DNA of 64,000 bases from Pseudocercospora fijiensis CIRAD86 (Eukaryota; Ascomycota; Dothideomycetes; Mycosphaerellales; Mycosphaerellaceae): assembly GCF_000340215.1 (NCBI RefSeq), contig NW_006921534.1, positions 2,747,057-2,811,056 of the forward strand. Reading direction: 5' to 3'. Positions 1-64,000 of the stretch are shown here, in pieces. A program made the position numbers and the translations under genes. Numbering within the stretch: position 1 is the first letter of the stretch; every line of letters begins with the position of its first letter. The notes under the pieces were generated by a model. The model made no database searches and was not told the origin of the DNA. It saw only the letters and a program-made list of their open reading frames with translations.

Positions 1-212
1 GCCGCAGATTCGACCCAGCAACAATTTCTATGCTTCGACCTTCTCGAGGCGGCCGTAGACTTTTCAGCCAGGCTTGACCAAGCTTTGCTAATAAGATGAT
101 GTGCAACTTCAGCCGAGCTTCTAGACCCGATCGCCCAATGGACATGATGTTCATATGCTTCATCAGGTAGCCTTCCGCATGTCTCGCAGCGGGACTGGCG
201 GCTGTCGAAAAC

Positions 213-1547
213 ATGAAACACGACTGCTGGCTCTGTTCGCGTGAGGCAACCGAGATCGTAGGCGAACACTCACAGAATCATTGCATCATGAACGAAGGAG
301 CCATCCACCGCGCATATATGCTCTGCAGGCGTCCGTTCAACAGCATGAAACATGGCAATATCGCAAGGATACAGGTCTGCGAAGTCTCTCAGCCGCAAAC
401 AAGTCTACAGCGCCAAAGTCATGGTATGTGGTATACATATAGGCGTGAAGGCGCTACAAGAGGTCATACATCTCAGCAAAAGCCATCTCACCGCAATCTA
501 CAATCCGGCATGGACACCGCTATGAAAGAGCTTCACCCGTCCATAGGTGCTTTCTCTGGAGCATTTGTATCAACAAGCGTCACTGACCAAGCTACGCTCA
601 TCGGCACGTCCGCCAGTCACCAATTTGCTGCAACCATTTTTGGGCTGATAGATGATGCTCCAGAGCAATGGGCAAGGCGGGTGGCCTTGTCACAAGAAGC
701 ACCTCAGCAAGACTTACTCATCGCATCACCATACCTCAAAGCTCGATCGAGCACTGCAAGCAGCGCACATGACAGCGGCTATGAGCCTCCACTAGAGGAC
801 ATCCCTTTCGAGCTGCACCTTGAGGTTTCTCCTGACGTTGACCCGGCACTATATTTCCTTCCGCCTCAGAATATCCACAAGGGGGATCTGGATTTGACTT
901 CTGGTAATGATCCCAGAGCATCCCTTCTGTCGATGAGCATCAACGAGCGAGGCTATAGCGGCGTTGGACACAGGCCCCAGACAGCTCCCGGAAGAATCTC
1001 AGACATCTTAGCCTCATCGACGCTCAGCACTAGGGCTAACCTTCGGGGTCGTATCAAACATGGCAGTACCCGTATCAGTGCGTGCATCACCGACTTCTGC
1101 CGGCCGTTAACGGGCTACCAAAACGCCCCGAGCTCAACCTCGAGCCTGTTCCTACGAGATATGCTTGACACCTTTCCGGCACCTCCACTACCCAGAAATC
1201 TCGAGCGAGGTACATCTCTTCCGGCTACTGAGAAGATCGAGGAAGGAGAGCGGTGCGACCAGCCTCAGCCTGGGGAAACGAGATTCCCGACAAGGAAATC
1301 GACAAGATCATGCATCAAAGGCATCTTCAAGAACATCAAGCAACGACTTTCAATGAGAGAGGCCTTGGAGCCGGCCAGACAGTGTACGCATCGAGGCTCA
1401 GTGATGGAACGAGGGTCTGTCATTGTCACGCCATATGATGTGGTTGAGTGGAGGCAGAATGGGAGGAGTGTTCGGTACTTGGTGTCTCCGAGGTTGATGC
1501 GGGATGGAATGTTGTTGGCTTCGCAGACTTCGTTGACGCATGGGTAG
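213..1547 (+). CDS. hypothetical protein, Ser/Pro-rich
   Basis: An uninterrupted frame of 444 codons with no domain I recognise. The first hundred residues are rich in Cys, His and Gln and read less like protein than the rest, so the true start may be Met100 (position 510), giving 345 residues. The remainder is rich in Ser, Thr and Pro, with a basic stretch near residues 360-385 (Arg/Lys around SCIKGIFKNIKQR) and an ordered C-terminal segment containing SVIVTPYDVVEWRQNG. No signal peptide or membrane segment is visible. Lineage-specific fungal proteins often look like this. The length of the open frame is the main support; an unseen intron or chance frame remains possible. Confidence 0.42.
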   Translation: MKHDCWLCSREATEIVGEHSQNHCIMNEGAIHRAYMLCRRPFNSMKHGNIARIQVCEVSQPQTSLQRQSHGMWYTYRREGATRGHTSQQKPSHRNLQSGMDTAMKELHPSIGAFSGAFVSTSVTDQATLIGTSASHQFAATIFGLIDDAPEQWARRVALSQEAPQQDLLIASPYLKARSSTASSAHDSGYEPPLEDIPFELHLEVSPDVDPALYFLPPQNIHKGDLDLTSGNDPRASLLSMSINERGYSGVGHRPQTAPGRISDILASSTLSTRANLRGRIKHGSTRISACITDFCRPLTGYQNAPSSTSSLFLRDMLDTFPAPPLPRNLERGTSLPATEKIEEGERCDQPQPGETRFPTRKSTRSCIKGIFKNIKQRLSMREALEPARQCTHRGSVMERGSVIVTPYDVVEWRQNGRSVRYLVSPRLMRDGMLLASQTSLTHG

Positions 1548-4500
1548 AAGCCCATACTCAAGATTGAATGAACCAAGTGGATGGTGAAAGTTCACGTCGT
1601 TTATCTATCGCCGCCTATCTTGACTGTATCTCGAGACAAGCATGCATAGGTTCCAGATTATGACCTCGCCGTGCTCATGAAGGCTTCAAACATCTGCGCC
1701 CCTTTTCTATCTCCACTCTTGACGACTATGGCGGAATTGAACGACTGGCTGCTAACGTGTACGTGAAGGCTGGGCTATGGATGATCGTTTGTTCAGCACT
1801 AGGCAAGTTGTAGGCTCGATGTGTTCAGGGCAGCTCGCTGATTGTACGGTCAATCGAGACACACGACGTTTCATTCGCGTGATCCTAGTAGTACTCACAT
1901 CCATGATTCCAATGCATGCCAACCCGTGCTCTTGCACTCAAGTTTCGCGTCAGACATTGATACAGCCAAGTCCGTCTTCATATGAAGACAAGCTCAACTC
2001 AGGAGGAGGGCAGGATGATGGCCGTCGTCGGTCTGGTGGAGGGATTACTTCTGCGTTCCTGGGTTTCGTCGGCTTGTTGGCAAGATTAGGCAGCTGGTTG
2101 AACGCTCTAAGGATGGATTGAGATGTGAGCAGGGTGAGCCCGACTCCCTGACTTCACAGTCGACTTCGTTGAGGTCCGAGGAAGGTGAGGACATCATAGC
2201 GGCGAATCCTTGGTGGAGACTCGGACGGACGTCTTGAGATCAAGGAAGGACATGCCCGAACATCTGTCTTCTTGGCCTGGGCGAAAGAGGCAAGGGCTGA
2301 CTGTAACTCTCGGGGCGAACAAGATGTGCCGTGTGATCGAACGTGTCGATCACTGTTATTAGTCTCGCGGACGAGACTCGCAGGGCTGCTTGCGTGAGAT
2401 GATGATGCTTTTAGGGGAGGCCTAATATGCGTAGTGTCTTGTTTCGAACAGCTTGGGGATGTTGTTCGCCCTTCCGCTGGGAGCCCGATCCCAAATGGAT
2501 GCAGAGGAATCAGGAGACGGCGAATTCCAGTTAGTCCGTGCAGACGAAAGACGTATTGAGCGCGAGAAGTGGACACCGGATCATAATGGCTCCATCGTAT
2601 ATGCTGGTTGAACATGCATTGGTGCAGAACATGTAGAGTATATTGTTACCTATCTTGCCCAGCCCAGGCTCGGGTATAAGGGCACATTATTAGCAACTGC
2701 ATAATAAGGTTGAGAGAGGCGCAATGGACTAAATCCTGTCATCATGGAATTTCTTGCTTCCGCGTGCCGCCCTCGCAGTTGAACATGCAGACTAAGGCAA
2801 GCAGTGATGCTCACGGACTTTTGCTTCCAAAGCAAGACGTGTAGTCGGCAAAAGCAGAGGCGAAAGGTTTCGGGTAGAAGAAAGGTTCGAGGGAAGCATG
2901 GCAAGTTAAAAATTAGAGTTGATCGATCTCCCGCAGCGGAGGAAGGAAGTGGTTGAACATCTTGGCAGTTGCGGTCGTGGCTGGGCTGCAATGACGATGC
3001 CTATCGGGCGTGGCAGATCGTCAGACAGCCCACACTGCGACGCCCGGGCGTCTTGCAGACGCGTAACAACACGTTGGAAAGGAGGAGCGAAGAACAAGAT
3101 GGGAAGGAAGACAGCAGTAGTATTGACACGCGTGCCAAGATGAATGATGGGGGGGAATGAGATACTGCGACTGCGACTGGCTCCTCGCTCTGCAAGATGC
3201 TCTCTACGCGATGCTAGAAGGCCTTCAACGCTGACGCGACCAGTGGCTGTCAATACCGCCACACCACCATACATGAGCCTGGGCTCAAGCTAACAGGCAT
3301 CCTCGTCGTGGCCGCCGACGAAGTCCTGCACTCCACAGGCCACTCAGACCTCGATGCAGAAAATGGACGAGAGCAATGCGGCATGGGATCCATGGCATGC
3401 CTTTTGCATCTCTGGGAGAATATCCACCTCTACTGGTCATACAGTAACGACGCTAAAGGCTGGCTGTTGGCCTGCAACAATCATCTCCGTTCAAGGCGTG
3501 CTCAAGATTTGCGTGTTCTGGACGCGTCTGGATATCCTTCTGTCGCAATCCAGATGAATAGTGAGGTTGGAGTCGAGCGCGGCTTCCAGGTCGGCGGCTG
3601 AACATCTGAACATCGCTTGCTCTTCGGTGCTTCGACATTTCGATGAGACAGGAGGAGGAGATGCCCGCGTCCATCTCTTCTCTGAATAGCATCGACACGA
3701 ACGCTTGGACAATAGAACGACGACCTTGCAGATGAGCGGTCTGTGCTGTCAAGCCTCGCATGAATGACTTCGAACGGAGCCAACTGCGTGAAGAGACAGA
3801 GATCGGGCACGTTCCTTGATGCTGTGCAACGCCAACTTACCGCTCTTCCTCCAATCTCTCAGGCTTCAGCAGCGGAGTGGACAGCGAATCGATGCTGTAC
3901 AACGCCGGACCTGTCAATGCGGTGAAAAGACATGACCCGAATGCACTCCTCCACAATCTCGCTTCGCTTATCGACCTCTGCATAGTCAACGTGGTTCATC
4001 TGCTGTGTAACTTGCTAGTACTATAAGAGGCAATGAGTGCCGACCTTGCTCCGTCAAAGGCCTGTCTTGCTCGTTTGAGTGAAGAAGCTTTGCCAGGGGG
4101 CTGGTATGCAAGGCTGGTGTCGAAAATTGCCGGAGCACTTTCTCAGACCTGTTCGGTGGGCACTGAGATGGACTGAGCACGCTTGAAGGCCGACTTACGC
4201 TTGTGATGATGCTTGACCCATCATCCTAAAGATTGCAGCTCCCAAAACAAGGCTTAGGCCGGCCAAATGCACGTTGCAGATCCTCGCCGTCTGTCCCGCT
4301 AACGTATGATGGTGTGCTGGGAGTCTGGCAGAATCAGAGAAAGCCAATTAGATGTGGACCAGGACAGAGCGCCCAAAGGCAAGCTGGGCAGGCGGAAAGC
4401 TGCCACGGGCCCTACTGCATCTACTAGGCATGACAGACGGTACAGCGCCACTCTGGGGAGCTCTCGGAACGGCCGCTACAGAGACAGAGTGCAGAAAGCT

Positions 4501-5391
4501 GGTCGCTCACAAGGCAGGGAATGTCGGAAATGCTCTGATTATTGTGCCCTGAGCTGGGGGAGGCTGACAAGCTGGTGGAATTTGTTTGAGGTATGTGAGC
4601 ATGGCTGGCTGCGATCGACGCAGCGTCTACATATGGGTACGGTTTCGGTTGCTGGGCAAGTCATGCGGCTGGAGCGACCAAGAAATGGCCGTCTTAGACT
4701 TCAGGTGGAGAGTGAGAGCAGCTCGTGCAGTGACGAGAGGCCAGCAGAAATCAGGGAGTGAGGCAAAGGGTGTGAGACGTCTAGTGGCTTGAGATGAGGG
4801 AGGCTTCAGCGACGCGGCTGTGTGACGTGAACCGGATTCCAGGCCATGAGCAGCACTTTCCCAGATGCCTCAACTGCATTCACCCGCAGGCACATCACAG
4901 CTTTCAAAGACATGCGACCAACACGCCGAACCATGCGAGAGCATGGCAAACGGCAGGGCCATTGACAAATGCTGTACCACGAACAGCAGCGACAACAGCA
5001 GTGTTGCTGTCCTTTCTTGTGCAGACCACGACCGACGGGACATCTGATTCGATTACGCCGGGCTGGGACGATGCTCCAGCTCCAGCTCCAGCTCCCTGCA
5101 CGCGACATCAAGATTGAAAGTGGGTTCGCGTGGAGACGGCGATGTGCCCGTGAAGACGGTGATCTGCGGGTGGCGTCGTTATGCTCCTGGGAACGGCGGG
5201 CTTCTACTGCACAACACTGTGGTCCCATCACCAGTGCTGACGCGAGAGCCTAGAGGGCGCGCCTTGGGCAGGCTACCTAGCTTGGAGAGCTCGGACAGCT
5301 GCGCTGGATTGTTGCGCTGTCGAGTGGGCAGCGAAGGACTTGCAGTATGGACCAATGCACGCGTGCTGCTGCTGCTGCTCGATTGGCTCAA

Positions 5392-5449
5392 GGCTGCGGG
5401 CTGCGGGCTGCGGGCTGCGGGCTGCGGGCTGCGGGCTGCGGGCTGCGGG
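5392..5449. repeat. GGCTGCG heptanucleotide microsatellite
   Basis: About eight head-to-tail copies of a seven-base unit, GGCTGCG. Because seven is not a multiple of three, the tract is open in several frames and creates the spurious Ala/Gly/Cys-rich ORFs on both strands here. Confidence 0.9.
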
Positions 5450-5570
5450 ATGGCGTATGCACGCATACCCGGCGTCGATAAGGTTTGCTGGCGTGGTGGG
5501 CGGAGAAAGAGCCGCCGTACGCATGCACGCCATACACACCACTCGGCACAGTCTTGGTCTGGCACGAGCA

Positions 5571-5620
5571 CCGCACCGCACCGCTCCGCACCGCACCGCA
5601 CCGCACCGCACCGCACTGCA
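5571..5620. repeat. CCGCA pentanucleotide microsatellite
   Basis: Ten units of CCGCA, two of them with single-base changes. It is followed near 5690-5745 by an imperfect tandem of a 16-base unit containing ACAGCTCCGCC. Confidence 0.9.
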
Positions 5621-6536
5621 CTCTCCCGCCGCTTCGCTCCGCTGACACCAGCTGCTTCCTCTGTGAGCTGCCTGCACGATACAGCTCCGTCGACACCGCT
5701 CCGCCATACAGCTCCGCCCATACAGCTCCGCCCATACAGCGGCCCAGCGGCCATACCACCGACCTGGGCGAGCAGGGCATCGCTGCTGACTTGAACCACG
5801 CCACCAGCGGACTTCCTCATCTCCCTGGCGTCGGCAGCATCCTGCTCCGTACACTGCGCCTGCCTTGACCACCAACCAGGCGCGCGGAAGCAGAGAACAA
5901 ATGCAGGCACGGCCGGGAATTGGGCGGTGGTACTGAATGAGAGCACAGCTCCCCGACTGCAAGCGGACAAGCGTCCCTTCCATGCATGGAGACGTATCCT
6001 CTTTCCTCTTTGACTGCGCCGTGCATCAGCGTCCTTCGAGCCTTGGTCCACATCTTGCATTGCATTGTCTGCGTCTTGGCTGCTGCACTCCCCATCCATG
6101 CACATCAATAACTGGGAATCTGGGTCGATGGACCTCACTTGCCTTCGTTCATCCACCGACCCGGCCGACGTCTCTTACATCTGGCAAGCCAACGCAGCCC
6201 ACCTACCTGTTTCCGGTGCAGGGGACTCCCTCCGCCACATTCAGACCCCTTCACTGTCTGTCTGTCTGCCCGTTCCTGCACCTGACCCTTCCCCAGAGCC
6301 GGGTGAGCACCGTCGCCCACATCGACCTGCACGCGGATAGCATGCTACGACACTCCATATAGATACTTCGACCGTTCCATCTCCCACTGAACTCGAGGCT
6401 CGCATCTGTTCACCTCAATCTCCAGATCCACCACTTTTTCCGCTTGATTTTCGGTTCATTGCATTTTCGGAATTCCTCTTGTCTTTCCAACCCTCTGGTT
6501 CGAAACTGCTTCAGCCCTTGGACGGATCTCGATCGA

Positions 6537-6562
6537 TCATCATCATCATCATCATCATCATA
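6537..6562. repeat. ATC trinucleotide microsatellite in the 5' leader
   Basis: About eight ATC units end some 15 bases before the start codon of the Zn2Cys6 gene. The tract therefore sits in the probable 5' untranslated leader. Confidence 0.85.
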
Positions 6563-6576
6563 TCGACCCTTCGACC

Positions 6577-7496
6577 ATGTCTTTGTCCGATCAAATGGCA
6601 GGCGTCAAGCGCACCTATCACCGTATGATGGAACACGCAACCGAATGTGGCATTGGCATGGACGGTGTAGCATATCAGGACTTCACCCATGCTGGCTTCT
6701 ACACTCCGCCACCACCTCCGCCGACAGCCGTGCTGTTCAGCAACCCCAATCCCTTTTCGTCGCCAAATGGCGAGTATGAAGGTTACATTCCGACCTCTGA
6801 GTCGATGTATCAATTCGCCGTCAGCCGCTCGCACTCAGAACCATTCATCAACAACCACGGCAACACCAACAACAACAATAACACCAGTGATTCGTTCATC
6901 AGCCATAGTAGCGCCTCGTCTTCATGTGGTGCTTCGTTAGCAGGTCCAGCGACACCACCACCAGCATACAATGGTCCCATGACGATGAAGTATCCTGCAG
7001 TGCCCATCACGCCAAGCCATGTTGTGCCACGGCAGAAGGCGAAGCGAACCGCTACCGTGAGTGCCTGCCTCCCTCTCAACTGATCGAGTCCAGAGCATTG
7101 ACAGCCATCAGGCTTGTGAAGAATGCCGCAAGAGAAAACAGAAGTGCGATGGAGAGACACCATGTCAGTCGTGCAAAGAACAGAAGCTCGACTGCAAATA
7201 TCGCGAAGTGTCTCCGACCAAGTAAGTCATCAGCCTGAGCCTTCACACTCCCATCGAAAACCTGCTTATGCTTTGCTTGCAGAAAAGACAACTCGCTGGA
7301 GAAACTGATCTCCCTCGTCGAGAATTGCCAAAAGTCGATGGAGGCATTGAACTCGCGTCTGGACACCATGGGCTCGACGCTTCGTCAGATCGAGAAAAGA
7401 TTGTCTCGATGCTACCAGTGCGGCTCTGGAGTAGAGCTTGAGACCGGTGACTGCCACCAGTGTAACAACACCAACAACATCCCCTGCAGATTATGA
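6577..7496 (+). CDS. small Zn(II)2Cys6 transcription factor
   Basis: Predicted DNA-binding regulator of 267 residues, join(6577..7056, 7112..7221, 7283..7496). The two introns are 55 and 61 bp with GTGAGT/CAG and GTAAGT/CAG borders, and phases match. Order: a Pro-rich stretch at about 46-52, Asn- and Ser-rich linkers at about 90-125, a basic stretch at 150-157, then a perfect binuclear cluster C-x2-C-x6-C-x5-C-x2-C-x6-C (C162, C165, C172, C178, C181, C188) with the basic loop RKRKQK. A leucine-rich coiled coil follows at about 199-237, as expected for dimerisation. No fungal middle-homology domain is present. Oddly, the C-terminus carries a second pair of CxxC motifs (C240/C243 and C254/C257). 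The cluster is split from the N-terminal part by an intron directly before its first Cys. Targets cannot be inferred. Confidence 0.92.
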
Positions 7497-9600
7497 ATGG
7501 TGAGAATCACATGTGCGTAAAGGCTTTTCTGACCACTCATTGACGCTGTCTCGCTCATAGATCTGCCACCAGACCGGCGACGATATTACTTCACTGAGAC
7601 GAAACTCGGAAAAATACGCCCTTTGAGGCGTTTGTAGAAGATGAGACGAGTTGATGTCGCATTGGCAGAGACGAGAGATGCATAGATACCATGGGCGGCG
7701 CCAGGTTTGCACTGGACTTTCTTTCATTGGGAAAGAGTCGTGTTTCCATATTTTGAGTTTCCTTCCAAGTTTTGTTCAACCACTACAGCCTTGAAGTAAT
7801 CTGGACGAAGTGGTAGCTTTGCTGTAGATGTCAACTGCCAAAAATCTGTGCGAAGTGTACTACTAGATCTTATCAACAAGAAAGCACAGTATCCAAGCAT
7901 CACAAACAATAATTTCACACTATCAAGAGCAACCCCAGACACTTGTCGCTTCGGACACACGGGGCGGCATAGCCGGATTTTCGGAATCACACCCCTTTCC
8001 AGCAAATACAGCCGTCACCCACTGACCAACAAGTACTGTAGAACGGAGGACCCAACCCAACCAACGGATCAAATCCCCCATCCGAGGAAAGAGAAGGAGA
8101 TGAGCTCCGCTTAGGGAAAGGTGAGGTGAGGTGTGTCGTGTCCCTCGGATGGGACTATTTCTTTTGGGATTGATGTACGTCACACGCGCGCGCGCCTTGC
8201 CCCCCGTCGTCGTATGTACTATGCATATCGATTCGATCTATCGATCTCAGCTAACCAACAAGCGAAAATGCGGCGTGGCGTTTCTCGGAACCGGAGATTT
8301 TTTTTTTGTTGTTGTTGTTGTTCTTTCTTTATTACTTTGCTCTTCTGTGAATGAATGAAGGAGCTGATCTTGGATGTTGGTTTTGTTATTCGGGGTGGAT
8401 ATTCAATACAATGGTACATATAGTACTTGGGTGGAAAATGGCTTCGCTTATTAGGATACATGTATGTAGCCGGGTGAGTCTTAATAGGTACATATAATAA
8501 TAGGTGATGTTAAAGAAAGAAAGAAAGCTCGAGGTTAAATTTTCGATTTCAAAAAATCAGGGTTTCTTCCTATTGATTGATAGTAATAACTGGAAGTGGT
8601 GTGTGGTTTGACTTGTGTTTTTTTTTTTGTTGTTTTTTTCCTTTTTCTTTCAACGCGTTAAGATTTTCCATCCCACCGCGTCGTACATAATGTCTACCAG
8701 TCTTTTCTCTTCCTTCCTTCCTTCTTCCACTTCGAAATCTTGATGATGACGACGCGGAAAATCAATCGCGCGGCATCAAAACAAACAAACAGTTGAATGC
8801 TGGTTCGTCTCCTGGACCAGCTCTGGAAAGCGAAGGAAATGTTTGCAATAATGGTAGTAGAATCGCGTGCTGAAACAGAGCTGTGAATCTTATTGATGTT
8901 CTTCAAGTCTTGTTAGAAGGTTGACAATAATAGGTACCATCGCTGCAGGCTCAAGCTCGTTGTCGTTTCTTGAAGCCCGGCCAGCAAAGGGGAAAACGGC
9001 AGCAGCGCCCAGAGACTTTCCATTCACTTCCAGCCGCTCTCACAGCGGGCCCGATGAGCCAGAATCTCTGATGATGGCGAAGTCAAGCTGCGCTCTGGGC
9101 TGGTGTCTGCGCATTGACGGCGAGGCGATGCGCACAAGAGACGCAGCTAACTTTCCTGCCGTGATCACCACCAGCTTCCTGGGTGGTCAATGAGAAGGCT
9201 GGCTGGCTGGCTAAGTGATGAGACTGCCTGCCTCATGCTCAGAGAGTTCTGCGACTAACCTTGGCTCAAATTCTTGTCGAAGTGTAGCTAGATGAAAGCA
9301 GGCGCTGAAGTTACTGAAGATACCCATTCAAAATACAGTGCGAGCAGACTTCAGCCTCGAGCACCGACCGACCAACCAACCTGGATTGAATTTCATCGTT
9401 CAGGACGTCAACCTCCCAATTGTCCTATGCATTATTGTCCGCGGAAGATCACCAAGGTTCGATGCTTCGGCCCGAAAAGGCCTCAGAGTGCAATATATAA
9501 GCCTTCTTTCCCGACCAATATGTTGTTTGGAGACAATTCATAGAGCCTGATGATAATATCCAGCAAGCTTTGAGCAAAGATGCAGCTACTCTGCTTTGTC

Positions 9601-10119
9601 TTAGCCACAAGGGCATCGGCTTCCATGACCAAGTGGGTTTGAACATGCTCGTCTCTCGCTGTTCTTATCAGAGATAGAGCCATCGTTGATCCTCAGCCCT
9701 TGACTCATGATCATTTGATAATTCTTTTTGCAAAGCTTCGAACCGTAGCCGCGGCTCTCTTGTTGCCTAACCAGCGCTGTTAGAATAGGCAGCTGGGCCA
9801 CTCCGGTATATATAGTTTCAGAGTAGTGTCTGCTGACACATCGCAGAGACTTCGATGCCGACGGACTGCAGGGCGCTTCTTGCCCTTTGAGTGCAGAGTT
9901 CAGATTATCTCCTCGAAGCCACAGACAGTCCACATCAACATTGAGGCTCGAACTCTTGTGTTTGCGACATGTAAGGAAGAAAGTGTGTGGACCCAAAGCC
10001 AGTGCCTTCCGTTTCGAATCCTGTCGACAGACATTAGACGCCAATCCATTCGACTCGTCTATCGAGACATCTGTATTACGTCGCAGGCGGAAAGAAGGAA
10101 CCCAGTAAGGCCAGTCCAA
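9601..10119 (-). CDS. possible small hypothetical protein
   Basis: A 172-codon frame on the minus strand with ordinary amino-acid composition and no recognised domain, signal peptide or membrane segment. It is the longest frame in the intergenic stretch but could be chance. Competing frames of 102 and 73 codons lie opposite it. Confidence 0.2.
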   Translation of the reverse strand: MDWPYWVPSFRLRRNTDVSIDESNGLASNVCRQDSKRKALALGPHTFFLTCRKHKSSSLNVDVDCLWLRGDNLNSALKGQEAPCSPSASKSLRCVSRHYSETIYTGVAQLPILTALVRQQESRGYGSKLCKKNYQMIMSQGLRINDGSISDKNSERRACSNPLGHGSRCPCG

Positions 10120-10329
10120 CTCTTATGGCAATAAAGAAGTACAGAATTATGTATGGCCTGATTGATGGCCGGTTTCTGCCATATCATACATACCAGGCCG
10201 TCAACAAGGAAAGAAAATCTCTGACCAGAAAAAAGTTGCTGAAGAAAAGGTGCCGAGAGTCGCTGAAAAAATTGCTAGCAGGGCTAATGTAGCAGCAGAG
10301 TCTCAGAGGCATGCATGCATTCATGGTGC

Positions 10330-10331
<2 letters not shown>

Positions 10332-10369
<38 letters not shown>
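10332..10369. repeat. AG dinucleotide microsatellite
   Basis: Nineteen uninterrupted AG units. Confidence 0.95.
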
Positions 10370-10371
<2 letters not shown>

Positions 10372-11053
10372 GGTTGGATAGATTGATTACCTGTCGACTC
10401 TGTATCATGCATGCGTCAGAAGACCTTCGATTTGAAAAATTCTCGTCGAGCTTGTTGACCGATGAATCTGGCTGCGCAACGAGAGACTCCGAAGCAATTC
10501 ATCCTTCTTCGCCGATAGATACGAGACGCACATTCCATCGAACCGTGCAAACTGATATGTCTGCGTTCCATCGCGCGCGAGACGGGCAGTGAGCGAGCAA
10601 TAGCTGTCTGTCTCGGTTTGACGATATCATTCAGCCCTGAGGTTTCCTGGCACCTTCGTGTCTGATCTGATACTCGGTCGATTCGTTGTCGAAGTATGCA
10701 AAGGAGTAGTCGTTGATCGTCGGGCAACTGCGTTAAACTGAGGATCCGGTCGATTTTTTCTCGTCCTGGGAATGACGTTGGAGTTCAAACACTCAAGAGC
10801 CATGATAAATCTGCCAGCACTGATTGAATTCCAGATGCCTGCACGAGGTCTTCCGTTAGAAAGAATTTCCACAAACTCATCGTACTGCTTCGTGCCAACT
10901 TCGACTCTGAAGCTCGCACAAGCTAAAATTCTAGGGTATCTCATGAGTGATAAGTCTCGACTAGGAATTATGAAGGAAAAATCGCAGTGAAGGATCAGAA
11001 CGCTCAGAGATGCACCCCCCGTACCATGCCATGCCATGCCATGCAATTTCCAA

Positions 11054-13624
11054 TCAATGATTACTGCTTGCCCTCCTCACACCCCCAATCACAGCCAAAG
11101 CCTCAGCTGTACTCGCCCTTTCTTCATAAAGCCTCTTCAAATCATCAACGCTACCTTTCCTGAGATTCAAAGGTCGTGGAGCGACACCCAGCCTTTCATT
11201 CCCAGTACTGCTGCTGCTGCTACTCTTCTCAACCTCTTGACTTTCCATGCTCGCCATTCTCTTCAGTAAGCCGGCACTCGGTGCTCTCGGCTTTCTCACC
11301 ACGCCAGAATCTGTATGCGTGCCGTCCAGACCAGTTATGATAGGGACGATAGTATTCGATTTTCGCACTGGGAGGACAGGCTTTGCAAGTGACTGGATGT
11401 TTGGACCTTGTGATCTGGCTGCTGAGGCCGGCCAAGAAGGTTTGCGGAAGACTGGATCCTCTGGAGTCTTGACAGCGAAATCTGCTGGAGCTGAGTTCGG
11501 CACACCAGGTCGCAATATCGCAGGTATGGTTGATGTGTCAATGACATTCTTCTGGGCCAAATTATTCGCAGCCTGCTGTGCCGCCATTCTTGCAAGTAGT
11601 GCAGTCGGATCTGATTGCTGTCGTGATGTGTCTCCTGAAGCTGATCTGGATGTAGCTGGGTCGCTTGTGTTCGCTTTCACTGAATTATTTCTACTGACGG
11701 GCTTCCGCTTCGGCAAGCCAGTGATGATAGCGTTCGGCGGGGGGCGTGACACATCAAATTTGTTCTCATCTTGAGAATCGAAACTATAAGCCTCTTCTCT
11801 GGGCGGGCCAAGGCCATCGGCTGGCGAAGGCACATAGCTAGGAGGCGAGTCAGTCCCATGTAATGACCTGCTTGGCGCGCCAAACAGAGTTGAGTACCTT
11901 GGAGGCTCTCCCACAATCGCTGTCTCTGATATTATCGTACCCTCGTGATCAGAATATGGTGAAGGTGTCTCGGGATATTGAGGTGCAGGCTTGCGCCTAG
12001 GCAGACTGGGCAGGTCAATGTTGGGGATCGCAGCATTCAGCGCATTTTTTAGCGACGTCGCTCTTGATCTTCGTCTCGGTGGGAGCGCTGGCTTCTCATT
12101 TGGAGACTCTCCCGGTGAGCTGTCGGACTCATTCATACGAATTCGATGTCCAATCTCTCCGTCCTTATCGTCACCCACTTCGATCAAGGTAGAGCGAGGC
12201 CTTAGATCCTCAAGCGGATCTTCATATTCGCTGAGAGCACTAGGTGCTCGTAGATCCGCAAAGAATGCGCTCTCTTCAATTTCCATGCCCGTCCTCAATT
12301 GCGCCCACATCTCAATAGCAGCTCTCAGTATTCGCTTGACTATGCTTGCGGCTTTTGCATCTTCTAGCTGGTTAGAGCCGCAAACCAGGCACATCGAAAA
12401 GCAGATTGCTAGATTTTCAGCGCTCATCTTGTTGTCGGGCTCGTGCGATGCGACAAGGGATAGCAGTGGCAATAGATGCCGAGAAAGTATCTCCCGCGAG
12501 ACTGGCGTCAATGGCGACGCAGAAGAGCCAGGAAGGAGGAAGTCGACCAAATCTTCAGGCGAGACTTGTGAGTCAGGATGGCTGTAGCGTGCGCGGAGCT
12601 CGGCATAGCTGGACTCTGGGAAGATGGGTTCTCGAAGCTCTCTGTACCAGGTCTTGATCAGAGACGCCGCAAGATGCACTCCATAAGCGTCCTCCAGCCG
12701 AATCTCATGCACAAGCTGTTCGTCCATGCCAGGCATAACAAGAGTGCCGCCTCGCTCTTTCCAGACAATCCACATCTGACCTCGGTCGTAGGCTTCTTTT
12801 AGGACTCCAGATAGCGTAGAGTGCGGAGGGATTCTGAAGACGCCCTCGGATGCGATATTGTCTGGATACAGCAGGAAGGCAGTAGCCTCCCTCAACACTC
12901 TCGGCAGCCTTGTCGTTCCAGTGATGATGCTTTTCGGCAAGGCATGCTGGACGCCAAACGCCCTCTTGCCTGTCACAAATGGGGCATAGATCTCGGGGGA
13001 GGCTTTTCGGTCTTGAAGATATGCCGACGGCGGTATTAACAACTGCTCGATAGGAATGTGTAGTGCCAAAGCCGACAAGGAGTTGACATGAACGATCTTG
13101 CGCCTGAATTTGGGCGAGACTATGGTTCCAAACACATTGATCAACACCCTGACCCATGTCCTCGGGTGTACGATATACAGCATTTGCAACTTCTTCCTCA
13201 GCGCTCTGCTCAGCACATGGTAGGCCTGCAGATACCAGCCCGTTGCTGGCCCTTGCTTCTTCTCTGTCGTGGCATTGTCGGGCGTGCCTCCTGCAAAGAA
13301 GATGACTTCGTACTCAGTGCCGGATATGAGTTCATCTTCGCCCGGCAGGCGTGCTAGGACGTAGGACAACAGCGTGTCGTAGTCGACTTCGAAGGCATCG
13401 GGGAAAGCGGCGGCGTTGAGGATGTATATTGGTCTGGCATGCTTTGAAGGCAGAGGTGAGCGGTAGAGGATAGAGGCGGCAGTCGCAGCCAGGTCGGGTA
13501 GATAGTCCTCGTCGGTCTCCGCAGGCGGGACAGTCGATAGCGAGGAAGCTCCAGTTCTCGCACGCGCGCCGCGACTCCGCTGTGCCGCAGCAACGAGGGC
13601 GGAGCGCATGCTTGAGGCAGGCAT
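11054..13624 (-). CDS. BCH/CRAL-TRIO-like + RhoGAP protein (Ecm25-like)
   Basis: Predicted GTPase-activating protein for Rho/Cdc42-type GTPases, 856 residues in one exon. Residues about 60-200 resemble the Cdc42GAP/BNIP2 homology (CRAL-TRIO-like) domain, a lipid- or protein-binding module. Residues about 225-440 form the RhoGAP domain: SEGVFRIPP holds the catalytic arginine finger (R264), KTWYRELREPIFP matches the conserved second helix, and NKMSAENLAICFS the conserved Asn-Lys-Met helix. The remaining 400 residues are disordered, with Pro-rich segments such as LPPRRRSR and RRKPAPQYP that could bind SH3 domains. This order is that of yeast Ecm25 and related fungal proteins acting in cell polarity and endocytosis. 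The start at 13624 gives the complete N-terminal domain. The 3' end converges on the gene-poor stretch. Confidence 0.92.
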   Translation of the reverse strand: MPASSMRSALVAAAQRSRGARARTGASSLSTVPPAETDEDYLPDLAATAASILYRSPLPSKHARPIYILNAAAFPDAFEVDYDTLLSYVLARLPGEDELISGTEYEVIFFAGGTPDNATTEKKQGPATGWYLQAYHVLSRALRKKLQMLYIVHPRTWVRVLINVFGTIVSPKFRRKIVHVNSLSALALHIPIEQLLIPPSAYLQDRKASPEIYAPFVTGKRAFGVQHALPKSIITGTTRLPRVLREATAFLLYPDNIASEGVFRIPPHSTLSGVLKEAYDRGQMWIVWKERGGTLVMPGMDEQLVHEIRLEDAYGVHLAASLIKTWYRELREPIFPESSYAELRARYSHPDSQVSPEDLVDFLLPGSSASPLTPVSREILSRHLLPLLSLVASHEPDNKMSAENLAICFSMCLVCGSNQLEDAKAASIVKRILRAAIEMWAQLRTGMEIEESAFFADLRAPSALSEYEDPLEDLRPRSTLIEVGDDKDGEIGHRIRMNESDSSPGESPNEKPALPPRRRSRATSLKNALNAAIPNIDLPSLPRRKPAPQYPETPSPYSDHEGTIISETAIVGEPPRYSTLFGAPSRSLHGTDSPPSYVPSPADGLGPPREEAYSFDSQDENKFDVSRPPPNAIITGLPKRKPVSRNNSVKANTSDPATSRSASGDTSRQQSDPTALLARMAAQQAANNLAQKNVIDTSTIPAILRPGVPNSAPADFAVKTPEDPVFRKPSWPASAARSQGPNIQSLAKPVLPVRKSNTIVPIITGLDGTHTDSGVVRKPRAPSAGLLKRMASMESQEVEKSSSSSSTGNERLGVAPRPLNLRKGSVDDLKRLYEERASTAEALAVIGGVRRASSNH

Positions 13625-14662
13625 GGTGGTGCAACGATATCATACAGCCAGCACCAAGGCGAACGGAAGGCGCTGCCGAATGGTGTGGATAGTGGATGTA
13701 CTGCAGTGAATAGGGAACGGTGTCTCGCTACCGGCGTCGGGATGTTTGTATTCTTCTGGGGGTGGCACGGGTGGGACTATGAGCAGCACTACTACTGTTT
13801 GTCGTCATTTGTCGAGTGCGAGTGCGTGTGCGTGTGCGTGTGCCCCAGTCATCCCTGTCTCTACTTCATCTCATCCTCCCTCCGCTTTGACCGCTTTGAC
13901 GTTGTGTCAGCGATACACGCGGCGGCGGCGGCGGCGGCGGCGACGGCGTCGATGGGCGGGCGGGCGTGTCTGCTGGGAGAGAGATGCAGCGTTCGGGAGC
14001 GTCGACGGGCCAAGATGACGAGACACGGGTGTCTAAGAATACAGCACGGCACGGAGCACCGTTAATATACGGTCACAAGCATAGTGCTGCCTGTGGATCT
14101 CCGCTACGACGGAAAGACTGGAAGTTGGCAGTAACTGCGCTGGCATGGACGTGGTGTTGCGCATCAACAGCTGCACCTTGCGCTTGGCCTTGGCCCGCAT
14201 GAAAAAGGGTCGACGACGCATCCCTGCCGGCAGGGACAATGCTTGACTCCGGCAGGATTGGCGAGATCCGAATCTATTAGTAAGCTCCTTCAAGCCTGTT
14301 CTGACTCGGGTTGACAGCCGTCGGGCGATGGCATGGCGTGTGACAATGTTCGACCATACAGCCTCTTTCCATCGACATACGCCTCGACGTCAGGTGGCCA
14401 CGAAAACTCCAAGACGAGGTGGAGGTGGTAATTCGCGTAATCCGCCAGCGTGGACGCTCATATTGTTGCAAGCTGTGGGCAGAACTGAAGCTATCTATCT
14501 ACTTGGCAAAGTTTCGCGAGTCTCTGATTGCCTCCGACAACCCCCATAGCTTTGGTGTACCATGCAATGGGGGGGTCAATAACATGCGTGGTCCTGCAAG
14601 AGAGAAGTCGGCATTGCTGCATGCGACCCTCGCCAGCCCCAATGCTTCCTTCACTCACCTAC
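13625..14662. other. intergenic region upstream of the RhoGAP gene
   Basis: This kilobase lies between the RGS-LOV stop codon and the RhoGAP start codon, so it should hold the RhoGAP promoter. It contains a GTGCGT-type repeat near 13820-13850 and a CGG trinucleotide tract at about 13919-13942. Frames of up to 126 codons across these repeats look like low-complexity artefacts. Confidence 0.5.
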
Positions 14663-17406
14663 CTACCTGCGCACTTTCCGCATGTCCTCGAACATTTCCA
14701 TTTCTTCTCGCGTAGCTGGCATGCTTCCTCGCCCTCGTCTCTCGCCGTCATCAACGTGCGCTGTCATGCGCATCCGCGTTGGCGCCCGATTTTCCAGCCG
14801 ACTTCCGCTGCGCGAATTCAGACTTTCAGCGGCACTGTCCGTCTCATCCGGCCGCACGAGCACAACCATCCACAACCCGATGCCACCGCTGACATGGCTG
14901 AGCGGAGTGCAATGTACCCATCGAGTCGTGCCGACCCCTTCGCCGTTAGCGTTGGGTACTGCGAGCCATTTCACCCGAGCCGTAACAGCCTTGCCGTCTT
15001 GAAATGCGTTCTGCAAGTCTGCTCGCATCCGTGTTGAGCCGCCGATGCGATTGAGAAACGGCGACTGCAATATGCCCGGCACACGCAACGTTGGGGAAGC
15101 GAACAGGATCCGAAGCGGTGGCGCTGGACGCAGGAGAAGATACTGATATCGCACCACGGTCAGCTGATGGCCCACGACGAATATGAAGTGCCGAGCCTAC
15201 ATGTTTATAGATGCCACTCAGAAAGCCTGCTGTGCCGTCTTTGAGCATCAATCCGGCAGCTGGATCGTTCATCGAACTGCCGCTCTCGATCTCGTCGTCT
15301 GACTCGTCGGAGCTCGTACTGATGAGCACTCGCCGCAGATTGTCATGACCCGTGACATGTGTTGACGGCGCGGCGTCATGCACGTGATTGTAACCCTTGG
15401 AAAGCGCACCGCCATGCTTGCGAACAATGTCGAGCTCAGCGGCGTTGAACATTTCACTCAGTGATTTGACGTTTTGTAGAGGGTCCGCTTTCTTTCGGAC
15501 ATCATCATGTGCCGAGTTGGCATGCTTCTGCGACTGTTGCTCTACCAGCTGGGCTAGACTTTCGACGCCGCTGCAATTTTTCAACAGCCCCGAGATGTCG
15601 ACTTGAGCACCCAGGAAGTAGCGCACATTGCCGCGACTGTACCATGTCAGACAATGGCGTCGGCGCCGTCTTATGGGAATACAACAAAAGGCTTACCTAT
15701 CAAGCAAGGGCGCAATCATCACAAGACACAAGAATGGGCTTCCATCCCGCCGATAGTTGACCAGGATCTCCGTATGGTCCTTGGCCTCCTGACATGAAAT
15801 GGCAATTCTTCGTCTGGAGTCGATTGTCGTCCCAGGCCCTTGGAGGAATCGGCAATTGCGACCAAGAATGTATTGCGAGTTGTATCCTGACAGGCGAGTG
15901 AACTGCTCCGAAATCAATATGATGGGATTATCGGGCCGGCTTGGGTCAGTAATGCAGAAGATCTCGGCCAGCCCATTGGATGCCTCCTGCAGATGTGCAG
16001 CCAATGTCCCCGTGATGCGACTGCGAATAACAACGCTGACAATCTGAATGTATGCTTGAGCAATGAAATAGTGCAGATCATCCCTGAGCAATTCGTCAAA
16101 AGCTTCCTTGGCGGCAGCGTACAGCTTAGAGTGGGGTGTTGATCCAGGTGGATGAGCAGTACTGGTATGCGGCGCCGCTTTTTCCGATAAAGATTCAACG
16201 ATTGCATTTGCGTATTCGATCGCTCGGATCGCTTTGGTTGCATTCCAGTAGTACTGCAAAATGGGCACTCTCCACGGTCGATACTTGCGCAAGAACGCAG
16301 AGAATTTGGTGAGAAGCTTGGGATCCTCGAATATCAAGCGGAGATGTTCGGCGCTGTACAATTGCTCGGCACGTCTTTCTAGCGAATAGACCTGGGTAGC
16401 CTGGTCCTCCGCACTCGGTCTGGGCTTGAGCACATCCCAGGAGTTAGGGTCATCCACATTATTCAGCTCAAAGTTGTGCAAGTCGCTCTTGTCAGGAATG
16501 GGGTTTTGTAAGGGCGGCAGAACTGGATCGGCCGGAGCGGCAGATTGGATAGAGTCTACCGAATCCGTCTGCGAGTCCGGCGCATCTTCGTGTGAATATG
16601 AGGCACCGTTTGTGAGAGAAAATTCATTCGCGATGGGACCATTCGGTGACATGGTTATTGAAGCTTTCGGCGGCAGTAATGGTGATACTGCCGACACAAG
16701 CGAGCGCTGAATGCTGCTATCACTGTGTTCCGTCAGCACATGAATTCCTTGGCGGAAAGTTGAGGGGAGATCGCGCTGTCGCACCTCGGTGGCCTCTCCA
16801 TAGGACTCTCGATCCGTCTTTCCATTTGCTGCGATTGATGTGTCTCAGGTTGCAGCAAATCGTCGTCAAAGACAGAGAAGTCCAAGGATATATCATCCTG
16901 CTCGGCATCAGCACCGCCAATTTGATCCTGATGAGAATTGTGTTTCTCGATGACGTTCTGTTTGCCTCGTTTAGAAACATAAGTGTCTCACATGGCATTT
17001 TAGCCTCTCTCGGGTATTGCTAAGGGCGTATATGGCAGCTCACTGCTCCGTGGGAACATCGCGGGATCAACCAGTGACTCTTCAGAGACATTGTTGATCG
17101 CTCTTACAACTGGTGGCCAAGGGAGAGGCCGTGGACGATGTGCTTCTCTGCGACGCTGCTGCACGACGCTGGCATCGGAGGGGTTCGACAAAGCCTGATA
17201 GCGACGGCGCAATCAATGGCGGAACAAGGCGCCGAAGGGAATAGTTGACCTACCAGAGTGTATGGTGGATCCCGTTCCTGCTCTGCGGCAGGTGAAGCAA
17301 CAGTCAGTCCGTCTTCTGATCTTGCGTGACGTGGTCGGCGCCGGCGAAATGGTGGAAATCTTTGAAAAAGATTGTGCGAATGCGAAGTCTTCGATGGCAG
17401 GTCCAT
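14663..17406 (-). CDS. RGS-LOV blue-light photoreceptor (BcLOV4 type)
   Basis: Predicted flavin-binding light sensor. My model is complement(join(14663..15142, 15201..15636, 15697..16722, 16785..16965, 17044..17194, 17254..17406)), 808 residues; introns of 58, 60, 62, 78 and 59 bp, all in phase. An RGS-like helical domain spans about 284-391 and the LOV domain about 414-540, with the photoactive motif GRNCRFLQG (Cys452) and the flavin-contacting glutamine in FLGAQVDIS, which is restored only by splicing at 15637-15696. The last 150 residues (LRILFASPTLRVPGILQS onward, ending near WMVVLV) match the C-terminal DUF of fungal RGS-LOV proteins, which bind anionic membrane lipids in blue light. The three 5' exons are inferred from matching phases; a start at Met186 (16652) would give 623 residues, nearer to the usual length of about 600. 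A role in light-controlled G-protein signalling is inferred from the family. Confidence 0.9.
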
Positions 17407-18687
17407 GGCCCATTCATTAATGCGGATGGAGCGGGGACTGATGGCGATGATATTGCGATGATATAGTCCTGAACCATCGTGGTGTGGCAGCTCGTTTGAG
17501 TTCCTCCATCATCTTGGGTCAAACGAGGGAGCCTGGCTCATGCAGGTTCACTGCACTCTTGCGCCAACTTGCGGTGGGACGCGCAGTAGTAGTGATGACG
17601 GAGACCTCACCATCTTGACGCTCGAATAGGCCTTGGGCAGCCGGTGCTTCGTGCGCTCCATTTTGCCCGATAGGTAGACGGCAGTTCACGGCGGTGAGAT
17701 TGAATCGTACAAAACCTTCCTGAAATGGTCGCTGCTGAACCGTTGTATGCATGGGTTGCCAGCCGAAGCAGCCAACTCATCAAAGGTGCAATTGGATGCC
17801 TAGATGAATGAACCCTGAACATGCAACAAGTTTCCCACGTGAGATCCCGACTACTCCGTTTTGTTGTTCCTGTTCCTGTACACCTGCATGTACCCTGGTG
17901 TCATCACCATTAGCGGCTACCAATAGCTGACCCTAGCGATGAGTAAATTGCCTATCCCCTAAACGAAGTCCGTGGGTTAAGTCCGTAGAACTGCTGTATA
18001 AGATCTGGGGGATCTGGTCGGTCGAATCCGCTTTGCATAAGTTGGCATAGACGTGTTTTGTATGAGAACTCCACTAGAATCCTAGTTTTGCCGACGAACG
18101 CTCCGAGGCGACGAGTTTTACAGGGGATCGAGGGGCTCGAAATGGTTGTGTCTTTCTCTTTGTTAGCATGGATCCTTGGGTATTGGCAGAACGATCGGAG
18201 AATACACAAATGGTGCGGCTATCGCGTTGCTATAGCGAATCGACACCTGCTCCGCCGTCTGCTTTAGGAAAACGCAGGCTATAGCAGGTGGACTTCTCAA
18301 AGTTGCACCGCCGTTGGCGACGTACTCCCGGCCATCGCTACCGTGTGATGCCCGAATGTGGCGATAAATCATAAAACTATCCTCAAGCATCGTCGACGCG
18401 CAGCCTTGCAAAGCGCTCGCAAAATCCGTAGAGCCAATGGACCAACGTGTTCCCTGCGGCCACTATAGATTCCGCAATAATAATGGACCATACTGCTTGG
18501 CAAGACGCTATACCTATGGCGGTAGCGACGATGAGGTTGGTCTGTTCTGCGAGTCTAACTATTGATCCGCCTAATAATCAGCGTTGTTCAAGGGAGGGAG
18601 GTAGGATACCAGAGACCCTCGAGATGCTTCCTGCCGAGGTGCGGCCGCCGGCAACTCTAATCTTTGCGATAAGATATATAGGAGAGA
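17407..18687. other. transition zone between RGS-LOV gene and mutated block
   Basis: No complete gene is seen. A minus-strand frame at about 18390-18590 reads like a membrane-protein fragment (LIVATAIGIASCQAVW), but it is broken by stops at about 18383 and 18575 and has no start. A 77-codon minus-strand frame at 17519-17752 has no recognised domain. The upstream regulatory region of the RGS-LOV gene must lie here. CpA and TpG are still present, so RIP has not run through this zone. Confidence 0.4.
17954..17990 (-). repeat. outer inverted repeat, left copy
   Basis: Read on the minus strand this 37-bp sequence contains two tandem ACGGACTT words and matches 59955-59990 on the plus strand at 34 of 37 positions, with one gap. 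The two copies lie just outside the two mutated blocks, in opposite orientation. Confidence 0.6.
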
Positions 18688-18724
18688 GCGCCGAAGTTGA
18701 AGAAGGTCGGCTTTAGGCTAATTT
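18688..18724 (+). repeat. terminal inverted repeat, left end
   Basis: A 37-bp sequence beginning GCGCCGAAGTTGAAGAAGGT is identical to the reverse complement of 53032-53068. Inward of it the two ends continue with weaker similarity (a shared GGAATT/GAATT and GGG). It keeps TpG/CpA words such as TTGAAG, so it escaped RIP or predates it by chance. Confidence 0.8.
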
Positions 18725-19259
18725 CGTGAATTCTAGGGTTTTAAATAAAAGTTAATTAAGCCGCTATAACGTCTACTAACTTTTATAAACTTTTAGCTAG
18801 TCGGAGGCCTTCGGTAAGCGGAGCCGCGGCGAATCTATAGAGTACTATATACCTAGACTTTAGCGCTTTTAACTTAGTAGATATAAGGTAAAGGCCGAAG
18901 AATATAGTAAAGTAATATAGTAACGAGATTAGAGGACCGAGAAGAGTTTCTATTTATAGTAGCCGTACTACTTCTCCTAAATACTAAATAGAAGACCGCT
19001 AAGAGTATAAAAATATAACAAAGAGTACTATTATTCCCGAAGGCTAGTAAATAAAAAAGCAAATAAAGAAGTAGACTAGCTACTATACCTAAATACCGAA
19101 CACCTAGTAAGCGATATACGTCTTACTACTATATTTTAGGACTTACTATACGAATAAGTAAAAATTAGCAGGCGGCGACGCTACTATAAGTACTACTACC
19201 TTTACTACTATCTACACTACTACCGTAGCTACTACCGAAACTATCTAGCTTGCGATCTA

Positions 19260-19680
19260 GGCTCTTCTTAAGTAGGAGCCTAAGCTCCTCGTCGCGATAG
19301 AAGTAAGAGATCTAAAAGTAACGAAGTTAGTATTATATTCTATCTAGAATATAATAAGAATATTATACCTTACGGAGACGGTAGCGAGTACAACTACGAC
19401 TAGGCTTCTTAATATAGGCCTTAATACCTACTAAATAACTCTAGTACTTAAGGCTATCGCGATAGTAGGCGTCGTACGGACGGGCGAAACGATAGCCTAA
19501 GGTCGTTTCTATAATATAGACGACGTAGCGTAGCTACTTATAGCGATTTATATAGGCCGCTATAATATATGTTAGTATAATCCTTAATCGCTCGCTCGAT
19601 TAGTCTAACTTATAGTCGATAGTGTCCGGAGACTACTACTCTCCTATAACCTAAGTAGGCTTAGGCGTCGTGCCTAGAAT
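19260..19680 (-). other. coding-like remnant, unidentified
   Basis: On the minus strand one frame reads as plausible protein for over 100 codons, interrupted mainly by TAG/TAA of the kind RIP makes from CAG, CAA or TGG. It contains words such as VVYIIETTLGYRFARPYDAY and a basic stretch. I do not recognise the family. It lies close to the left end of the block. Confidence 0.3.
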
Positions 19681-19799
19681 AGGCGGCCTAGCTAGCTAAG
19701 AGCGAGGTACGCGAACACCTCCGGCCGGAATAGGCGGTATATTGCTAACCTACCCGCCTATCGTTAGTACTACGGCCGGCAGAGCGAAGAAAGGGATAG

Positions 19800-19985
19800 T
19801 AGCAGTAGTAGTAGTAGTAGAAGGAGGGAGGGCGTCGGTAGTAGTAGTAGAAGGAGGAGAAGGGAGGGCGTCGGTAGTAGTAGTAGTAGGAGGAGAAGGG
19901 AGGGCGGCGGCGGTAGTAGTAGTAGGAGGAGGAGAGAGGGCGGCGGCGGTAGTAGTAGTAGGAGAGGGGAGGGCGGCAGTATCGA
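19800..19985. repeat. GTA/GGAGG minisatellite
   Basis: Runs of GTA alternate with AGGAGG/AGGGCGGCGG in about five irregular units. The open frame of 95 Val/Gly/Glu-rich codons across it is a low-complexity artefact. Confidence 0.8.
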
Positions 19986-20079
19986 AGGCTACGGTAGTAG
20001 GGCTAATAAAAGGCTTATTCTCGCTATAGTATAGTTAGTATATATATAAATACGATAATAGCCTAGGAATATATAACTT

Positions 20080-20370
20080 ACTTATCGCTATCGTTGTTAC
20101 TACTAGCGCTAGTAGGGTTATAGTCGTCGCTATAGTATAGTTAGTATCGATTAAAACAGCTAATAGAGCTAAGTAACAACTTACTTATCGCCGCTAGTAC
20201 CGAAGTTTATATCGATATTACTATATCGTAGTTAGTATCGATTAAAATAGGCAACGGAGCAAAGCAATAACTTACTTGTCGCCGCTAGTACCGAAGTTTA
20301 TATCGATATTACTATATCGTAGTTAGTATTAATTAAAATAGGTAATAGAGCAAAGCAATACTTACTCGCC
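20080..20370. repeat. tandem repeat, period about 90 bp
   Basis: Three to four degenerate copies of a unit containing CGCCGCTAGTACCGAAG, followed by an ATATCGATATTACTATATCG palindrome-like segment. Successive copies begin near 20180, 20270 and 20360. Confidence 0.75.
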
Positions 20371-22049
20371 GCCTTACGGCTACTACTATAGTTACTACTA
20401 TAGTAGAGGTCTGCAATATATTAGCGCCTAGCGATTATAAGCAGATAAGACTAAAGATATATACGCCGGAGGAGCTAGCGGAGGAGGAGCTAGCAGAAGC
20501 TAATAGCTATTCTACGAATTAGTACTATATCTAAGGATTAATCGATAAGCTAAAAACGTACGTTACTATACCTATAGGAGTTATAAAGAAAGTCGGACTT
20601 CGAGATGTTAGTATATTCTTATCCTAAAACGCCTAAAACTAGCATACTTCTATAGCTGCTACTACTACTGCTACTGCTACTACTATAGCAAATGCAATCG
20701 AAGGGCGATATAGCGGCGGCGGTTGTAGCGGGATACGCGCTACGCGCGCGAAGTAGTAGACGCTAGAGCTCGCTCGCCCTATATACGTATTAATAGTATT
20801 CTAATCTCTAAATGCCTCCGAAGTTGCTAATTAATATATATATCTATACTAAAAAGAGGGTGCCCCGATAGGCGGCGAAAGAACGGGCTAGCTATCTTTA
20901 TTACTTTCTATACTGTTAACGTAGTTCTTATATTTAAGGTAACGTTATAGAAGAGGGTAAGAGGGTATATACGATGTCTTATAGAAGAAGAAGGAAGGAA
21001 GGAAACGATAGAGGGAGAAGAAATATATATATAAGGCTAAGGGCGGGATAAGTTCTATTGTCTACCTAAGAAGCAACGTAAAACTAACTAATAATAGTAT
21101 ATAAACTTTACTACTAGGAAAATGTAGGGCAAGTGAGGTAATAGCTCTACGTTCGCCCTATAAGAGCAGAATCGAAGTAAGGGTTAATACTCTATCCGAT
21201 ATAATCTTTAGGCTCTTATTAGCTAAAAGTTAGTAAAGGTTTCTAAAAGATGCTAAAACTTTATATAGACCGCTATCGCTCGAGGGATTAATAATAGTAA
21301 GGCCCTACTTTTTTCCGCTATTTCCTATTAACGTCGCCTATAATATCTACCCGCTCTAATATTCGGGCCCTCGTAAGTTAGTAAAAGTTTACAAAAGATA
21401 CTAAAACTTTATATAGACCGCTACTACTCGGGGGATTAACAATAGCAAGGCCCTACTTTTCCCGTTATTTACTATTAAAGTTGCCTAGAATATCAACTAA
21501 TTACCTAAGAAAGGTACGGATACGCCTATAAGGTATACTCCCTAGACTACGAAGTATACGCTAACCCTATATAGGCAAGATAAAGCACGATCGCGAAGAG
21601 TTGCGTACTTACTACTAAAGGCCTTAGCGGCTTTTATTAGGTCTCCTTTAGCTTTAGCGAATATTCTCGGGTTAGCTAAATACGTATATAATCCTATCGA
21701 CCGTAGTCTTAGAAGGCAGGCCTAGCTTATCGTTTACAAAGCGCCTATCGTCTATAGTGCGCCTATCGTTTACGGAGCGCTCCTTCGCTATAGAGCGCTC
21801 TTCGAGAGTAGGCCCGTCCTATTAACTATAGAGAGCTTATCGAGAGTAGGCCTATCCTATCGATCGTAGAGTACTTATCGAGAGTAGGCCTAGCTTAGGG
21901 TTTACGCGCGCTTCTTCGAGAGTAGGCCTATCCTATCGACCGTAGAATGCTTATCGAGAGTAGGCCCGGCTTGCCGTTTACGGAGCGCTTCTTCGATAGT
22001 AGTACTAGCCTTAAGCTTATACTCGTTAGTATCTTAGGTAGAGTTCTAA
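20371..22049. other. mutated repeat DNA without recognisable genes
   Basis: No coding remnant was recognised. Two near-identical segments near 21225-21320 and 21375-21475 (AAAGTTAGTAAA-type words followed by a GACCGCTA motif) form a dispersed duplication. From about 21720 to 22010 several copies of a segment containing TCGAGAGTAGGCC follow one another. Confidence 0.5.
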
Positions 22050-22340
22050 ATTCGATACTCTAACTAGCGGCGTACTTCGTTAGGGTCCTAGACCTAGATA
22101 GAGTCTTAAATTCGACACTCTAACTAGTAGCGCGCTTCGTTAGGGTCCTAGATCTAGATAGAGTCTTAAATTCGATACTCTAATAAGTAGCGCGCTTCGT
22201 TAGGGTCCTAGACCTAGATAGAGTCTTAAATTCGACACTCTAACTAGTAGCGCGCTTCGTTAGGGTCCTAGACCTAGACAGAGTCTTGAATTCGATACTC
22301 TAACTAGTAGCGCGCTTCGTTAGGGTCTTAAGCGGGAGTC
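22050..22340. repeat. tandem repeat, period exactly 60 bp
   Basis: Five copies in register, each with AGCGCGCTTCGTTAGGGTCC and GTCTTAAATTCGA. The copies differ by single C/T changes of the RIP kind, so the array was probably amplified before or between RIP rounds. Confidence 0.9.
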
Positions 22341-25300
22341 TTAGTAGGAGTAGCAGCCTCTACCTTCGCTTCTAATGCTTTAATTTTACTCGCTTCTACG
22401 CCGTTTGCTTATCTATATAGGCCCGAAGGTTCCCTATCGAGCGTAGTAATGCCTATTGCGTTAAGCTAGTGTTTATTTACTTAGTAAGGGTATTAGGACC
22501 CTTAGTCGCTACCGCCGGCTTAGTATCTCCTAGACCGGCGCAAGTATTATAGAAGAAAGGAGAAAGAAATATAGAAGATAGTTGCTTTTATAGTAGCTAC
22601 TACACTTTACCCTATATTAACTACTTCTCGGCAATAAGCTAGATCTGCCTCTTCTACCTTAGTAGTAATAATAGTACCGAAGGGCTAGTTTGTTTACTTA
22701 GTATAGGCGGCACTAAAGGAATAGTATTAATTAAGTTAGAGGTAGCAAGAGTGCTATAACCCTTACTCCCTTAGTAGACTTAGTACCTATCGGGAGGCGT
22801 CTATAGCACTAATAAACCCTAGGCGTATATAAATAGTCTAAAACTTGCCGAAAGTTAATAAAAGTTGCCGAATAATATCTAGTCGCTAAAGGATAAACAG
22901 TCTCGAAGGTATAACCTTATAGTAAAGCGGGCGCCGGAGCTCTTACGAATCTCGCTAATCTTGCTACTACCGCGACTAATAGTATATCCTACTATATTAG
23001 CCGGTATGCTAAAACTTTAAGTTTAGATATCCCCGCTATCTTTAGACAACGACCGCTTTATAAGCGGCTTAAAGCTAATAAAACTTAGTAAAAGATATCG
23101 GCTATATTAGCCGATATGCTAATACTTTAACTTTAGATATTCTCGCTATCTCTAGATAACGACCGCATTGTAAGCGGCTTAAAGCTAATAAAACTTAGTA
23201 AAAGATGTCGCCGGTCGGCTATATTAGCCGATATACTAATACTTTGACTTTAGATATTCTCGCTATCTCTAGATAACGACCGTATTATAAGCGGCTAAAA
23301 GTTGCTAAAACTCGATAAACGATATCGGCTCGTTATAAATAACTAATATCCCTGAGGCCGATTATAGCGCTAAGGGCGGTAGGGAGTAACGAATTAAGTA
23401 TTAAAGTAACAATAGTAGTCGGATAGTATTATAAGGCGTATAGTAAGGGTATAATACCGAAGTAAGATCGATACGGTAAAATTGAGCTCGATAAGAGAGT
23501 CGCTTATAAATTAGACTCCTCGCCGACCTTCTTCTATTCTCTTTCTTCTTTACCGATATATACTATCCTCGCCTTTAATACCTCGCCGTCGCAGTCGCTA
23601 CTATATCTAACTAAGAACTCGACGAAATTGCAGACTTTATACTAGACTTTCTGTCTCCCGGGGCGTAGGCGCCTCTACTATAATAGTAGTAGTAGTAGGA
23701 CTAGTAGGACTAGTAGGACTAGTAGGGCGGCTCGGTTTAGGATATCGATACCCTAGACGAGTATACCTTCTATCTTCGCCTTATATAAGGCCGTAGCTAA
23801 TATATCCTAGTATCGTTAATATAGCGGCCTTAGCGCTACTAGCTCTAGCACTATCTCGGCGTTCTAGTCTAAGTATATAGGCGCGTCGATAGCAAGACCG
23901 CTCTCGCTAAGGCCTGCCTCTTATCTCTCTACCTCCTCCTCCGCTACCTCTAGCCTCGACTTTAGTACCTAGGGCGCTACTACCGCTAGCACTAGCACTA
24001 GTACTAGCACTAGCTTAGGCTTAGAAGAAGAAGAAGAAGAAGGGTCTAAGTAGCCTACGGATTGCGCTACGCTGCCTATAGGCTAATAAGGCCTACTATT
24101 CCGAGACTATAAAGCTATAGATAGAGAGTTCGAACGAGATATAGATTAGATTAACGCATATCGGCCGTATCGAAGAGATAGATAAAGGAGAGTTGCGTAC
24201 GCCTACCTATAAGCGCTATACCCGCTTAGGCTATACCTATCGTATATATACTAAGGAGGGCAAGTAGGTATACGATAGTAGTGCCGGCAATATAAAGTGC
24301 GGCCGCTATCGATACCGTAGAGTCGGCAATTCTAAATATATAGATTCTTAAGTTGAAATAATATCTATACCTATATACCTGCGATATACCTCGTTTTCTA
24401 CCTCTTGTTATTTAAATCTTGCGCTCTAAGCGGCTAAATCCGATCGTTAATATCGCTATCGTCGTTCCTCTACCGATATATAAGATCGTATAATCCTCGC
24501 GCCTTAGCTACTACATTTTCTTCTCGACCTAAAACTCCTCTTCTAATCGGTTCGAATCTATAGCGTAGAGGACGATAAACCCTATAGCTCCCGAGGACCC
24601 GAGGTCCTACAAACCCTACTTATAAACTTTGTAGGTTTAAGGCGCGCGGATAATACTCGAGGGGTAAAAATTAGTAGCTTAGACGGGTTAGATAGGCGAC
24701 GTAGGCTTAGCTAGGGTAGGCCCGTCCGCGGCCCTACCTCGAACGAACTTTTAGCAACTTTTATTAACTTTCGGCTAATAAGACCTAAGAGCCTCTTAGT
24801 AGCGGGTACTATACGTTAAGAAGCCTGTCTCCGAAAATTCTTATTAACTTTTAGTATTAATAACGCCGCTAGTCTAGAAGCATACGTCGCCTAACCGCAA
24901 CCTTCTTAGCCGTAAGATATACTATATCTTAAGGGTAGGGAACGTAGCTAAACATTCTATAGGCATAAATATCTAGCAACTCGACGACTTTATCCGCTAA
25001 ACACGATCGCTAACGACTATCGCCTACGATATACTAGCTCGTATTGCTCTAATTAAGGCAAAATTTAAGGGCACTAGAGACTAAGCTAGTCTAGTCGTTA
25101 AGAAGCCTACAGATTATACCGGCGTCGCCGCGACAACGGTTGTACTAGAATCCCGGAGCCTATAGGCTTAAGGAGCGCGGATATTACTTCTATATTTAAA
25201 GAGCTAAAAAATAGATATTAGGCATAAGGCTTTAGTATAATAACAAGACTTTAGCATAATAACAAGACTTTAGTATAATAATAGGACTAGCAAAAGAAGA

Positions 25301-25394
25301 TAGCGAATTATATAAAGGTCTAAAAAGATCAAAATAGTTATTATCTAGAAGAACAATACCTCTATAAAAGGCTAATACCTAAGCAAAAGAAGAT
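22341..25394. other. mutated DNA with a 100-120 bp tandem repeat
   Basis: At about 22980-23320 three copies of a 100-120 bp unit occur, containing GATAACGACCGC and a TATATTAGCCGATATGCTAA segment. The rest shows CpG-rich but TpA-saturated sequence, with no coding remnant I can defend. A short stretch of AG/AAG repeats lies near 24010-24045. Confidence 0.5.
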
Positions 25395-25493
25395 AGCCCC
25401 TCCGAGATTCGAACCCGGGTTACTCTAGTATAAAAGAGACATTCTCGATCGAGTATAACGCAAGTATATAGATTGTAACCGCTCTCGGATGCC
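25395..25493 (-). pseudogene. tRNA-like fossil
   Basis: On the minus strand the 3' part carries an intact T-arm, with the GGTTCGAATC box and pairing CCGGG/CTCGG stems. The ends GGCATCC and AGGGGCT pair at five of seven positions; one mismatch is C-A, as RIP of a G would leave. A seven-base loop CTTGCGT closed by TATA stems could be the anticodon loop (TGC). The 99-nt length implies an intron or long variable arm. The D-arm is not convincing, so this is probably a dead copy. Confidence 0.4.
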
Positions 25494-25839
25494 TAAGTAG
25501 TACTACCTCCGGCCCTAGGAAGTCTCTGCGAGTAATACAGAGCTAAGGCTAGAGGTATATAACTGCTTAATAGGCGATCTTCGAGCAATTACGCTCTGTT
25601 GCTATGCCGTAGAGCGTAATTAACTACTATACTAAAGGGCCTAATTAGATAATAGCAAGGCTATATAGTGCCTACATTAATGTCCCTTATCTACGGCAAT
25701 ATCGACAAGTTAAACAAGTCCTATAGCCCTAAGGAGATTAAGGGATTAGGTTAAGGAACTTACCCTAGGCAGCTTCGGTTATTACCTTATTCGCCTTATA
25801 GAATAGGCCGATATCAATTAGTACTTATCTACGAGAAGT

Positions 25840-26010
25840 TAAATAATAACCTTAAGTCTAAAACAACTAGCAAATTCTCGTAATAGATAGACGAGAAGTG
25901 CAACAATAAGAAGTTAATAATAACCTTAAGCCTAAGATAAGTAGTAGACCTTAGTAAAATAAGAAGGTTAATAATAACCTTAAGCCTAAGACATTCGGCA
26001 AGTCTCGACG
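25840..26010. repeat. short tandem repeat beside the Argonaute fossil
   Basis: Three copies of a segment containing AATAATAACCTTAAGCCTAA, spaced 60-70 bp apart. They begin where the PIWI half of the Argonaute fossil would be expected, so they may mark its truncation point. Confidence 0.7.
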
Positions 26011-26049
26011 TAATAGACAGACGTTACTCTCGGAAGATTTTAGAAAGTA

Positions 26050-26630
26050 GTAGAGACAGATATTGTATTTCTTAGCGAAGTAGTCGTAGAGGGATATAGT
26101 TACCTTATTGCCTCGAGGATTAGTAACCTATACCTTATACTGCTTAGCATCCTAGTAGATAAAGCGCTCGATATAATACTTATCCTCGTTATACTAGCTA
26201 CGGCGCTTAGCAATAACGCGGACCTTCCGGAACTTCTTAAGACTAACACTATACTTGCCCTTCTCCCCCTTACGCTAAATACCGGTAATAAGGTCGCTAA
26301 TATCGCGAGCACCGTAATAGTAGATTAATAAAGTATATCGGCAGTCTAGAAAGTGCCGTTAGCTATATCGACATTAACAGAAAGGCGGCCTAGGTAAACG
26401 ATACGTAGAGACTAGTATATACCCTTAAAAGCCTCGATACCGCTACCTAAGATAGACCGAGTCTAACTACGAGCGAAGCGTTATAATAGTGTCTAACGGA
26501 GGAGGTAGTCGGCGAAGGCAATAGCCTTAAGGTAGGTATTATCGAACGAGGCCTTGCCCTAAAGGTAGTCTATTAATTGCTAGAAACTAACCTACTAAGA
26601 CCGTATTTGCCCTTCTCGCCTATCTTCTAG
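26050..26630 (-). pseudogene. Argonaute (QDE-2-like) fossil: N, L1 and PAZ part
   Basis: Argonaute proteins bind small RNAs and guide silencing. Here only decayed parts remain on the minus strand. At about 26420-26600 a frame reads FDNTYLKAIAFADYLLR, then a short gap, then SILGSGIEAFKGIY, like the end of the N domain and the L1/DUF1785 linker, then GRLSVNVDIANGTF. After a one-base frame change near 26330 a second frame gives ISDLITGI, KGKYSVSLKKFRKVRVIAKR, YIERF and finally NKVTISLYDYFAKKYNI, the typical end of a PAZ domain. Stops are TAG/TAA of RIP type. The expected continuation LRYP and the whole PIWI (slicer) domain are not visible downstream, where tandem repeats begin. Family assignment is by motif memory, not search. 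Confidence 0.7.
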
Positions 26631-27499
26631 AGACCGGTTTAAGCCTAAGCAAAAACAAAAGCTTTTAAAACTACGAAGATTACTACCTAAAGCAGATAGA
26701 ACTAGTAGAAGTCGATACGTACGACGAGACATATAGGTACTAGAGGAGGAGGAGGTAGAGTAGGTACGAATAGTAGTAGTAGTAGCGGTAGTAGTACTAT
26801 AGGTCCGGCCGGAGGTGCGATAGGAGGCGGCAAGGCAAGCGGCGCTAGACTAAATAGACCTAGCGCGAATAGTCTAAGACTTTATAGATTTAGCAATAGT
26901 ACTATTTAAGGTACCTACGGCGGTGCTACCGTACCCTATCTAGATCTATATTAGCGGCAGAAACGACGATTTTACTAGGCTAGAGGATAACGTACCTAGC
27001 CCCGAAGCGAGTAGCCCGCCGTAGGATCTATGCTACCGCTACTTATATATCGCCCTCGTTTAGCTTTATAACGGCTACATTTCCTAGTTAGCGCGTACCT
27101 AAGGTAGAGACGAGCCTACTAGAGCAACTTGCGGCGTACTAGTGCTATCTTTGTTACTTTCCGTACCGCTAACGTAGTTCTTGTATTTAAGGTAACGTTG
27201 TTATAGGGGAGAGCGAGAAAGTATATATTATATCGATAGACTTAGGAAGTACGCAATATATAACTATAAGAGTAAGGTAAGTTTAGCAGGTTTAGTTATT
27301 TAAGTAAGCTCGTATTGTTCTAAAAGTGAATAGGAAACTTATAACCTAGCCTTCCTTCCTAGCAACGTCGTAGTACGCTCTAAGGCGTTAACGAAGGAGG
27401 CGAGGGAGGGAATACTATACTCTATCGAGGCAAAGGGAATCGAATCTATTAAGTTCAACCTAGAAGCTATTTAAATAACTAATATCAAAGCTAGAAACA

Positions 27500-28560
27500 T
27501 TTAAATAATAAGACTAATACTAGAAATACCGAAATCTATATTAATACTCGATGCTTAGCCCTTCTTATTAACCTTCTTGCCTCCTATAGATCTCGGCGAT
27601 ATTAGTAGAGGTGTCTGCCCTAGATAATATCCCTAGTCTGCCTTAAAATTCTCTCGCGCTATATCTATAGCCTCTCGCTCGATCGCTACCTAAGCTAGCC
27701 CTTAAGATATAGTACTCGTCGGCTAGACCTACTACTAGTTAATATACTAATACTAATCTTAGTCGCAATACTAGGACCTATAGCTTAATTCAGGTTCTCT
27801 ACTAGTCGCTAGGAAGTAGGGGATTAACTTTCGCGAGTCTATAAACCCTATTCTAACGTATTAACTTCTCGCTCTAAGATAGAGATATAAAGGCCTAGCT
27901 ATCGGCTATAACGCGGAACGCTTTTTAGATGCCCTCCTATAATATTACTACTTTAGCACTCTTGTCTATTAACTTCTAGAGCTCCCTGCCCTTCCCGCCT
28001 ATAATATCTCCGGCTTGAGTTAGCTCTTATTATTGCCTTCGGTTTGCTTATCGAGAGGTCGGTAGTACTAGCTGCATTAGAGGCCCGTATACTCGCGCGT
28101 ACTATTCTAGGAACGTAGGCTCGTATACCGACTATAGACTTATACGGTTACCGCTATTCGGACTATTATCGTTATACTAATATCCCTAACGCGTAGGGAC
28201 CTAAGGGTAACTATTCGGGAACAGAGTATACGAGTCTCGGATTATTAACGTACGCTAGTAGTCTTCGTCGAGGTCGCGATAACGTCCGAATAGCGTAAAA
28301 GAAGCTTGCCTCGTCTAATTCGGAAGGCCCTAAATGCCTGCCTCTCTAGAGTTAAACTAATACGCAAAGGTAATACCGCCTTATCTATTATTCGCCGCTA
28401 CTAGCGTCTATACGACTAACTATAGTATAGTCGCCGGGCCGCTATTGTTCGGCAGATCGTACTACTTCGTAGCAAAATAGAGCATACCTAGGAACGCTCT
28501 ACCTACGCCGTTCTAAACTATGCCGATAATAATACCCTTTAAATATTAGTATTCGTACGG
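27500..28560 (-). other. long coding-like remnant, unidentified
   Basis: On the minus strand one frame gives over 250 residues of protein-like sequence interrupted only by TAG/TAA. It starts with a hydrophobic, Gly-rich part (VGRAFLGMLYFATK), continues through YEPTFLE and YARVYGPLMQLVLPTS, and ends with a helical, charged part (KGRELQKLIDKSAKVVIL). No family was recognised. It lies upstream, in the same direction, of the Argonaute fossil. Confidence 0.4.
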
Positions 28561-29359
28561 ACGAATCGACGACTATAGGCACTTACTATTCCCTAAGGGC
28601 TACGAACTAGACCTATATCCGTATCGAAATAAGCTAGTAACAATAGCGCTCCGCCCTAGTTCTACTAGCCCTAGTTCTACTATATATTATTAGACATTTC
28701 GTCGAAGTAGCTCGAGTGTTCTATACTATCGGGTAATTAATAATTGTTATTAAAGAAGGGAAGGGGGATTGCCGTTAACTAAAGTCTTATATACTATAAC
28801 TAACTACCTACTAGAGCTCCTTCCTTATCGCCTAGAAAGTATACGTAGATAATAGACGAAGTTACGCGGTATATAATAGTTTAAGTTATACTAGTAGTAA
28901 AGGACGGAAACTAATACTACTACTACTACTTGTAGCAATAGTACAGGCTACCGAGGGTAACATAACCTATAGCAATATAGGCAGCTATGTTTAGCAAGAT
29001 AGGATAACGAGACTGTCGCTTAGGCTAATAACTAGAGCCCTACAATATAGGCATTATAGAAGTGTAACATAAACAATATGCTATACGAGGTTAATAATCT
29101 GTCTACTCTATAGAAGGAGGCCTCTTATATAGGCTCAAAACTAGCCTATAGGTGTAGGGCCGGTTACTAGCTAATAGTAGTAACATTTCTACTATTATAT
29201 GCCGCTTCTAGAAGTAGGCGCTAGTTGCTACCTGCCCTTCGTATAGGAAAGTAGGTATTTAACGCCTATACTAAGCCCTCGATTAATCTTATCGATAATA
29301 ATAATAACCTCCGGAATATAGCTATCTTCTTAGAACCTTAAACATACGTCTAAGCTAAC

Positions 29360-30110
29360 CCGAATACCGAAGTTTACTATAGCTCCTACCTACTTCGACG
29401 TCGACGGAGGTATAGTACGGTATTAAGACTAGTAGGTATAGATCTAAGAAAGCTAAGGATCTATAGACACTAACTATACGCTTTAGGTCTCGTATATTAA
29501 AGTTAGCGAGGTTGTTTATAAGGACGGATCGATAGCTCTACTTGCGATCGGTCGTAAGGAATAGCGTACGGACAAACCGAATAAGTAGTATGCCGCTAAA
29601 CTATAGACCTTTATTGTTATCGAATTCGATCGGAAGGAGATTAAATAGAACTAGCTATAGTAGGACATTCGCGATATCTAAGGCTCTAATATGTTTATCG
29701 TATACGAATAGAAGGATTTAGGCAGGATTTAGAATCTTCCTCCTAGCCTAGTCGAAAGCAAGAGGGTTAGTATAGTTATAGAGCGGAAGGCCTCGAAGCT
29801 ACCGGAATATCCCGAGGTTTAGAAGATCCGTTAGTTTAAGAGATATAAAGATCTTATATAGATATAGCGGATAAGGCAATTCGAGGAGGATTATATAGTA
29901 ATCGACTTTAGTAGTAGTATAAAGCTAGCAACTTATAGCTAATACCGCACTACTAAGGATAGCAAAGGCCCTAGTTCGTAGACGAAGTTCTTCCGCAAGC
30001 GTAGCTTCGAGCCGCCGATACCGTAGTAGAGGTTCTAGTAGCTATTTAGCCTATAAAAGCAGGTCGCGAAGAGATACTAACGTTTAAGAAGAATATAACC
30101 GTACTAATAC
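29360..30110 (+). other. long coding-like remnant, unidentified
   Basis: A plus-strand frame reads as protein for about 240 codons with stops only at TAG/TAA. Recognisable words include VSYIKVSEVVYKDGSIALLA, FIVIEFDRKEIK and VSIVIERKASKLPEYPEV, and the C-terminal part is basic. No family is recognised. It faces away from the minus-strand remnant at 27.5-28.6 kb. Confidence 0.4.
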
Positions 30111-30754
30111 TATAAGATGCTTTATATAGTAGTACGTAAAACTTATATTAAACTAAGTCTACTATCCCGTATATATTATTATTATATCCTATACGAGTCG
30201 TCGATGCTTAAGGTCTATTAAATACAGTTTTAGAGATATAGAAAAGGGGGGGAGGGGGGCGGCCGATAGACGCAAATCCCTCCTAGTATAATAGAAAGTC
30301 TTAGCTATAGGCTATAGATTCTAAATTAAGATCGACGGCGGGCTAGATATTCCGAATAGAAATCGGCCGTAGGTTGCTAATTCTAAGTTAAAATCGGCCG
30401 TAGGCTGCTAATTCTAAGTTAAAATCGATAGCGGGCTAGATATTCCGAGTAGAAATCGGCCGTAGGCTATAGATTATAAATTAGAATCGGCTATAATATA
30501 GAAAGCGATAGTAGTAGTGTCGCTACCGTCGATAATTTAACGAGTTAAACGACAATGCCCGCGTCGTTCGAAGTAGGGCACTATCTCCGCTATTAAGTAG
30601 CTTCTAACGTATATACTATACTAGCAAGCGCTTCTAAACGGGGATAGGGTACTTGCTCTATATCGTAAGGGGCGGAGCACGAAGTCGGGAGGCTAGATAC
30701 CCGAAATAAAGACCTAAATAAGTAGACTTAGCACCTAGGCTAGGCTAGCGGTAC

Positions 30755-31330
30755 TAAAGATACTATTTCTAGGCTAGTAGTACTAAAGATGCTATTTCTA
30801 GGCTAGTACTAAAGATGCTATTTCTAGGCTAGTAGTACTAAAGATACTGTTTCTAGGCTAGTGCTAAAGATGCTATTTCTAGGCTAGTAGTGCTAAAGAT
30901 GCTATTTCTAGGCTAGTGCTAAAGATGCCATTTCTAGGCTAGTACTAAAGATGCTGTTTCTAGGCTAGTACTAAAGATGCTGTTTCTAGGCTAGTACTAA
31001 AGATGCTATTCTAGGCTAGTGCTAAAGCTGCTATTTCTAGGCTAGTACTAAAGATGCTGTTTCTAGGCTAGTGCTAAAGATACTGTTTCTAGGCTAGTGC
31101 TAAAGATGCTATTCTAGGCTAGTGCTAAAGCTGCTATTTCTAGGCTAGTGCTAAAGATGCTGTTTCTAGGCTAGTACTAAAGATGCTGTTTCTAGGCTAG
31201 CGGTACTAAAGCTGCCATTCTAGGCTAGCGGTACTAAAGCTGCTATTTCTAGGCTAGTACTAAAGATGCTGTTTCTAGGCTAGTACTAAAGATACTGTTT
31301 CTAGGCTAGTAGTGCTAAAGATGCTATATC
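30755..31330. repeat. minisatellite, 26-31 bp unit, about 20 copies
   Basis: Head-to-tail copies of a unit containing TTTCTAGGCTAGT and CTAAAGATGCTA. Copies differ in one or two C/T or G/A positions and in a three-base TAG insertion. It ends in a run of AACTTTTAGC decamers. Confidence 0.9.
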
Positions 31331-34300
31331 TACTCTAACTTTTCAACCTTTAGCAACTTTTAGCAACTTTTATTACCGTTTAGTACCCGAGCCGGCAGTA
31401 GATCTTTAGAAGGGATCTTTAGAGGGCAAAGCCGGTAGTAGACCTTTATAGAGCAAAGCTAGCTCTCGAACTTTCGAACTTTCGGCAACCTTTACTACCG
31501 TTTAGTACCCTTACTAGCACTATTATTAATCTTAAGAGGGCAGAGCTAGATCTCGAACCTTCGAACTTTTAGTAACTTTTAGCAACTTTTATTACCCTTA
31601 GCAGCACTATTGTTAATCTTTAGAGGGCTAGCTACCCGACCTTTTAGCAACTTTTATCGCCGTTTAGGAATATAGCCTACGATCTAGTTAGGGGTTCTAG
31701 CCTAACGCTATAGTATAATAGTCCAGCCCGATAAACTAGCCTATAATGTTAGTAAATAGTGTCCGTTCTTGCCTTCTACCGCGACTAGCCGTTAGCATTA
31801 GACCTATAGTAGGTATGTATACGTTACTGCCTAGATATAGTATAACGTATAGGGTAAAGTTTACTTGCGCTATTATATAGTACTTCGCTTTCTAATAACG
31901 TCTTCTTCTATATATAATATATATACTAATAATACTACTACCTATATACCGGTATCCGCCTCGCGCGTAACTAGCGATAGTGTCTATTCCTCCTTTGTCG
32001 CATATAGGTAGCTCTATAGCGATTAATACCTAGATCCCTTGCTAGTTCTACGACTTGCTATCGCTAGAACCGCTTAGAGGATAGTTAGAGATAAGCGGTC
32101 TAATCTAAACGAGCCGATATAGTAGTACCTTTGCTACTAGCGATAAGCGACGATTAAGGAGTAATACCGATATAGTAGCACCTTTACTGCTAGCGAGGAT
32201 CTCTTAACTACGACGATAACTAGTAGGCTCCGAAGGGCGCCGACTACGTACTCGAATAAGACCGGACGAGGGTTGTTTAGTTTAATCGTAGTCTTAGTAT
32301 AAACTATAGAGGTCTCGGGTAGATTAGCGGAGGTAAAAACTCTTTAGTAAGGTATACCTATAATGCGGCCGACGGTCTAACTAAAGGTAGAAACTCTTTA
32401 GCGAGGTATACCTTAAGTAGCGACCCGAAGGCGACTCTCCTACCGAGTAGGTTAATAGGTTTCGTAGTATTGCTATTAGGCGACTCCTTAGTAGATAGTC
32501 TTATCTATTACTACCGGCTTCCTACGTTTAAATTCTTTATAGGATAATACGAGCGTATCTAGTTAAGTTAGCGTAACGTATAGGTGTTCTTAAATCCCGA
32601 TTTAGTTCGAATCTAGTTATTCTAATAGCCTTCTTTTTGCATTACAACTCGGTTATAGCCTTAGTTGTTACCTAAGGTCGTCGCCTAAGAAGCTTGCAAC
32701 AACTCGATTTTACGGCCTTAGTTATTATGTAAGGGCCTCTAGTATATCGTTCGGTACTTAAGCCTAAAGGCGCTTAGTCTTCGCTACTATACGACTGTAG
32801 TCCTTTAAGTACGCCGCTTAGCGTATTAAGACTATTATCCGACTGTAGTACGCATCCCTAAACCGAGCGTATTAAGACTATTATCCGACTATAGTACGCA
32901 TCCCCGAACCGAGCGTATTAAGACTGTTATCCGACTATAGTACGTAAGCGCATTAATATTGCTATCTATCTATAACGCGCTCGACAACCTTTTCTCCGGT
33001 ATCTCTAATACTAAGGGCGCGGTTATATGCTATTATTGTCTAGGTACTAATATATGTCGCTTTAGCGGAAGAGCTATCGTTGTTTCGCTTAATAAGTCCC
33101 TTCCTATATACCTCGCGTACTATAGTTAGTAATAGAATGCGTTAATTGTTGTCGCTCTACGCGTAGTATATAGGCTATATATAATTCTAGTATGCTTCGG
33201 AGTATATACTTTTAAAGCTGCTTAGTGCCGCTAGTTAATTAGATCCCCGGACGCTACTGCTCTTATTGTTACTATCTCGTATAGTAGCTAGTTTATCGGA
33301 ATAATCGTTACTAGGATTCGAGTAATAGAGGGCGTTAACGTAAGAGGGCTGTCGTAGCTTCTCGAATGTATATTATCGCTCTACGTATCTATCCTTACTA
33401 TATATATTATAGTGCCTACGAGAGTATACGGTACAATAAGTATAGTATTAGAGTTAGCTTCTCGACTCCTCGACTTCTCGACTCTTCGACTTCTCGGATA
33501 TCGGTAGCGATTCTTCGTACCTAAGGCGGCCGTCGTTATCGTATTAGACACTTTTGCTAGCGCGCTTTGCTAGAAATGCGCTTAATCGACGTATCTCGCT
33601 ATATTAGTAATGCTATTATAAAAGTCGTAGAGGCGGTATTGTATTTTAATAATATACGGACGGAAGTAGCTATAACGTTAAATCCCGCTAATTATACGCT
33701 CTACTATACTAAATCCGGATCTTAGTAGGACTCGGCATCCCTATTGCTTCTTCGAATTTACGCTTCTCGACTATATACTATTTAATTATTAACCCTACGA
33801 CTATCGGCCGTTTAAGACAGACTTTAAATGCGCTCTACTATTTATTAACGAGCCGACTAACTTCGGGTACTACGAAGGCAACCCTACCGGTAGGCTCTAC
33901 TAAAGCAGGTCTTTAATAAGCGAGAGAGTACTTAGGTTATATCGTCCTCCTCGAGAGAGGCGAGGTCTCTAATAAGTAAGGAAAGTACTTAGGTTATATC
34001 GTCCTACTCGAAACTACTTAGCGACTAGTGCTATTTAAGGTTCGAATTAACTTTTAGCACCCCCGACGGTAGCAGGTCCTATAGTCGGGATAGCTATTTA
34101 AGTCGACCTAGGCTGTTCGAATTAACTTTTATTAACTTTTAGCAACTTTTAGTACCCCCGGCGGTAGTAGGTCCTATAGTTAGAACAGCTATTTAAGTCG
34201 ACCTAGGCCGTTCGAATTAACTTTTAGCAACTTTTAGCAACTTTTAGTACCCCCGGCGGTAGTAGGTCTTATAGTCGGGATAGCTATTTAAGTCGACCTA

Positions 34301-35559
34301 GGCTGTTCGAATTAACTTTTAGCAACTTTTAGCAACTTTTAGTACCCCCGGCGGTAGTAGGTCTTACTATCGGGATAGCTATTTAAGTCGACCTAGGCTA
34401 TTCGAATTAACCTTTATTAACTTTTAGCAACTTTTAGCGGTAGCAGGTCTGCTAGTTAGAATAGGTATTATAGTAGGATAGGTCTTATACTAGCTTTTCG
34501 CGTTAACCTCTAATATATCTTATAAACTTCGGTAACATTTATTAGTATCTATCTAGATTGTAGAGTTCTTATTATACTATATCGCTTCCTTCTAGCGGCC
34601 GCCTTACTTCTATTATACCTACGTATAATCTGTTTTCCCTTAACCTAACGCCTCCGATAGCGCTAAAGCTTATCGATAGGAGAAACTAGTAAAGATAAGG
34701 ACCGCCTTCTACTTATATCGAGTATATTAGTATATAACTAGTCGAGTACCGTCTAGATAACCTCGCCCGCGTCGATAATTCTAGCGGCAACAATCGTAGC
34801 AAAGTCGGCTTCTTTAGGGTAGGCGCCTAATACTAATTCCGGTAGATACTCGGAGTCGGAGTCTCCCTCTGTCCCTATCTATATCTCTAATCCTATGTCC
34901 GCCTAATATGCTTCTAATAGAGATATAAGAACGCGCTCCGACGCGTCCCGCTTAATACTCTCTTTAACGTCGATATAGTCCGGATTATCCTACTCTCTAG
35001 AACTACTATAGTCGCGACTACATTTGCTTCGCTAGTCGATTATACTACGTTAATATCTAAGAAGGTTTACTCGTTATTCGATCGCTCGTTAACTCTAAGG
35101 TATATAGTCTAGATCGTCTTCGTAGAGGTAGTTATAGGACTTCGCTACGTTTTTCTAGCTCGTATCGTTGTATTAAAGGCAGTAAATAAAGGCCGTAACT
35201 AGCCTCTAATCTATAGCGGGCGTCTAGTTTATCTTACTACGTCGGTCTCGTATCGAAAGGCTCGAGGGGTGAAATATCTACGTCCTACGATCGGTATACG
35301 TAGTCTAGAAGGGAGATATAGAAGATGCTATATCTGTCCTCCGTAATACTAAGTAAGGTGCTAATAATAGATTTTTAATTTTTGCTTTCGTATAATATAT
35401 TAACGATTACAAGTTAAGTAAGGCTATTAGTCTAGCGATACGGTAGAGATATACGGCTAATAATATTCGAGAGCAACGATTATTATTTTGCGTAAGTATA
35501 CTATATCGTTACCCTTAAGACGGTAATCTGCCTCGACCTAATCCCGAGCAATAGTAATA
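31331..35559. other. mutated repeat-rich DNA, no gene recognised
   Basis: Several short arrays occur: three copies of a 53-bp unit near 32820-32960 containing GTATTAAGACTATTATCCGA, CGACTTCTCG repeats near 33460-33510, and a 95-bp array described separately. I see no coding remnant that I can defend. Confidence 0.5.
34040..34450. repeat. tandem repeat, period about 95 bp
   Basis: Four to five copies, starting near 34041, 34115, 34211, 34305 and 34401, each with TTCGAATTAACTTTTA, a variable number of AACTTTTAGC decamers, CCCCCGGCGGTAG and ATTTAAGTCGACCTAGGC. Variation in decamer number changes the period. Confidence 0.85.
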
Positions 35560-37290
35560 GTAACTGCAACAATAACGCTAACGCTAAACTACTAATACCG
35601 GGCATTACAAGGCTCGTATCTAGCACCTCTATCTACTATAACCGGAGTCCCCGGGCTCGAGGAAACTTAGTTCGATACGACTTGCGCGGCTAAAGGTCGC
35701 TACTACTATATCGCTTCTACGTAGTATATATAGTGCTATTTAGACGACGCTATTTAACCCGGAGTATAATAGGACTTACTAGCGGTACTACGGATATGCC
35801 CTTTAGTCGTCCTCGTAGTCTTTTTACTCCTATAGGTACTCTAATTCCGCTTCTCGGTCTAGAATTATAGAAGCTAGGCGAGCCGCGCTACTCTCTATAT
35901 ACCGAAGGAGCTCTTTTACTACTCGGTACTATAGACCCTCGATATATCGACCGTGCCTAATACAAGACCTAAGACGTACTAATAATCTCGAGTGCTTCTA
36001 GATATATCGTTAGTAGAGTCGGACCTCTGCCCCCTACCCTAGCCGCGGCGTCCCCTAGGATATACGAACCTAACCTCGAAGCTAATCGCGGATATAAAGC
36101 AACCGATCGATCTCGACGTCGTATCCCTTTAGAGTAGTAATCTACGAGTAAACTTGACTTATTACGATACGGCTAAGGTAAGCAGTATCGAGATATAGCT
36201 AAAGTACTTTTAATACGTACGCGCTCCGGTTTTTGCCCGGTAGAGTACTAAACCCCCCGTTAGCCGCTTTCGTAAGTAGAGGTTTTAGAGCCTCTAATTG
36301 TATCGGTATTAGCTCCGGGCTAGAGCTCGACGGATTAAGCTATCTCGCTATAGCCTCTACCTAATCGGAGAGGGATATATCGGGGGATATATATTCTTCT
36401 AGAAGGGAGCTCGTTAGACTTAGTTAAGCCGCCGATACTATCTCGTTTATAACGAATAGTTCCGATACTTCCTTAGAACTAGCTTATCTACGCTAGCTCG
36501 ACGGTACTCTCGGGTACTACGGAGGATAGTCTTCTAGAGCCTACATTCGAGGCTAGCGAGGGATGCCTTTTAGACGTACTATCGCGGTCGAGGTCGATAA
36601 ACGTATAGCCTTTAATCTAACCGTCGAGAAGGCGGTAAAGCTACTCGATCGTCGGGTTACGTAGTCTAATGCCTTATTAGGTTGATTATAGCGAATATAG
36701 TACCGTAGATATACGTATACTCTTACTCGCTATTATCCTCCTTATTACCTATAAGATTAATTGCCGATAGAAGTATATACTATCGACCGCTCGCTAATAA
36801 TTTAGAATAGTTAGATAATTAGCCCTTATTAATAGAGCGATATACGGCTAGAATTGCGAGTCTAGCATTCTATATATTAGATATATTAAAAGGGAAGAAT
36901 TAGCCGGGATCTTATACTAGCGCTATAGACTAACTAAACTTAATTAAAATACTATATAGGCCTACTTTACCGTAACGCGCTCCGATTGCTTAGTTACATT
37001 TTATATAAGCGCTTATATCCGAATACTACGGTTTCTTAACGAACTTGCCTCCTTGCCCTCGTCTTTGTTCTACGCCTTTCTTATCTTTACTTACCGCGCT
37101 AGTATTCGGGCGTATTTCGCGAGAAGCGGGAATAGCTATATCCGACTATATATCGGCCTTCTATTCGTGCAAAACCTACTATTATATATCCGCTACCTTT
37201 TATCTTCGTCTAGTCGCTCGGGTTTCTAACGGAGGTTTAGAAGATTTCGACTATTTACGCTTAGCTCGACCCTTAACTAGATAGCTATTG
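35560..37290 (-). other. coding-like remnant(s), unidentified
   Basis: On the minus strand several adjacent stretches read as protein closed only by TAG/TAA. Near 37045-37280 a basic, low-complexity segment appears (SREIRPNTSAVSKDKKGVEQ); near 36800-37020 follow YSDISAYIKCN and AIGARYGKVGLYSILIKFS; near 35800-36000 a helical segment (SSAARLASIILDREAELEYL). They may belong to one or two large genes. No family was recognised. The plus-strand 79-codon ORF at 37045-37284 is a shadow. Confidence 0.35.
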
Positions 37291-38911
37291 CCTTCTTTGC
37301 GTTGCTTATACTACTCCGAGCTGCTCTAGAAGTTCGATAGTAAAGGTATACTACTATTACGCGGTAGCGCTTCGGTACTCCGTACGACGTCTTCTAGTCT
37401 AGTCTCCGGCTCCGTCTTAATAGTAGGTCCTATATATTCGGACGCGGTTACTAGAGCCGTAGTCGTACTACTATCCTCCTTATCGCTCGGGCCTAGGCTT
37501 ATTATTAGGTCGACGAATTATCGATCCCCGATAGGTTCGGATTTTACGAAGACCTCCTTAGGGACTAGATTAGTCGGTAGTAGAGGCGTCCGGACGCTAG
37601 CCCTAGTAGGTAGTTTTATCTTTCTTATTAGCGTAGGAGTCGTTACTAGCCCCTAATCCTACTAATCCCCTTTATCCGCCGATCTTCCGAAAGAGTCTAT
37701 AGTACTCCCTACTTTATTCTCTAAGGCGGCTTTATTATCTAATACCTCTTCCTTATCTAAGGTCGGCTAGCTCGCTATATATCGACGATTTTAACGAGAA
37801 GTATTACTTATCTACTCGACGAGTATCTTAATTGTCCGGACGTCCTACTTAAAAGCCTTATCCCGAGTAGCTACTTAGTACTAGAGCTATATACTTACTA
37901 GATTACTGCTATTAACGCAAATACGTATAGGCTCGGACGTCTTTAATATAGGATTAGTAATAAAATCGAAGAAGTAGTATCCGTCGTATTTGTTCTCTAT
38001 TAGAGGTTTATATCCTATTTTAGATAGGAGAAAGTTTATTAGGTCGCTACCGAGCAGTTCGACCGCCTCCTTAGTAAAACCGACCTTCTAAAAAATAATA
38101 CGCTTAGGCTCCTTCGTAAAGGTCCTTTTGCCGTCCGTATCGACCTTAATAAATACGCGGTAGACGCACAATAAGATATAGTTTATCTTAGCCGACTCTA
38201 ATAGCTAGCTACTATGCTTACTAGCTAGACGGGGTAATAGTTATAATATCTAGTTTTTATCGCGCCTCTTCTTCTTCGCGGCCTCGAGGCCTTTCGTAGT
38301 ATATCTAGGAGACTACTAAGATTGCTTAATTTTATAGAATAGCTTCTCCGAATTAATCCCTTTAAGCGTAGTAGTAGGGCTATAGTTAGATATAGCTAGT
38401 AGTTTCTATCGCCTAATCCCTTTCGTAATATACGATAGTACTTCGGTCCCGATCGAAGGGAAGTTTCCGGTAAGCGAAGAGCTAGTCCCGGCCCTCTATC
38501 TATATATCTACGTTAATACTTAAGACGCGGAAGATCCGGGCGTAGGTAACTACTATATTGTCGATATAGATAATCCTTCTCTATCGAGGCCTAGCTACTA
38601 CTATAGGTCTTGCTACTATAGTCCTTGCTATAAGCCCTACTATTGCGATATCTATAGCGCTACGATTATACTCGTTATTTGTAGGTTGCCGAGCCTATAT
38701 ACTTCGCATTTCGGCACGAAATTTGTACTAAATCGTTCTTCGTAGATAAAGCCGCCTCTAGTATATAGTTTGCCCTCTTTCTATACTAGGATTCCGAAGT
38801 TTAATATACTAGATATTAAATAACTAATAATATTCGAGGGATTTTAAAGAAGGCCGGCGGGATCGTAGACTAATTGTCGAGAAGGTCGATATAATAACTG
38901 TTATATATATA
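37291..38911. other. mutated DNA, no gene recognised
   Basis: TpA-saturated sequence with CpG retained and no clear array. The strand and frame of any former gene could not be decided by eye. Confidence 0.45.
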
Positions 38912-39045
38912 CAGCGTCTAAGTATATCGGAGTAAAAGTAGGTATTCCCTAAACCCTAGAGAAGTAAGGATTATTATAGCGAATAGTAACTTGTTATTTA
39001 GTAGTCCGGGCCTAGTTACTTACACTCCGATATACTTAGACGCTA
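38912..39045. mobile_element. MITE, mutated copy (134 bp, TA target)
   Basis: The element begins CAGCGTCTAAGTATATCGGA and ends with its inverse; the terminal repeats of 28 bp differ at two positions. TA flanks it on both sides (38910-38911 and 39046-39047) if the last base, A, was a G before RIP. Size, termini and TA target suggest a Tc1/mariner-type non-autonomous element. A related, unmutated copy lies at 56392-56515. Confidence 0.7.
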
Positions 39046-39129
39046 TAACTATAAAGGCCTTATCCGTAGCTAGCTACTATAGCTAGTATTAAATCCGAAA
39101 CTACTACTGCGCTCTATACTATATTAGGA

Positions 39130-40480
39130 TATTACCCTATAGATAACCTAGGCTTATTAGAGTCCGTATTAGACTCAGACCCCGATAAGTCTACGTCGGA
39201 CCGATAGGCCCCTACTACGAATATAAAAAAGTTGTTACCGACCTATCGATCGAGTTCTATCGACCTCTATAATTCCTATCATAGGTCGTCGTAAGTCGGC
39301 TCGAATAGAGGCTTATTCGCGTCGTCCTAGATCGTCTAATTATTAGGATTTAGTACCTAGAACCTAGCGTAGAGCGGAACGTAAGACTCCTTGAGGGTAA
39401 ATCCCAATTCTATATACGACTTAATCTTATCCCGTAGATATAGGTAGGCCTTAAGGTAAATATAATTAAGATCTAGATTAAGCTCGTTCGATAGTATAGG
39501 TAGAATAAAGCCCTCTTCTATAAGACGGTCCTCGCACTATTCTATAGTATCTAGCGGAAGGTACTCTTCTAAATCGAATCCGGAAAGATCTCGTTCTATT
39601 AGCTCTAGTAACTCTAGGGGTACTTTAACTATAAACTGTATAGCACCCTTACTATATAGGTATCGCTAGTTTAGGTTAGATATACCGGCTACTATATACT
39701 CTCCTTACTGCTTTCGAATACGGTAGTAGTTCTAGTAGTTCGCAAATCCGTATACTATAGCCTTTATAATAGGTATATATATAAAGAGTATAGCGATCCG
39801 GTCGTACTTGAAATCCTTAAGGTATGCACCTTAAAGGTACAAGTTATAGAAGTACCTTCGCTATCTTCTAGTCGTACGTATTAGCTAACGCTAGAATGTC
39901 TCGATACGCTAGTTTATACGACTAGTCCTATACCGGAACATATCGCTAAACGTAAGAACGACGCCGTTCTACGGGTCTTCGCAAAGAGTACGCCGAAGTG
40001 TTATATACGTATCGGCTATTATAACGGTCTCTATACTACAGTTACTCTATAGAATAAGTAGTATACCTCGATATTGCTTTATAAAGGCTATATACTATGC
40101 TATTATAGAAACCGCGGTACGAGCGGATATTCTAATATAGATCTATATAACCCGCCTAGACTATATGTCTACGGCGGCATAAATTACGAAGCAGAAGTAT
40201 TCGAATTTGTAGTAGGCGTCTATAGAGATAGCGTAGTTAGGGCCCGGATTCGTCTAGCTAGTCTAGTTGCGTACCGTACTATATCTTCTTCGCTTAACGG
40301 CAGTAGGATTGAGATATAATATAGCTTACTATAAACGTTCGCGGCTTGAGATACTATACTTTGTATAAAGGACGTCGTATAATGCTACTCTACCGAAGTT
40401 ATTATAGTCTCCGAATAGTATCTCTTTCTATATAATAGTAGCAATATTAAAGAGATACTGCCTCTAGAGGGGCCGAGCGA
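39130..40480 (-). pseudogene. DDE integrase fossil ('integrase core' family)
   Basis: A minus-strand frame can be followed for over 400 codons with scattered TAG/TAA. It begins with FGRVALYDVLYTKYSISSRE, then after a frame change PNYAISIDAYYKFEYF and FVIYAAVDI, containing the first catalytic Asp, then ISARTAVSIIA, then a segment where the second catalytic Asp appears as Asn (GAC to AAC), then RYRTSRIN and RIETF with the catalytic Glu, then DRIAILFIYIPIIKAIVYGF. A long C-terminal part follows with few stops (FIVKVPLELLELIERDLSGF onward). The pattern matches the uncharacterised fungal integrase-core family related to retroviral-type integrases. It is the best-kept frame outside the chromovirus and the best candidate for the recombinase that moved the block. 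Confidence 0.7.
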
Positions 40481-40669
40481 CCTAGTAGTAGAGACCTAGT
40501 ATAATTAATATATAAAGGTAGAGTAGGGAGAATACGTTATACTAAGTTCGTTTCGGATACTTCGATAGCGTATAAGGCCGATATCGATACCCTTATACTT
40601 AAAGTACTCTATAGCCTGCTTATCTAAGATGCGATACTTATAAAAGAACGTATATACTCTACCTCCTTC

Positions 40670-41620
40670 TTAGGCTCTTTATGGCGACTTCTTCCACTAC
40701 GGTACGCACTTTCTATACTGCATGTTGCTATTACTTTCATTCTCTTTATAGCTTAGCGGCTTGAAGAAGTCTTCTGTAAAGAGCCTAAGGACAAATGTCG
40801 CAAAGCGGCTATTCTAACCTTATGCGAATATAGAACAGATTAGACAGCACAACAACTACCCATTTTTAGCTAAAGTTATGTTAGAATCGCACCTAGGCAA
40901 GACTTTAATAAAGATAACTCTTTATACAATGATAGCTGTATCTCCAAAGATGCACAAATGAAAACTACAAAACTCAGGTCTAATAGAATCCTTATGCGAA
41001 ACCAGTGCTTCCTCTAGCCTTTAATAATAGATATCTGCTACCCCTACTCAAAACACCTAAAGGTACAAGGCTGTACAGACTAGCCGCCTCTATAACCTCC
41101 TGTTGTTGCGATAATCTTGCGACATCTCCTCGTTACTATACAGCTCTAGAGGGCAAAGTTCGGATTTTCGAAAGCGTTCTAAAGATACTAAAAGAGCCGG
41201 AGGTCCGAGAGATAACCAATCTGAACGTAGTCCGTATGCTATATAGGTAGTGCAGGTGTGCTGTTGTCCCTAAGTAAAGCTAGTAGGCTAATAGTGCTAT
41301 AAAGCCGCCGGGCGCAATCTAGAATAGATCGCTCTACGACGAGAAAGGCTAGTTTTCTTCTCTTTCGATCGCTTACAACTCTTCTTGAAAGCCTTAGGTC
41401 TGCCCGATGTGCTTGCTATAAGAATGCATATTGTTCAAGATCTTCCGGAAGTAGATATAGCTTTCCTGCTTAAGGCATAGAGAGTAGGGCACTGCAAAGC
41501 TGACTTTAGTCCTTAGACCCTTGCTAACGCAAGGAGCAGTAAGCAGGTGCATCAGTTAAATATCTAATAGTAGAAGGTGCGTGTTGTGCCTGCCTCTACT
41601 ACTTGCGTTTATTAGGAAGG
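40670..41620. other. RIP-poor island inside the mutated block
   Basis: Here CpA and TpG words (TGCATG, CACAAATG, CAGTGC) are common again, unlike the sequence on either side. The left part holds an imperfect inverted repeat, TTAGGCTCTTTA at about 40670 against its complement near 40780, and CCTTATGCGAA occurs twice in direct orientation at about 40820 and 40990. An 81-codon plus-strand frame at 41005-41250 has no recognised domain. It may be a younger insertion or a segment that was never duplicated. Confidence 0.55.
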
Positions 41621-44224
41621 GGCTAAAACGGAGATAGTATATACTAGGAGCTTTAGCTAATCCTCTAAATATCGACGATAGCTTAGCGCTCGACTAGGCG
41701 CGGAAATCTACTATTGCTTTAATCGTTCCTTAAATTATATACGGCTAATTAAGTATCTAGCATTATATAGCTCCGTACGAATATCCTCTTGCTTCTTGCT
41801 AGCTAAGACTTGTCTACGTATCTAATCTTTAAAATAATCGAAGTTGACTCGTAGATAAGATATAGTAAACGTTCTAATCCTCGACCGGATTATACGGGGG
41901 GCTAAAAGTTACTAAGAGTTGCTAAGAGTTGCTAAGAGTTACTAAAAGTTGCTAAAAGATAGCTAGAATAGCTATTCTAGCTATAAGGCAGCAGACCTAC
42001 TACTAATCCGGGGTTTCGTTAGTTACGCTAACTTACTAGTCGGCGTAATCGCAGCTCTCGGCGGAGTATATAACGGAGCCTCGGATACTATACCTACTAT
42101 AGCACTACCGCTAGGGGTACTAGAAGTTAACGGGCCTAGCTGTTCCCGTAAGACCTACTACCGCCCGCCGGGGGTACTAAAAGTTGCCAAAAGTTGCTAA
42201 AAGTTACTAATAAAGGTTCTAAGTATAAGGCCTACTACTAGGCGCTAAAAGTTGCTAGAGTTTGATAATAAAGGTTCTATATATAAGACCTGCCGCCGGG
42301 CGCTAAAAGTTGCTAGAGTTTAATAATAAAGGTTCTATATATAAGACCTACTACCGGGCGCTAAAAGTTACTAAAAGTTAATAGTAAAGGTAAAAGTTCC
42401 TAGTATAAGAGCTACCGCGGCCCGCGGGTATACTAAAAGTTGCTAGGGGCTGCTAACAAAAGGCCTAAGTATAAGGCCTGCGGCTAGGGTGCTAAAGGTT
42501 AACTAGATAAGCTATTCCTACTAGCAAGACCTACTACGGCCGGGAGTGCTAAGGGTTGCTAGAACCCTAGAGATACTAGAAATTAACTAGACTAGCTATT
42601 CCTACGAGACCTACGGCCGCCGGCCGTAGGGGCATGTCTCTATATTCGGCGTCGTCTTGCATTCTAGTACGTTACTCGTATCGATATCTTATACTTTCTA
42701 GAATATCGGGAGAGTATACTAACCTGTTTTTATCGCTCGCTACGGGTAACGGCTATAGGAAAAGAGAACTAGGCTAATTAGTTTGTTGTCGTATATAATA
42801 GTGTTATACTATTAAGCGGCGAATAATCTAGGTAAGTAGCTAGCTTATACGAGAAAAAGGTAAAGGCTATATTGTTATTATAGGGACGATTCTATTAATA
42901 GCCTTCCGATACGTAGAAGTTGTTACTACGTAAAGATTAGTAGCGTAGCTTAGTAGGTATTATCCGCGCGCCTAATATTGTTAAGCCCCGCTAAGACCCG
43001 GGATTCCGTAGATTATAATACCGACTTTACGACTTTTAAACGATACGATAGCACTCTAACAATATATAGCACGCTAGCAACGTATATAGTACGAGATACG
43101 TCGAATAAGCGCATTCCTAGTAAAATCGCGCTAGCAAAGATGTCTAGCACGACAGCGACGACCGTACTAGCTTTAAGAACCTATCTCCGACTAAGACGAT
43201 ACTATATTTCGAAGAAGGCCGACACTACTATACTATACCTATTATACCGCAGCTACCGGTACTATAGCATATATTCGGCGCTTAGGGACCTAGGAAGGAC
43301 CTAAAGGACTAGGATTTAAAAGACAACAATAAGAGCTATAGACTAGGCGTTCGAATAGCGGACCTAGTAGGATAATAAAAGTTAGTAAAAGTTGCTACTA
43401 GGTAGCTAAGAAACAGAATAGACGATTTGTATACCGATCTTAGTACTAGAAGAACGGAGCCGACGATACGATAACCGAACTCCCTCCCCTATCTGTAATT
43501 TATTAGCTTAATTTGCATATCTTAGGAACTTTCGTTAACTTTTACTAACTTTTACTATCCGTCGGTAAACCGAGGAGGCTATATAGTACGTAGTAGCTAA
43601 GGAGCGGCATTCGAACTTTCGCTAACTCCGGGCTTTTTATAATAGCCTTTACGTACCTTACTTATACAATGCTAGGCTTTTTATAATAACCTTTACGTAC
43701 TTTACTTCTATAATACTAGGCTTTTTATAATACAACTTTACGCTACTAGGGATAATACACTTTACGATATACTCTTCCTCTTCTTTACTTTCTTCTCCTT
43801 TAACTAGGTATCGTATATACCCTCTTACCCTCTTCTATAATTGCGAGCGAAGCTCGCCTTACAATAATAAGGGTACTATAGTAGCCGAATCCCCTAAGAA
43901 ATCACTACGTAACTCCCCGGATTTTAGAAGCTAAAGCTCTAATTAGCTGCTTTCTATACAAACTAGTAGGACGGAGGAACCTAGCTTCCGGGCATATTAC
44001 GTGCCTTCCTTTTACGTTACTTCCTTTAAAGCGCGATAATAACAATGCGCTAATACTATCGTTAACACGCACCTAAGGCTAGCACTGCGCTACTAGTAGC
44101 ACGCGCCTAAGGCTAGCATTCTATCCGTTAAAAGGCTAGTATTGCGCCCGTAAAAAGACTAGTACTAGCACTACTAGGACGGTACGGCAGAACTAAGCCT
44201 CCGGAAAATTACGTGCCTAATACT
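41621..44224. other. mutated DNA rich in AGTTGCTAAA decamers
   Basis: From about 41890 to 42560 irregular units combine AAGTTGCTAAAAGTTACTAA decamers with ATAAGACCTACTACCGGGCG. Near 43610-43745 three copies of a unit with GGCTTTTTATAATA and CCTTTACGTAC occur. A plus-strand frame at 42978-43304 (108 codons) looks low-complexity and unassigned. Confidence 0.5.
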
Positions 44225-44580
44225 AACTATAACAAAACCTGCAACGACTACGACTAGCGACCTGTAACGACTAGCGACCTATAACGACTAGCGACCTATA
44301 ACGACTAGCGACCTATAACGACTAGCGACCTATAACGACTAGCGACCTATAACGACTAGCGACTAGCGACCTATAACGACTACGACTAGCGACCTATAAC
44401 GACTATAACTAGCAACCTATAACGACTACGACTAGCGACCTATAACGACTAGCGACCTATAACGACTAGCGACCTATAACGACTAGCGACTAGCGACCTA
44501 TAGCGACTACGACTAGCGACCTATAACGACTAGCGACCTATAACGACTAGCGACCTGCAACGACTAGCGACCTATAAGGA
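44225..44580. repeat. 17-bp minisatellite
   Basis: About 20 copies of CGACCTATAACGACTAG, some shortened or extended by CGACTA. The array ends some 330 bp before the chromovirus 5' LTR. Confidence 0.9.
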
Positions 44581-44906
44581 TATATAAGGCGGAAGCTTCG
44601 CTCGCACTTTATAGGCACGTAGAGCTACCTATAAGTATATATTATTGCCTTAAATATAAGGACTACGTAAGCGGTACTAAAGGCAGTATACGCGGTAGTA
44701 AGTTAAGCTCTAAATTAATCGAATTCGATTATATATTAACTAGGTATTTTAGCCGTCTCGCCCTCGCCGCGCTGCGCGCTCGTCTAGTAGAACGAGTATA
44801 ACGTCCTTATCTTAGTAGCGGCGATTCTATACGGTTAGACGCGAAATAGCGCTAGCATTCGGTATAGACTCGCACTCTAGACTCGAATTACGTAAGAAAT
44901 GCTAAT

Positions 44907-45103
44907 TGTTAGGGCTAAAGAGGCTACACGTAATTAGTATATAACTAGGCCGAGTAAAGCTAGGGTCTTAATGCCTTAGGCAGGGCTTGGCGCTTAGCGT
45001 TAGGCTAACTCTCCTACCTTCCTCCCTCTCCTCCTAGATCTCTATCGAATACTAAACTAATTTACTACTACCCTATCTACCTGCTAACATAACCCTTCTT
45101 ATA
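44907..45103 (+). repeat. 5' LTR of the chromovirus
   Basis: 197 bp, from TGTTAGGGC to CTTCTTATA. It differs from the 3' LTR at four positions, each a transition that exchanges CpA/TpG for TpA. Confidence 0.93.
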
Positions 45104-45360
45104 TAGTATTCGATCTACCCTTTAAGGGTAGCAGCTAGATAGTCCTTATTTTAAGCTTTTAGCGGTATAGCTACGAAAACTATCGATTTAACTATATTGC
45201 GCCTAAAGAACGGGACCTATACGTACTATTCTATCGAAACAACCGTACTAATTATTAAGCAAGGCCTTCTATACGGCCTATTACACTAAGTTAATTATAC
45301 TAGGCCGATATCTACTAATTCCGCTATATCCGTATCTTAGGGGCTAATAATACATTATTA

Positions 45361-46700
45361 GTGCCGCCCCTTATAATAGCCGGTTTATTACAAAACAACA
45401 ATCGCGGCGCCGCTAGCAGCGCTAGCAATAACAATATAAGTAGCATAGCACCTACTAAAGTGCCTACTAAAGCACCTGCTAAAGTGCCTCCTACTAAAGA
45501 GCCTACTAGAGAGCCTACTAAAGAACCTGTAATTCTAGGTAACGACCTAGAATTGTCTGTCGACGACATTCTTAATAATATTGTTAACCGTCGATATAGC
45601 TAACTAGCCTTTAGTCCCTAACTAGTAGCGAGACTTTAAGGAGCTACTTAAAACAGGCTTACTGTCTTACGCTAAGAACAATAGCTAAAGGATAATCTCC
45701 TCGAAATTCGTCGCCTATAAGAAGCCCTAGCAACTAATACTAAACTAATAGTAGGGCCTTCCTCTCTATCTGTTTTAGTCTAAAAGAAGGATGCTAAACT
45801 CAAGGACTGTACTATATTTAATAGCTCTAGTCGGAAACAATATAACGACTATATCCGTAACTGCGAGCTTAATTAGCGAAACGCGCTAAGGGCCCTTCTA
45901 GACGACTACTCGTTAGTCGTCTATACTATACAATACATTAATAGAGACCTAAAGCGTACCTAGGATAACTATTTCGACTCCCTTACTAACTAGACCGCTA
46001 TTTAGTAGCAAGACTACAAGACTATTATACTAGATACCCTTAGAAACCCTATACTAAGGCAACAATACGCTTAGGACTAATACCTTCGAGCTAAACAAAA
46101 GACTAATTAATCGGCTCGCTTATTTAAGGCCTATTTAAAGACCCTTAAGGACGATTTGCTAGCTAAGACCGACTCTATCTAGATTTCCGAAATACGCCCT
46201 AAATTGCGATAGGAACTAGTCCTCGAATTAGACCGCCGCCGTATATTCGAACAGGCTAACCTAATACGCATTTAATTTATAGTCGAAGTAGAAATAGCCG
46301 AACGAGCTGTTTAGCTTTAGTAATAGCTAGAATCGAGGATCCGACTAACTAGTACTAACCGTAGCAACCGTAGTAGCCGCGGCGGAGGAAACTAAGGTTC
46401 CTACTAGAATAACAATACTAACAATAATAGTAACAACGACCGTAGGAGAAGCCGTAGCCGACGGCTATATAGAGGAGGCCGTAATAGGGGCCGTAGAAGG
46501 GGCTCGTATCCCTATAGTACTAATCGCTCGGCTAACAATAGCGGTAATAGCTATAGCAATCCCCTAACCGGACTGAAGTGCTTTAATTGTAATAGCACTA
46601 GCTATCTACTAGGCTAATACGACAAACCTAAGGACTAGGCCCGAATCGACCGTACTACTACTAAGCACCGAAAGCACCTTTTAGCAGCTAACGCTACCCC
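45361..46700 (+). pseudogene. gag fossil with decayed zinc knuckle
   Basis: The gag region starts with an Asn/Ala-rich leader and Lys-Pro-Thr repeats (VPTKAPAKVP; 45361-45603 stays open for 80 codons) and continues as a charged, helical capsid-like sequence full of TAG/TAA. Near 46579-46620 the CxxC of a nucleocapsid zinc knuckle is present (CFNC), but the following His and last Cys positions both read Tyr, as C-to-T and G-to-A changes would produce. Confidence 0.8.
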
Positions 46701-46799
46701 TATAGGCTAACCTTCGAAAAAAGAGTAAGCGCCGCACTAACTATTAGCCTTATACGGCGTAAGACTATCGACATTGTGCTAGCTATAATACGCTCCTAC

Positions 46800-48720
46800 C
46801 TTATATAGGATACGAAGGGCACTACCTATTAAACTAAGGTTATACTAGATCTAGGAAATTCAGTTAGTACCCTTATTAGCTATCGCCTAGCTAAGCAATT
46901 AGACCTTCGATAACTGCCTAGGACTAACCTACTAACCCTTGCTTAGTTTAATAACGCTCGGCACTTGACCTATAGGGCCTACTATATTCCTATAGCCCTA
47001 AAGGACGACCTCGGAAATAAACGCCTACTAGACTTTACTGCCTACGTAGTAGATATAGACAACTTGTATAGGGGAGCTATTATTATTATTAGCAACCCTA
47101 TTCTTAAGCACTATGCTATAGTTGTAGACTTAGGCAGTTAATAATAGCGATTTAGAATCGCTAGAAGAGAGGATATTAAATATATCGACATTAGCGAGTG
47201 TCCTAATAATATTAGGGTCCTGTTTATTAGCAACCTAATACTAGCCTCTGCCTTAGCCGACCTAACAGTCGACCTATTAGGCGACGATAATAAGCCTATG
47301 CCCCCTAATAGCATAGACTCTAATTAGCTCGAGCGTATACTAGAGCCTATTCGAGAGACCTATATTAATGTGTTTAAACACTACTTAGTATCGACATTGC
47401 CTATATTTAAAGAGATAGACTATAAGATTAACATTATAGAAGGCAAAGAGGTTCCTTTTAGTCCCCTCTACAACCTTAGTAAACGAGAGCTCGCTATATT
47501 ACGTAAGTACCTAGAGGAAAACCTAGCTAACGGTCGCATTCGGTATAGTAACAGCCCTACTAGTGTACCTATCCTGTTCGTACTAAAGAAGGATAGTAGC
47601 CTACGCCTATATGTCGACTATCGTAGGCTTAATACTATTACTATTAAAGACCGCTATCTACTTCCGCTTATTAACGAGACCCTCGATCGCCTTTCTAGCG
47701 CTTACTACTATACTATATTAGATATTAAGGATATATACTATCGCATCCGCATCCGTAAGGGCGATAAATAGAAAACAGCCTTTCGCACTCGTTATAGCTA
47801 TTTTAAGTACTTAGTTATACTATTTAGGCTAGCTAATACCTCTACTATATTCTAGTCCTATATTAATCGGGCCCTTTTAGGCCTATTAGACTATCTCTAT
47901 ATAGTTTACCTAGATAACATCCTAGTTTATATATATTTACCTAATATTACAGAACACTAGGCCGTAGTGCGTAAGGTCCTCGACCGCCTACAAGCCTATA
48001 GATTATATTACAAGCCTTCTAAATACACCTTTGCTACTAAAGAGGTGTTATTCCTCGGCTTCCTCGTATTAACTAAGGGTATTAAGGCTAATCCTAATCG
48101 GATTAAGACTATTACTAAATAGCCTATTCCTACGTTAATTAAGGAACTATAGTCGTTCCTCGGTTTTGCTAACTTCTATCGCCGATTTATTAAGGGCTAT
48201 TCGAGGCATATAATGCTACTAACTGAGCTTACTAAAACTAAGGCTAACCCGTCTAGAGAATTTAAATAGACCGACAAGACACAAGCCGCTTTTAACGGTC
48301 TAAAGAAGCGATTTACTAAAGTCCCCTTATTATACTATTTCGTACTAAGCAAACAGATCCGAATTGAGACTAACGCTTTACAGTTCGCTATATTAGCTAT
48401 TATATTACAGTAGGCTAATAACACCTACTAGCACCCGATTGCCTTCTTCTCGAGGAAAAAAATTAATACTAAACGTCGCTACGAGACCTACGAGTAAGAG
48501 CTCCTAGCTATTATCGAGGCCTTTAAGTATTAGAGGCACTACCTCGATAGGGCTTAATATACAATACAGGTCTATATAGACTATAACAACCTCCGTAGTA
48601 TTACTAAGATTACTAGGGTTACAGGTCGATAGGCTAGATAGGCCGTCTACCTCGCCGGGTTTGATTTTAATATATTATACTAGCTAGGCGTAAGTAACCC
48701 TGCCGATAGCCTATCGAGGC
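46800..48720 (+). pseudogene. pol fossil: protease, reverse transcriptase, RNase H
   Basis: The aspartic protease site reads DLGNSVS near 46848. The reverse transcriptase keeps its longest open piece at 47370-47771, with YVDYRRLN and the LDIKD catalytic motif; the YxDD box at about 47905 reads YLDN, its second Asp lost by GAC to AAC. RNase H follows at about 48360-48600 (FAILAIIL, PIAFFSRKKIN, ELLAIIEAFKY). Stops are of RIP type throughout. Confidence 0.9.
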
Positions 48721-49239
48721 GACCTAATTACGATAGCGAGACCTAATACATCAATTCTTTGTTTCTAATCCTATAGTATAAGATTGCTATAGCCTATATT
48801 GTTAATAAGCAAGCGTAGGATAAGCGGCTTACCGGACTCCGCGACGGCTTAAAGTATGTTAATGCTCTTACTATATTAATAGTGCGTATTAAGGCAAGGG
48901 CTAAGGACACAGATAGGAGAAGTTATAATAACTCCCTAGTCGACATCGCAATATATAGTAATAGCGATAGTACTACTATAGTTAATCCGGCTACTAGTAC
49001 TATTAAATGTATATAATACGTACCTCGTTTAATAGCGAGGGTGCTATTAAATAACCTTACAAATAGGGATAGTTAATCGTTTATAAATAAGCTGTTACGT
49101 GCTTAGTAGAGGGACGCCTTTACTACTAAACGTATCGACAAGCTTATAAGTAGGCAAACGACTCGATCTAGTAAGAGTAACTAGTCGGTCGATAACAAAG
49201 GTTATTTGAAGTTTAAGGGCAGATACTATATCCCCGCTA

Positions 49240-50590
49240 AATATTCGATCCGACAAGAACTTCTTAAGCGATACTATAATAGTAAGCTTGCCGGTTACTA
49301 TAGTATAGAGAGGTCGTACGAGCTACTATCGCGTATATACTACTAGCTAAATAGTAAGCGGGATATAAAGGAATACGTTAACACGTATACCGTATACTAA
49401 CGTGTTAAGGCACTAAAGTATTAGCCTTTTAGCGAGTTGTCCTTATTGCTAATTCCCTATAAGCTATTTGTAGAGCTTATAATAGATTTTATTATAGGTC
49501 TCCCCCCTACTAAGCGAAGAGGAAGCAAAGACATCTTTAACGCTATCCTAGTCGTTATAGACCGGTTTACTAAGGGCGCTCGATACATCCCGGCGCGGAA
49601 AGATTAGACTGCTATTAATATAGTAGAAGCGCTATAGAACAATATCTTCTATACCTATTAGGGGACCCCTAAAGGGATAGTCTCTAACCGAGGCTCGACA
49701 TTTATATCTTATTATTAGAGTGAGATTTGTCTATAGCTAAGACTTAAGTATCGCCTGTCTATAGTATTCTATCTACAAACAGATAGTTAGACCGAAAGGC
49801 AGAATGCTACGCTATAGCAGTACCTACGTAGCTATATTAATAAGAACCCTAATAACTAGGTTAATCTCCTACAACCCGCCGAATTCGTATATAACAATAG
49901 TGTCTACTTATCTACTAAGGTGTTACCTTATTTCGCTATAATAGGCTAGAACGCTACTATGCTATAAGACCCCCTATCGCTCGAGGCCGAGCGTAAGGAA
50001 AGGGAAGCGGGTCAACCTAAGATACTAGCGGCTATTAAGAGGGTTTAAAAGATGCGAGAAATTCACGCTAAGATAGCTAACAAACTAGCAAAGGCCTAGG
50101 CCTATTAGAAGGCCTACTATAATAAACACTACCTTCTAATAACCTTCAAGTAAGGCGACCTAGTTATACTTAGTACGAAGAACCTCCGTATCCGCAAATA
50201 CCCCTTACCTAATAGCAAAACAAGGCCCAAACTCGCACTAAGGTATATTAGCCCTTTCCGTATCCGAGAACCTAGGGGTACCTAGGCCTATTAGTTATAG
50301 CTTCTACCTTATTATACTATCTATAATACCTTCTACGTATCCCTCCTTAAGCCGTACTATCTACGTAAAGGGGATGAAGTACCTACTAAATCCGAGGATA
50401 TACTAGCTAATAGCGAAGAGCTATAGTCTATAGAACGTATCCTATAGCACCGGACTAGGAACGGCAAGAAGGAGTACCTATTAAGATAGTAAGGCTATTT
50501 ACCTAAATAGGACTCGTAGGAAGCTAAAGGTTCCTTTAAAGATATAACTAAGTTGTTAGACGAATATTAGACTAGCGTAAAGAACAAGAA
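49240..50590 (+). pseudogene. pol fossil: integrase and chromodomain
   Basis: The zinc-binding N-terminal part of the integrase lies near 49280-49400. The core reads ELIIDFIIGLPPTKRRGS and VVIDRFTKGARYIP, typical of Ty3-type enzymes, and QTERQ-like words lie near 49790. At about 50430-50575 a sequence with NGKKEYL, GYLPK and EAEGSFKD resembles a chromodomain, the module by which chromoviruses target methylated-H3 heterochromatin. Integrase 3' of RNase H fixes the Ty3 order. Confidence 0.87.
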
Positions 50591-51890
50591 GAAGGCTAAG
50601 AGCTTATAATGCCGCCAATGTTACTAAAAGAGACCTAAGAACAATACCACCCCCGGGGTGCTATTAGCTAACTAATTAGAAGCAAGCAATTGTTAGTAAC
50701 GAAGGACAATAAGACTATACTACTATAGCGGACGCGTACTAAGTATTAACAAGCGCGCTATAACGCGACAACTAATCGTATACTCTTTTAAGGGCTCTAC
50801 CTCTTTACTAATACGCCCTATAGGGCCTTCCCCTAGCATTAGGTCCCTCTTTTATTCCTTTATCCTATCGAGGATAATAGTGTCGCGCTACGAGCTAGTA
50901 GTGTGCCGGCGGCCGGCGTAGCTATATTAGTAACGGTGTTACGGAGTGTGTTGCTATTTAAGAAAGGAAGGATATAGCTATATTAGTAACGGTGTTGCCG
51001 AGTTATTATTAGTTAAAGAAGGAAATTAGAAGAAGGTAAAGTTAGCGCTAAGACGACTAGCGCTGCTATTATTAACATTACTTACTATTATCGCTACGCC
51101 TATAGATACAACCTTACCTATACTACGAGCCTAAGGCACCTTTAATCAAAACTTTAATTAAAAGCTTTAAGCCTATTAAAGGTTTAATTAAAACTTTAAG
51201 GCTAAGTTAAAACTTTAACTAAGTTAAAAGATTAAGCGACTAATAGACTAACTAAGGGTAAAACTATAGAGCTAAGCTAGCCGGGGTCGATCTTACGGAC
51301 AATAGGTTACTCCTCGATCTATTTAACCCTTTAAGCGAGGCGAACCTCTACTACTACACTTATAATAGCCTTTACCTATAGAAACTAGAAGAACTAAGTT
51401 TTTTGAAAAGATATAATTAGTTAACACTTAAAGGCTACTAAACCTAACTAATTTAGGCTAGTAAAACTACGACAGTAAATAATAGCCCTCGTAATAATAA
51501 GAATAACCCTCGGAAGCGGACATTGCTAGGTCTTTTAAGAGTAGACGCAAAGAACTCGGTACGACATTACGTAGAGCGGAGGCAGGGCTGTAATACCTCG
51601 TACGTCTACCTATTATAGTAGGGAAGACGCGCTCGTATTATAATTAGTCGAAGGCCCTCAATTCTTGTAGATATATATTACTTTATAGTTTATTATATAT
51701 AGGGATAGCGCAGTTAGAGTTAGATATTGTGTTAGAAGGTAAGGTTTGATATAGTTATATAATTAGGTAGTTAAGTGTTTAATTTAGCGCAGACTAAGCG
51801 GCTTATTAGACCTACTAAGTTAGTAGTAATAGGGGTTGAGACTAGAACAAAGACCGGCTACGAGGGCGCGGCCTTTAGAAGAGAAGCGTA

Positions 51891-52087
51891 TATTAGGGCT
51901 AAAGAGGCTACACGTAATTGGCATATAACTAGGCCGAGTAAAGCTAGGGTCTTAATGCCTTAGGCAGGGCTTGGCGCTTAGCGTTAGGCTAACTCTCCTA
52001 CCTTCCTCCCTCTCCTCCTAGATCTCTATCGAATACTAAACTAATTCACTACTACCCTATCTACCTGCTAACATAACCCTTCTTATA
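51891..52087 (+). repeat. 3' LTR of the chromovirus
   Basis: 197 bp, ending CTTCTTATA and followed by the target duplication CTAAT. It keeps TGG and TCAC words where the 5' copy has TAG and TTAC, and has TA where the 5' copy starts TG. Confidence 0.93.
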
Positions 52088-52092
52088 CTAAT

Positions 52093-53031
52093 TCTCGCTT
52101 AGTCCGGCCCTACTACTCCCTACTATACCGCTACCGCCGCCGCTACCGACGATAACGATAAGGATAACGATAAGGATAACGATAAGGATAACGATAACGA
52201 TAATAATAAGAGATTAGATAGTTAGGGTATTAGTCTTAGTCGCTATTGTTTAGTTAGTCTTACGCTTGCTCGATAGTACGCAATTGCGCGTATCTACTAG
52301 CGCCGCTCTACTCTTTTAAATATATTATTAATTAATATACTGCTATTCGCTAGCCTCGCTTTAGTATAAGTATAATAACTTATCCTTTGTGTTTCTTCCT
52401 ATTTCTTCTCTTCTATAGTTGTTATAATATTACTTGCGATACTGTCTGCCCTAATATATATATAAGGTAAGGTGTTTAATAATATAGATATATACTATCT
52501 TACGAACGATACGGAACAAACGACTCTTTAGATTAATAGGTAACGCGGATAAAGGCGTATAAGACAGCGTTATACGATATAAGTGTTATTTAAATACTAG
52601 TATAAGCCTAAATGTCGCTAAACTTATATTTAATCTTTTAATATTTTAATATTTAAATAAGAACACTTAAAACGTTAACAATCTATATTAGCAGCTATAA
52701 CTATCTGTTTACGCCTATATTACGCTTAGAATTACCCTAATATCTAATAGAATCTAGATCTCTGCTTATAGGGCGATCGACTATTGCCGACCTTACTATC
52801 GCTATAATAATAGACCGATCTAAACGGCTTAGTATAGCTTTCTACCCCCTGCTGTCTAAATATTCTACTATATTACTACTACTACTACCTTAGCATCTTC
52901 GCCGCTTAAAATAATTTATTTAAGAGCGACGACTAAGTACTCCTATCGATATTTGCTCGAGATAGTATATATAAAAGGCACTACTACAAGTTAAACAAAC
53001 TAACCAATTCTCAGGATTCCCGAAATTCCTA
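52093..53031. other. right end of the mutated block
   Basis: No gene is recognisable. A run of GATAACGATAAG units occurs at about 52145-52200. TpA saturation continues to about 52985 and then fades within some 50 bp of the right terminal repeat. Confidence 0.5.
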
Positions 53032-53068
53032 AAATTAGCCTAAAGCCGACCTTCTTCAACTTCGGCGC
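53032..53068 (-). repeat. terminal inverted repeat, right end
   Basis: Identical over 37 bp to the reverse complement of 18688-18724. Beyond it the sequence is normal and leads to the asparagine synthetase gene. Confidence 0.8.
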
Positions 53069-53413
53069 ACCAGGGTATAGCACAGCCAGCCAAGCTAGTA
53101 CATCGATCGAACGGATGGGCAGAGACATTTGCAATGGTGAAAAAGTGACGCTGCTTGCTAGGAGAGAACTTACACCATTGTAAACGGCAGTTCTCGGGGA
53201 TCTGAATGCACATGCAGCCATAAACAAGCAACGTCGATGGCCGGATTTTTTTACCTCATCCCTCCGATCATAAACTATGTACAGACCGCCAGGAGATCTT
53301 GAAATTTGGTGACTCAAGGGCGTGTGCAACACGCAAAACACCCGACGCCCCGTTTGTATCTTGCTTTCCCTCCTCGTACACCATCCAGACAGCAGGGGAA
53401 GATCACAGTCAAG

Positions 53414-55322
53414 ATGTGTGGCATTTTCGCGTGCCATTGGTATGTTGTGCCCAGCCCAATCGCTGTAGAATCGCGGCACGAGACTTTCACATCCACGCCG
53501 AAACGCTGACCACAACCTGTCCTGCAGCCACCCAGATGTGCAGAAGTTCAGACCGACTGCGATCCGCATGGGAAAGCAGGTCAAGCATCGCGGACCTGAC
53601 TGGAGCGGTAACCATACAGCCAACAACACCATCCTCGTCCACGAACGTCTCTCGATTGTCGGTGTAGACACGGGCTCGCAACCCATTGTGAGCGACGACG
53701 GCACCGTCGCACTCGCAGTCAATGGCGAAATCTACAACCATAAGATTCTGCGCAAGCAGCTTACCACCCCATACCCCTTCAAGACACATTCGGATTGCGA
53801 AGTCATCATCCCACTGTATAAAGAGCATGGCTTGGATGCGCCCAAGTACCTGGACGGCATGTTCAGCTGGGTGTTGCACGATAAGGCTCAGGACCGCTTG
53901 ATTGCCGCCAGAGATCCTATCGGCATCACCACTTTCTACATTGGCCGCAGCAGCTCAACGCCTGGTGCTGTGTACTTCGCCTCAGAGCTCAAGTGCTTGC
54001 ACCCAGTGTGTGATCAGATCGATAGCTTTCCACCAGGCCACGTATACGACAGCAAGACCGACACGCTTACTCGATATTATACGCCAAAATGGCTGGTCGA
54101 ACCTACCATCATTCCTTCCAACCCGCTTGACCTGAAGCTGCTTCGGGAAACTTTCGAGAGATCTGTACGAAAGAGGCTGATGGCTGAAGTGCCTTACGGC
54201 GTGCTTCTCAGTGGTGGCTTGGACAGCTCACTTGTCGCCTCGATTGCCCAGCGTGAAACGCAGCGCCTGCAGAAAGAGTATGCTCGCCAGCAAGCACTTC
54301 TCTCGCAAGGCACCAACAGCCCAACCATCAGTGGCGTTGCCAACGGACAAATTGCCTCCGCAACGCCTGCTGAGAGCACGGAAGGCCTGGCAGGTGTTGA
54401 CGAGAACTACAATCTCACTGATGTCCCCGTGCTCTCCCAACTCAACTCGTTCTCCATTGGTCTGCCAGGTGCCCCAGACAGCGTCGCGGCAGAAGAGGTC
54501 GCCAAGTATCTCGGCACTAGGCATCACTCTCTGACCTTCACCATCCAAGAAGGTCTCGACGCTCTCTTTGACGTCATCTACCATCTCGAGACCTACGATG
54601 TTACCACGATCCGTGCCTCCACGCCAATGTTCCTGCTGTCCCGCAAGATCAAGGCCATGGGCGTTAAGATGGTACTTTCTGGCGAAGGATCGGACGAAAT
54701 CTTCGGAGGATACTTATATTTCCACAACGCGCCAGACAAAAAAGCTTTCCACGAAGAGACTGTGCGGCGAGTCAAGAACCTACACCTTGCAGACTGCTTA
54801 CGTGCCAACAAGTCGACTTCTGCGTGGGGTGTTGAGGCACGTGTGCCGTTCCTGGACAAGCAATTCTTGGACGTGGCTATGAACATCGACCCTGCGGAGA
54901 AGATGATTGACAGGTCGCAAGGCAAGATCGAAAAGTACATTCTGCGAAAAGCATTCGATACGGAAGGCGAGCCAGGCGCCAAGCCGTACTTGCCCAAGCA
55001 CATTCTCTGGAGACAGAAGGAGCAATTCTCCGACGGCGTCGGGTATGGCTGGATTGATGCTCTCAAAGACGAGGCAAAGAAGATGGTCTCTGATGAGCAG
55101 ATGGTTGAGGCCAACATCCGGAAAGAGAAGCCGTTCTGGGGAGATGACATTCCTGATTCCAAGGAGGCCTACTGGTACCGCTGCATGTTCGACGAGCACT
55201 TCCCGCCATATTGTGCCAGCACTGTCATGCGTTGGACACCAACTTGGAGCAAGCAGACCGATCCATCTGGTCGTGCCATTGCATCGCACGACCAAGCATA
55301 TAAGCCGGACCAGGGCGCATAA
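53414..55322 (+). CDS. ASN2: asparagine synthetase (glutamine-hydrolysing)
   Basis: Cytosolic enzyme making asparagine from aspartate, glutamine and ATP. The gene is join(53414..53439, 53528..55322), 606 residues. The 26-bp first exon encodes MCGIFACH with the catalytic N-terminal Cys; the 88-bp intron has GTATGT, a CTGAC branch site and CTGCAG. The class-II glutaminase domain shows HRGPDW, ERLSIVG, NGEIYNH and SDCE. The synthetase domain carries the ATP-pyrophosphatase loop SGGLDSS at 237-243, plus [13 protein letters not shown] and [11 protein letters not shown] further on. Length and motifs agree with fungal family members and no key residue is missing. It lies between two RIP-mutated blocks yet shows normal codon use and no premature stop. 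Confidence 0.97.
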
Positions 55323-55469
55323 ATCTAGCCCCATTCTTTCTGCGGCGTTGGTGGTGCTGACGAGGATAGAGCGGAGGCGGCTCTACGACAGCCAGGCCAG
55401 CTGGTTTCCAGCGTGGCTTTGATCATCATCAGTCCGTGACTTTTTAATGGGCATAAGCTTTCACACCCC

Positions 55470-55826
55470 GATTGAGTGAGATGGCAGGCTAGGCTATCCT
55501 AGCACCCTACACCCTCTTTCAAGAACCGAACAGTAGCGTCCGACACCCGAGTTGTAGATTACGACTTCGAATAGCTCAATACAGGCATGATCTGCTTCTC
55601 CAGCTGTCCTTGGTGGCTTTCGGCTTTCGGTGGTCTCAAGGATAGGAGCCACTCCCGGGATCTTCTTCCGCAGGCGCAGGAGAGCGACAAAGATGCCAGT
55701 TGATGCCTGTATATGTTGACACCACTTTTCACGATATCCTGCACAGTCCGATTGAGCGAGATGGCGGCCAGGCTCAACCTTGCCTACGAGATCTACATAG
55801 AAGCCGCCATCTCGCTTAATCGGACT
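55470..55826. repeat. MITE-like inverted repeats, three related ends
   Basis: The segment CGATTGAGCGAGATGGCGGC occurs at 55749, in a diverged direct copy at 55470 and in inverted form at 55803-55826. The inner pair, 55745-55768 against 55803-55826, matches at 23 of 24 positions around a 34-base loop and would form a strong hairpin. No target duplication is clear. Confidence 0.65.
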
Positions 55827-56391
55827 TTACATCATGAGCAAGACCATCTACCATTATAGTGCCATCGCGGGAATTTGGCCAAATTTCATTCCATCTTTCT
55901 ATTCGACGCATCGTACTCGTCTTGCTCCCCGTAATTTAGTGTCAGAGATCGGGCACGGAGTGTGCAATCTCTTCTGAGCGCGAGAGGAGCTGGAGCAATT
56001 TGTAAAGTTGGACTCGTATTGCTTCATGTGATGATGTGAACAGTAAATTTCTCGCACCTTGAAGAATCGAATGCGAATAAGTATTATTGAATGTGTGCAT
56101 CTCACTTTTGAGCAAATGCGCGCTGCATCGGCCGCCCCGAGAAGGGAATTCTGGGTGAACTGAACCACGTTCGGGATGCCGTGTTTGCAGAGGATACGCA
56201 AGGGTGACAGTAGAGGCACTTCCAACCACGAGTGCGGTGGTGAGACTCTAGGTCTGCATACGTCTGTAACGTGAGACGAGAGCTGGTTGACGATACCAGA
56301 CGCCAGACACCAAACACCAGGCAAGCGGCATCATAACAAACGTGTTGCTAGCTAGACTGCCATGTGCGATGACGTGGCGGGTTGATAAATA

Positions 56392-56515
56392 CATCCACAT
56401 CGGAGTGAAAGCGCTAAACTCCCTAATCTTGGACTTCATGGTTCGTAACAAATCAGAAATGTCAGATTACACGGGCCGCTGGTATCCACTTTCACTCCGA
56501 TGTGCGTTGACGCTG
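56392..56515. mobile_element. MITE, unmutated copy (TA target)
   Basis: CACATCGGAGTGAAAG at 56397 is mirrored perfectly at about 56489-56504. The right end reads GACGCTG followed by TA, the same terminus as the element at 38912-39045, and the interiors align. The left terminus is diverged or shortened, but TA also stands at 56390-56391. CpA and TpG are kept. Confidence 0.65.
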
Positions 56516-56576
56516 TAGTAGGTTAGATGAAGAATCCCCTACTAGAACTCGTACCTGCTCGGGGTTCGTCGGTTAA

Positions 56577-59500
56577 ACAGGGGTCGACCCCTATAGTATC
56601 TATATAGTTAGTATATAGAAGCCGCTTTATAGGTAAATAGACAGGCCTTAATTAGACTTAGTTAAAGGTACGTTAAGCCTCTTCGAGCGCTTAGCTATTG
56701 TCGCCGCTATCGGCTTCTATATATAATTTAATTAACTTTATATCTCTAAACTTAATACCGCTAAGAAGCATATAAGAATAGCGAGCTTCTAGGCCTTTAT
56801 AGAAGATAGTTATAACGACGATAAAGGTAATAATTAGCTAGATATATCTACTAGTTTAATAGACGATAATAAGTTAAATACTAATTAGCTAAGTAGAGGA
56901 AAAGAGCCGATATTTAAGAAGGCGGGAGAACCTATACTAAGCGGCGTAGACGATAAGAGTTTAGTAGTCGTAGAAGGGGATAATAAGGTCGAGGATATAG
57001 GGGTAGATAGTAGAGTAGGCGGATTATATTATCTAAAAAACAGAGAGATTAACGAGGGTCGATACGAGCTACTAACTAGTACCTCTTACTAGCGGCAGGT
57101 TAATTTGCCGCTAGACCTCCGTAGTAATAACTTGTTATTAATAGACAACGTCTAATATCGCTTCTTCTTACTCTTTTAGACTAATAAGGTTATAGACTGC
57201 CTCGTTAAGTATACTAACGAGTATACTAGTAATAAACCGGACTTTAAGAAGGGCGATAAGGTCTTCGTTTCTAGCTATTAGTAGAAGCCGGTAGACAAGC
57301 TAACAATGCGGATCTTCGTAGGTATTATTATCTATATGTCCGCTATTTAAATAGCCGACAAGTCCGACTACTAGCGTAACGATAGATACTAGCTATTATA
57401 TCCTATTATTAGTTATATAAGCGAGTAGCGGTTTAAACAGATTAAGGCTGCTTTATAGTGCCGGAATAACGCGCTCTCGTTAAGTAGAAGAGGCTTACCT
57501 ACCTAGACCTAGATGCTGCCGCTTGCTAATATATTACGTAGCAAATTCCGCGAGGTAGTCGTACCTAGTACTAACGTATCTATCGACGAGAGCATAATCC
57601 GGTTTATAGGTAAATCTAGGCATGTAATTATAATAAGAGGTAAGCTAACGCCTATCGGATATTATATGCTATATCTGTATAAGGATAGGTACCTATATTC
57701 CTTCTTGTTCTCGAGCCCTCGGAAAGCATATAAATAGGAGGCTAAAGATCCGGATTCTATCGCTTCGATAGTCGCTTAGTACCTAGTAGTAACTCTAGAG
57801 GTTCTTACGGACGCTAAGAAGAAGGAGCGGCAGAAGGAGAGTAATAAGAAGCGTCGTAAGCGTAAGAACCGTAGTCCTAGTAGTATTAGTTACGGATTGA
57901 ATATAGGACTGTATTTAGTATAGCAAGTAAGAAAAGAAAGTTATACTACTACGGCCCGTACCGACCGCGCTACCGAGACACCCGAAAGCCTAATCGTGTC
58001 GCCTGCCGTCTCGCTTAGCTCTAAGCTAAGCTCGCTTAGGTAGGCTGTTCTTCGACTAATCCTATAACTTCCTTTCCTATAACGCTTCTTCTATATTTAT
58101 ATAGATAATCTATTTAATAACGTGCTATTATTTGCAGTCTTAAGGTACCTAGGCATCGCTGCGACTAGTACTATACGATCTAGCTTACTTTCTTAGCTAT
58201 AGCGAGGTAAAACCTTCGAAAAGCTAGGAATACTAAAACGAGATAGTACGAGGAAGAATTCGACCTTCCTAGCCCTTAATTAGAAGAGCACGCGTTTTCC
58301 CTATAATACACTGCTTTATAAGGCAATTTATAGTATAGCGGTAGTAATCTAGTAGGATAGAAACCTTGTCTAGTTTCTTACGACAGGGTGCCGTCTATTC
58401 GAGCGGTTATAGCGGCTTCGAGGCTGCCCTCGAGCTAGTAATAACGCCTATATCGATAAGTACGTACGGCCTTACTAGAAAACTAATAGCAAGGAAGAGA
58501 TAACTATTCTAGAGGTTGCGGCATTATATAATAATTATATAGGTAGCGTAGACATTTACGACTAGCTGCGCTACTATTACTCGATATAATACAAGTTAAG
58601 GAAGGGCTAGTATCTATTGTTCTACTTCCTACTCGACGCTATAGTAGTTAACTTATTCGTCCTTCTACGAGGTAATAAATAGTAGACTAAAGAGCAGCGA
58701 TTTACTTAGTAACGCGACTTCCGTATATTATTAGTATAGCAAATAGTCTGCCTCGGATAACAAGAGCTTAATACGGTAGAGGCAATAGAGGCCGCTTCGA
58801 GGGCTCTGCGTATACTAACTCTACTACTACCTCGAAGCTCCGGTTAGTTTATCGCAAGTTACTTATATAATAGCGGAGTACTAAGATCTCGGCGCTATTA
58901 GATTAAGAAGGGCGATAGCCTACCTATAGCCGAGGACTTTCGTCGCCTCGCTTATAGTAGTAACGCTATCTACGACTAGAAGCCTATTTTATAACGCTAA
59001 CGTTACTTCCTATATAAGTATATAAGGACCGCCTAGGGGTTTAAACACTAGCTACTTAACAAGACAACCGAGCACTAGACAGTCTATTATTATACCTATT
59101 ATAGTCCTATTGCCTTATATAAGGCATATAACCTAATATAGTATAACTAGCCTAATCTATATACCTTCTTTAAGAGCCTAAAGCCGGAGGGCTCTTTAAC
59201 CTCTACTAGCGATTAACAATAGTCGCTATTACCGATAAGTTAGCTTTATAGCCGGCATTTAAAGCACACTACATCTTTATAAGCGAGGTAATCGTCTTAT
59301 ATAGCTATTTAACCTTTAACTAGAGTGCCTTAAACTCCGCCCTTTTAATAACTATTACCTTACTTCGAGAGCCTTCTTCGGCGGAGCTAGCAACTACTAT
59401 AGGCGACTCCGTAACCTCCTTTTTAATCTCCTTCTTAACCTCCTTCTTAACCTCCTTCTATAGGAGGTTTATATCTACCCTTAAGTCCCTTACTACCTCT

Positions 59501-59812
59501 ACGAGCCGGTTAACCTTAGCTATAAGTAGACTAATATTAAACTACTTCTTAAGTAGACTCGGCGGTTTAATTAGTGCTAGAAGTATGTCTTTACTAAGCT
59601 TATAGCGACTTAGTCGACGGCGTATATAAGATAGCCGAGACTCGGTTATTAGTAGCTAATTAGTTATTAGAAGGTCTTAATCTACGGTTTATTATCTATA
59701 TACCTGTCTCGGTAGCGTACTTAGCGCCTCTATTGCCTTCTTCTATACCTTTACTTACGAAGGTTTGCTACAAAACCTTTACTAGGGGACGACTCGTAAA
59801 GGTATCGGCTTC
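56577..59812 (+). mobile_element. piggyBac-type transposon, RIP-mutated
   Basis: A second block of TpA-saturated sequence containing a DDE_Tnp_1_7 transposase fossil. TTAA, the target of piggyBac elements, stands directly before (56573-56576) and after (59813-59816) these limits, but TTAA is common and terminal repeats are not clean. Near the left end the 14-bp palindrome AGGGGTCGACCCCT occurs, and a near match to its half (GTCGTCCCCTAG in complement) near 59785. The limits are therefore tentative. Confidence 0.6.
57030..58690 (+). pseudogene. piggyBac-family transposase (DDE_Tnp_1_7) fossil
   Basis: Plus-strand frames read like the piggyBac transposase core. IFVGIIIYMSAI near 57310 matches the early conserved helix. 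The open piece 57513-57737 has NVSIDESIIRF with the catalytic Asp, followed by GKLTPIGYYMLY. Near 58110 NLFNNVLLFAVLRYLGIAAT matches the segment around the next catalytic Asp, and near 58530-58660 NNYIGSVDIYD and FYFLLDAIVVNLFVL match the conserved C-terminal part. Many TAG/TAA stops make it inactive. Confidence 0.85.
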
Positions 59813-59954
59813 TTAACCTTTAGCTCTACTACGGCTAAATCCGAGACCTAATCGGACAGCCTCGCAGTTCGAGGGGCGATGCAGGTTTGTATAGGGCCAC
59901 ACCATATTTAGCATCAGAAGTGGAACCCGACAAGGGCAGAGCCAGGGTGGGTGT

Positions 59955-59990
59955 TCGACGGACTTAACCACGGACTTCGTTAAGGGGATG
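59955..59990 (+). repeat. outer inverted repeat, right copy
   Basis: Thirty-six bases with two ACGGACTT words, matching the minus strand of 17954-17990 at 34 of 37 aligned positions. It lies between the piggyBac block and the Swc4-like gene. Confidence 0.6.
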
Positions 59991-60153
59991 CGTCGCTGTG
60001 ACGCCAAGAAGGCTCTAGTCCAATACAGGCCACTGCCACAGAGCAGTTGTGATCTTTCGCCTTTCGCGATCGCAACTTGATCTCAGAGCACACACACGCA
60101 CCCGCACGCACGCACGCACGCACGCACTCCACGTCGCTACGCCACGCCACGCC

Positions 60154-61404
60154 ATGCTGGCCGACAGGAGACCGCGACTGGTGCAGCCTCGTAAGGCGGC
60201 GAAATGGACCAATGATGCCACGCCGGCCTCTGCGTCGCGGCAAGATATCAACGTGCATCGATGGCGACGCGCAAACGCGAACCCCCCGAACAGCAACGGC
60301 GATACCGACAGTGGAGAGCGGTTCGAGAAATACAACGTCAAGCTCGAAGTGCCCGAGTACGAGGAAGAAACATATGAAAAAGTCCTGCAGGAAGCAGACT
60401 GGACGAAGGAGGAGACAGATTATCTGGTCGATGTCTACCGGGAATGCAACGCGAAATGGCCCATCATCGCAGACCACTACGATTTCGAGGGCGGGAAGGA
60501 GCGCAGTATGGAAGAATTGAAGAAGCGCTTTTACTACATCTCTGCTCAGCTGCTGCAAGTGCGCACTCCGATAGCATCGATGGGCACTTCCGACTACCAG
60601 CTGTACGAGACCCTCACCAACTTCAACCCCGACCAAGAGAAGTCGCGAAAGAAGCTGGCCGAGCTGCACCTCTACCGCAAGGCAAACGAGGTCGACGAGG
60701 AGATGGTCCTTCTCAGCGAGCTGCAACGCATCATGCTGAACCACGCCACTCTCGACAGCCAGCGCGAAGAACTGCGCCGCAGACTGGACTATCCCAATCC
60801 TGCCACCAATGCCTACCAGTACACCACAAGCCAAGCACTGACGCAGCTGTGGCAGCAACTGCTCGCTCAGGATCGCATGAAGAAGAATCCCCGTCTACGT
60901 CCGACCGGCAATCCGGCCTATGATGGACCAGGCGCAGCTGGCATGCTTCCACCACTACACACCAGCTCATCCCATGGCCCGCGAGCTTCGACTGCCGCGC
61001 TGTCCGACGCAGGCGGCGTTCTTCCCTCGCGGCGCCAGACTCGCGATTCCCTCCCCTCCGCCACCCCTTCATCGGCCCTTCCAGACAACTTCTCCAAGGC
61101 CGATAAGCTGCGCTACGGTATTGTCGAAGCATCCGCAGACAATGCGAAACCATCATCTGGTATCTCCTTCGCAAGCGATCGCGTCATCAAACCGCGCACC
61201 GCAAAGAGCACCATCATGACCGAGAAGATTGGTGCCATTTTGACGCACATCGGCGTGCCAGAGCTGATAGTGTTGCCAACACCGAGAGTAGTTGAGCAAT
61301 TCGATGAGATCATGAGCAAAGTACATGCATTGCTCGAGATGAGGAAGATTGCAGACAAGGAGGAGCAAGAGCTGAGAGTAAGACAGGCAGAGCTGGGCTC
61401 ATGA
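60154..61404 (+). CDS. SWC4: Swc4/DMAP1-like subunit of SWR1 and NuA4 complexes
   Basis: Nuclear scaffold protein shared by the SWR1 (H2A.Z exchange) and NuA4 (histone acetyltransferase) complexes. The frame gives 416 residues from the ATG at 60154. After a short basic start comes KWTND and INVHRWRR, then YNVKLEVPEYEEETYEKVL and the SANT/Myb-like domain at about 83-126 (DWTKEETDYLVDVYRECN, ending RFYYISAQLL). A helical segment with NPDQEKSRKKLAELHLYRKA and SELQRIMLN follows, then a Ser/Pro-rich linker and a C-terminal part ending in a coiled coil (KIADKEEQELRVRQAELGS). The family normally has another 100 or so N-terminal residues, including a GPRP/KKQK motif; these are absent. Upstream lie a CACG microsatellite and then the mutated block. 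An acceptor-like GCCGACAG at 60158-60165 leaves room for a lost or distant first exon. Confidence 0.88.
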   Translation: MLADRRPRLVQPRKAAKWTNDATPASASRQDINVHRWRRANANPPNSNGDTDSGERFEKYNVKLEVPEYEEETYEKVLQEADWTKEETDYLVDVYRECNAKWPIIADHYDFEGGKERSMEELKKRFYYISAQLLQVRTPIASMGTSDYQLYETLTNFNPDQEKSRKKLAELHLYRKANEVDEEMVLLSELQRIMLNHATLDSQREELRRRLDYPNPATNAYQYTTSQALTQLWQQLLAQDRMKKNPRLRPTGNPAYDGPGAAGMLPPLHTSSSHGPRASTAALSDAGGVLPSRRQTRDSLPSATPSSALPDNFSKADKLRYGIVEASADNAKPSSGISFASDRVIKPRTAKSTIMTEKIGAILTHIGVPELIVLPTPRVVEQFDEIMSKVHALLEMRKIADKEEQELRVRQAELGS

Positions 61405-61640
61405 GTGGTAACGCGTGAAAATTTGATACCCATATTGAGTTTAGCGAGGAGTTGGGGCATACAATGTAAGGGAACACAGCCTTTTGGACTCCTTGAGGAC
61501 TTGTCGCATGGTCATGAACTTATCAAGACATGAATACCGGTATCTATTGTTACAAGCTGCAATGACGAGCGCCCCGCGTGTGCGATTCGAATCTGTCACA
61601 CGCCAGTAGTGCTCACGAGCTCATTCACCTAGCATCGCAG

Positions 61641-62106
61641 GTTTCGATATTACACATACATCATAAGTTCCGAGTGGTCCACAATCGACGAGGTCACCAC
61701 GCCCATTTACGCACTCGGAGCTGCCGCCACCGTTGCTCAAATTGCCATTCTCTTCTGCATCGCCAGACGAATTCCAAGAGGGGCTATCAATACCCTGATA
61801 CAGGCTTTGACGGCGGCCTTCGCGAGCAATACACGAGCCACAGATCGCTTGAAAACACGTCAGGAGACAGACGGCCACCTCCAACAGCTCGATGCACACC
61901 TTCAACACCGGATAGATTTGCTCAACGCGAGCCTCGACCTTGATTCAATGCCTCGGTCTGATTCACCACTCTACCAGAGCCTCCAGGCAGATCTAGTCTC
62001 AGATCAGTTTCCTTCAACTGTCAGCACGGACACTGCCGATACCGAAGCTGCAACCACGGATGGTGGATTCGACGACTACTACCGAGATGCCTACAACATG
62101 GCCTGA
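61641..62106 (+). CDS. small membrane protein, 5' end unresolved
   Basis: The frame 61642-62106 encodes 154 residues. A hydrophobic segment TPIYALGAAATVAQIAILFC near its start could span a membrane, followed by a basic stretch (IARRIPRG), a region rich in Gln, His and Leu, and an acidic Ser/Thr-rich tail ending YNMA. There is no ATG before the membrane segment and an in-frame stop at 61630-61632, so an upstream exon is expected; 61641 follows a CAG acceptor. An exon starting at 61562 would join in phase, but the intron would be only 35 bp, too short to trust. Family not recognised. Confidence 0.5.
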
Positions 62107-62394
62107 ACCCCTTCAGATAGTTTCACTTCATCAGGTCTTATGAACAAATTGGACGAGATAAATCAGCCGTTTCGCTGCTGGATTTGGGAGCTATGGACGC
62201 CGATATTATCTTAAAGGCGATGGAAATAAGCAGAGCTAACGCCAATCAAAGGCGCTTCATAGTCGAGTGCAGGATAACGACTTCGGAATCCAATCTGAAG
62301 TACAAACTCAACACTGACGTAGAGTTCACATGCAATTGCTCCAGCCTCCAGACTTCAAGTGAGTTTGCGAGTGTTAATGACGAGTATGCGTAAT
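62107..62394. other. spacer upstream of the broken reductase gene
   Basis: A 69-codon frame at 62184-62393 has no recognised domain. It could be the ruined 5' part of the reductase-like gene that follows, but the sequence does not show this. Confidence 0.3.
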
Positions 62395-63020
62395 GGGCAA
62401 TTGCATGGCAAAATTATCGCCTCTCTTCCAGTAACACTGCTCGAGCTAATGAATGTATCCCTGGCCCTATCCAACCTCCCCATCGGCTCAGAAATCGAAA
62501 TCGAAGGTCCAGAAGGCGATACCATATACCTCGCGAATGGCTGATTTCCTTTCAAGGTGTAGAACCAATATTCAAACGCGTTCCCCTAGTTGTAGGCGGT
62601 ACAGGTCTCGCGCCGGGAGTTTAACTCATCGCTCGCTTTTGTCTAATTCAATCCGACCCAACCGAACTTCTTGTCATTGATGGGAACAAACCGGAGGAAG
62701 ACATTCTGTTGAAGAAGGCGTTGGAGGAGTACGAGTAGGGAAGTGAAGCGAAGTTGAGGATTAAGTATGTTTTGAGGAATCTGAGCGAGGATTGGGATGG
62801 GAAGAAAGGGTCTGTGGATAGGGTATTGATGGAGAAGTTTTTGTTTGGGCCTGATGAGAAGGGAGAGAATGTTATGTTGCTTTGTGGACGGCGGTGTATG
62901 ATTGAGAATGCTGTGAAGCCGGGGATTGAAGGATTCGGGGTGGATGGATGCTTTGGGGCTTTGTCATCTCCTTTCAACAAAATTGATAAGATCTTGTGGG
63001 AGGTGCTGAGCTTGTCGTGA
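62395..63020 (+). pseudogene. broken cytochrome-b5-reductase-like FAD/NAD module
   Basis: Enzymes of this family pass electrons from NAD(P)H through FAD. The FAD part survives as LPIGSEIEIEGPEGDTIYLA to about 62541. A frame change then occurs before VVGGTGLAP (62589 onward), the NAD-binding glycine motif. Further on come DPTELLVIDGNKPEEDILL, then LRIKYVLRNLSEDWDGKKGS and ENVMLLCG with the C-terminal MIENAVKPGIEGFG. Two in-frame stops, TAA at 62622-62624 and TAG at 62736-62738, interrupt it; both are what C-to-T change of CAA or CAG would give. With a frameshift, two stops and no heme or N-terminal FAD part, it cannot be functional. A nitrate-reductase-type flavin domain is a less likely reading. 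Confidence 0.7.
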
Positions 63021-63410
63021 ATCGTGATCTGTGTGTGTAATGTATCCTGCCCTCGGGGCTAGAATCAAACTCATAACATAACGCTTTAGAAAAGCCCGAT
63101 CTAAAGGATTGGCGATACCACGTCACCGTACCATTTGAAATTCCTGTGAAATAACTTCAGATTCGCCAAATCAACCAATGGTATAAGATGTCATGTGAAA
63201 ATTGTGGTGCAGTGAATGAGGTGATGTCGATGTAAGGGCCGAGGTTGCATTGTGCCAGGGTCTGGAGAACGACAAGTGGAGCTACTGCTAGTTCGGGTGA
63301 GGCAGGGATTCAACTGATGTGAAGTGAATCTGTATATATCGAGCTTGAGCCCTTCACGTTGCTCGTTTCCACATTATTTCTACAATTCGAGTGGAAGTGC
63401 AGATTCAAGA
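63021..63410. other. intergenic, with a weak tRNA-like stretch
   Basis: At about 63050-63125 the minus strand shows a degenerate B-box-like word (AGTTTGATTCT) and a CTTTAGA/TCTAAAG stem, without a full cloverleaf. The remainder is probably promoter of the last gene; a TATATA word stands at about 63332. Confidence 0.35.
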
Positions 63411-64000
63411 ATGGCCTCAGGAACAAATACGCCGCGTTCACGCTCCCGCGCAAAGCGATCTACTACAAACCTCGCAGACCTCCGCCTCGCACCGCTGTCG
63501 AAACAGTACGAACCGACCAAGGGTGACGTCCCACCAAAATCACCATTACGAACTCCGTACGACGCCGGAGAAGATGCCTCGTTCGCACGCCAGCATTTGT
63601 CTTATCTCCATGGAAAATCTGCGCCTACTACACCTGGTATTTTGTCCCGGAGCAATTCCAGACGACATCTCGGCGGTGGCCTGAGCAGGAAGAACTCCAT
63701 TTACGACAACAATGATGCGGAATATGATGCAGAAGGGGAGACCGGATATACATACTCTGCCTCTGCCAATATGCATGCTTTCAACCAGAATCGTGGGCGC
63801 ACAGAATATGGAAGCGGGCAAATCCCCAAAGCCAAGAGCGAAGCTGCCATTACAGCACAGCAGAGGGCAGAAATGGCTGCGCAGAGACTTGCTGGTCCGG
63901 GTGTACCTGTCAGCAAAAGATACAGATATAGTAGCTCGCGGGGACGCAAGAGCGGCAATGCTACTCCAAGGCCTACAGAGTCCGATAACTGGTTGACACA
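63411..64000 (+). CDS. hypothetical protein, disordered N-terminus (3' end outside window)
   Basis: An open frame of 196 codons from ATG 63411 to the window edge, without a stop. The N-terminus is basic and Ser/Arg-rich (TPRSRSRAKRSTTNL), followed by LADLRLAPLSKQYEP, LSYLHGKSAPTTPGILSRSN, an acidic DNNDAEYDAEGE stretch, a helical AQQRAEMAAQRLA segment and a basic RYRYSSSRGRKSG segment. The phosphorylation-prone SAPTTPGILSR pattern and the final DNWL resemble a conserved fungal protein of unknown function (possibly the DUF4050 type), but this is from memory and weak. The start is the first ATG of the frame. Confidence 0.72.
   Translation, partial: MASGTNTPRSRSRAKRSTTNLADLRLAPLSKQYEPTKGDVPPKSPLRTPYDAGEDASFARQHLSYLHGKSAPTTPGILSRSNSRRHLGGGLSRKNSIYDNNDAEYDAEGETGYTYSASANMHAFNQNRGRTEYGSGQIPKAKSEAAITAQQRAEMAAQRLAGPGVPVSKRYRYSSSRGRKSGNATPRPTESDNWLT

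What the first reader, a model, noticed from the sequence alone, without database searches (positions are those of the whole stretch)
18688..53068. Perfect 37-bp inverted repeats sit exactly at both borders of the 34-kb mutated block
18688-18724 equals the reverse complement of 53032-53068 at all 37 positions, and RIP-type sequence starts and stops within tens of bases of them. This is the signature of one very large mobile element with short terminal repeats, carrying an integrase and an Argonaute, rather than a random pile of repeats. I find no matching target duplication and no recognised tyrosine recombinase, so it does not fit Starship as read; it may be an undescribed giant DNA transposon.
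Basis: partly seen in the sequence, partly recalled or inferred. Interest (0 to 1): 0.88.

Follow-up and report, generated by a model that had tools for sequence, protein, structure and literature searches.

The report
Giant fungal transposon with Argonaute fragment
The 34-kb mutated block is one copy of a large, now dead, jumping element of a fungus that duplicated about six bases of its target on insertion, carries the ruined gene of an integrase-type enzyme and a piece of a host RNA-silencing gene, and exists as at least five near-identical copies in this genome.

Summary
The 37-mer occurs nine times in the 73.9-Mb genome (0 control hits): four inverted pairs 25.6-65.9 kb apart, plus one end whose partner side runs into N. 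All nine are borders of one family with a ~25-kb core, ~95% identical between copies; 80-86% of differences are RIP-type.

The element reaches 6 bp beyond each 37-mer, with a different conserved hexamer at each end. Outside lie 6-bp target duplications, perfect in three elements, 5 of 6 here.

All five copies encode a RIP-damaged DDE integrase (Pfam rva_4) whose relatives, often with a Clr5 domain, are widespread in filamentous ascomycetes; a relative folds like TnsB and retroviral integrases. The "Argonaute" is a 0.57-kb RIPped piece (ArgoL1-PAZ, no Piwi) of a host gene. About 9 kb of this copy are later insertions, mainly a 7.2-kb Ty3/gypsy element. No Starship recombinase or Polinton polymerase was found (soft negatives).

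Most striking in passing: 57 of 64 Piwi matches in this genome lie in damaged copies; the 23 read carry partial Argonaute genes in at least three other repeat lineages. RdRP and chaperonin controls show nothing like it.

The parts
18676..18681 (.). left copy of the 6-bp target-site duplication (ATATAG)
   Evidence: differs from the right copy by one RIP-type change
18682..53074 (+). whole element, L end to R end, nested insertions included
18682..18687 (+). outermost L hexamer GAGAGA (AAGAGA in copy C1a), outside the inverted repeat
   Evidence: 4 of 4 L ends read
18688..18724 (+). left 37-bp terminal inverted repeat
26046..26593 (-). captured fragment of the host Argonaute gene AGO-B (ArgoL1-PAZ part), RIPped, two deletions (24 and 7 bp)
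   Evidence: (copy C5a)
28900..29175 (.). 276-bp insertion not in copy C5a; also found in locus L035 at 93%
30744..31349 (.). 26-bp tandem repeat array of the core
34049..34523 (.). 95-bp tandem repeat array of the core
39366..40427 (-). RIP-damaged rva_4 DDE integrase gene, candidate transposase (matched part; N-terminal Clr5 region of its relatives not found here)
   Evidence: (copy C5a)
40658..41637 (.). 980-bp insertion not in copy C5a, flanked by 7-bp direct repeat TATATAC
43841..44638 (.). 798-bp insertion not in copy C5a
44907..52090 (+). nested Ty3/gypsy chromovirus (RT, RNase H, H2C2, Tf2-type SH3, weak chromo domain); not part of the giant element
44909..45103 (+). left LTR of the nested retrotransposon (matched part)
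   Evidence: 192 of 195 identical to the right LTR
51893..52087 (+). right LTR of the nested retrotransposon (matched part)
53032..53068 (-). right 37-bp terminal inverted repeat
53069..53074 (+). outermost R hexamer ACCAGG (ACTAGG in copies C1a and C1b), different from the L hexamer
   Evidence: 5 of 5 R ends read
53075..53080 (.). right copy of the 6-bp target-site duplication (GTATAG)

Best explanation
The block is one RIP-killed copy of a giant DNA transposon with a ~25-kb core (shown). It most likely moved by a DDE integrase of the rva_4 type that the family encodes itself (inferred). The enzyme would bind the 37-bp repeats at both ends, join the ends to target cuts staggered by 6 bp, and leave 6-bp duplications after gap repair (the duplications are shown, the chemistry is inferred). 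Before a burst that left at least five near-identical copies, the element had taken up a 0.57-kb piece of a host Argonaute gene (shown as present in four copies; capture inferred). RIP then damaged all copies; the second catalytic Asp of the integrase is read as Asn in five of five. Retrotransposons and small insertions later enlarged some copies, up to 65.9 kb.
For: Nine of nine genome hits of the 37-mer are element borders, eight of them in four inverted pairs. L and R ends have their own inner and outer flanks, conserved between copies at different sites. 6-mers outside the conserved hexamers match 5, 6, 6 and 6 of 6 in the four two-ended copies; 6/6 is the best offset for 6-mers among 256 tried. 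Cores are collinear at ~95%; 80-86% of substitutions between copies are RIP-type, with 1 to 34 transversions per pair over 5.0 to 22.8 kb aligned. Integrase in 5 of 5 copies; homologues in Aspergillus, Penicillium, Elaphomyces, Fusarium, Paracoccidioides and lichen fungi. The model of homologue P0014 (mean pLDDT 87.0, pTM 0.81) matches TnsB, retroviral integrases and MuA (first 20 Foldseek rows: E 5e-5 to 1.9e-3, probability 0.98-1.00). Argonaute piece: 571-579 bp at 80-82% identity, 51-59 of 72-82 substitutions RIP-type in the three copies that align over the whole piece.
Against: No copy has an intact integrase, so activity is not shown; the changed catalytic residue is the same in 5 of 5 copies, so the ancestor of the burst may already have been dead and moved in trans, or RIP hit the same site five times. 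The Clr5 region of the relatives was not found in the element. The integrase is linked to the ends only by sitting inside all five copies. Most of the core has no recognised gene, and another enzyme hidden by RIP could be the transposase. The outermost 6 bp differ between the ends, which is unusual for DDE elements. A 5-bp duplication (the last five bases) fits 4 of 4 copies perfectly; 6 bp is favoured because the first base also agrees in 3 of 4 and is not conserved between sites, but 5 is not excluded. TM-scores are low (0.12-0.27 by query in the PDB list), so only the catalytic fold is matched. No empty site was seen.
Confidence: 0.78

Rival explanations
1. A Polinton/Maverick that has lost its recognisable replication and capsid genes through RIP. 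It would replicate itself and integrate with 6-bp duplications.
For: 6-bp duplication (Polinton 6 bp per PMC10045372 passages), 25-kb size, integrase of the retroviral superfamily.
Against: No PolB: PF03175 has three matches elsewhere, none in the element. No Polinton domain in the six-frame Pfam scans of copy C5a and of parts of C3 and C1b. Inverted repeats are 37 bp, not hundreds (recalled criterion). In viral contigs 51 stretches matched two peptide patterns and none encoded a relative. All are soft negatives because of RIP.
Confidence: 0.08
2. A non-autonomous element moved in trans by some other transposase, or by a lost intact copy; the integrase in these copies is passenger or already dead.
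For: Most of the core is unassigned; outer hexamers are asymmetric; the same catalytic change in 5 of 5 copies.
Against: The integrase is in 5 of 5 copies, and retroviral integrases cut targets 4-6 bp apart (PMC10045372 passages), as the duplication would need.
Confidence: 0.14
3. A Starship whose captain is unreadable.
For: Giant size, fungus, cargo.
Against: DUF3435 search finds an intact and a heavily RIPped gene elsewhere but none here; duplications of fixed length at four unlike target sequences and 37-bp inverted repeats argue for a DDE enzyme.
Confidence: 0.01
4. A chance pile of separate insertions between two unrelated short repeats.
For: Four nested insertions are indeed present.
Against: Once these are set aside, the remainder is collinear in five copies at five places, as far as the fifth can be read.
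Confidence: 0.01

Closest known systems
Polinton/Maverick
   Same: 6-bp duplications, integrase of the retroviral superfamily, tens of kb
   Different: no PolB or other Polinton genes found; 37-bp repeats; relatives of the integrase carry Clr5
Integrase-type DNA transposons (Ginger1, Ginger2/TDD, IS3EU/GingerRoot, IS481EU)
   Same: TIR element with a DDE integrase-like transposase
   Different: those for which lengths were seen leave 4, 4-5 or ~4/~15/~25 bp; the small size of those elements is recalled
Starship
   Same: giant fungal DNA element
   Different: no DUF3435 tyrosine recombinase found here; inverted repeats and 6-bp duplications
hAT transposon of Pseudocercospora fijiensis that captured histone H3 (PMC6710886: abstract and passages)
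   Same: same kind of event, very probably in the same species: host gene sequence captured by a DNA transposon, amplified, then RIPped while the original stays intact
   Different: 8-bp duplication, 20-bp TIR, 9.5 kb, 784 H3 copies in 471 elements; here 6 bp, 37 bp, 25 kb, at least five copies and an Argonaute piece

Membership tests
TIR DNA transposon (DDE type) | terminal inverted repeats at both ends of several copies | tested here: met
   9 of 9 hits are borders, four inverted pairs
TIR DNA transposon (DDE type) | target-site duplication of fixed length | tested here: met
   6 bp, perfect in 3 of 4 copies, 5 of 6 in the window copy
TIR DNA transposon (DDE type) | encoded DDE transposase or integrase | tested here: met
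   second catalytic Asp read as Asn in 5 of 5 copies, so inactive now
TIR DNA transposon (DDE type) | encoded enzyme acts on these ends | not testable with these tools
   no intact copy, no assay
Polinton/Maverick | 6-bp target-site duplication | tested here: met
Polinton/Maverick | protein-primed DNA polymerase B | tested here: not met
   three matches in the genome, none in the element; RIP lowers sensitivity
Polinton/Maverick | packaging ATPase, protease, capsid genes | tested here: inconclusive
   none in the six-frame Pfam scans, but RIP damage lowers sensitivity
Polinton/Maverick | long inverted repeats (hundreds of bp; recalled) | tested here: not met
   37 bp, 45 nt at 93%
Starship | DUF3435 tyrosine recombinase at one end | tested here: not met
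   RIPped DUF3435 gene on C17 found, none in the element
Ginger1 / IS481EU | target duplication of 4 bp, or ~4/~15/~25 bp | tested here: not met
Ginger2/TDD | target duplication of 4 or 5 bp | tested here: inconclusive
   6 bp favoured, 5 bp not excluded; transposase grouping not tested
IS3EU/GingerRoot | phylogenetic grouping of the transposase | not tested
   no reference sequences at hand
hAT | 8-bp duplication and hAT transposase | tested here: not met
   6 bp; no hAT domain
Transduplication (host gene captured by a DNA transposon) | host gene piece inside the repeats, moved with the element, parent gene elsewhere | tested here: met
   piece in 4 of 5 copies (the fifth runs into N first); parent AGO-B intact on contig C10

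The most novel reading that the evidence does not exclude
In this genome several unrelated transposon lineages, this giant element among them, have each taken up pieces of two of the six host Argonaute genes at different times. Carrying Argonaute sequence may have paid off for the transposons: as a source of small RNAs against the host's silencing enzyme, as a dominant-negative protein, or as bait that exposes the host gene to RIP (the one test made of the last gave no sign of it). On this reading Argonaute capture is a recurrent counter-defence of fungal transposons, on top of a new class of giant transposons driven by rva_4 integrases.
Probability: 0.2. Interest if true: 0.87.

Novelty: new variant of a known kind. 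Interest (0 to 1): 0.63.

Why it matters
It adds a giant DNA transposon with defined ends, duplication length and candidate enzyme that fits neither Starship nor Polinton as tested, and gives a likely meaning to a widespread, unnamed fungal protein family (rva_4 integrase, often with Clr5). It also shows transposons in one genome repeatedly picking up the gene of their own silencer, which makes the idea of capture as counter-defence testable with small-RNA data and related genomes.

Tried and rejected
Tried without yield: PF24764 as a family search of the own genome found nothing (its controls did not ring either), though the fragment scan of copy C5a rings at E 4.9e-5, below the curated cut-off, and tblastn finds the gene in all five copies; so family searches miss RIPped genes and their negatives are soft. 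Viral contigs: 51 pattern hits, no relative of the integrase. Sequence search of the PDB with the integrase profile gave seven weak hits, mostly to HTH proteins. KH and FliO hits were below their cut-offs and are taken as noise. An rve/H2C2 hit in copy C1b is taken as a retrotransposon inside that copy. Second giant family: one end motif in six places, no inverted partner at up to 3 mismatches; far end not reached; no rva_4 integrase in the ten loci tested, seven of them of that family.

Rejected: RIP leaking into the parent Argonaute gene. The captured stretch looked the most RIP-like of five, but against 3000 synonymous-codon shuffles it is ordinary (p 0.64-0.66), and the captured AGO-A stretches likewise (smallest p 0.20). 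Rejected: full Argonaute on the element; only residues 108-300 of the L026 frame match. Rejected: Starship, hAT, plain Polinton (membership rows). Copy C1a was mis-framed and dropped; searches cover it. Copy C1b was not in those two alignments. In one search, aligned pieces under 900 bp or under 92% identity and overlapping pieces were left out. Searches of the own genome scored only part of their candidates (40 of 192, 40 of 103, 38 of 372), so counts from them are lower bounds.
Full report
WHAT WAS CHECKED. 18688-18724 and 53032-53068 are perfect inverted repeats of 37 bp, part of a 45-nt match at 93%. Dinucleotide indices show that RIP-type sequence begins and ends at them to within 100 bp. 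The window lies in a 73.9-Mb, 30-contig genome, at C3:2747057-2811056. The host is very probably Pseudocercospora fijiensis: the closest protein to one of its Argonautes is from P. musae at 94%, and the published assembly has ~74 Mb and a largest scaffold of 11.8 Mb (PMC4981457, passages), against 73.9 Mb and 11.88 Mb here. This naming is inference.

A FAMILY OF FIVE. The 37-mer with up to 3 mismatches has nine places in the genome and none for the reversed-pattern control; its first 23 bases find the same nine. Eight are inverted pairs: C1:3186655/3252528 (65.9 kb), C1:5656411/5698616 (42.2 kb), C3:2765744/2800124 (this window, 34.4 kb) and C5:4106284/4131851 (25.6 kb). The ninth, C5:3439015, opens a fifth copy that runs into N after about 10.6 kb; copy C1:5656411 also holds 14.3 kb of N. 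Whether these N are assembly gaps or withheld was not told. The copies share a core of about 25 kb at ~95% identity. The 9-kb right part finds five copies at length, with 40 of 192 candidates scored. Between copies, 80-86% of substitutions are of the RIP type, with 1 to 34 transversions per pair over 5.0 to 22.8 kb aligned, so the copies were almost identical when they landed. The four variants of the 37-mer differ only at sites of the RIP type. In its least mutated form the repeat holds just one CpA and one TpG, which explains why it looks perfect inside ruined DNA.

ENDS AND TARGET DUPLICATION. Inside the 37-mer the two ends differ (CGTGAATTC... at L, TAGGAATTTC... at R). Outside it, every L end read shows (G/A)AGAGA (4 of 4) and every R end ACCAGG or ACTAGG (5 of 5). 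These hexamers belong to the element. Beyond them lie 6-bp direct repeats: CTATAT/CTATAT, CTGCCC/CTGCCC, GGGGTA/GGGGTA, and here ATATAG/GTATAG. Among 256 offset pairs the 6/6 offset scores best for 6-mers (5, 6, 6, 6 of 6); in the same register the last five bases match in 4 of 4. The mismatch here is of the RIP type. Six is favoured over five because the first base agrees in 3 of 4 copies and differs between sites; five is not excluded. That the outermost six bases differ between the ends remains unexplained.

NESTED INSERTIONS. Against copy C5a this copy has four extra pieces: 44907-52090, a Ty3/gypsy chromovirus with RT, RNase H, H2C2, Tf2-type SH3 and a weak chromo domain and LTRs identical at 192 of 195 positions; 40658-41637 with a 7-bp direct repeat; 43841-44638; and 28900-29175. 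Copy C1a is largest because it holds several relatives of the same retrotransposon.

THE INTEGRASE. Six-frame Pfam scans with X at stops covered copy C5a except its last 1.6 kb at the L end, which was covered in C3 and C1b. The only integrase hit in the core was rva_4 (PF24764), E 4.9e-5, 23.6 bits against a cut-off of 26. A search with three aligned copies found 4 proteins, and a second search from the Aspergillus ambiguus one found 157, of which 120 were listed: named ones are from Aspergillus, Penicillium, Talaromyces, Elaphomyces, Fusarium, Paracoccidioides, lichen fungi and others. By my reading all listed bear rva_4 and about three in five also Clr5. With 13 of these as queries, tblastn finds the gene in 5 of 5 copies, at 39366-40427 minus in the window. 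The match covers about residues 130-484 of the 520-residue homologue P0014; its N-terminal Clr5 region was not found in the element. Of the catalytic residues, the first Asp and the Glu stand in the three copies aligned; the second Asp is read as Asn in 5 of 5, so the enzyme is dead in these copies. The model of P0014 (mean pLDDT 87.0, pTM 0.81) matches TnsB of CRISPR-associated transposons and Tn7, foamy and Rous sarcoma virus integrases and MuA (first 20 rows E 5e-5 to 1.9e-3, probability 0.98-1.00; TM-scores low, 0.12-0.27 by query over the list). In predicted viral structures the named hits at E under 0.001 are retroviral pol proteins and a phage transposase. By sequence alone the PDB gave nothing useful. 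The target spacing of retroviral integrases, 4-6 bp (PMC10045372, passages), agrees with the duplication.

THE ARGONAUTE. ArgoL1 (E 1.8e-8) and PAZ (E 1e-3) are hit in copy C5a. Of six Argonaute gene products tested, only that of L026 (AGO-B, contig C10) matches, over residues 108-300 of the frame held, in 4 of 4 two-ended copies. No Piwi part is there. In the three copies that align over the whole piece (80-82% identity) 51-59 of 72-82 substitutions are RIP-type; what remains is about 4%. AGO-B is an ordinary conserved Dothideomycete Argonaute (398 hits, 120 listed), and the captured piece is nearer to it than to the P. musae gene (69-71% against 64-69% over the better-kept part). So this is a captured host gene fragment. 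It looks older than the burst (about 4% against 0.6-0.9% non-RIP divergence between copies).

ARGONAUTE CAPTURE ELSEWHERE. A Piwi search of the genome gives 64 matches. Seven belong to six genes with long frames (one of the seven has a stop); the other 57 all carry in-frame stops. Thirty loci were read, 23 of them damaged, at 21 places. They carry pieces of AGO-A (C3:5764311) or AGO-B, with different spans and deletions. By the 1.5-kb flanks held, at least three lineages besides this element can be told apart (L030/L034/L045 group; L038-L050 group; L032/L035 group). Non-RIP divergence from the host gene ranges from about 4% to 14% in the eight loci measured and is 28% in a sister giant family. 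As controls, RdRP gives 6 matches and chaperonin 11, none with more than 3 stops. Two control families are few, and histone H3 is known to be captured 784 times in P. fijiensis (PMC6710886, passages), so Argonaute is not unique. I tested whether the parent genes show RIP in the captured stretches; they do not, once protein sequence is held fixed.

WHAT IT IS NOT. DUF3435 is found elsewhere, also in a gene with 23 RIP stops over three matches, but not here. DNA polymerase B is not here. Both are soft negatives, since PF24764 itself was missed by this kind of search. The M. [quoted passage not shown] In the listings of ten paper searches I saw no description of this element, of rva_4/Clr5-integrase transposons or of Argonaute capture by fungal transposons; most papers of subscription journals, and preprints, are not in that library.

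VERDICT. A real giant DNA transposon family with a probable new kind of transposase for its size class: a new variant of a known kind. The recurrent Argonaute capture is the part that most deserves follow-up.

Noticed in passing
G000 genome, loci L030-L054 (without L031 and L033): RIPped, partly deleted copies of two host Argonaute genes ride in several repeat families (57 of 64 Piwi matches lie in damaged copies, 23 loci read).
   Followed up: partly
G000:C7:2714616 to beyond 2734800, with sisters on C9, C3, C5 (two) and C6: A second giant repeat family, at least 20 kb by its two sampled ends, ~70-85% alike to parts of this element's left half, with a shared end motif in six places and a weak remnant of Argonaute PAZ. 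No inverted partner of the end motif found; the middle was not fetched.
   Followed up: partly
window 56400-60000: A second, separate RIP block; no match over 150 bp to any locus held.
   Followed up: no
G000:C8:455400-459000 (L055): RIPped partial relative of the core, 85-92% over up to 1.1 kb.
   Followed up: partly
G000:C3:1851487-1851945 (L060): 461 bp at 88% to the core next to the Argonaute piece, in little-RIPped DNA beside a RIPped edge; possible donor site of another captured stretch.
   Followed up: partly
L021:6035-6178 (core): A ~140-bp repeat found at about 26 other places and matching on both strands, MITE-like.
   Followed up: no
G000:C17:423076-424444 and C3:5543119-5544141: A RIPped and an intact DUF3435 (Starship captain-like) gene.
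   Followed up: no
window 53469-55319: Asparagine synthase gene (Pfam 1.9e-82) whose open frame begins about 400 bp from the element's right end.
   Followed up: no
G000:C5:3922256, C18:502472, C16:514922: Stray DNA polymerase B (PF03175) fragments with stops.
   Followed up: no
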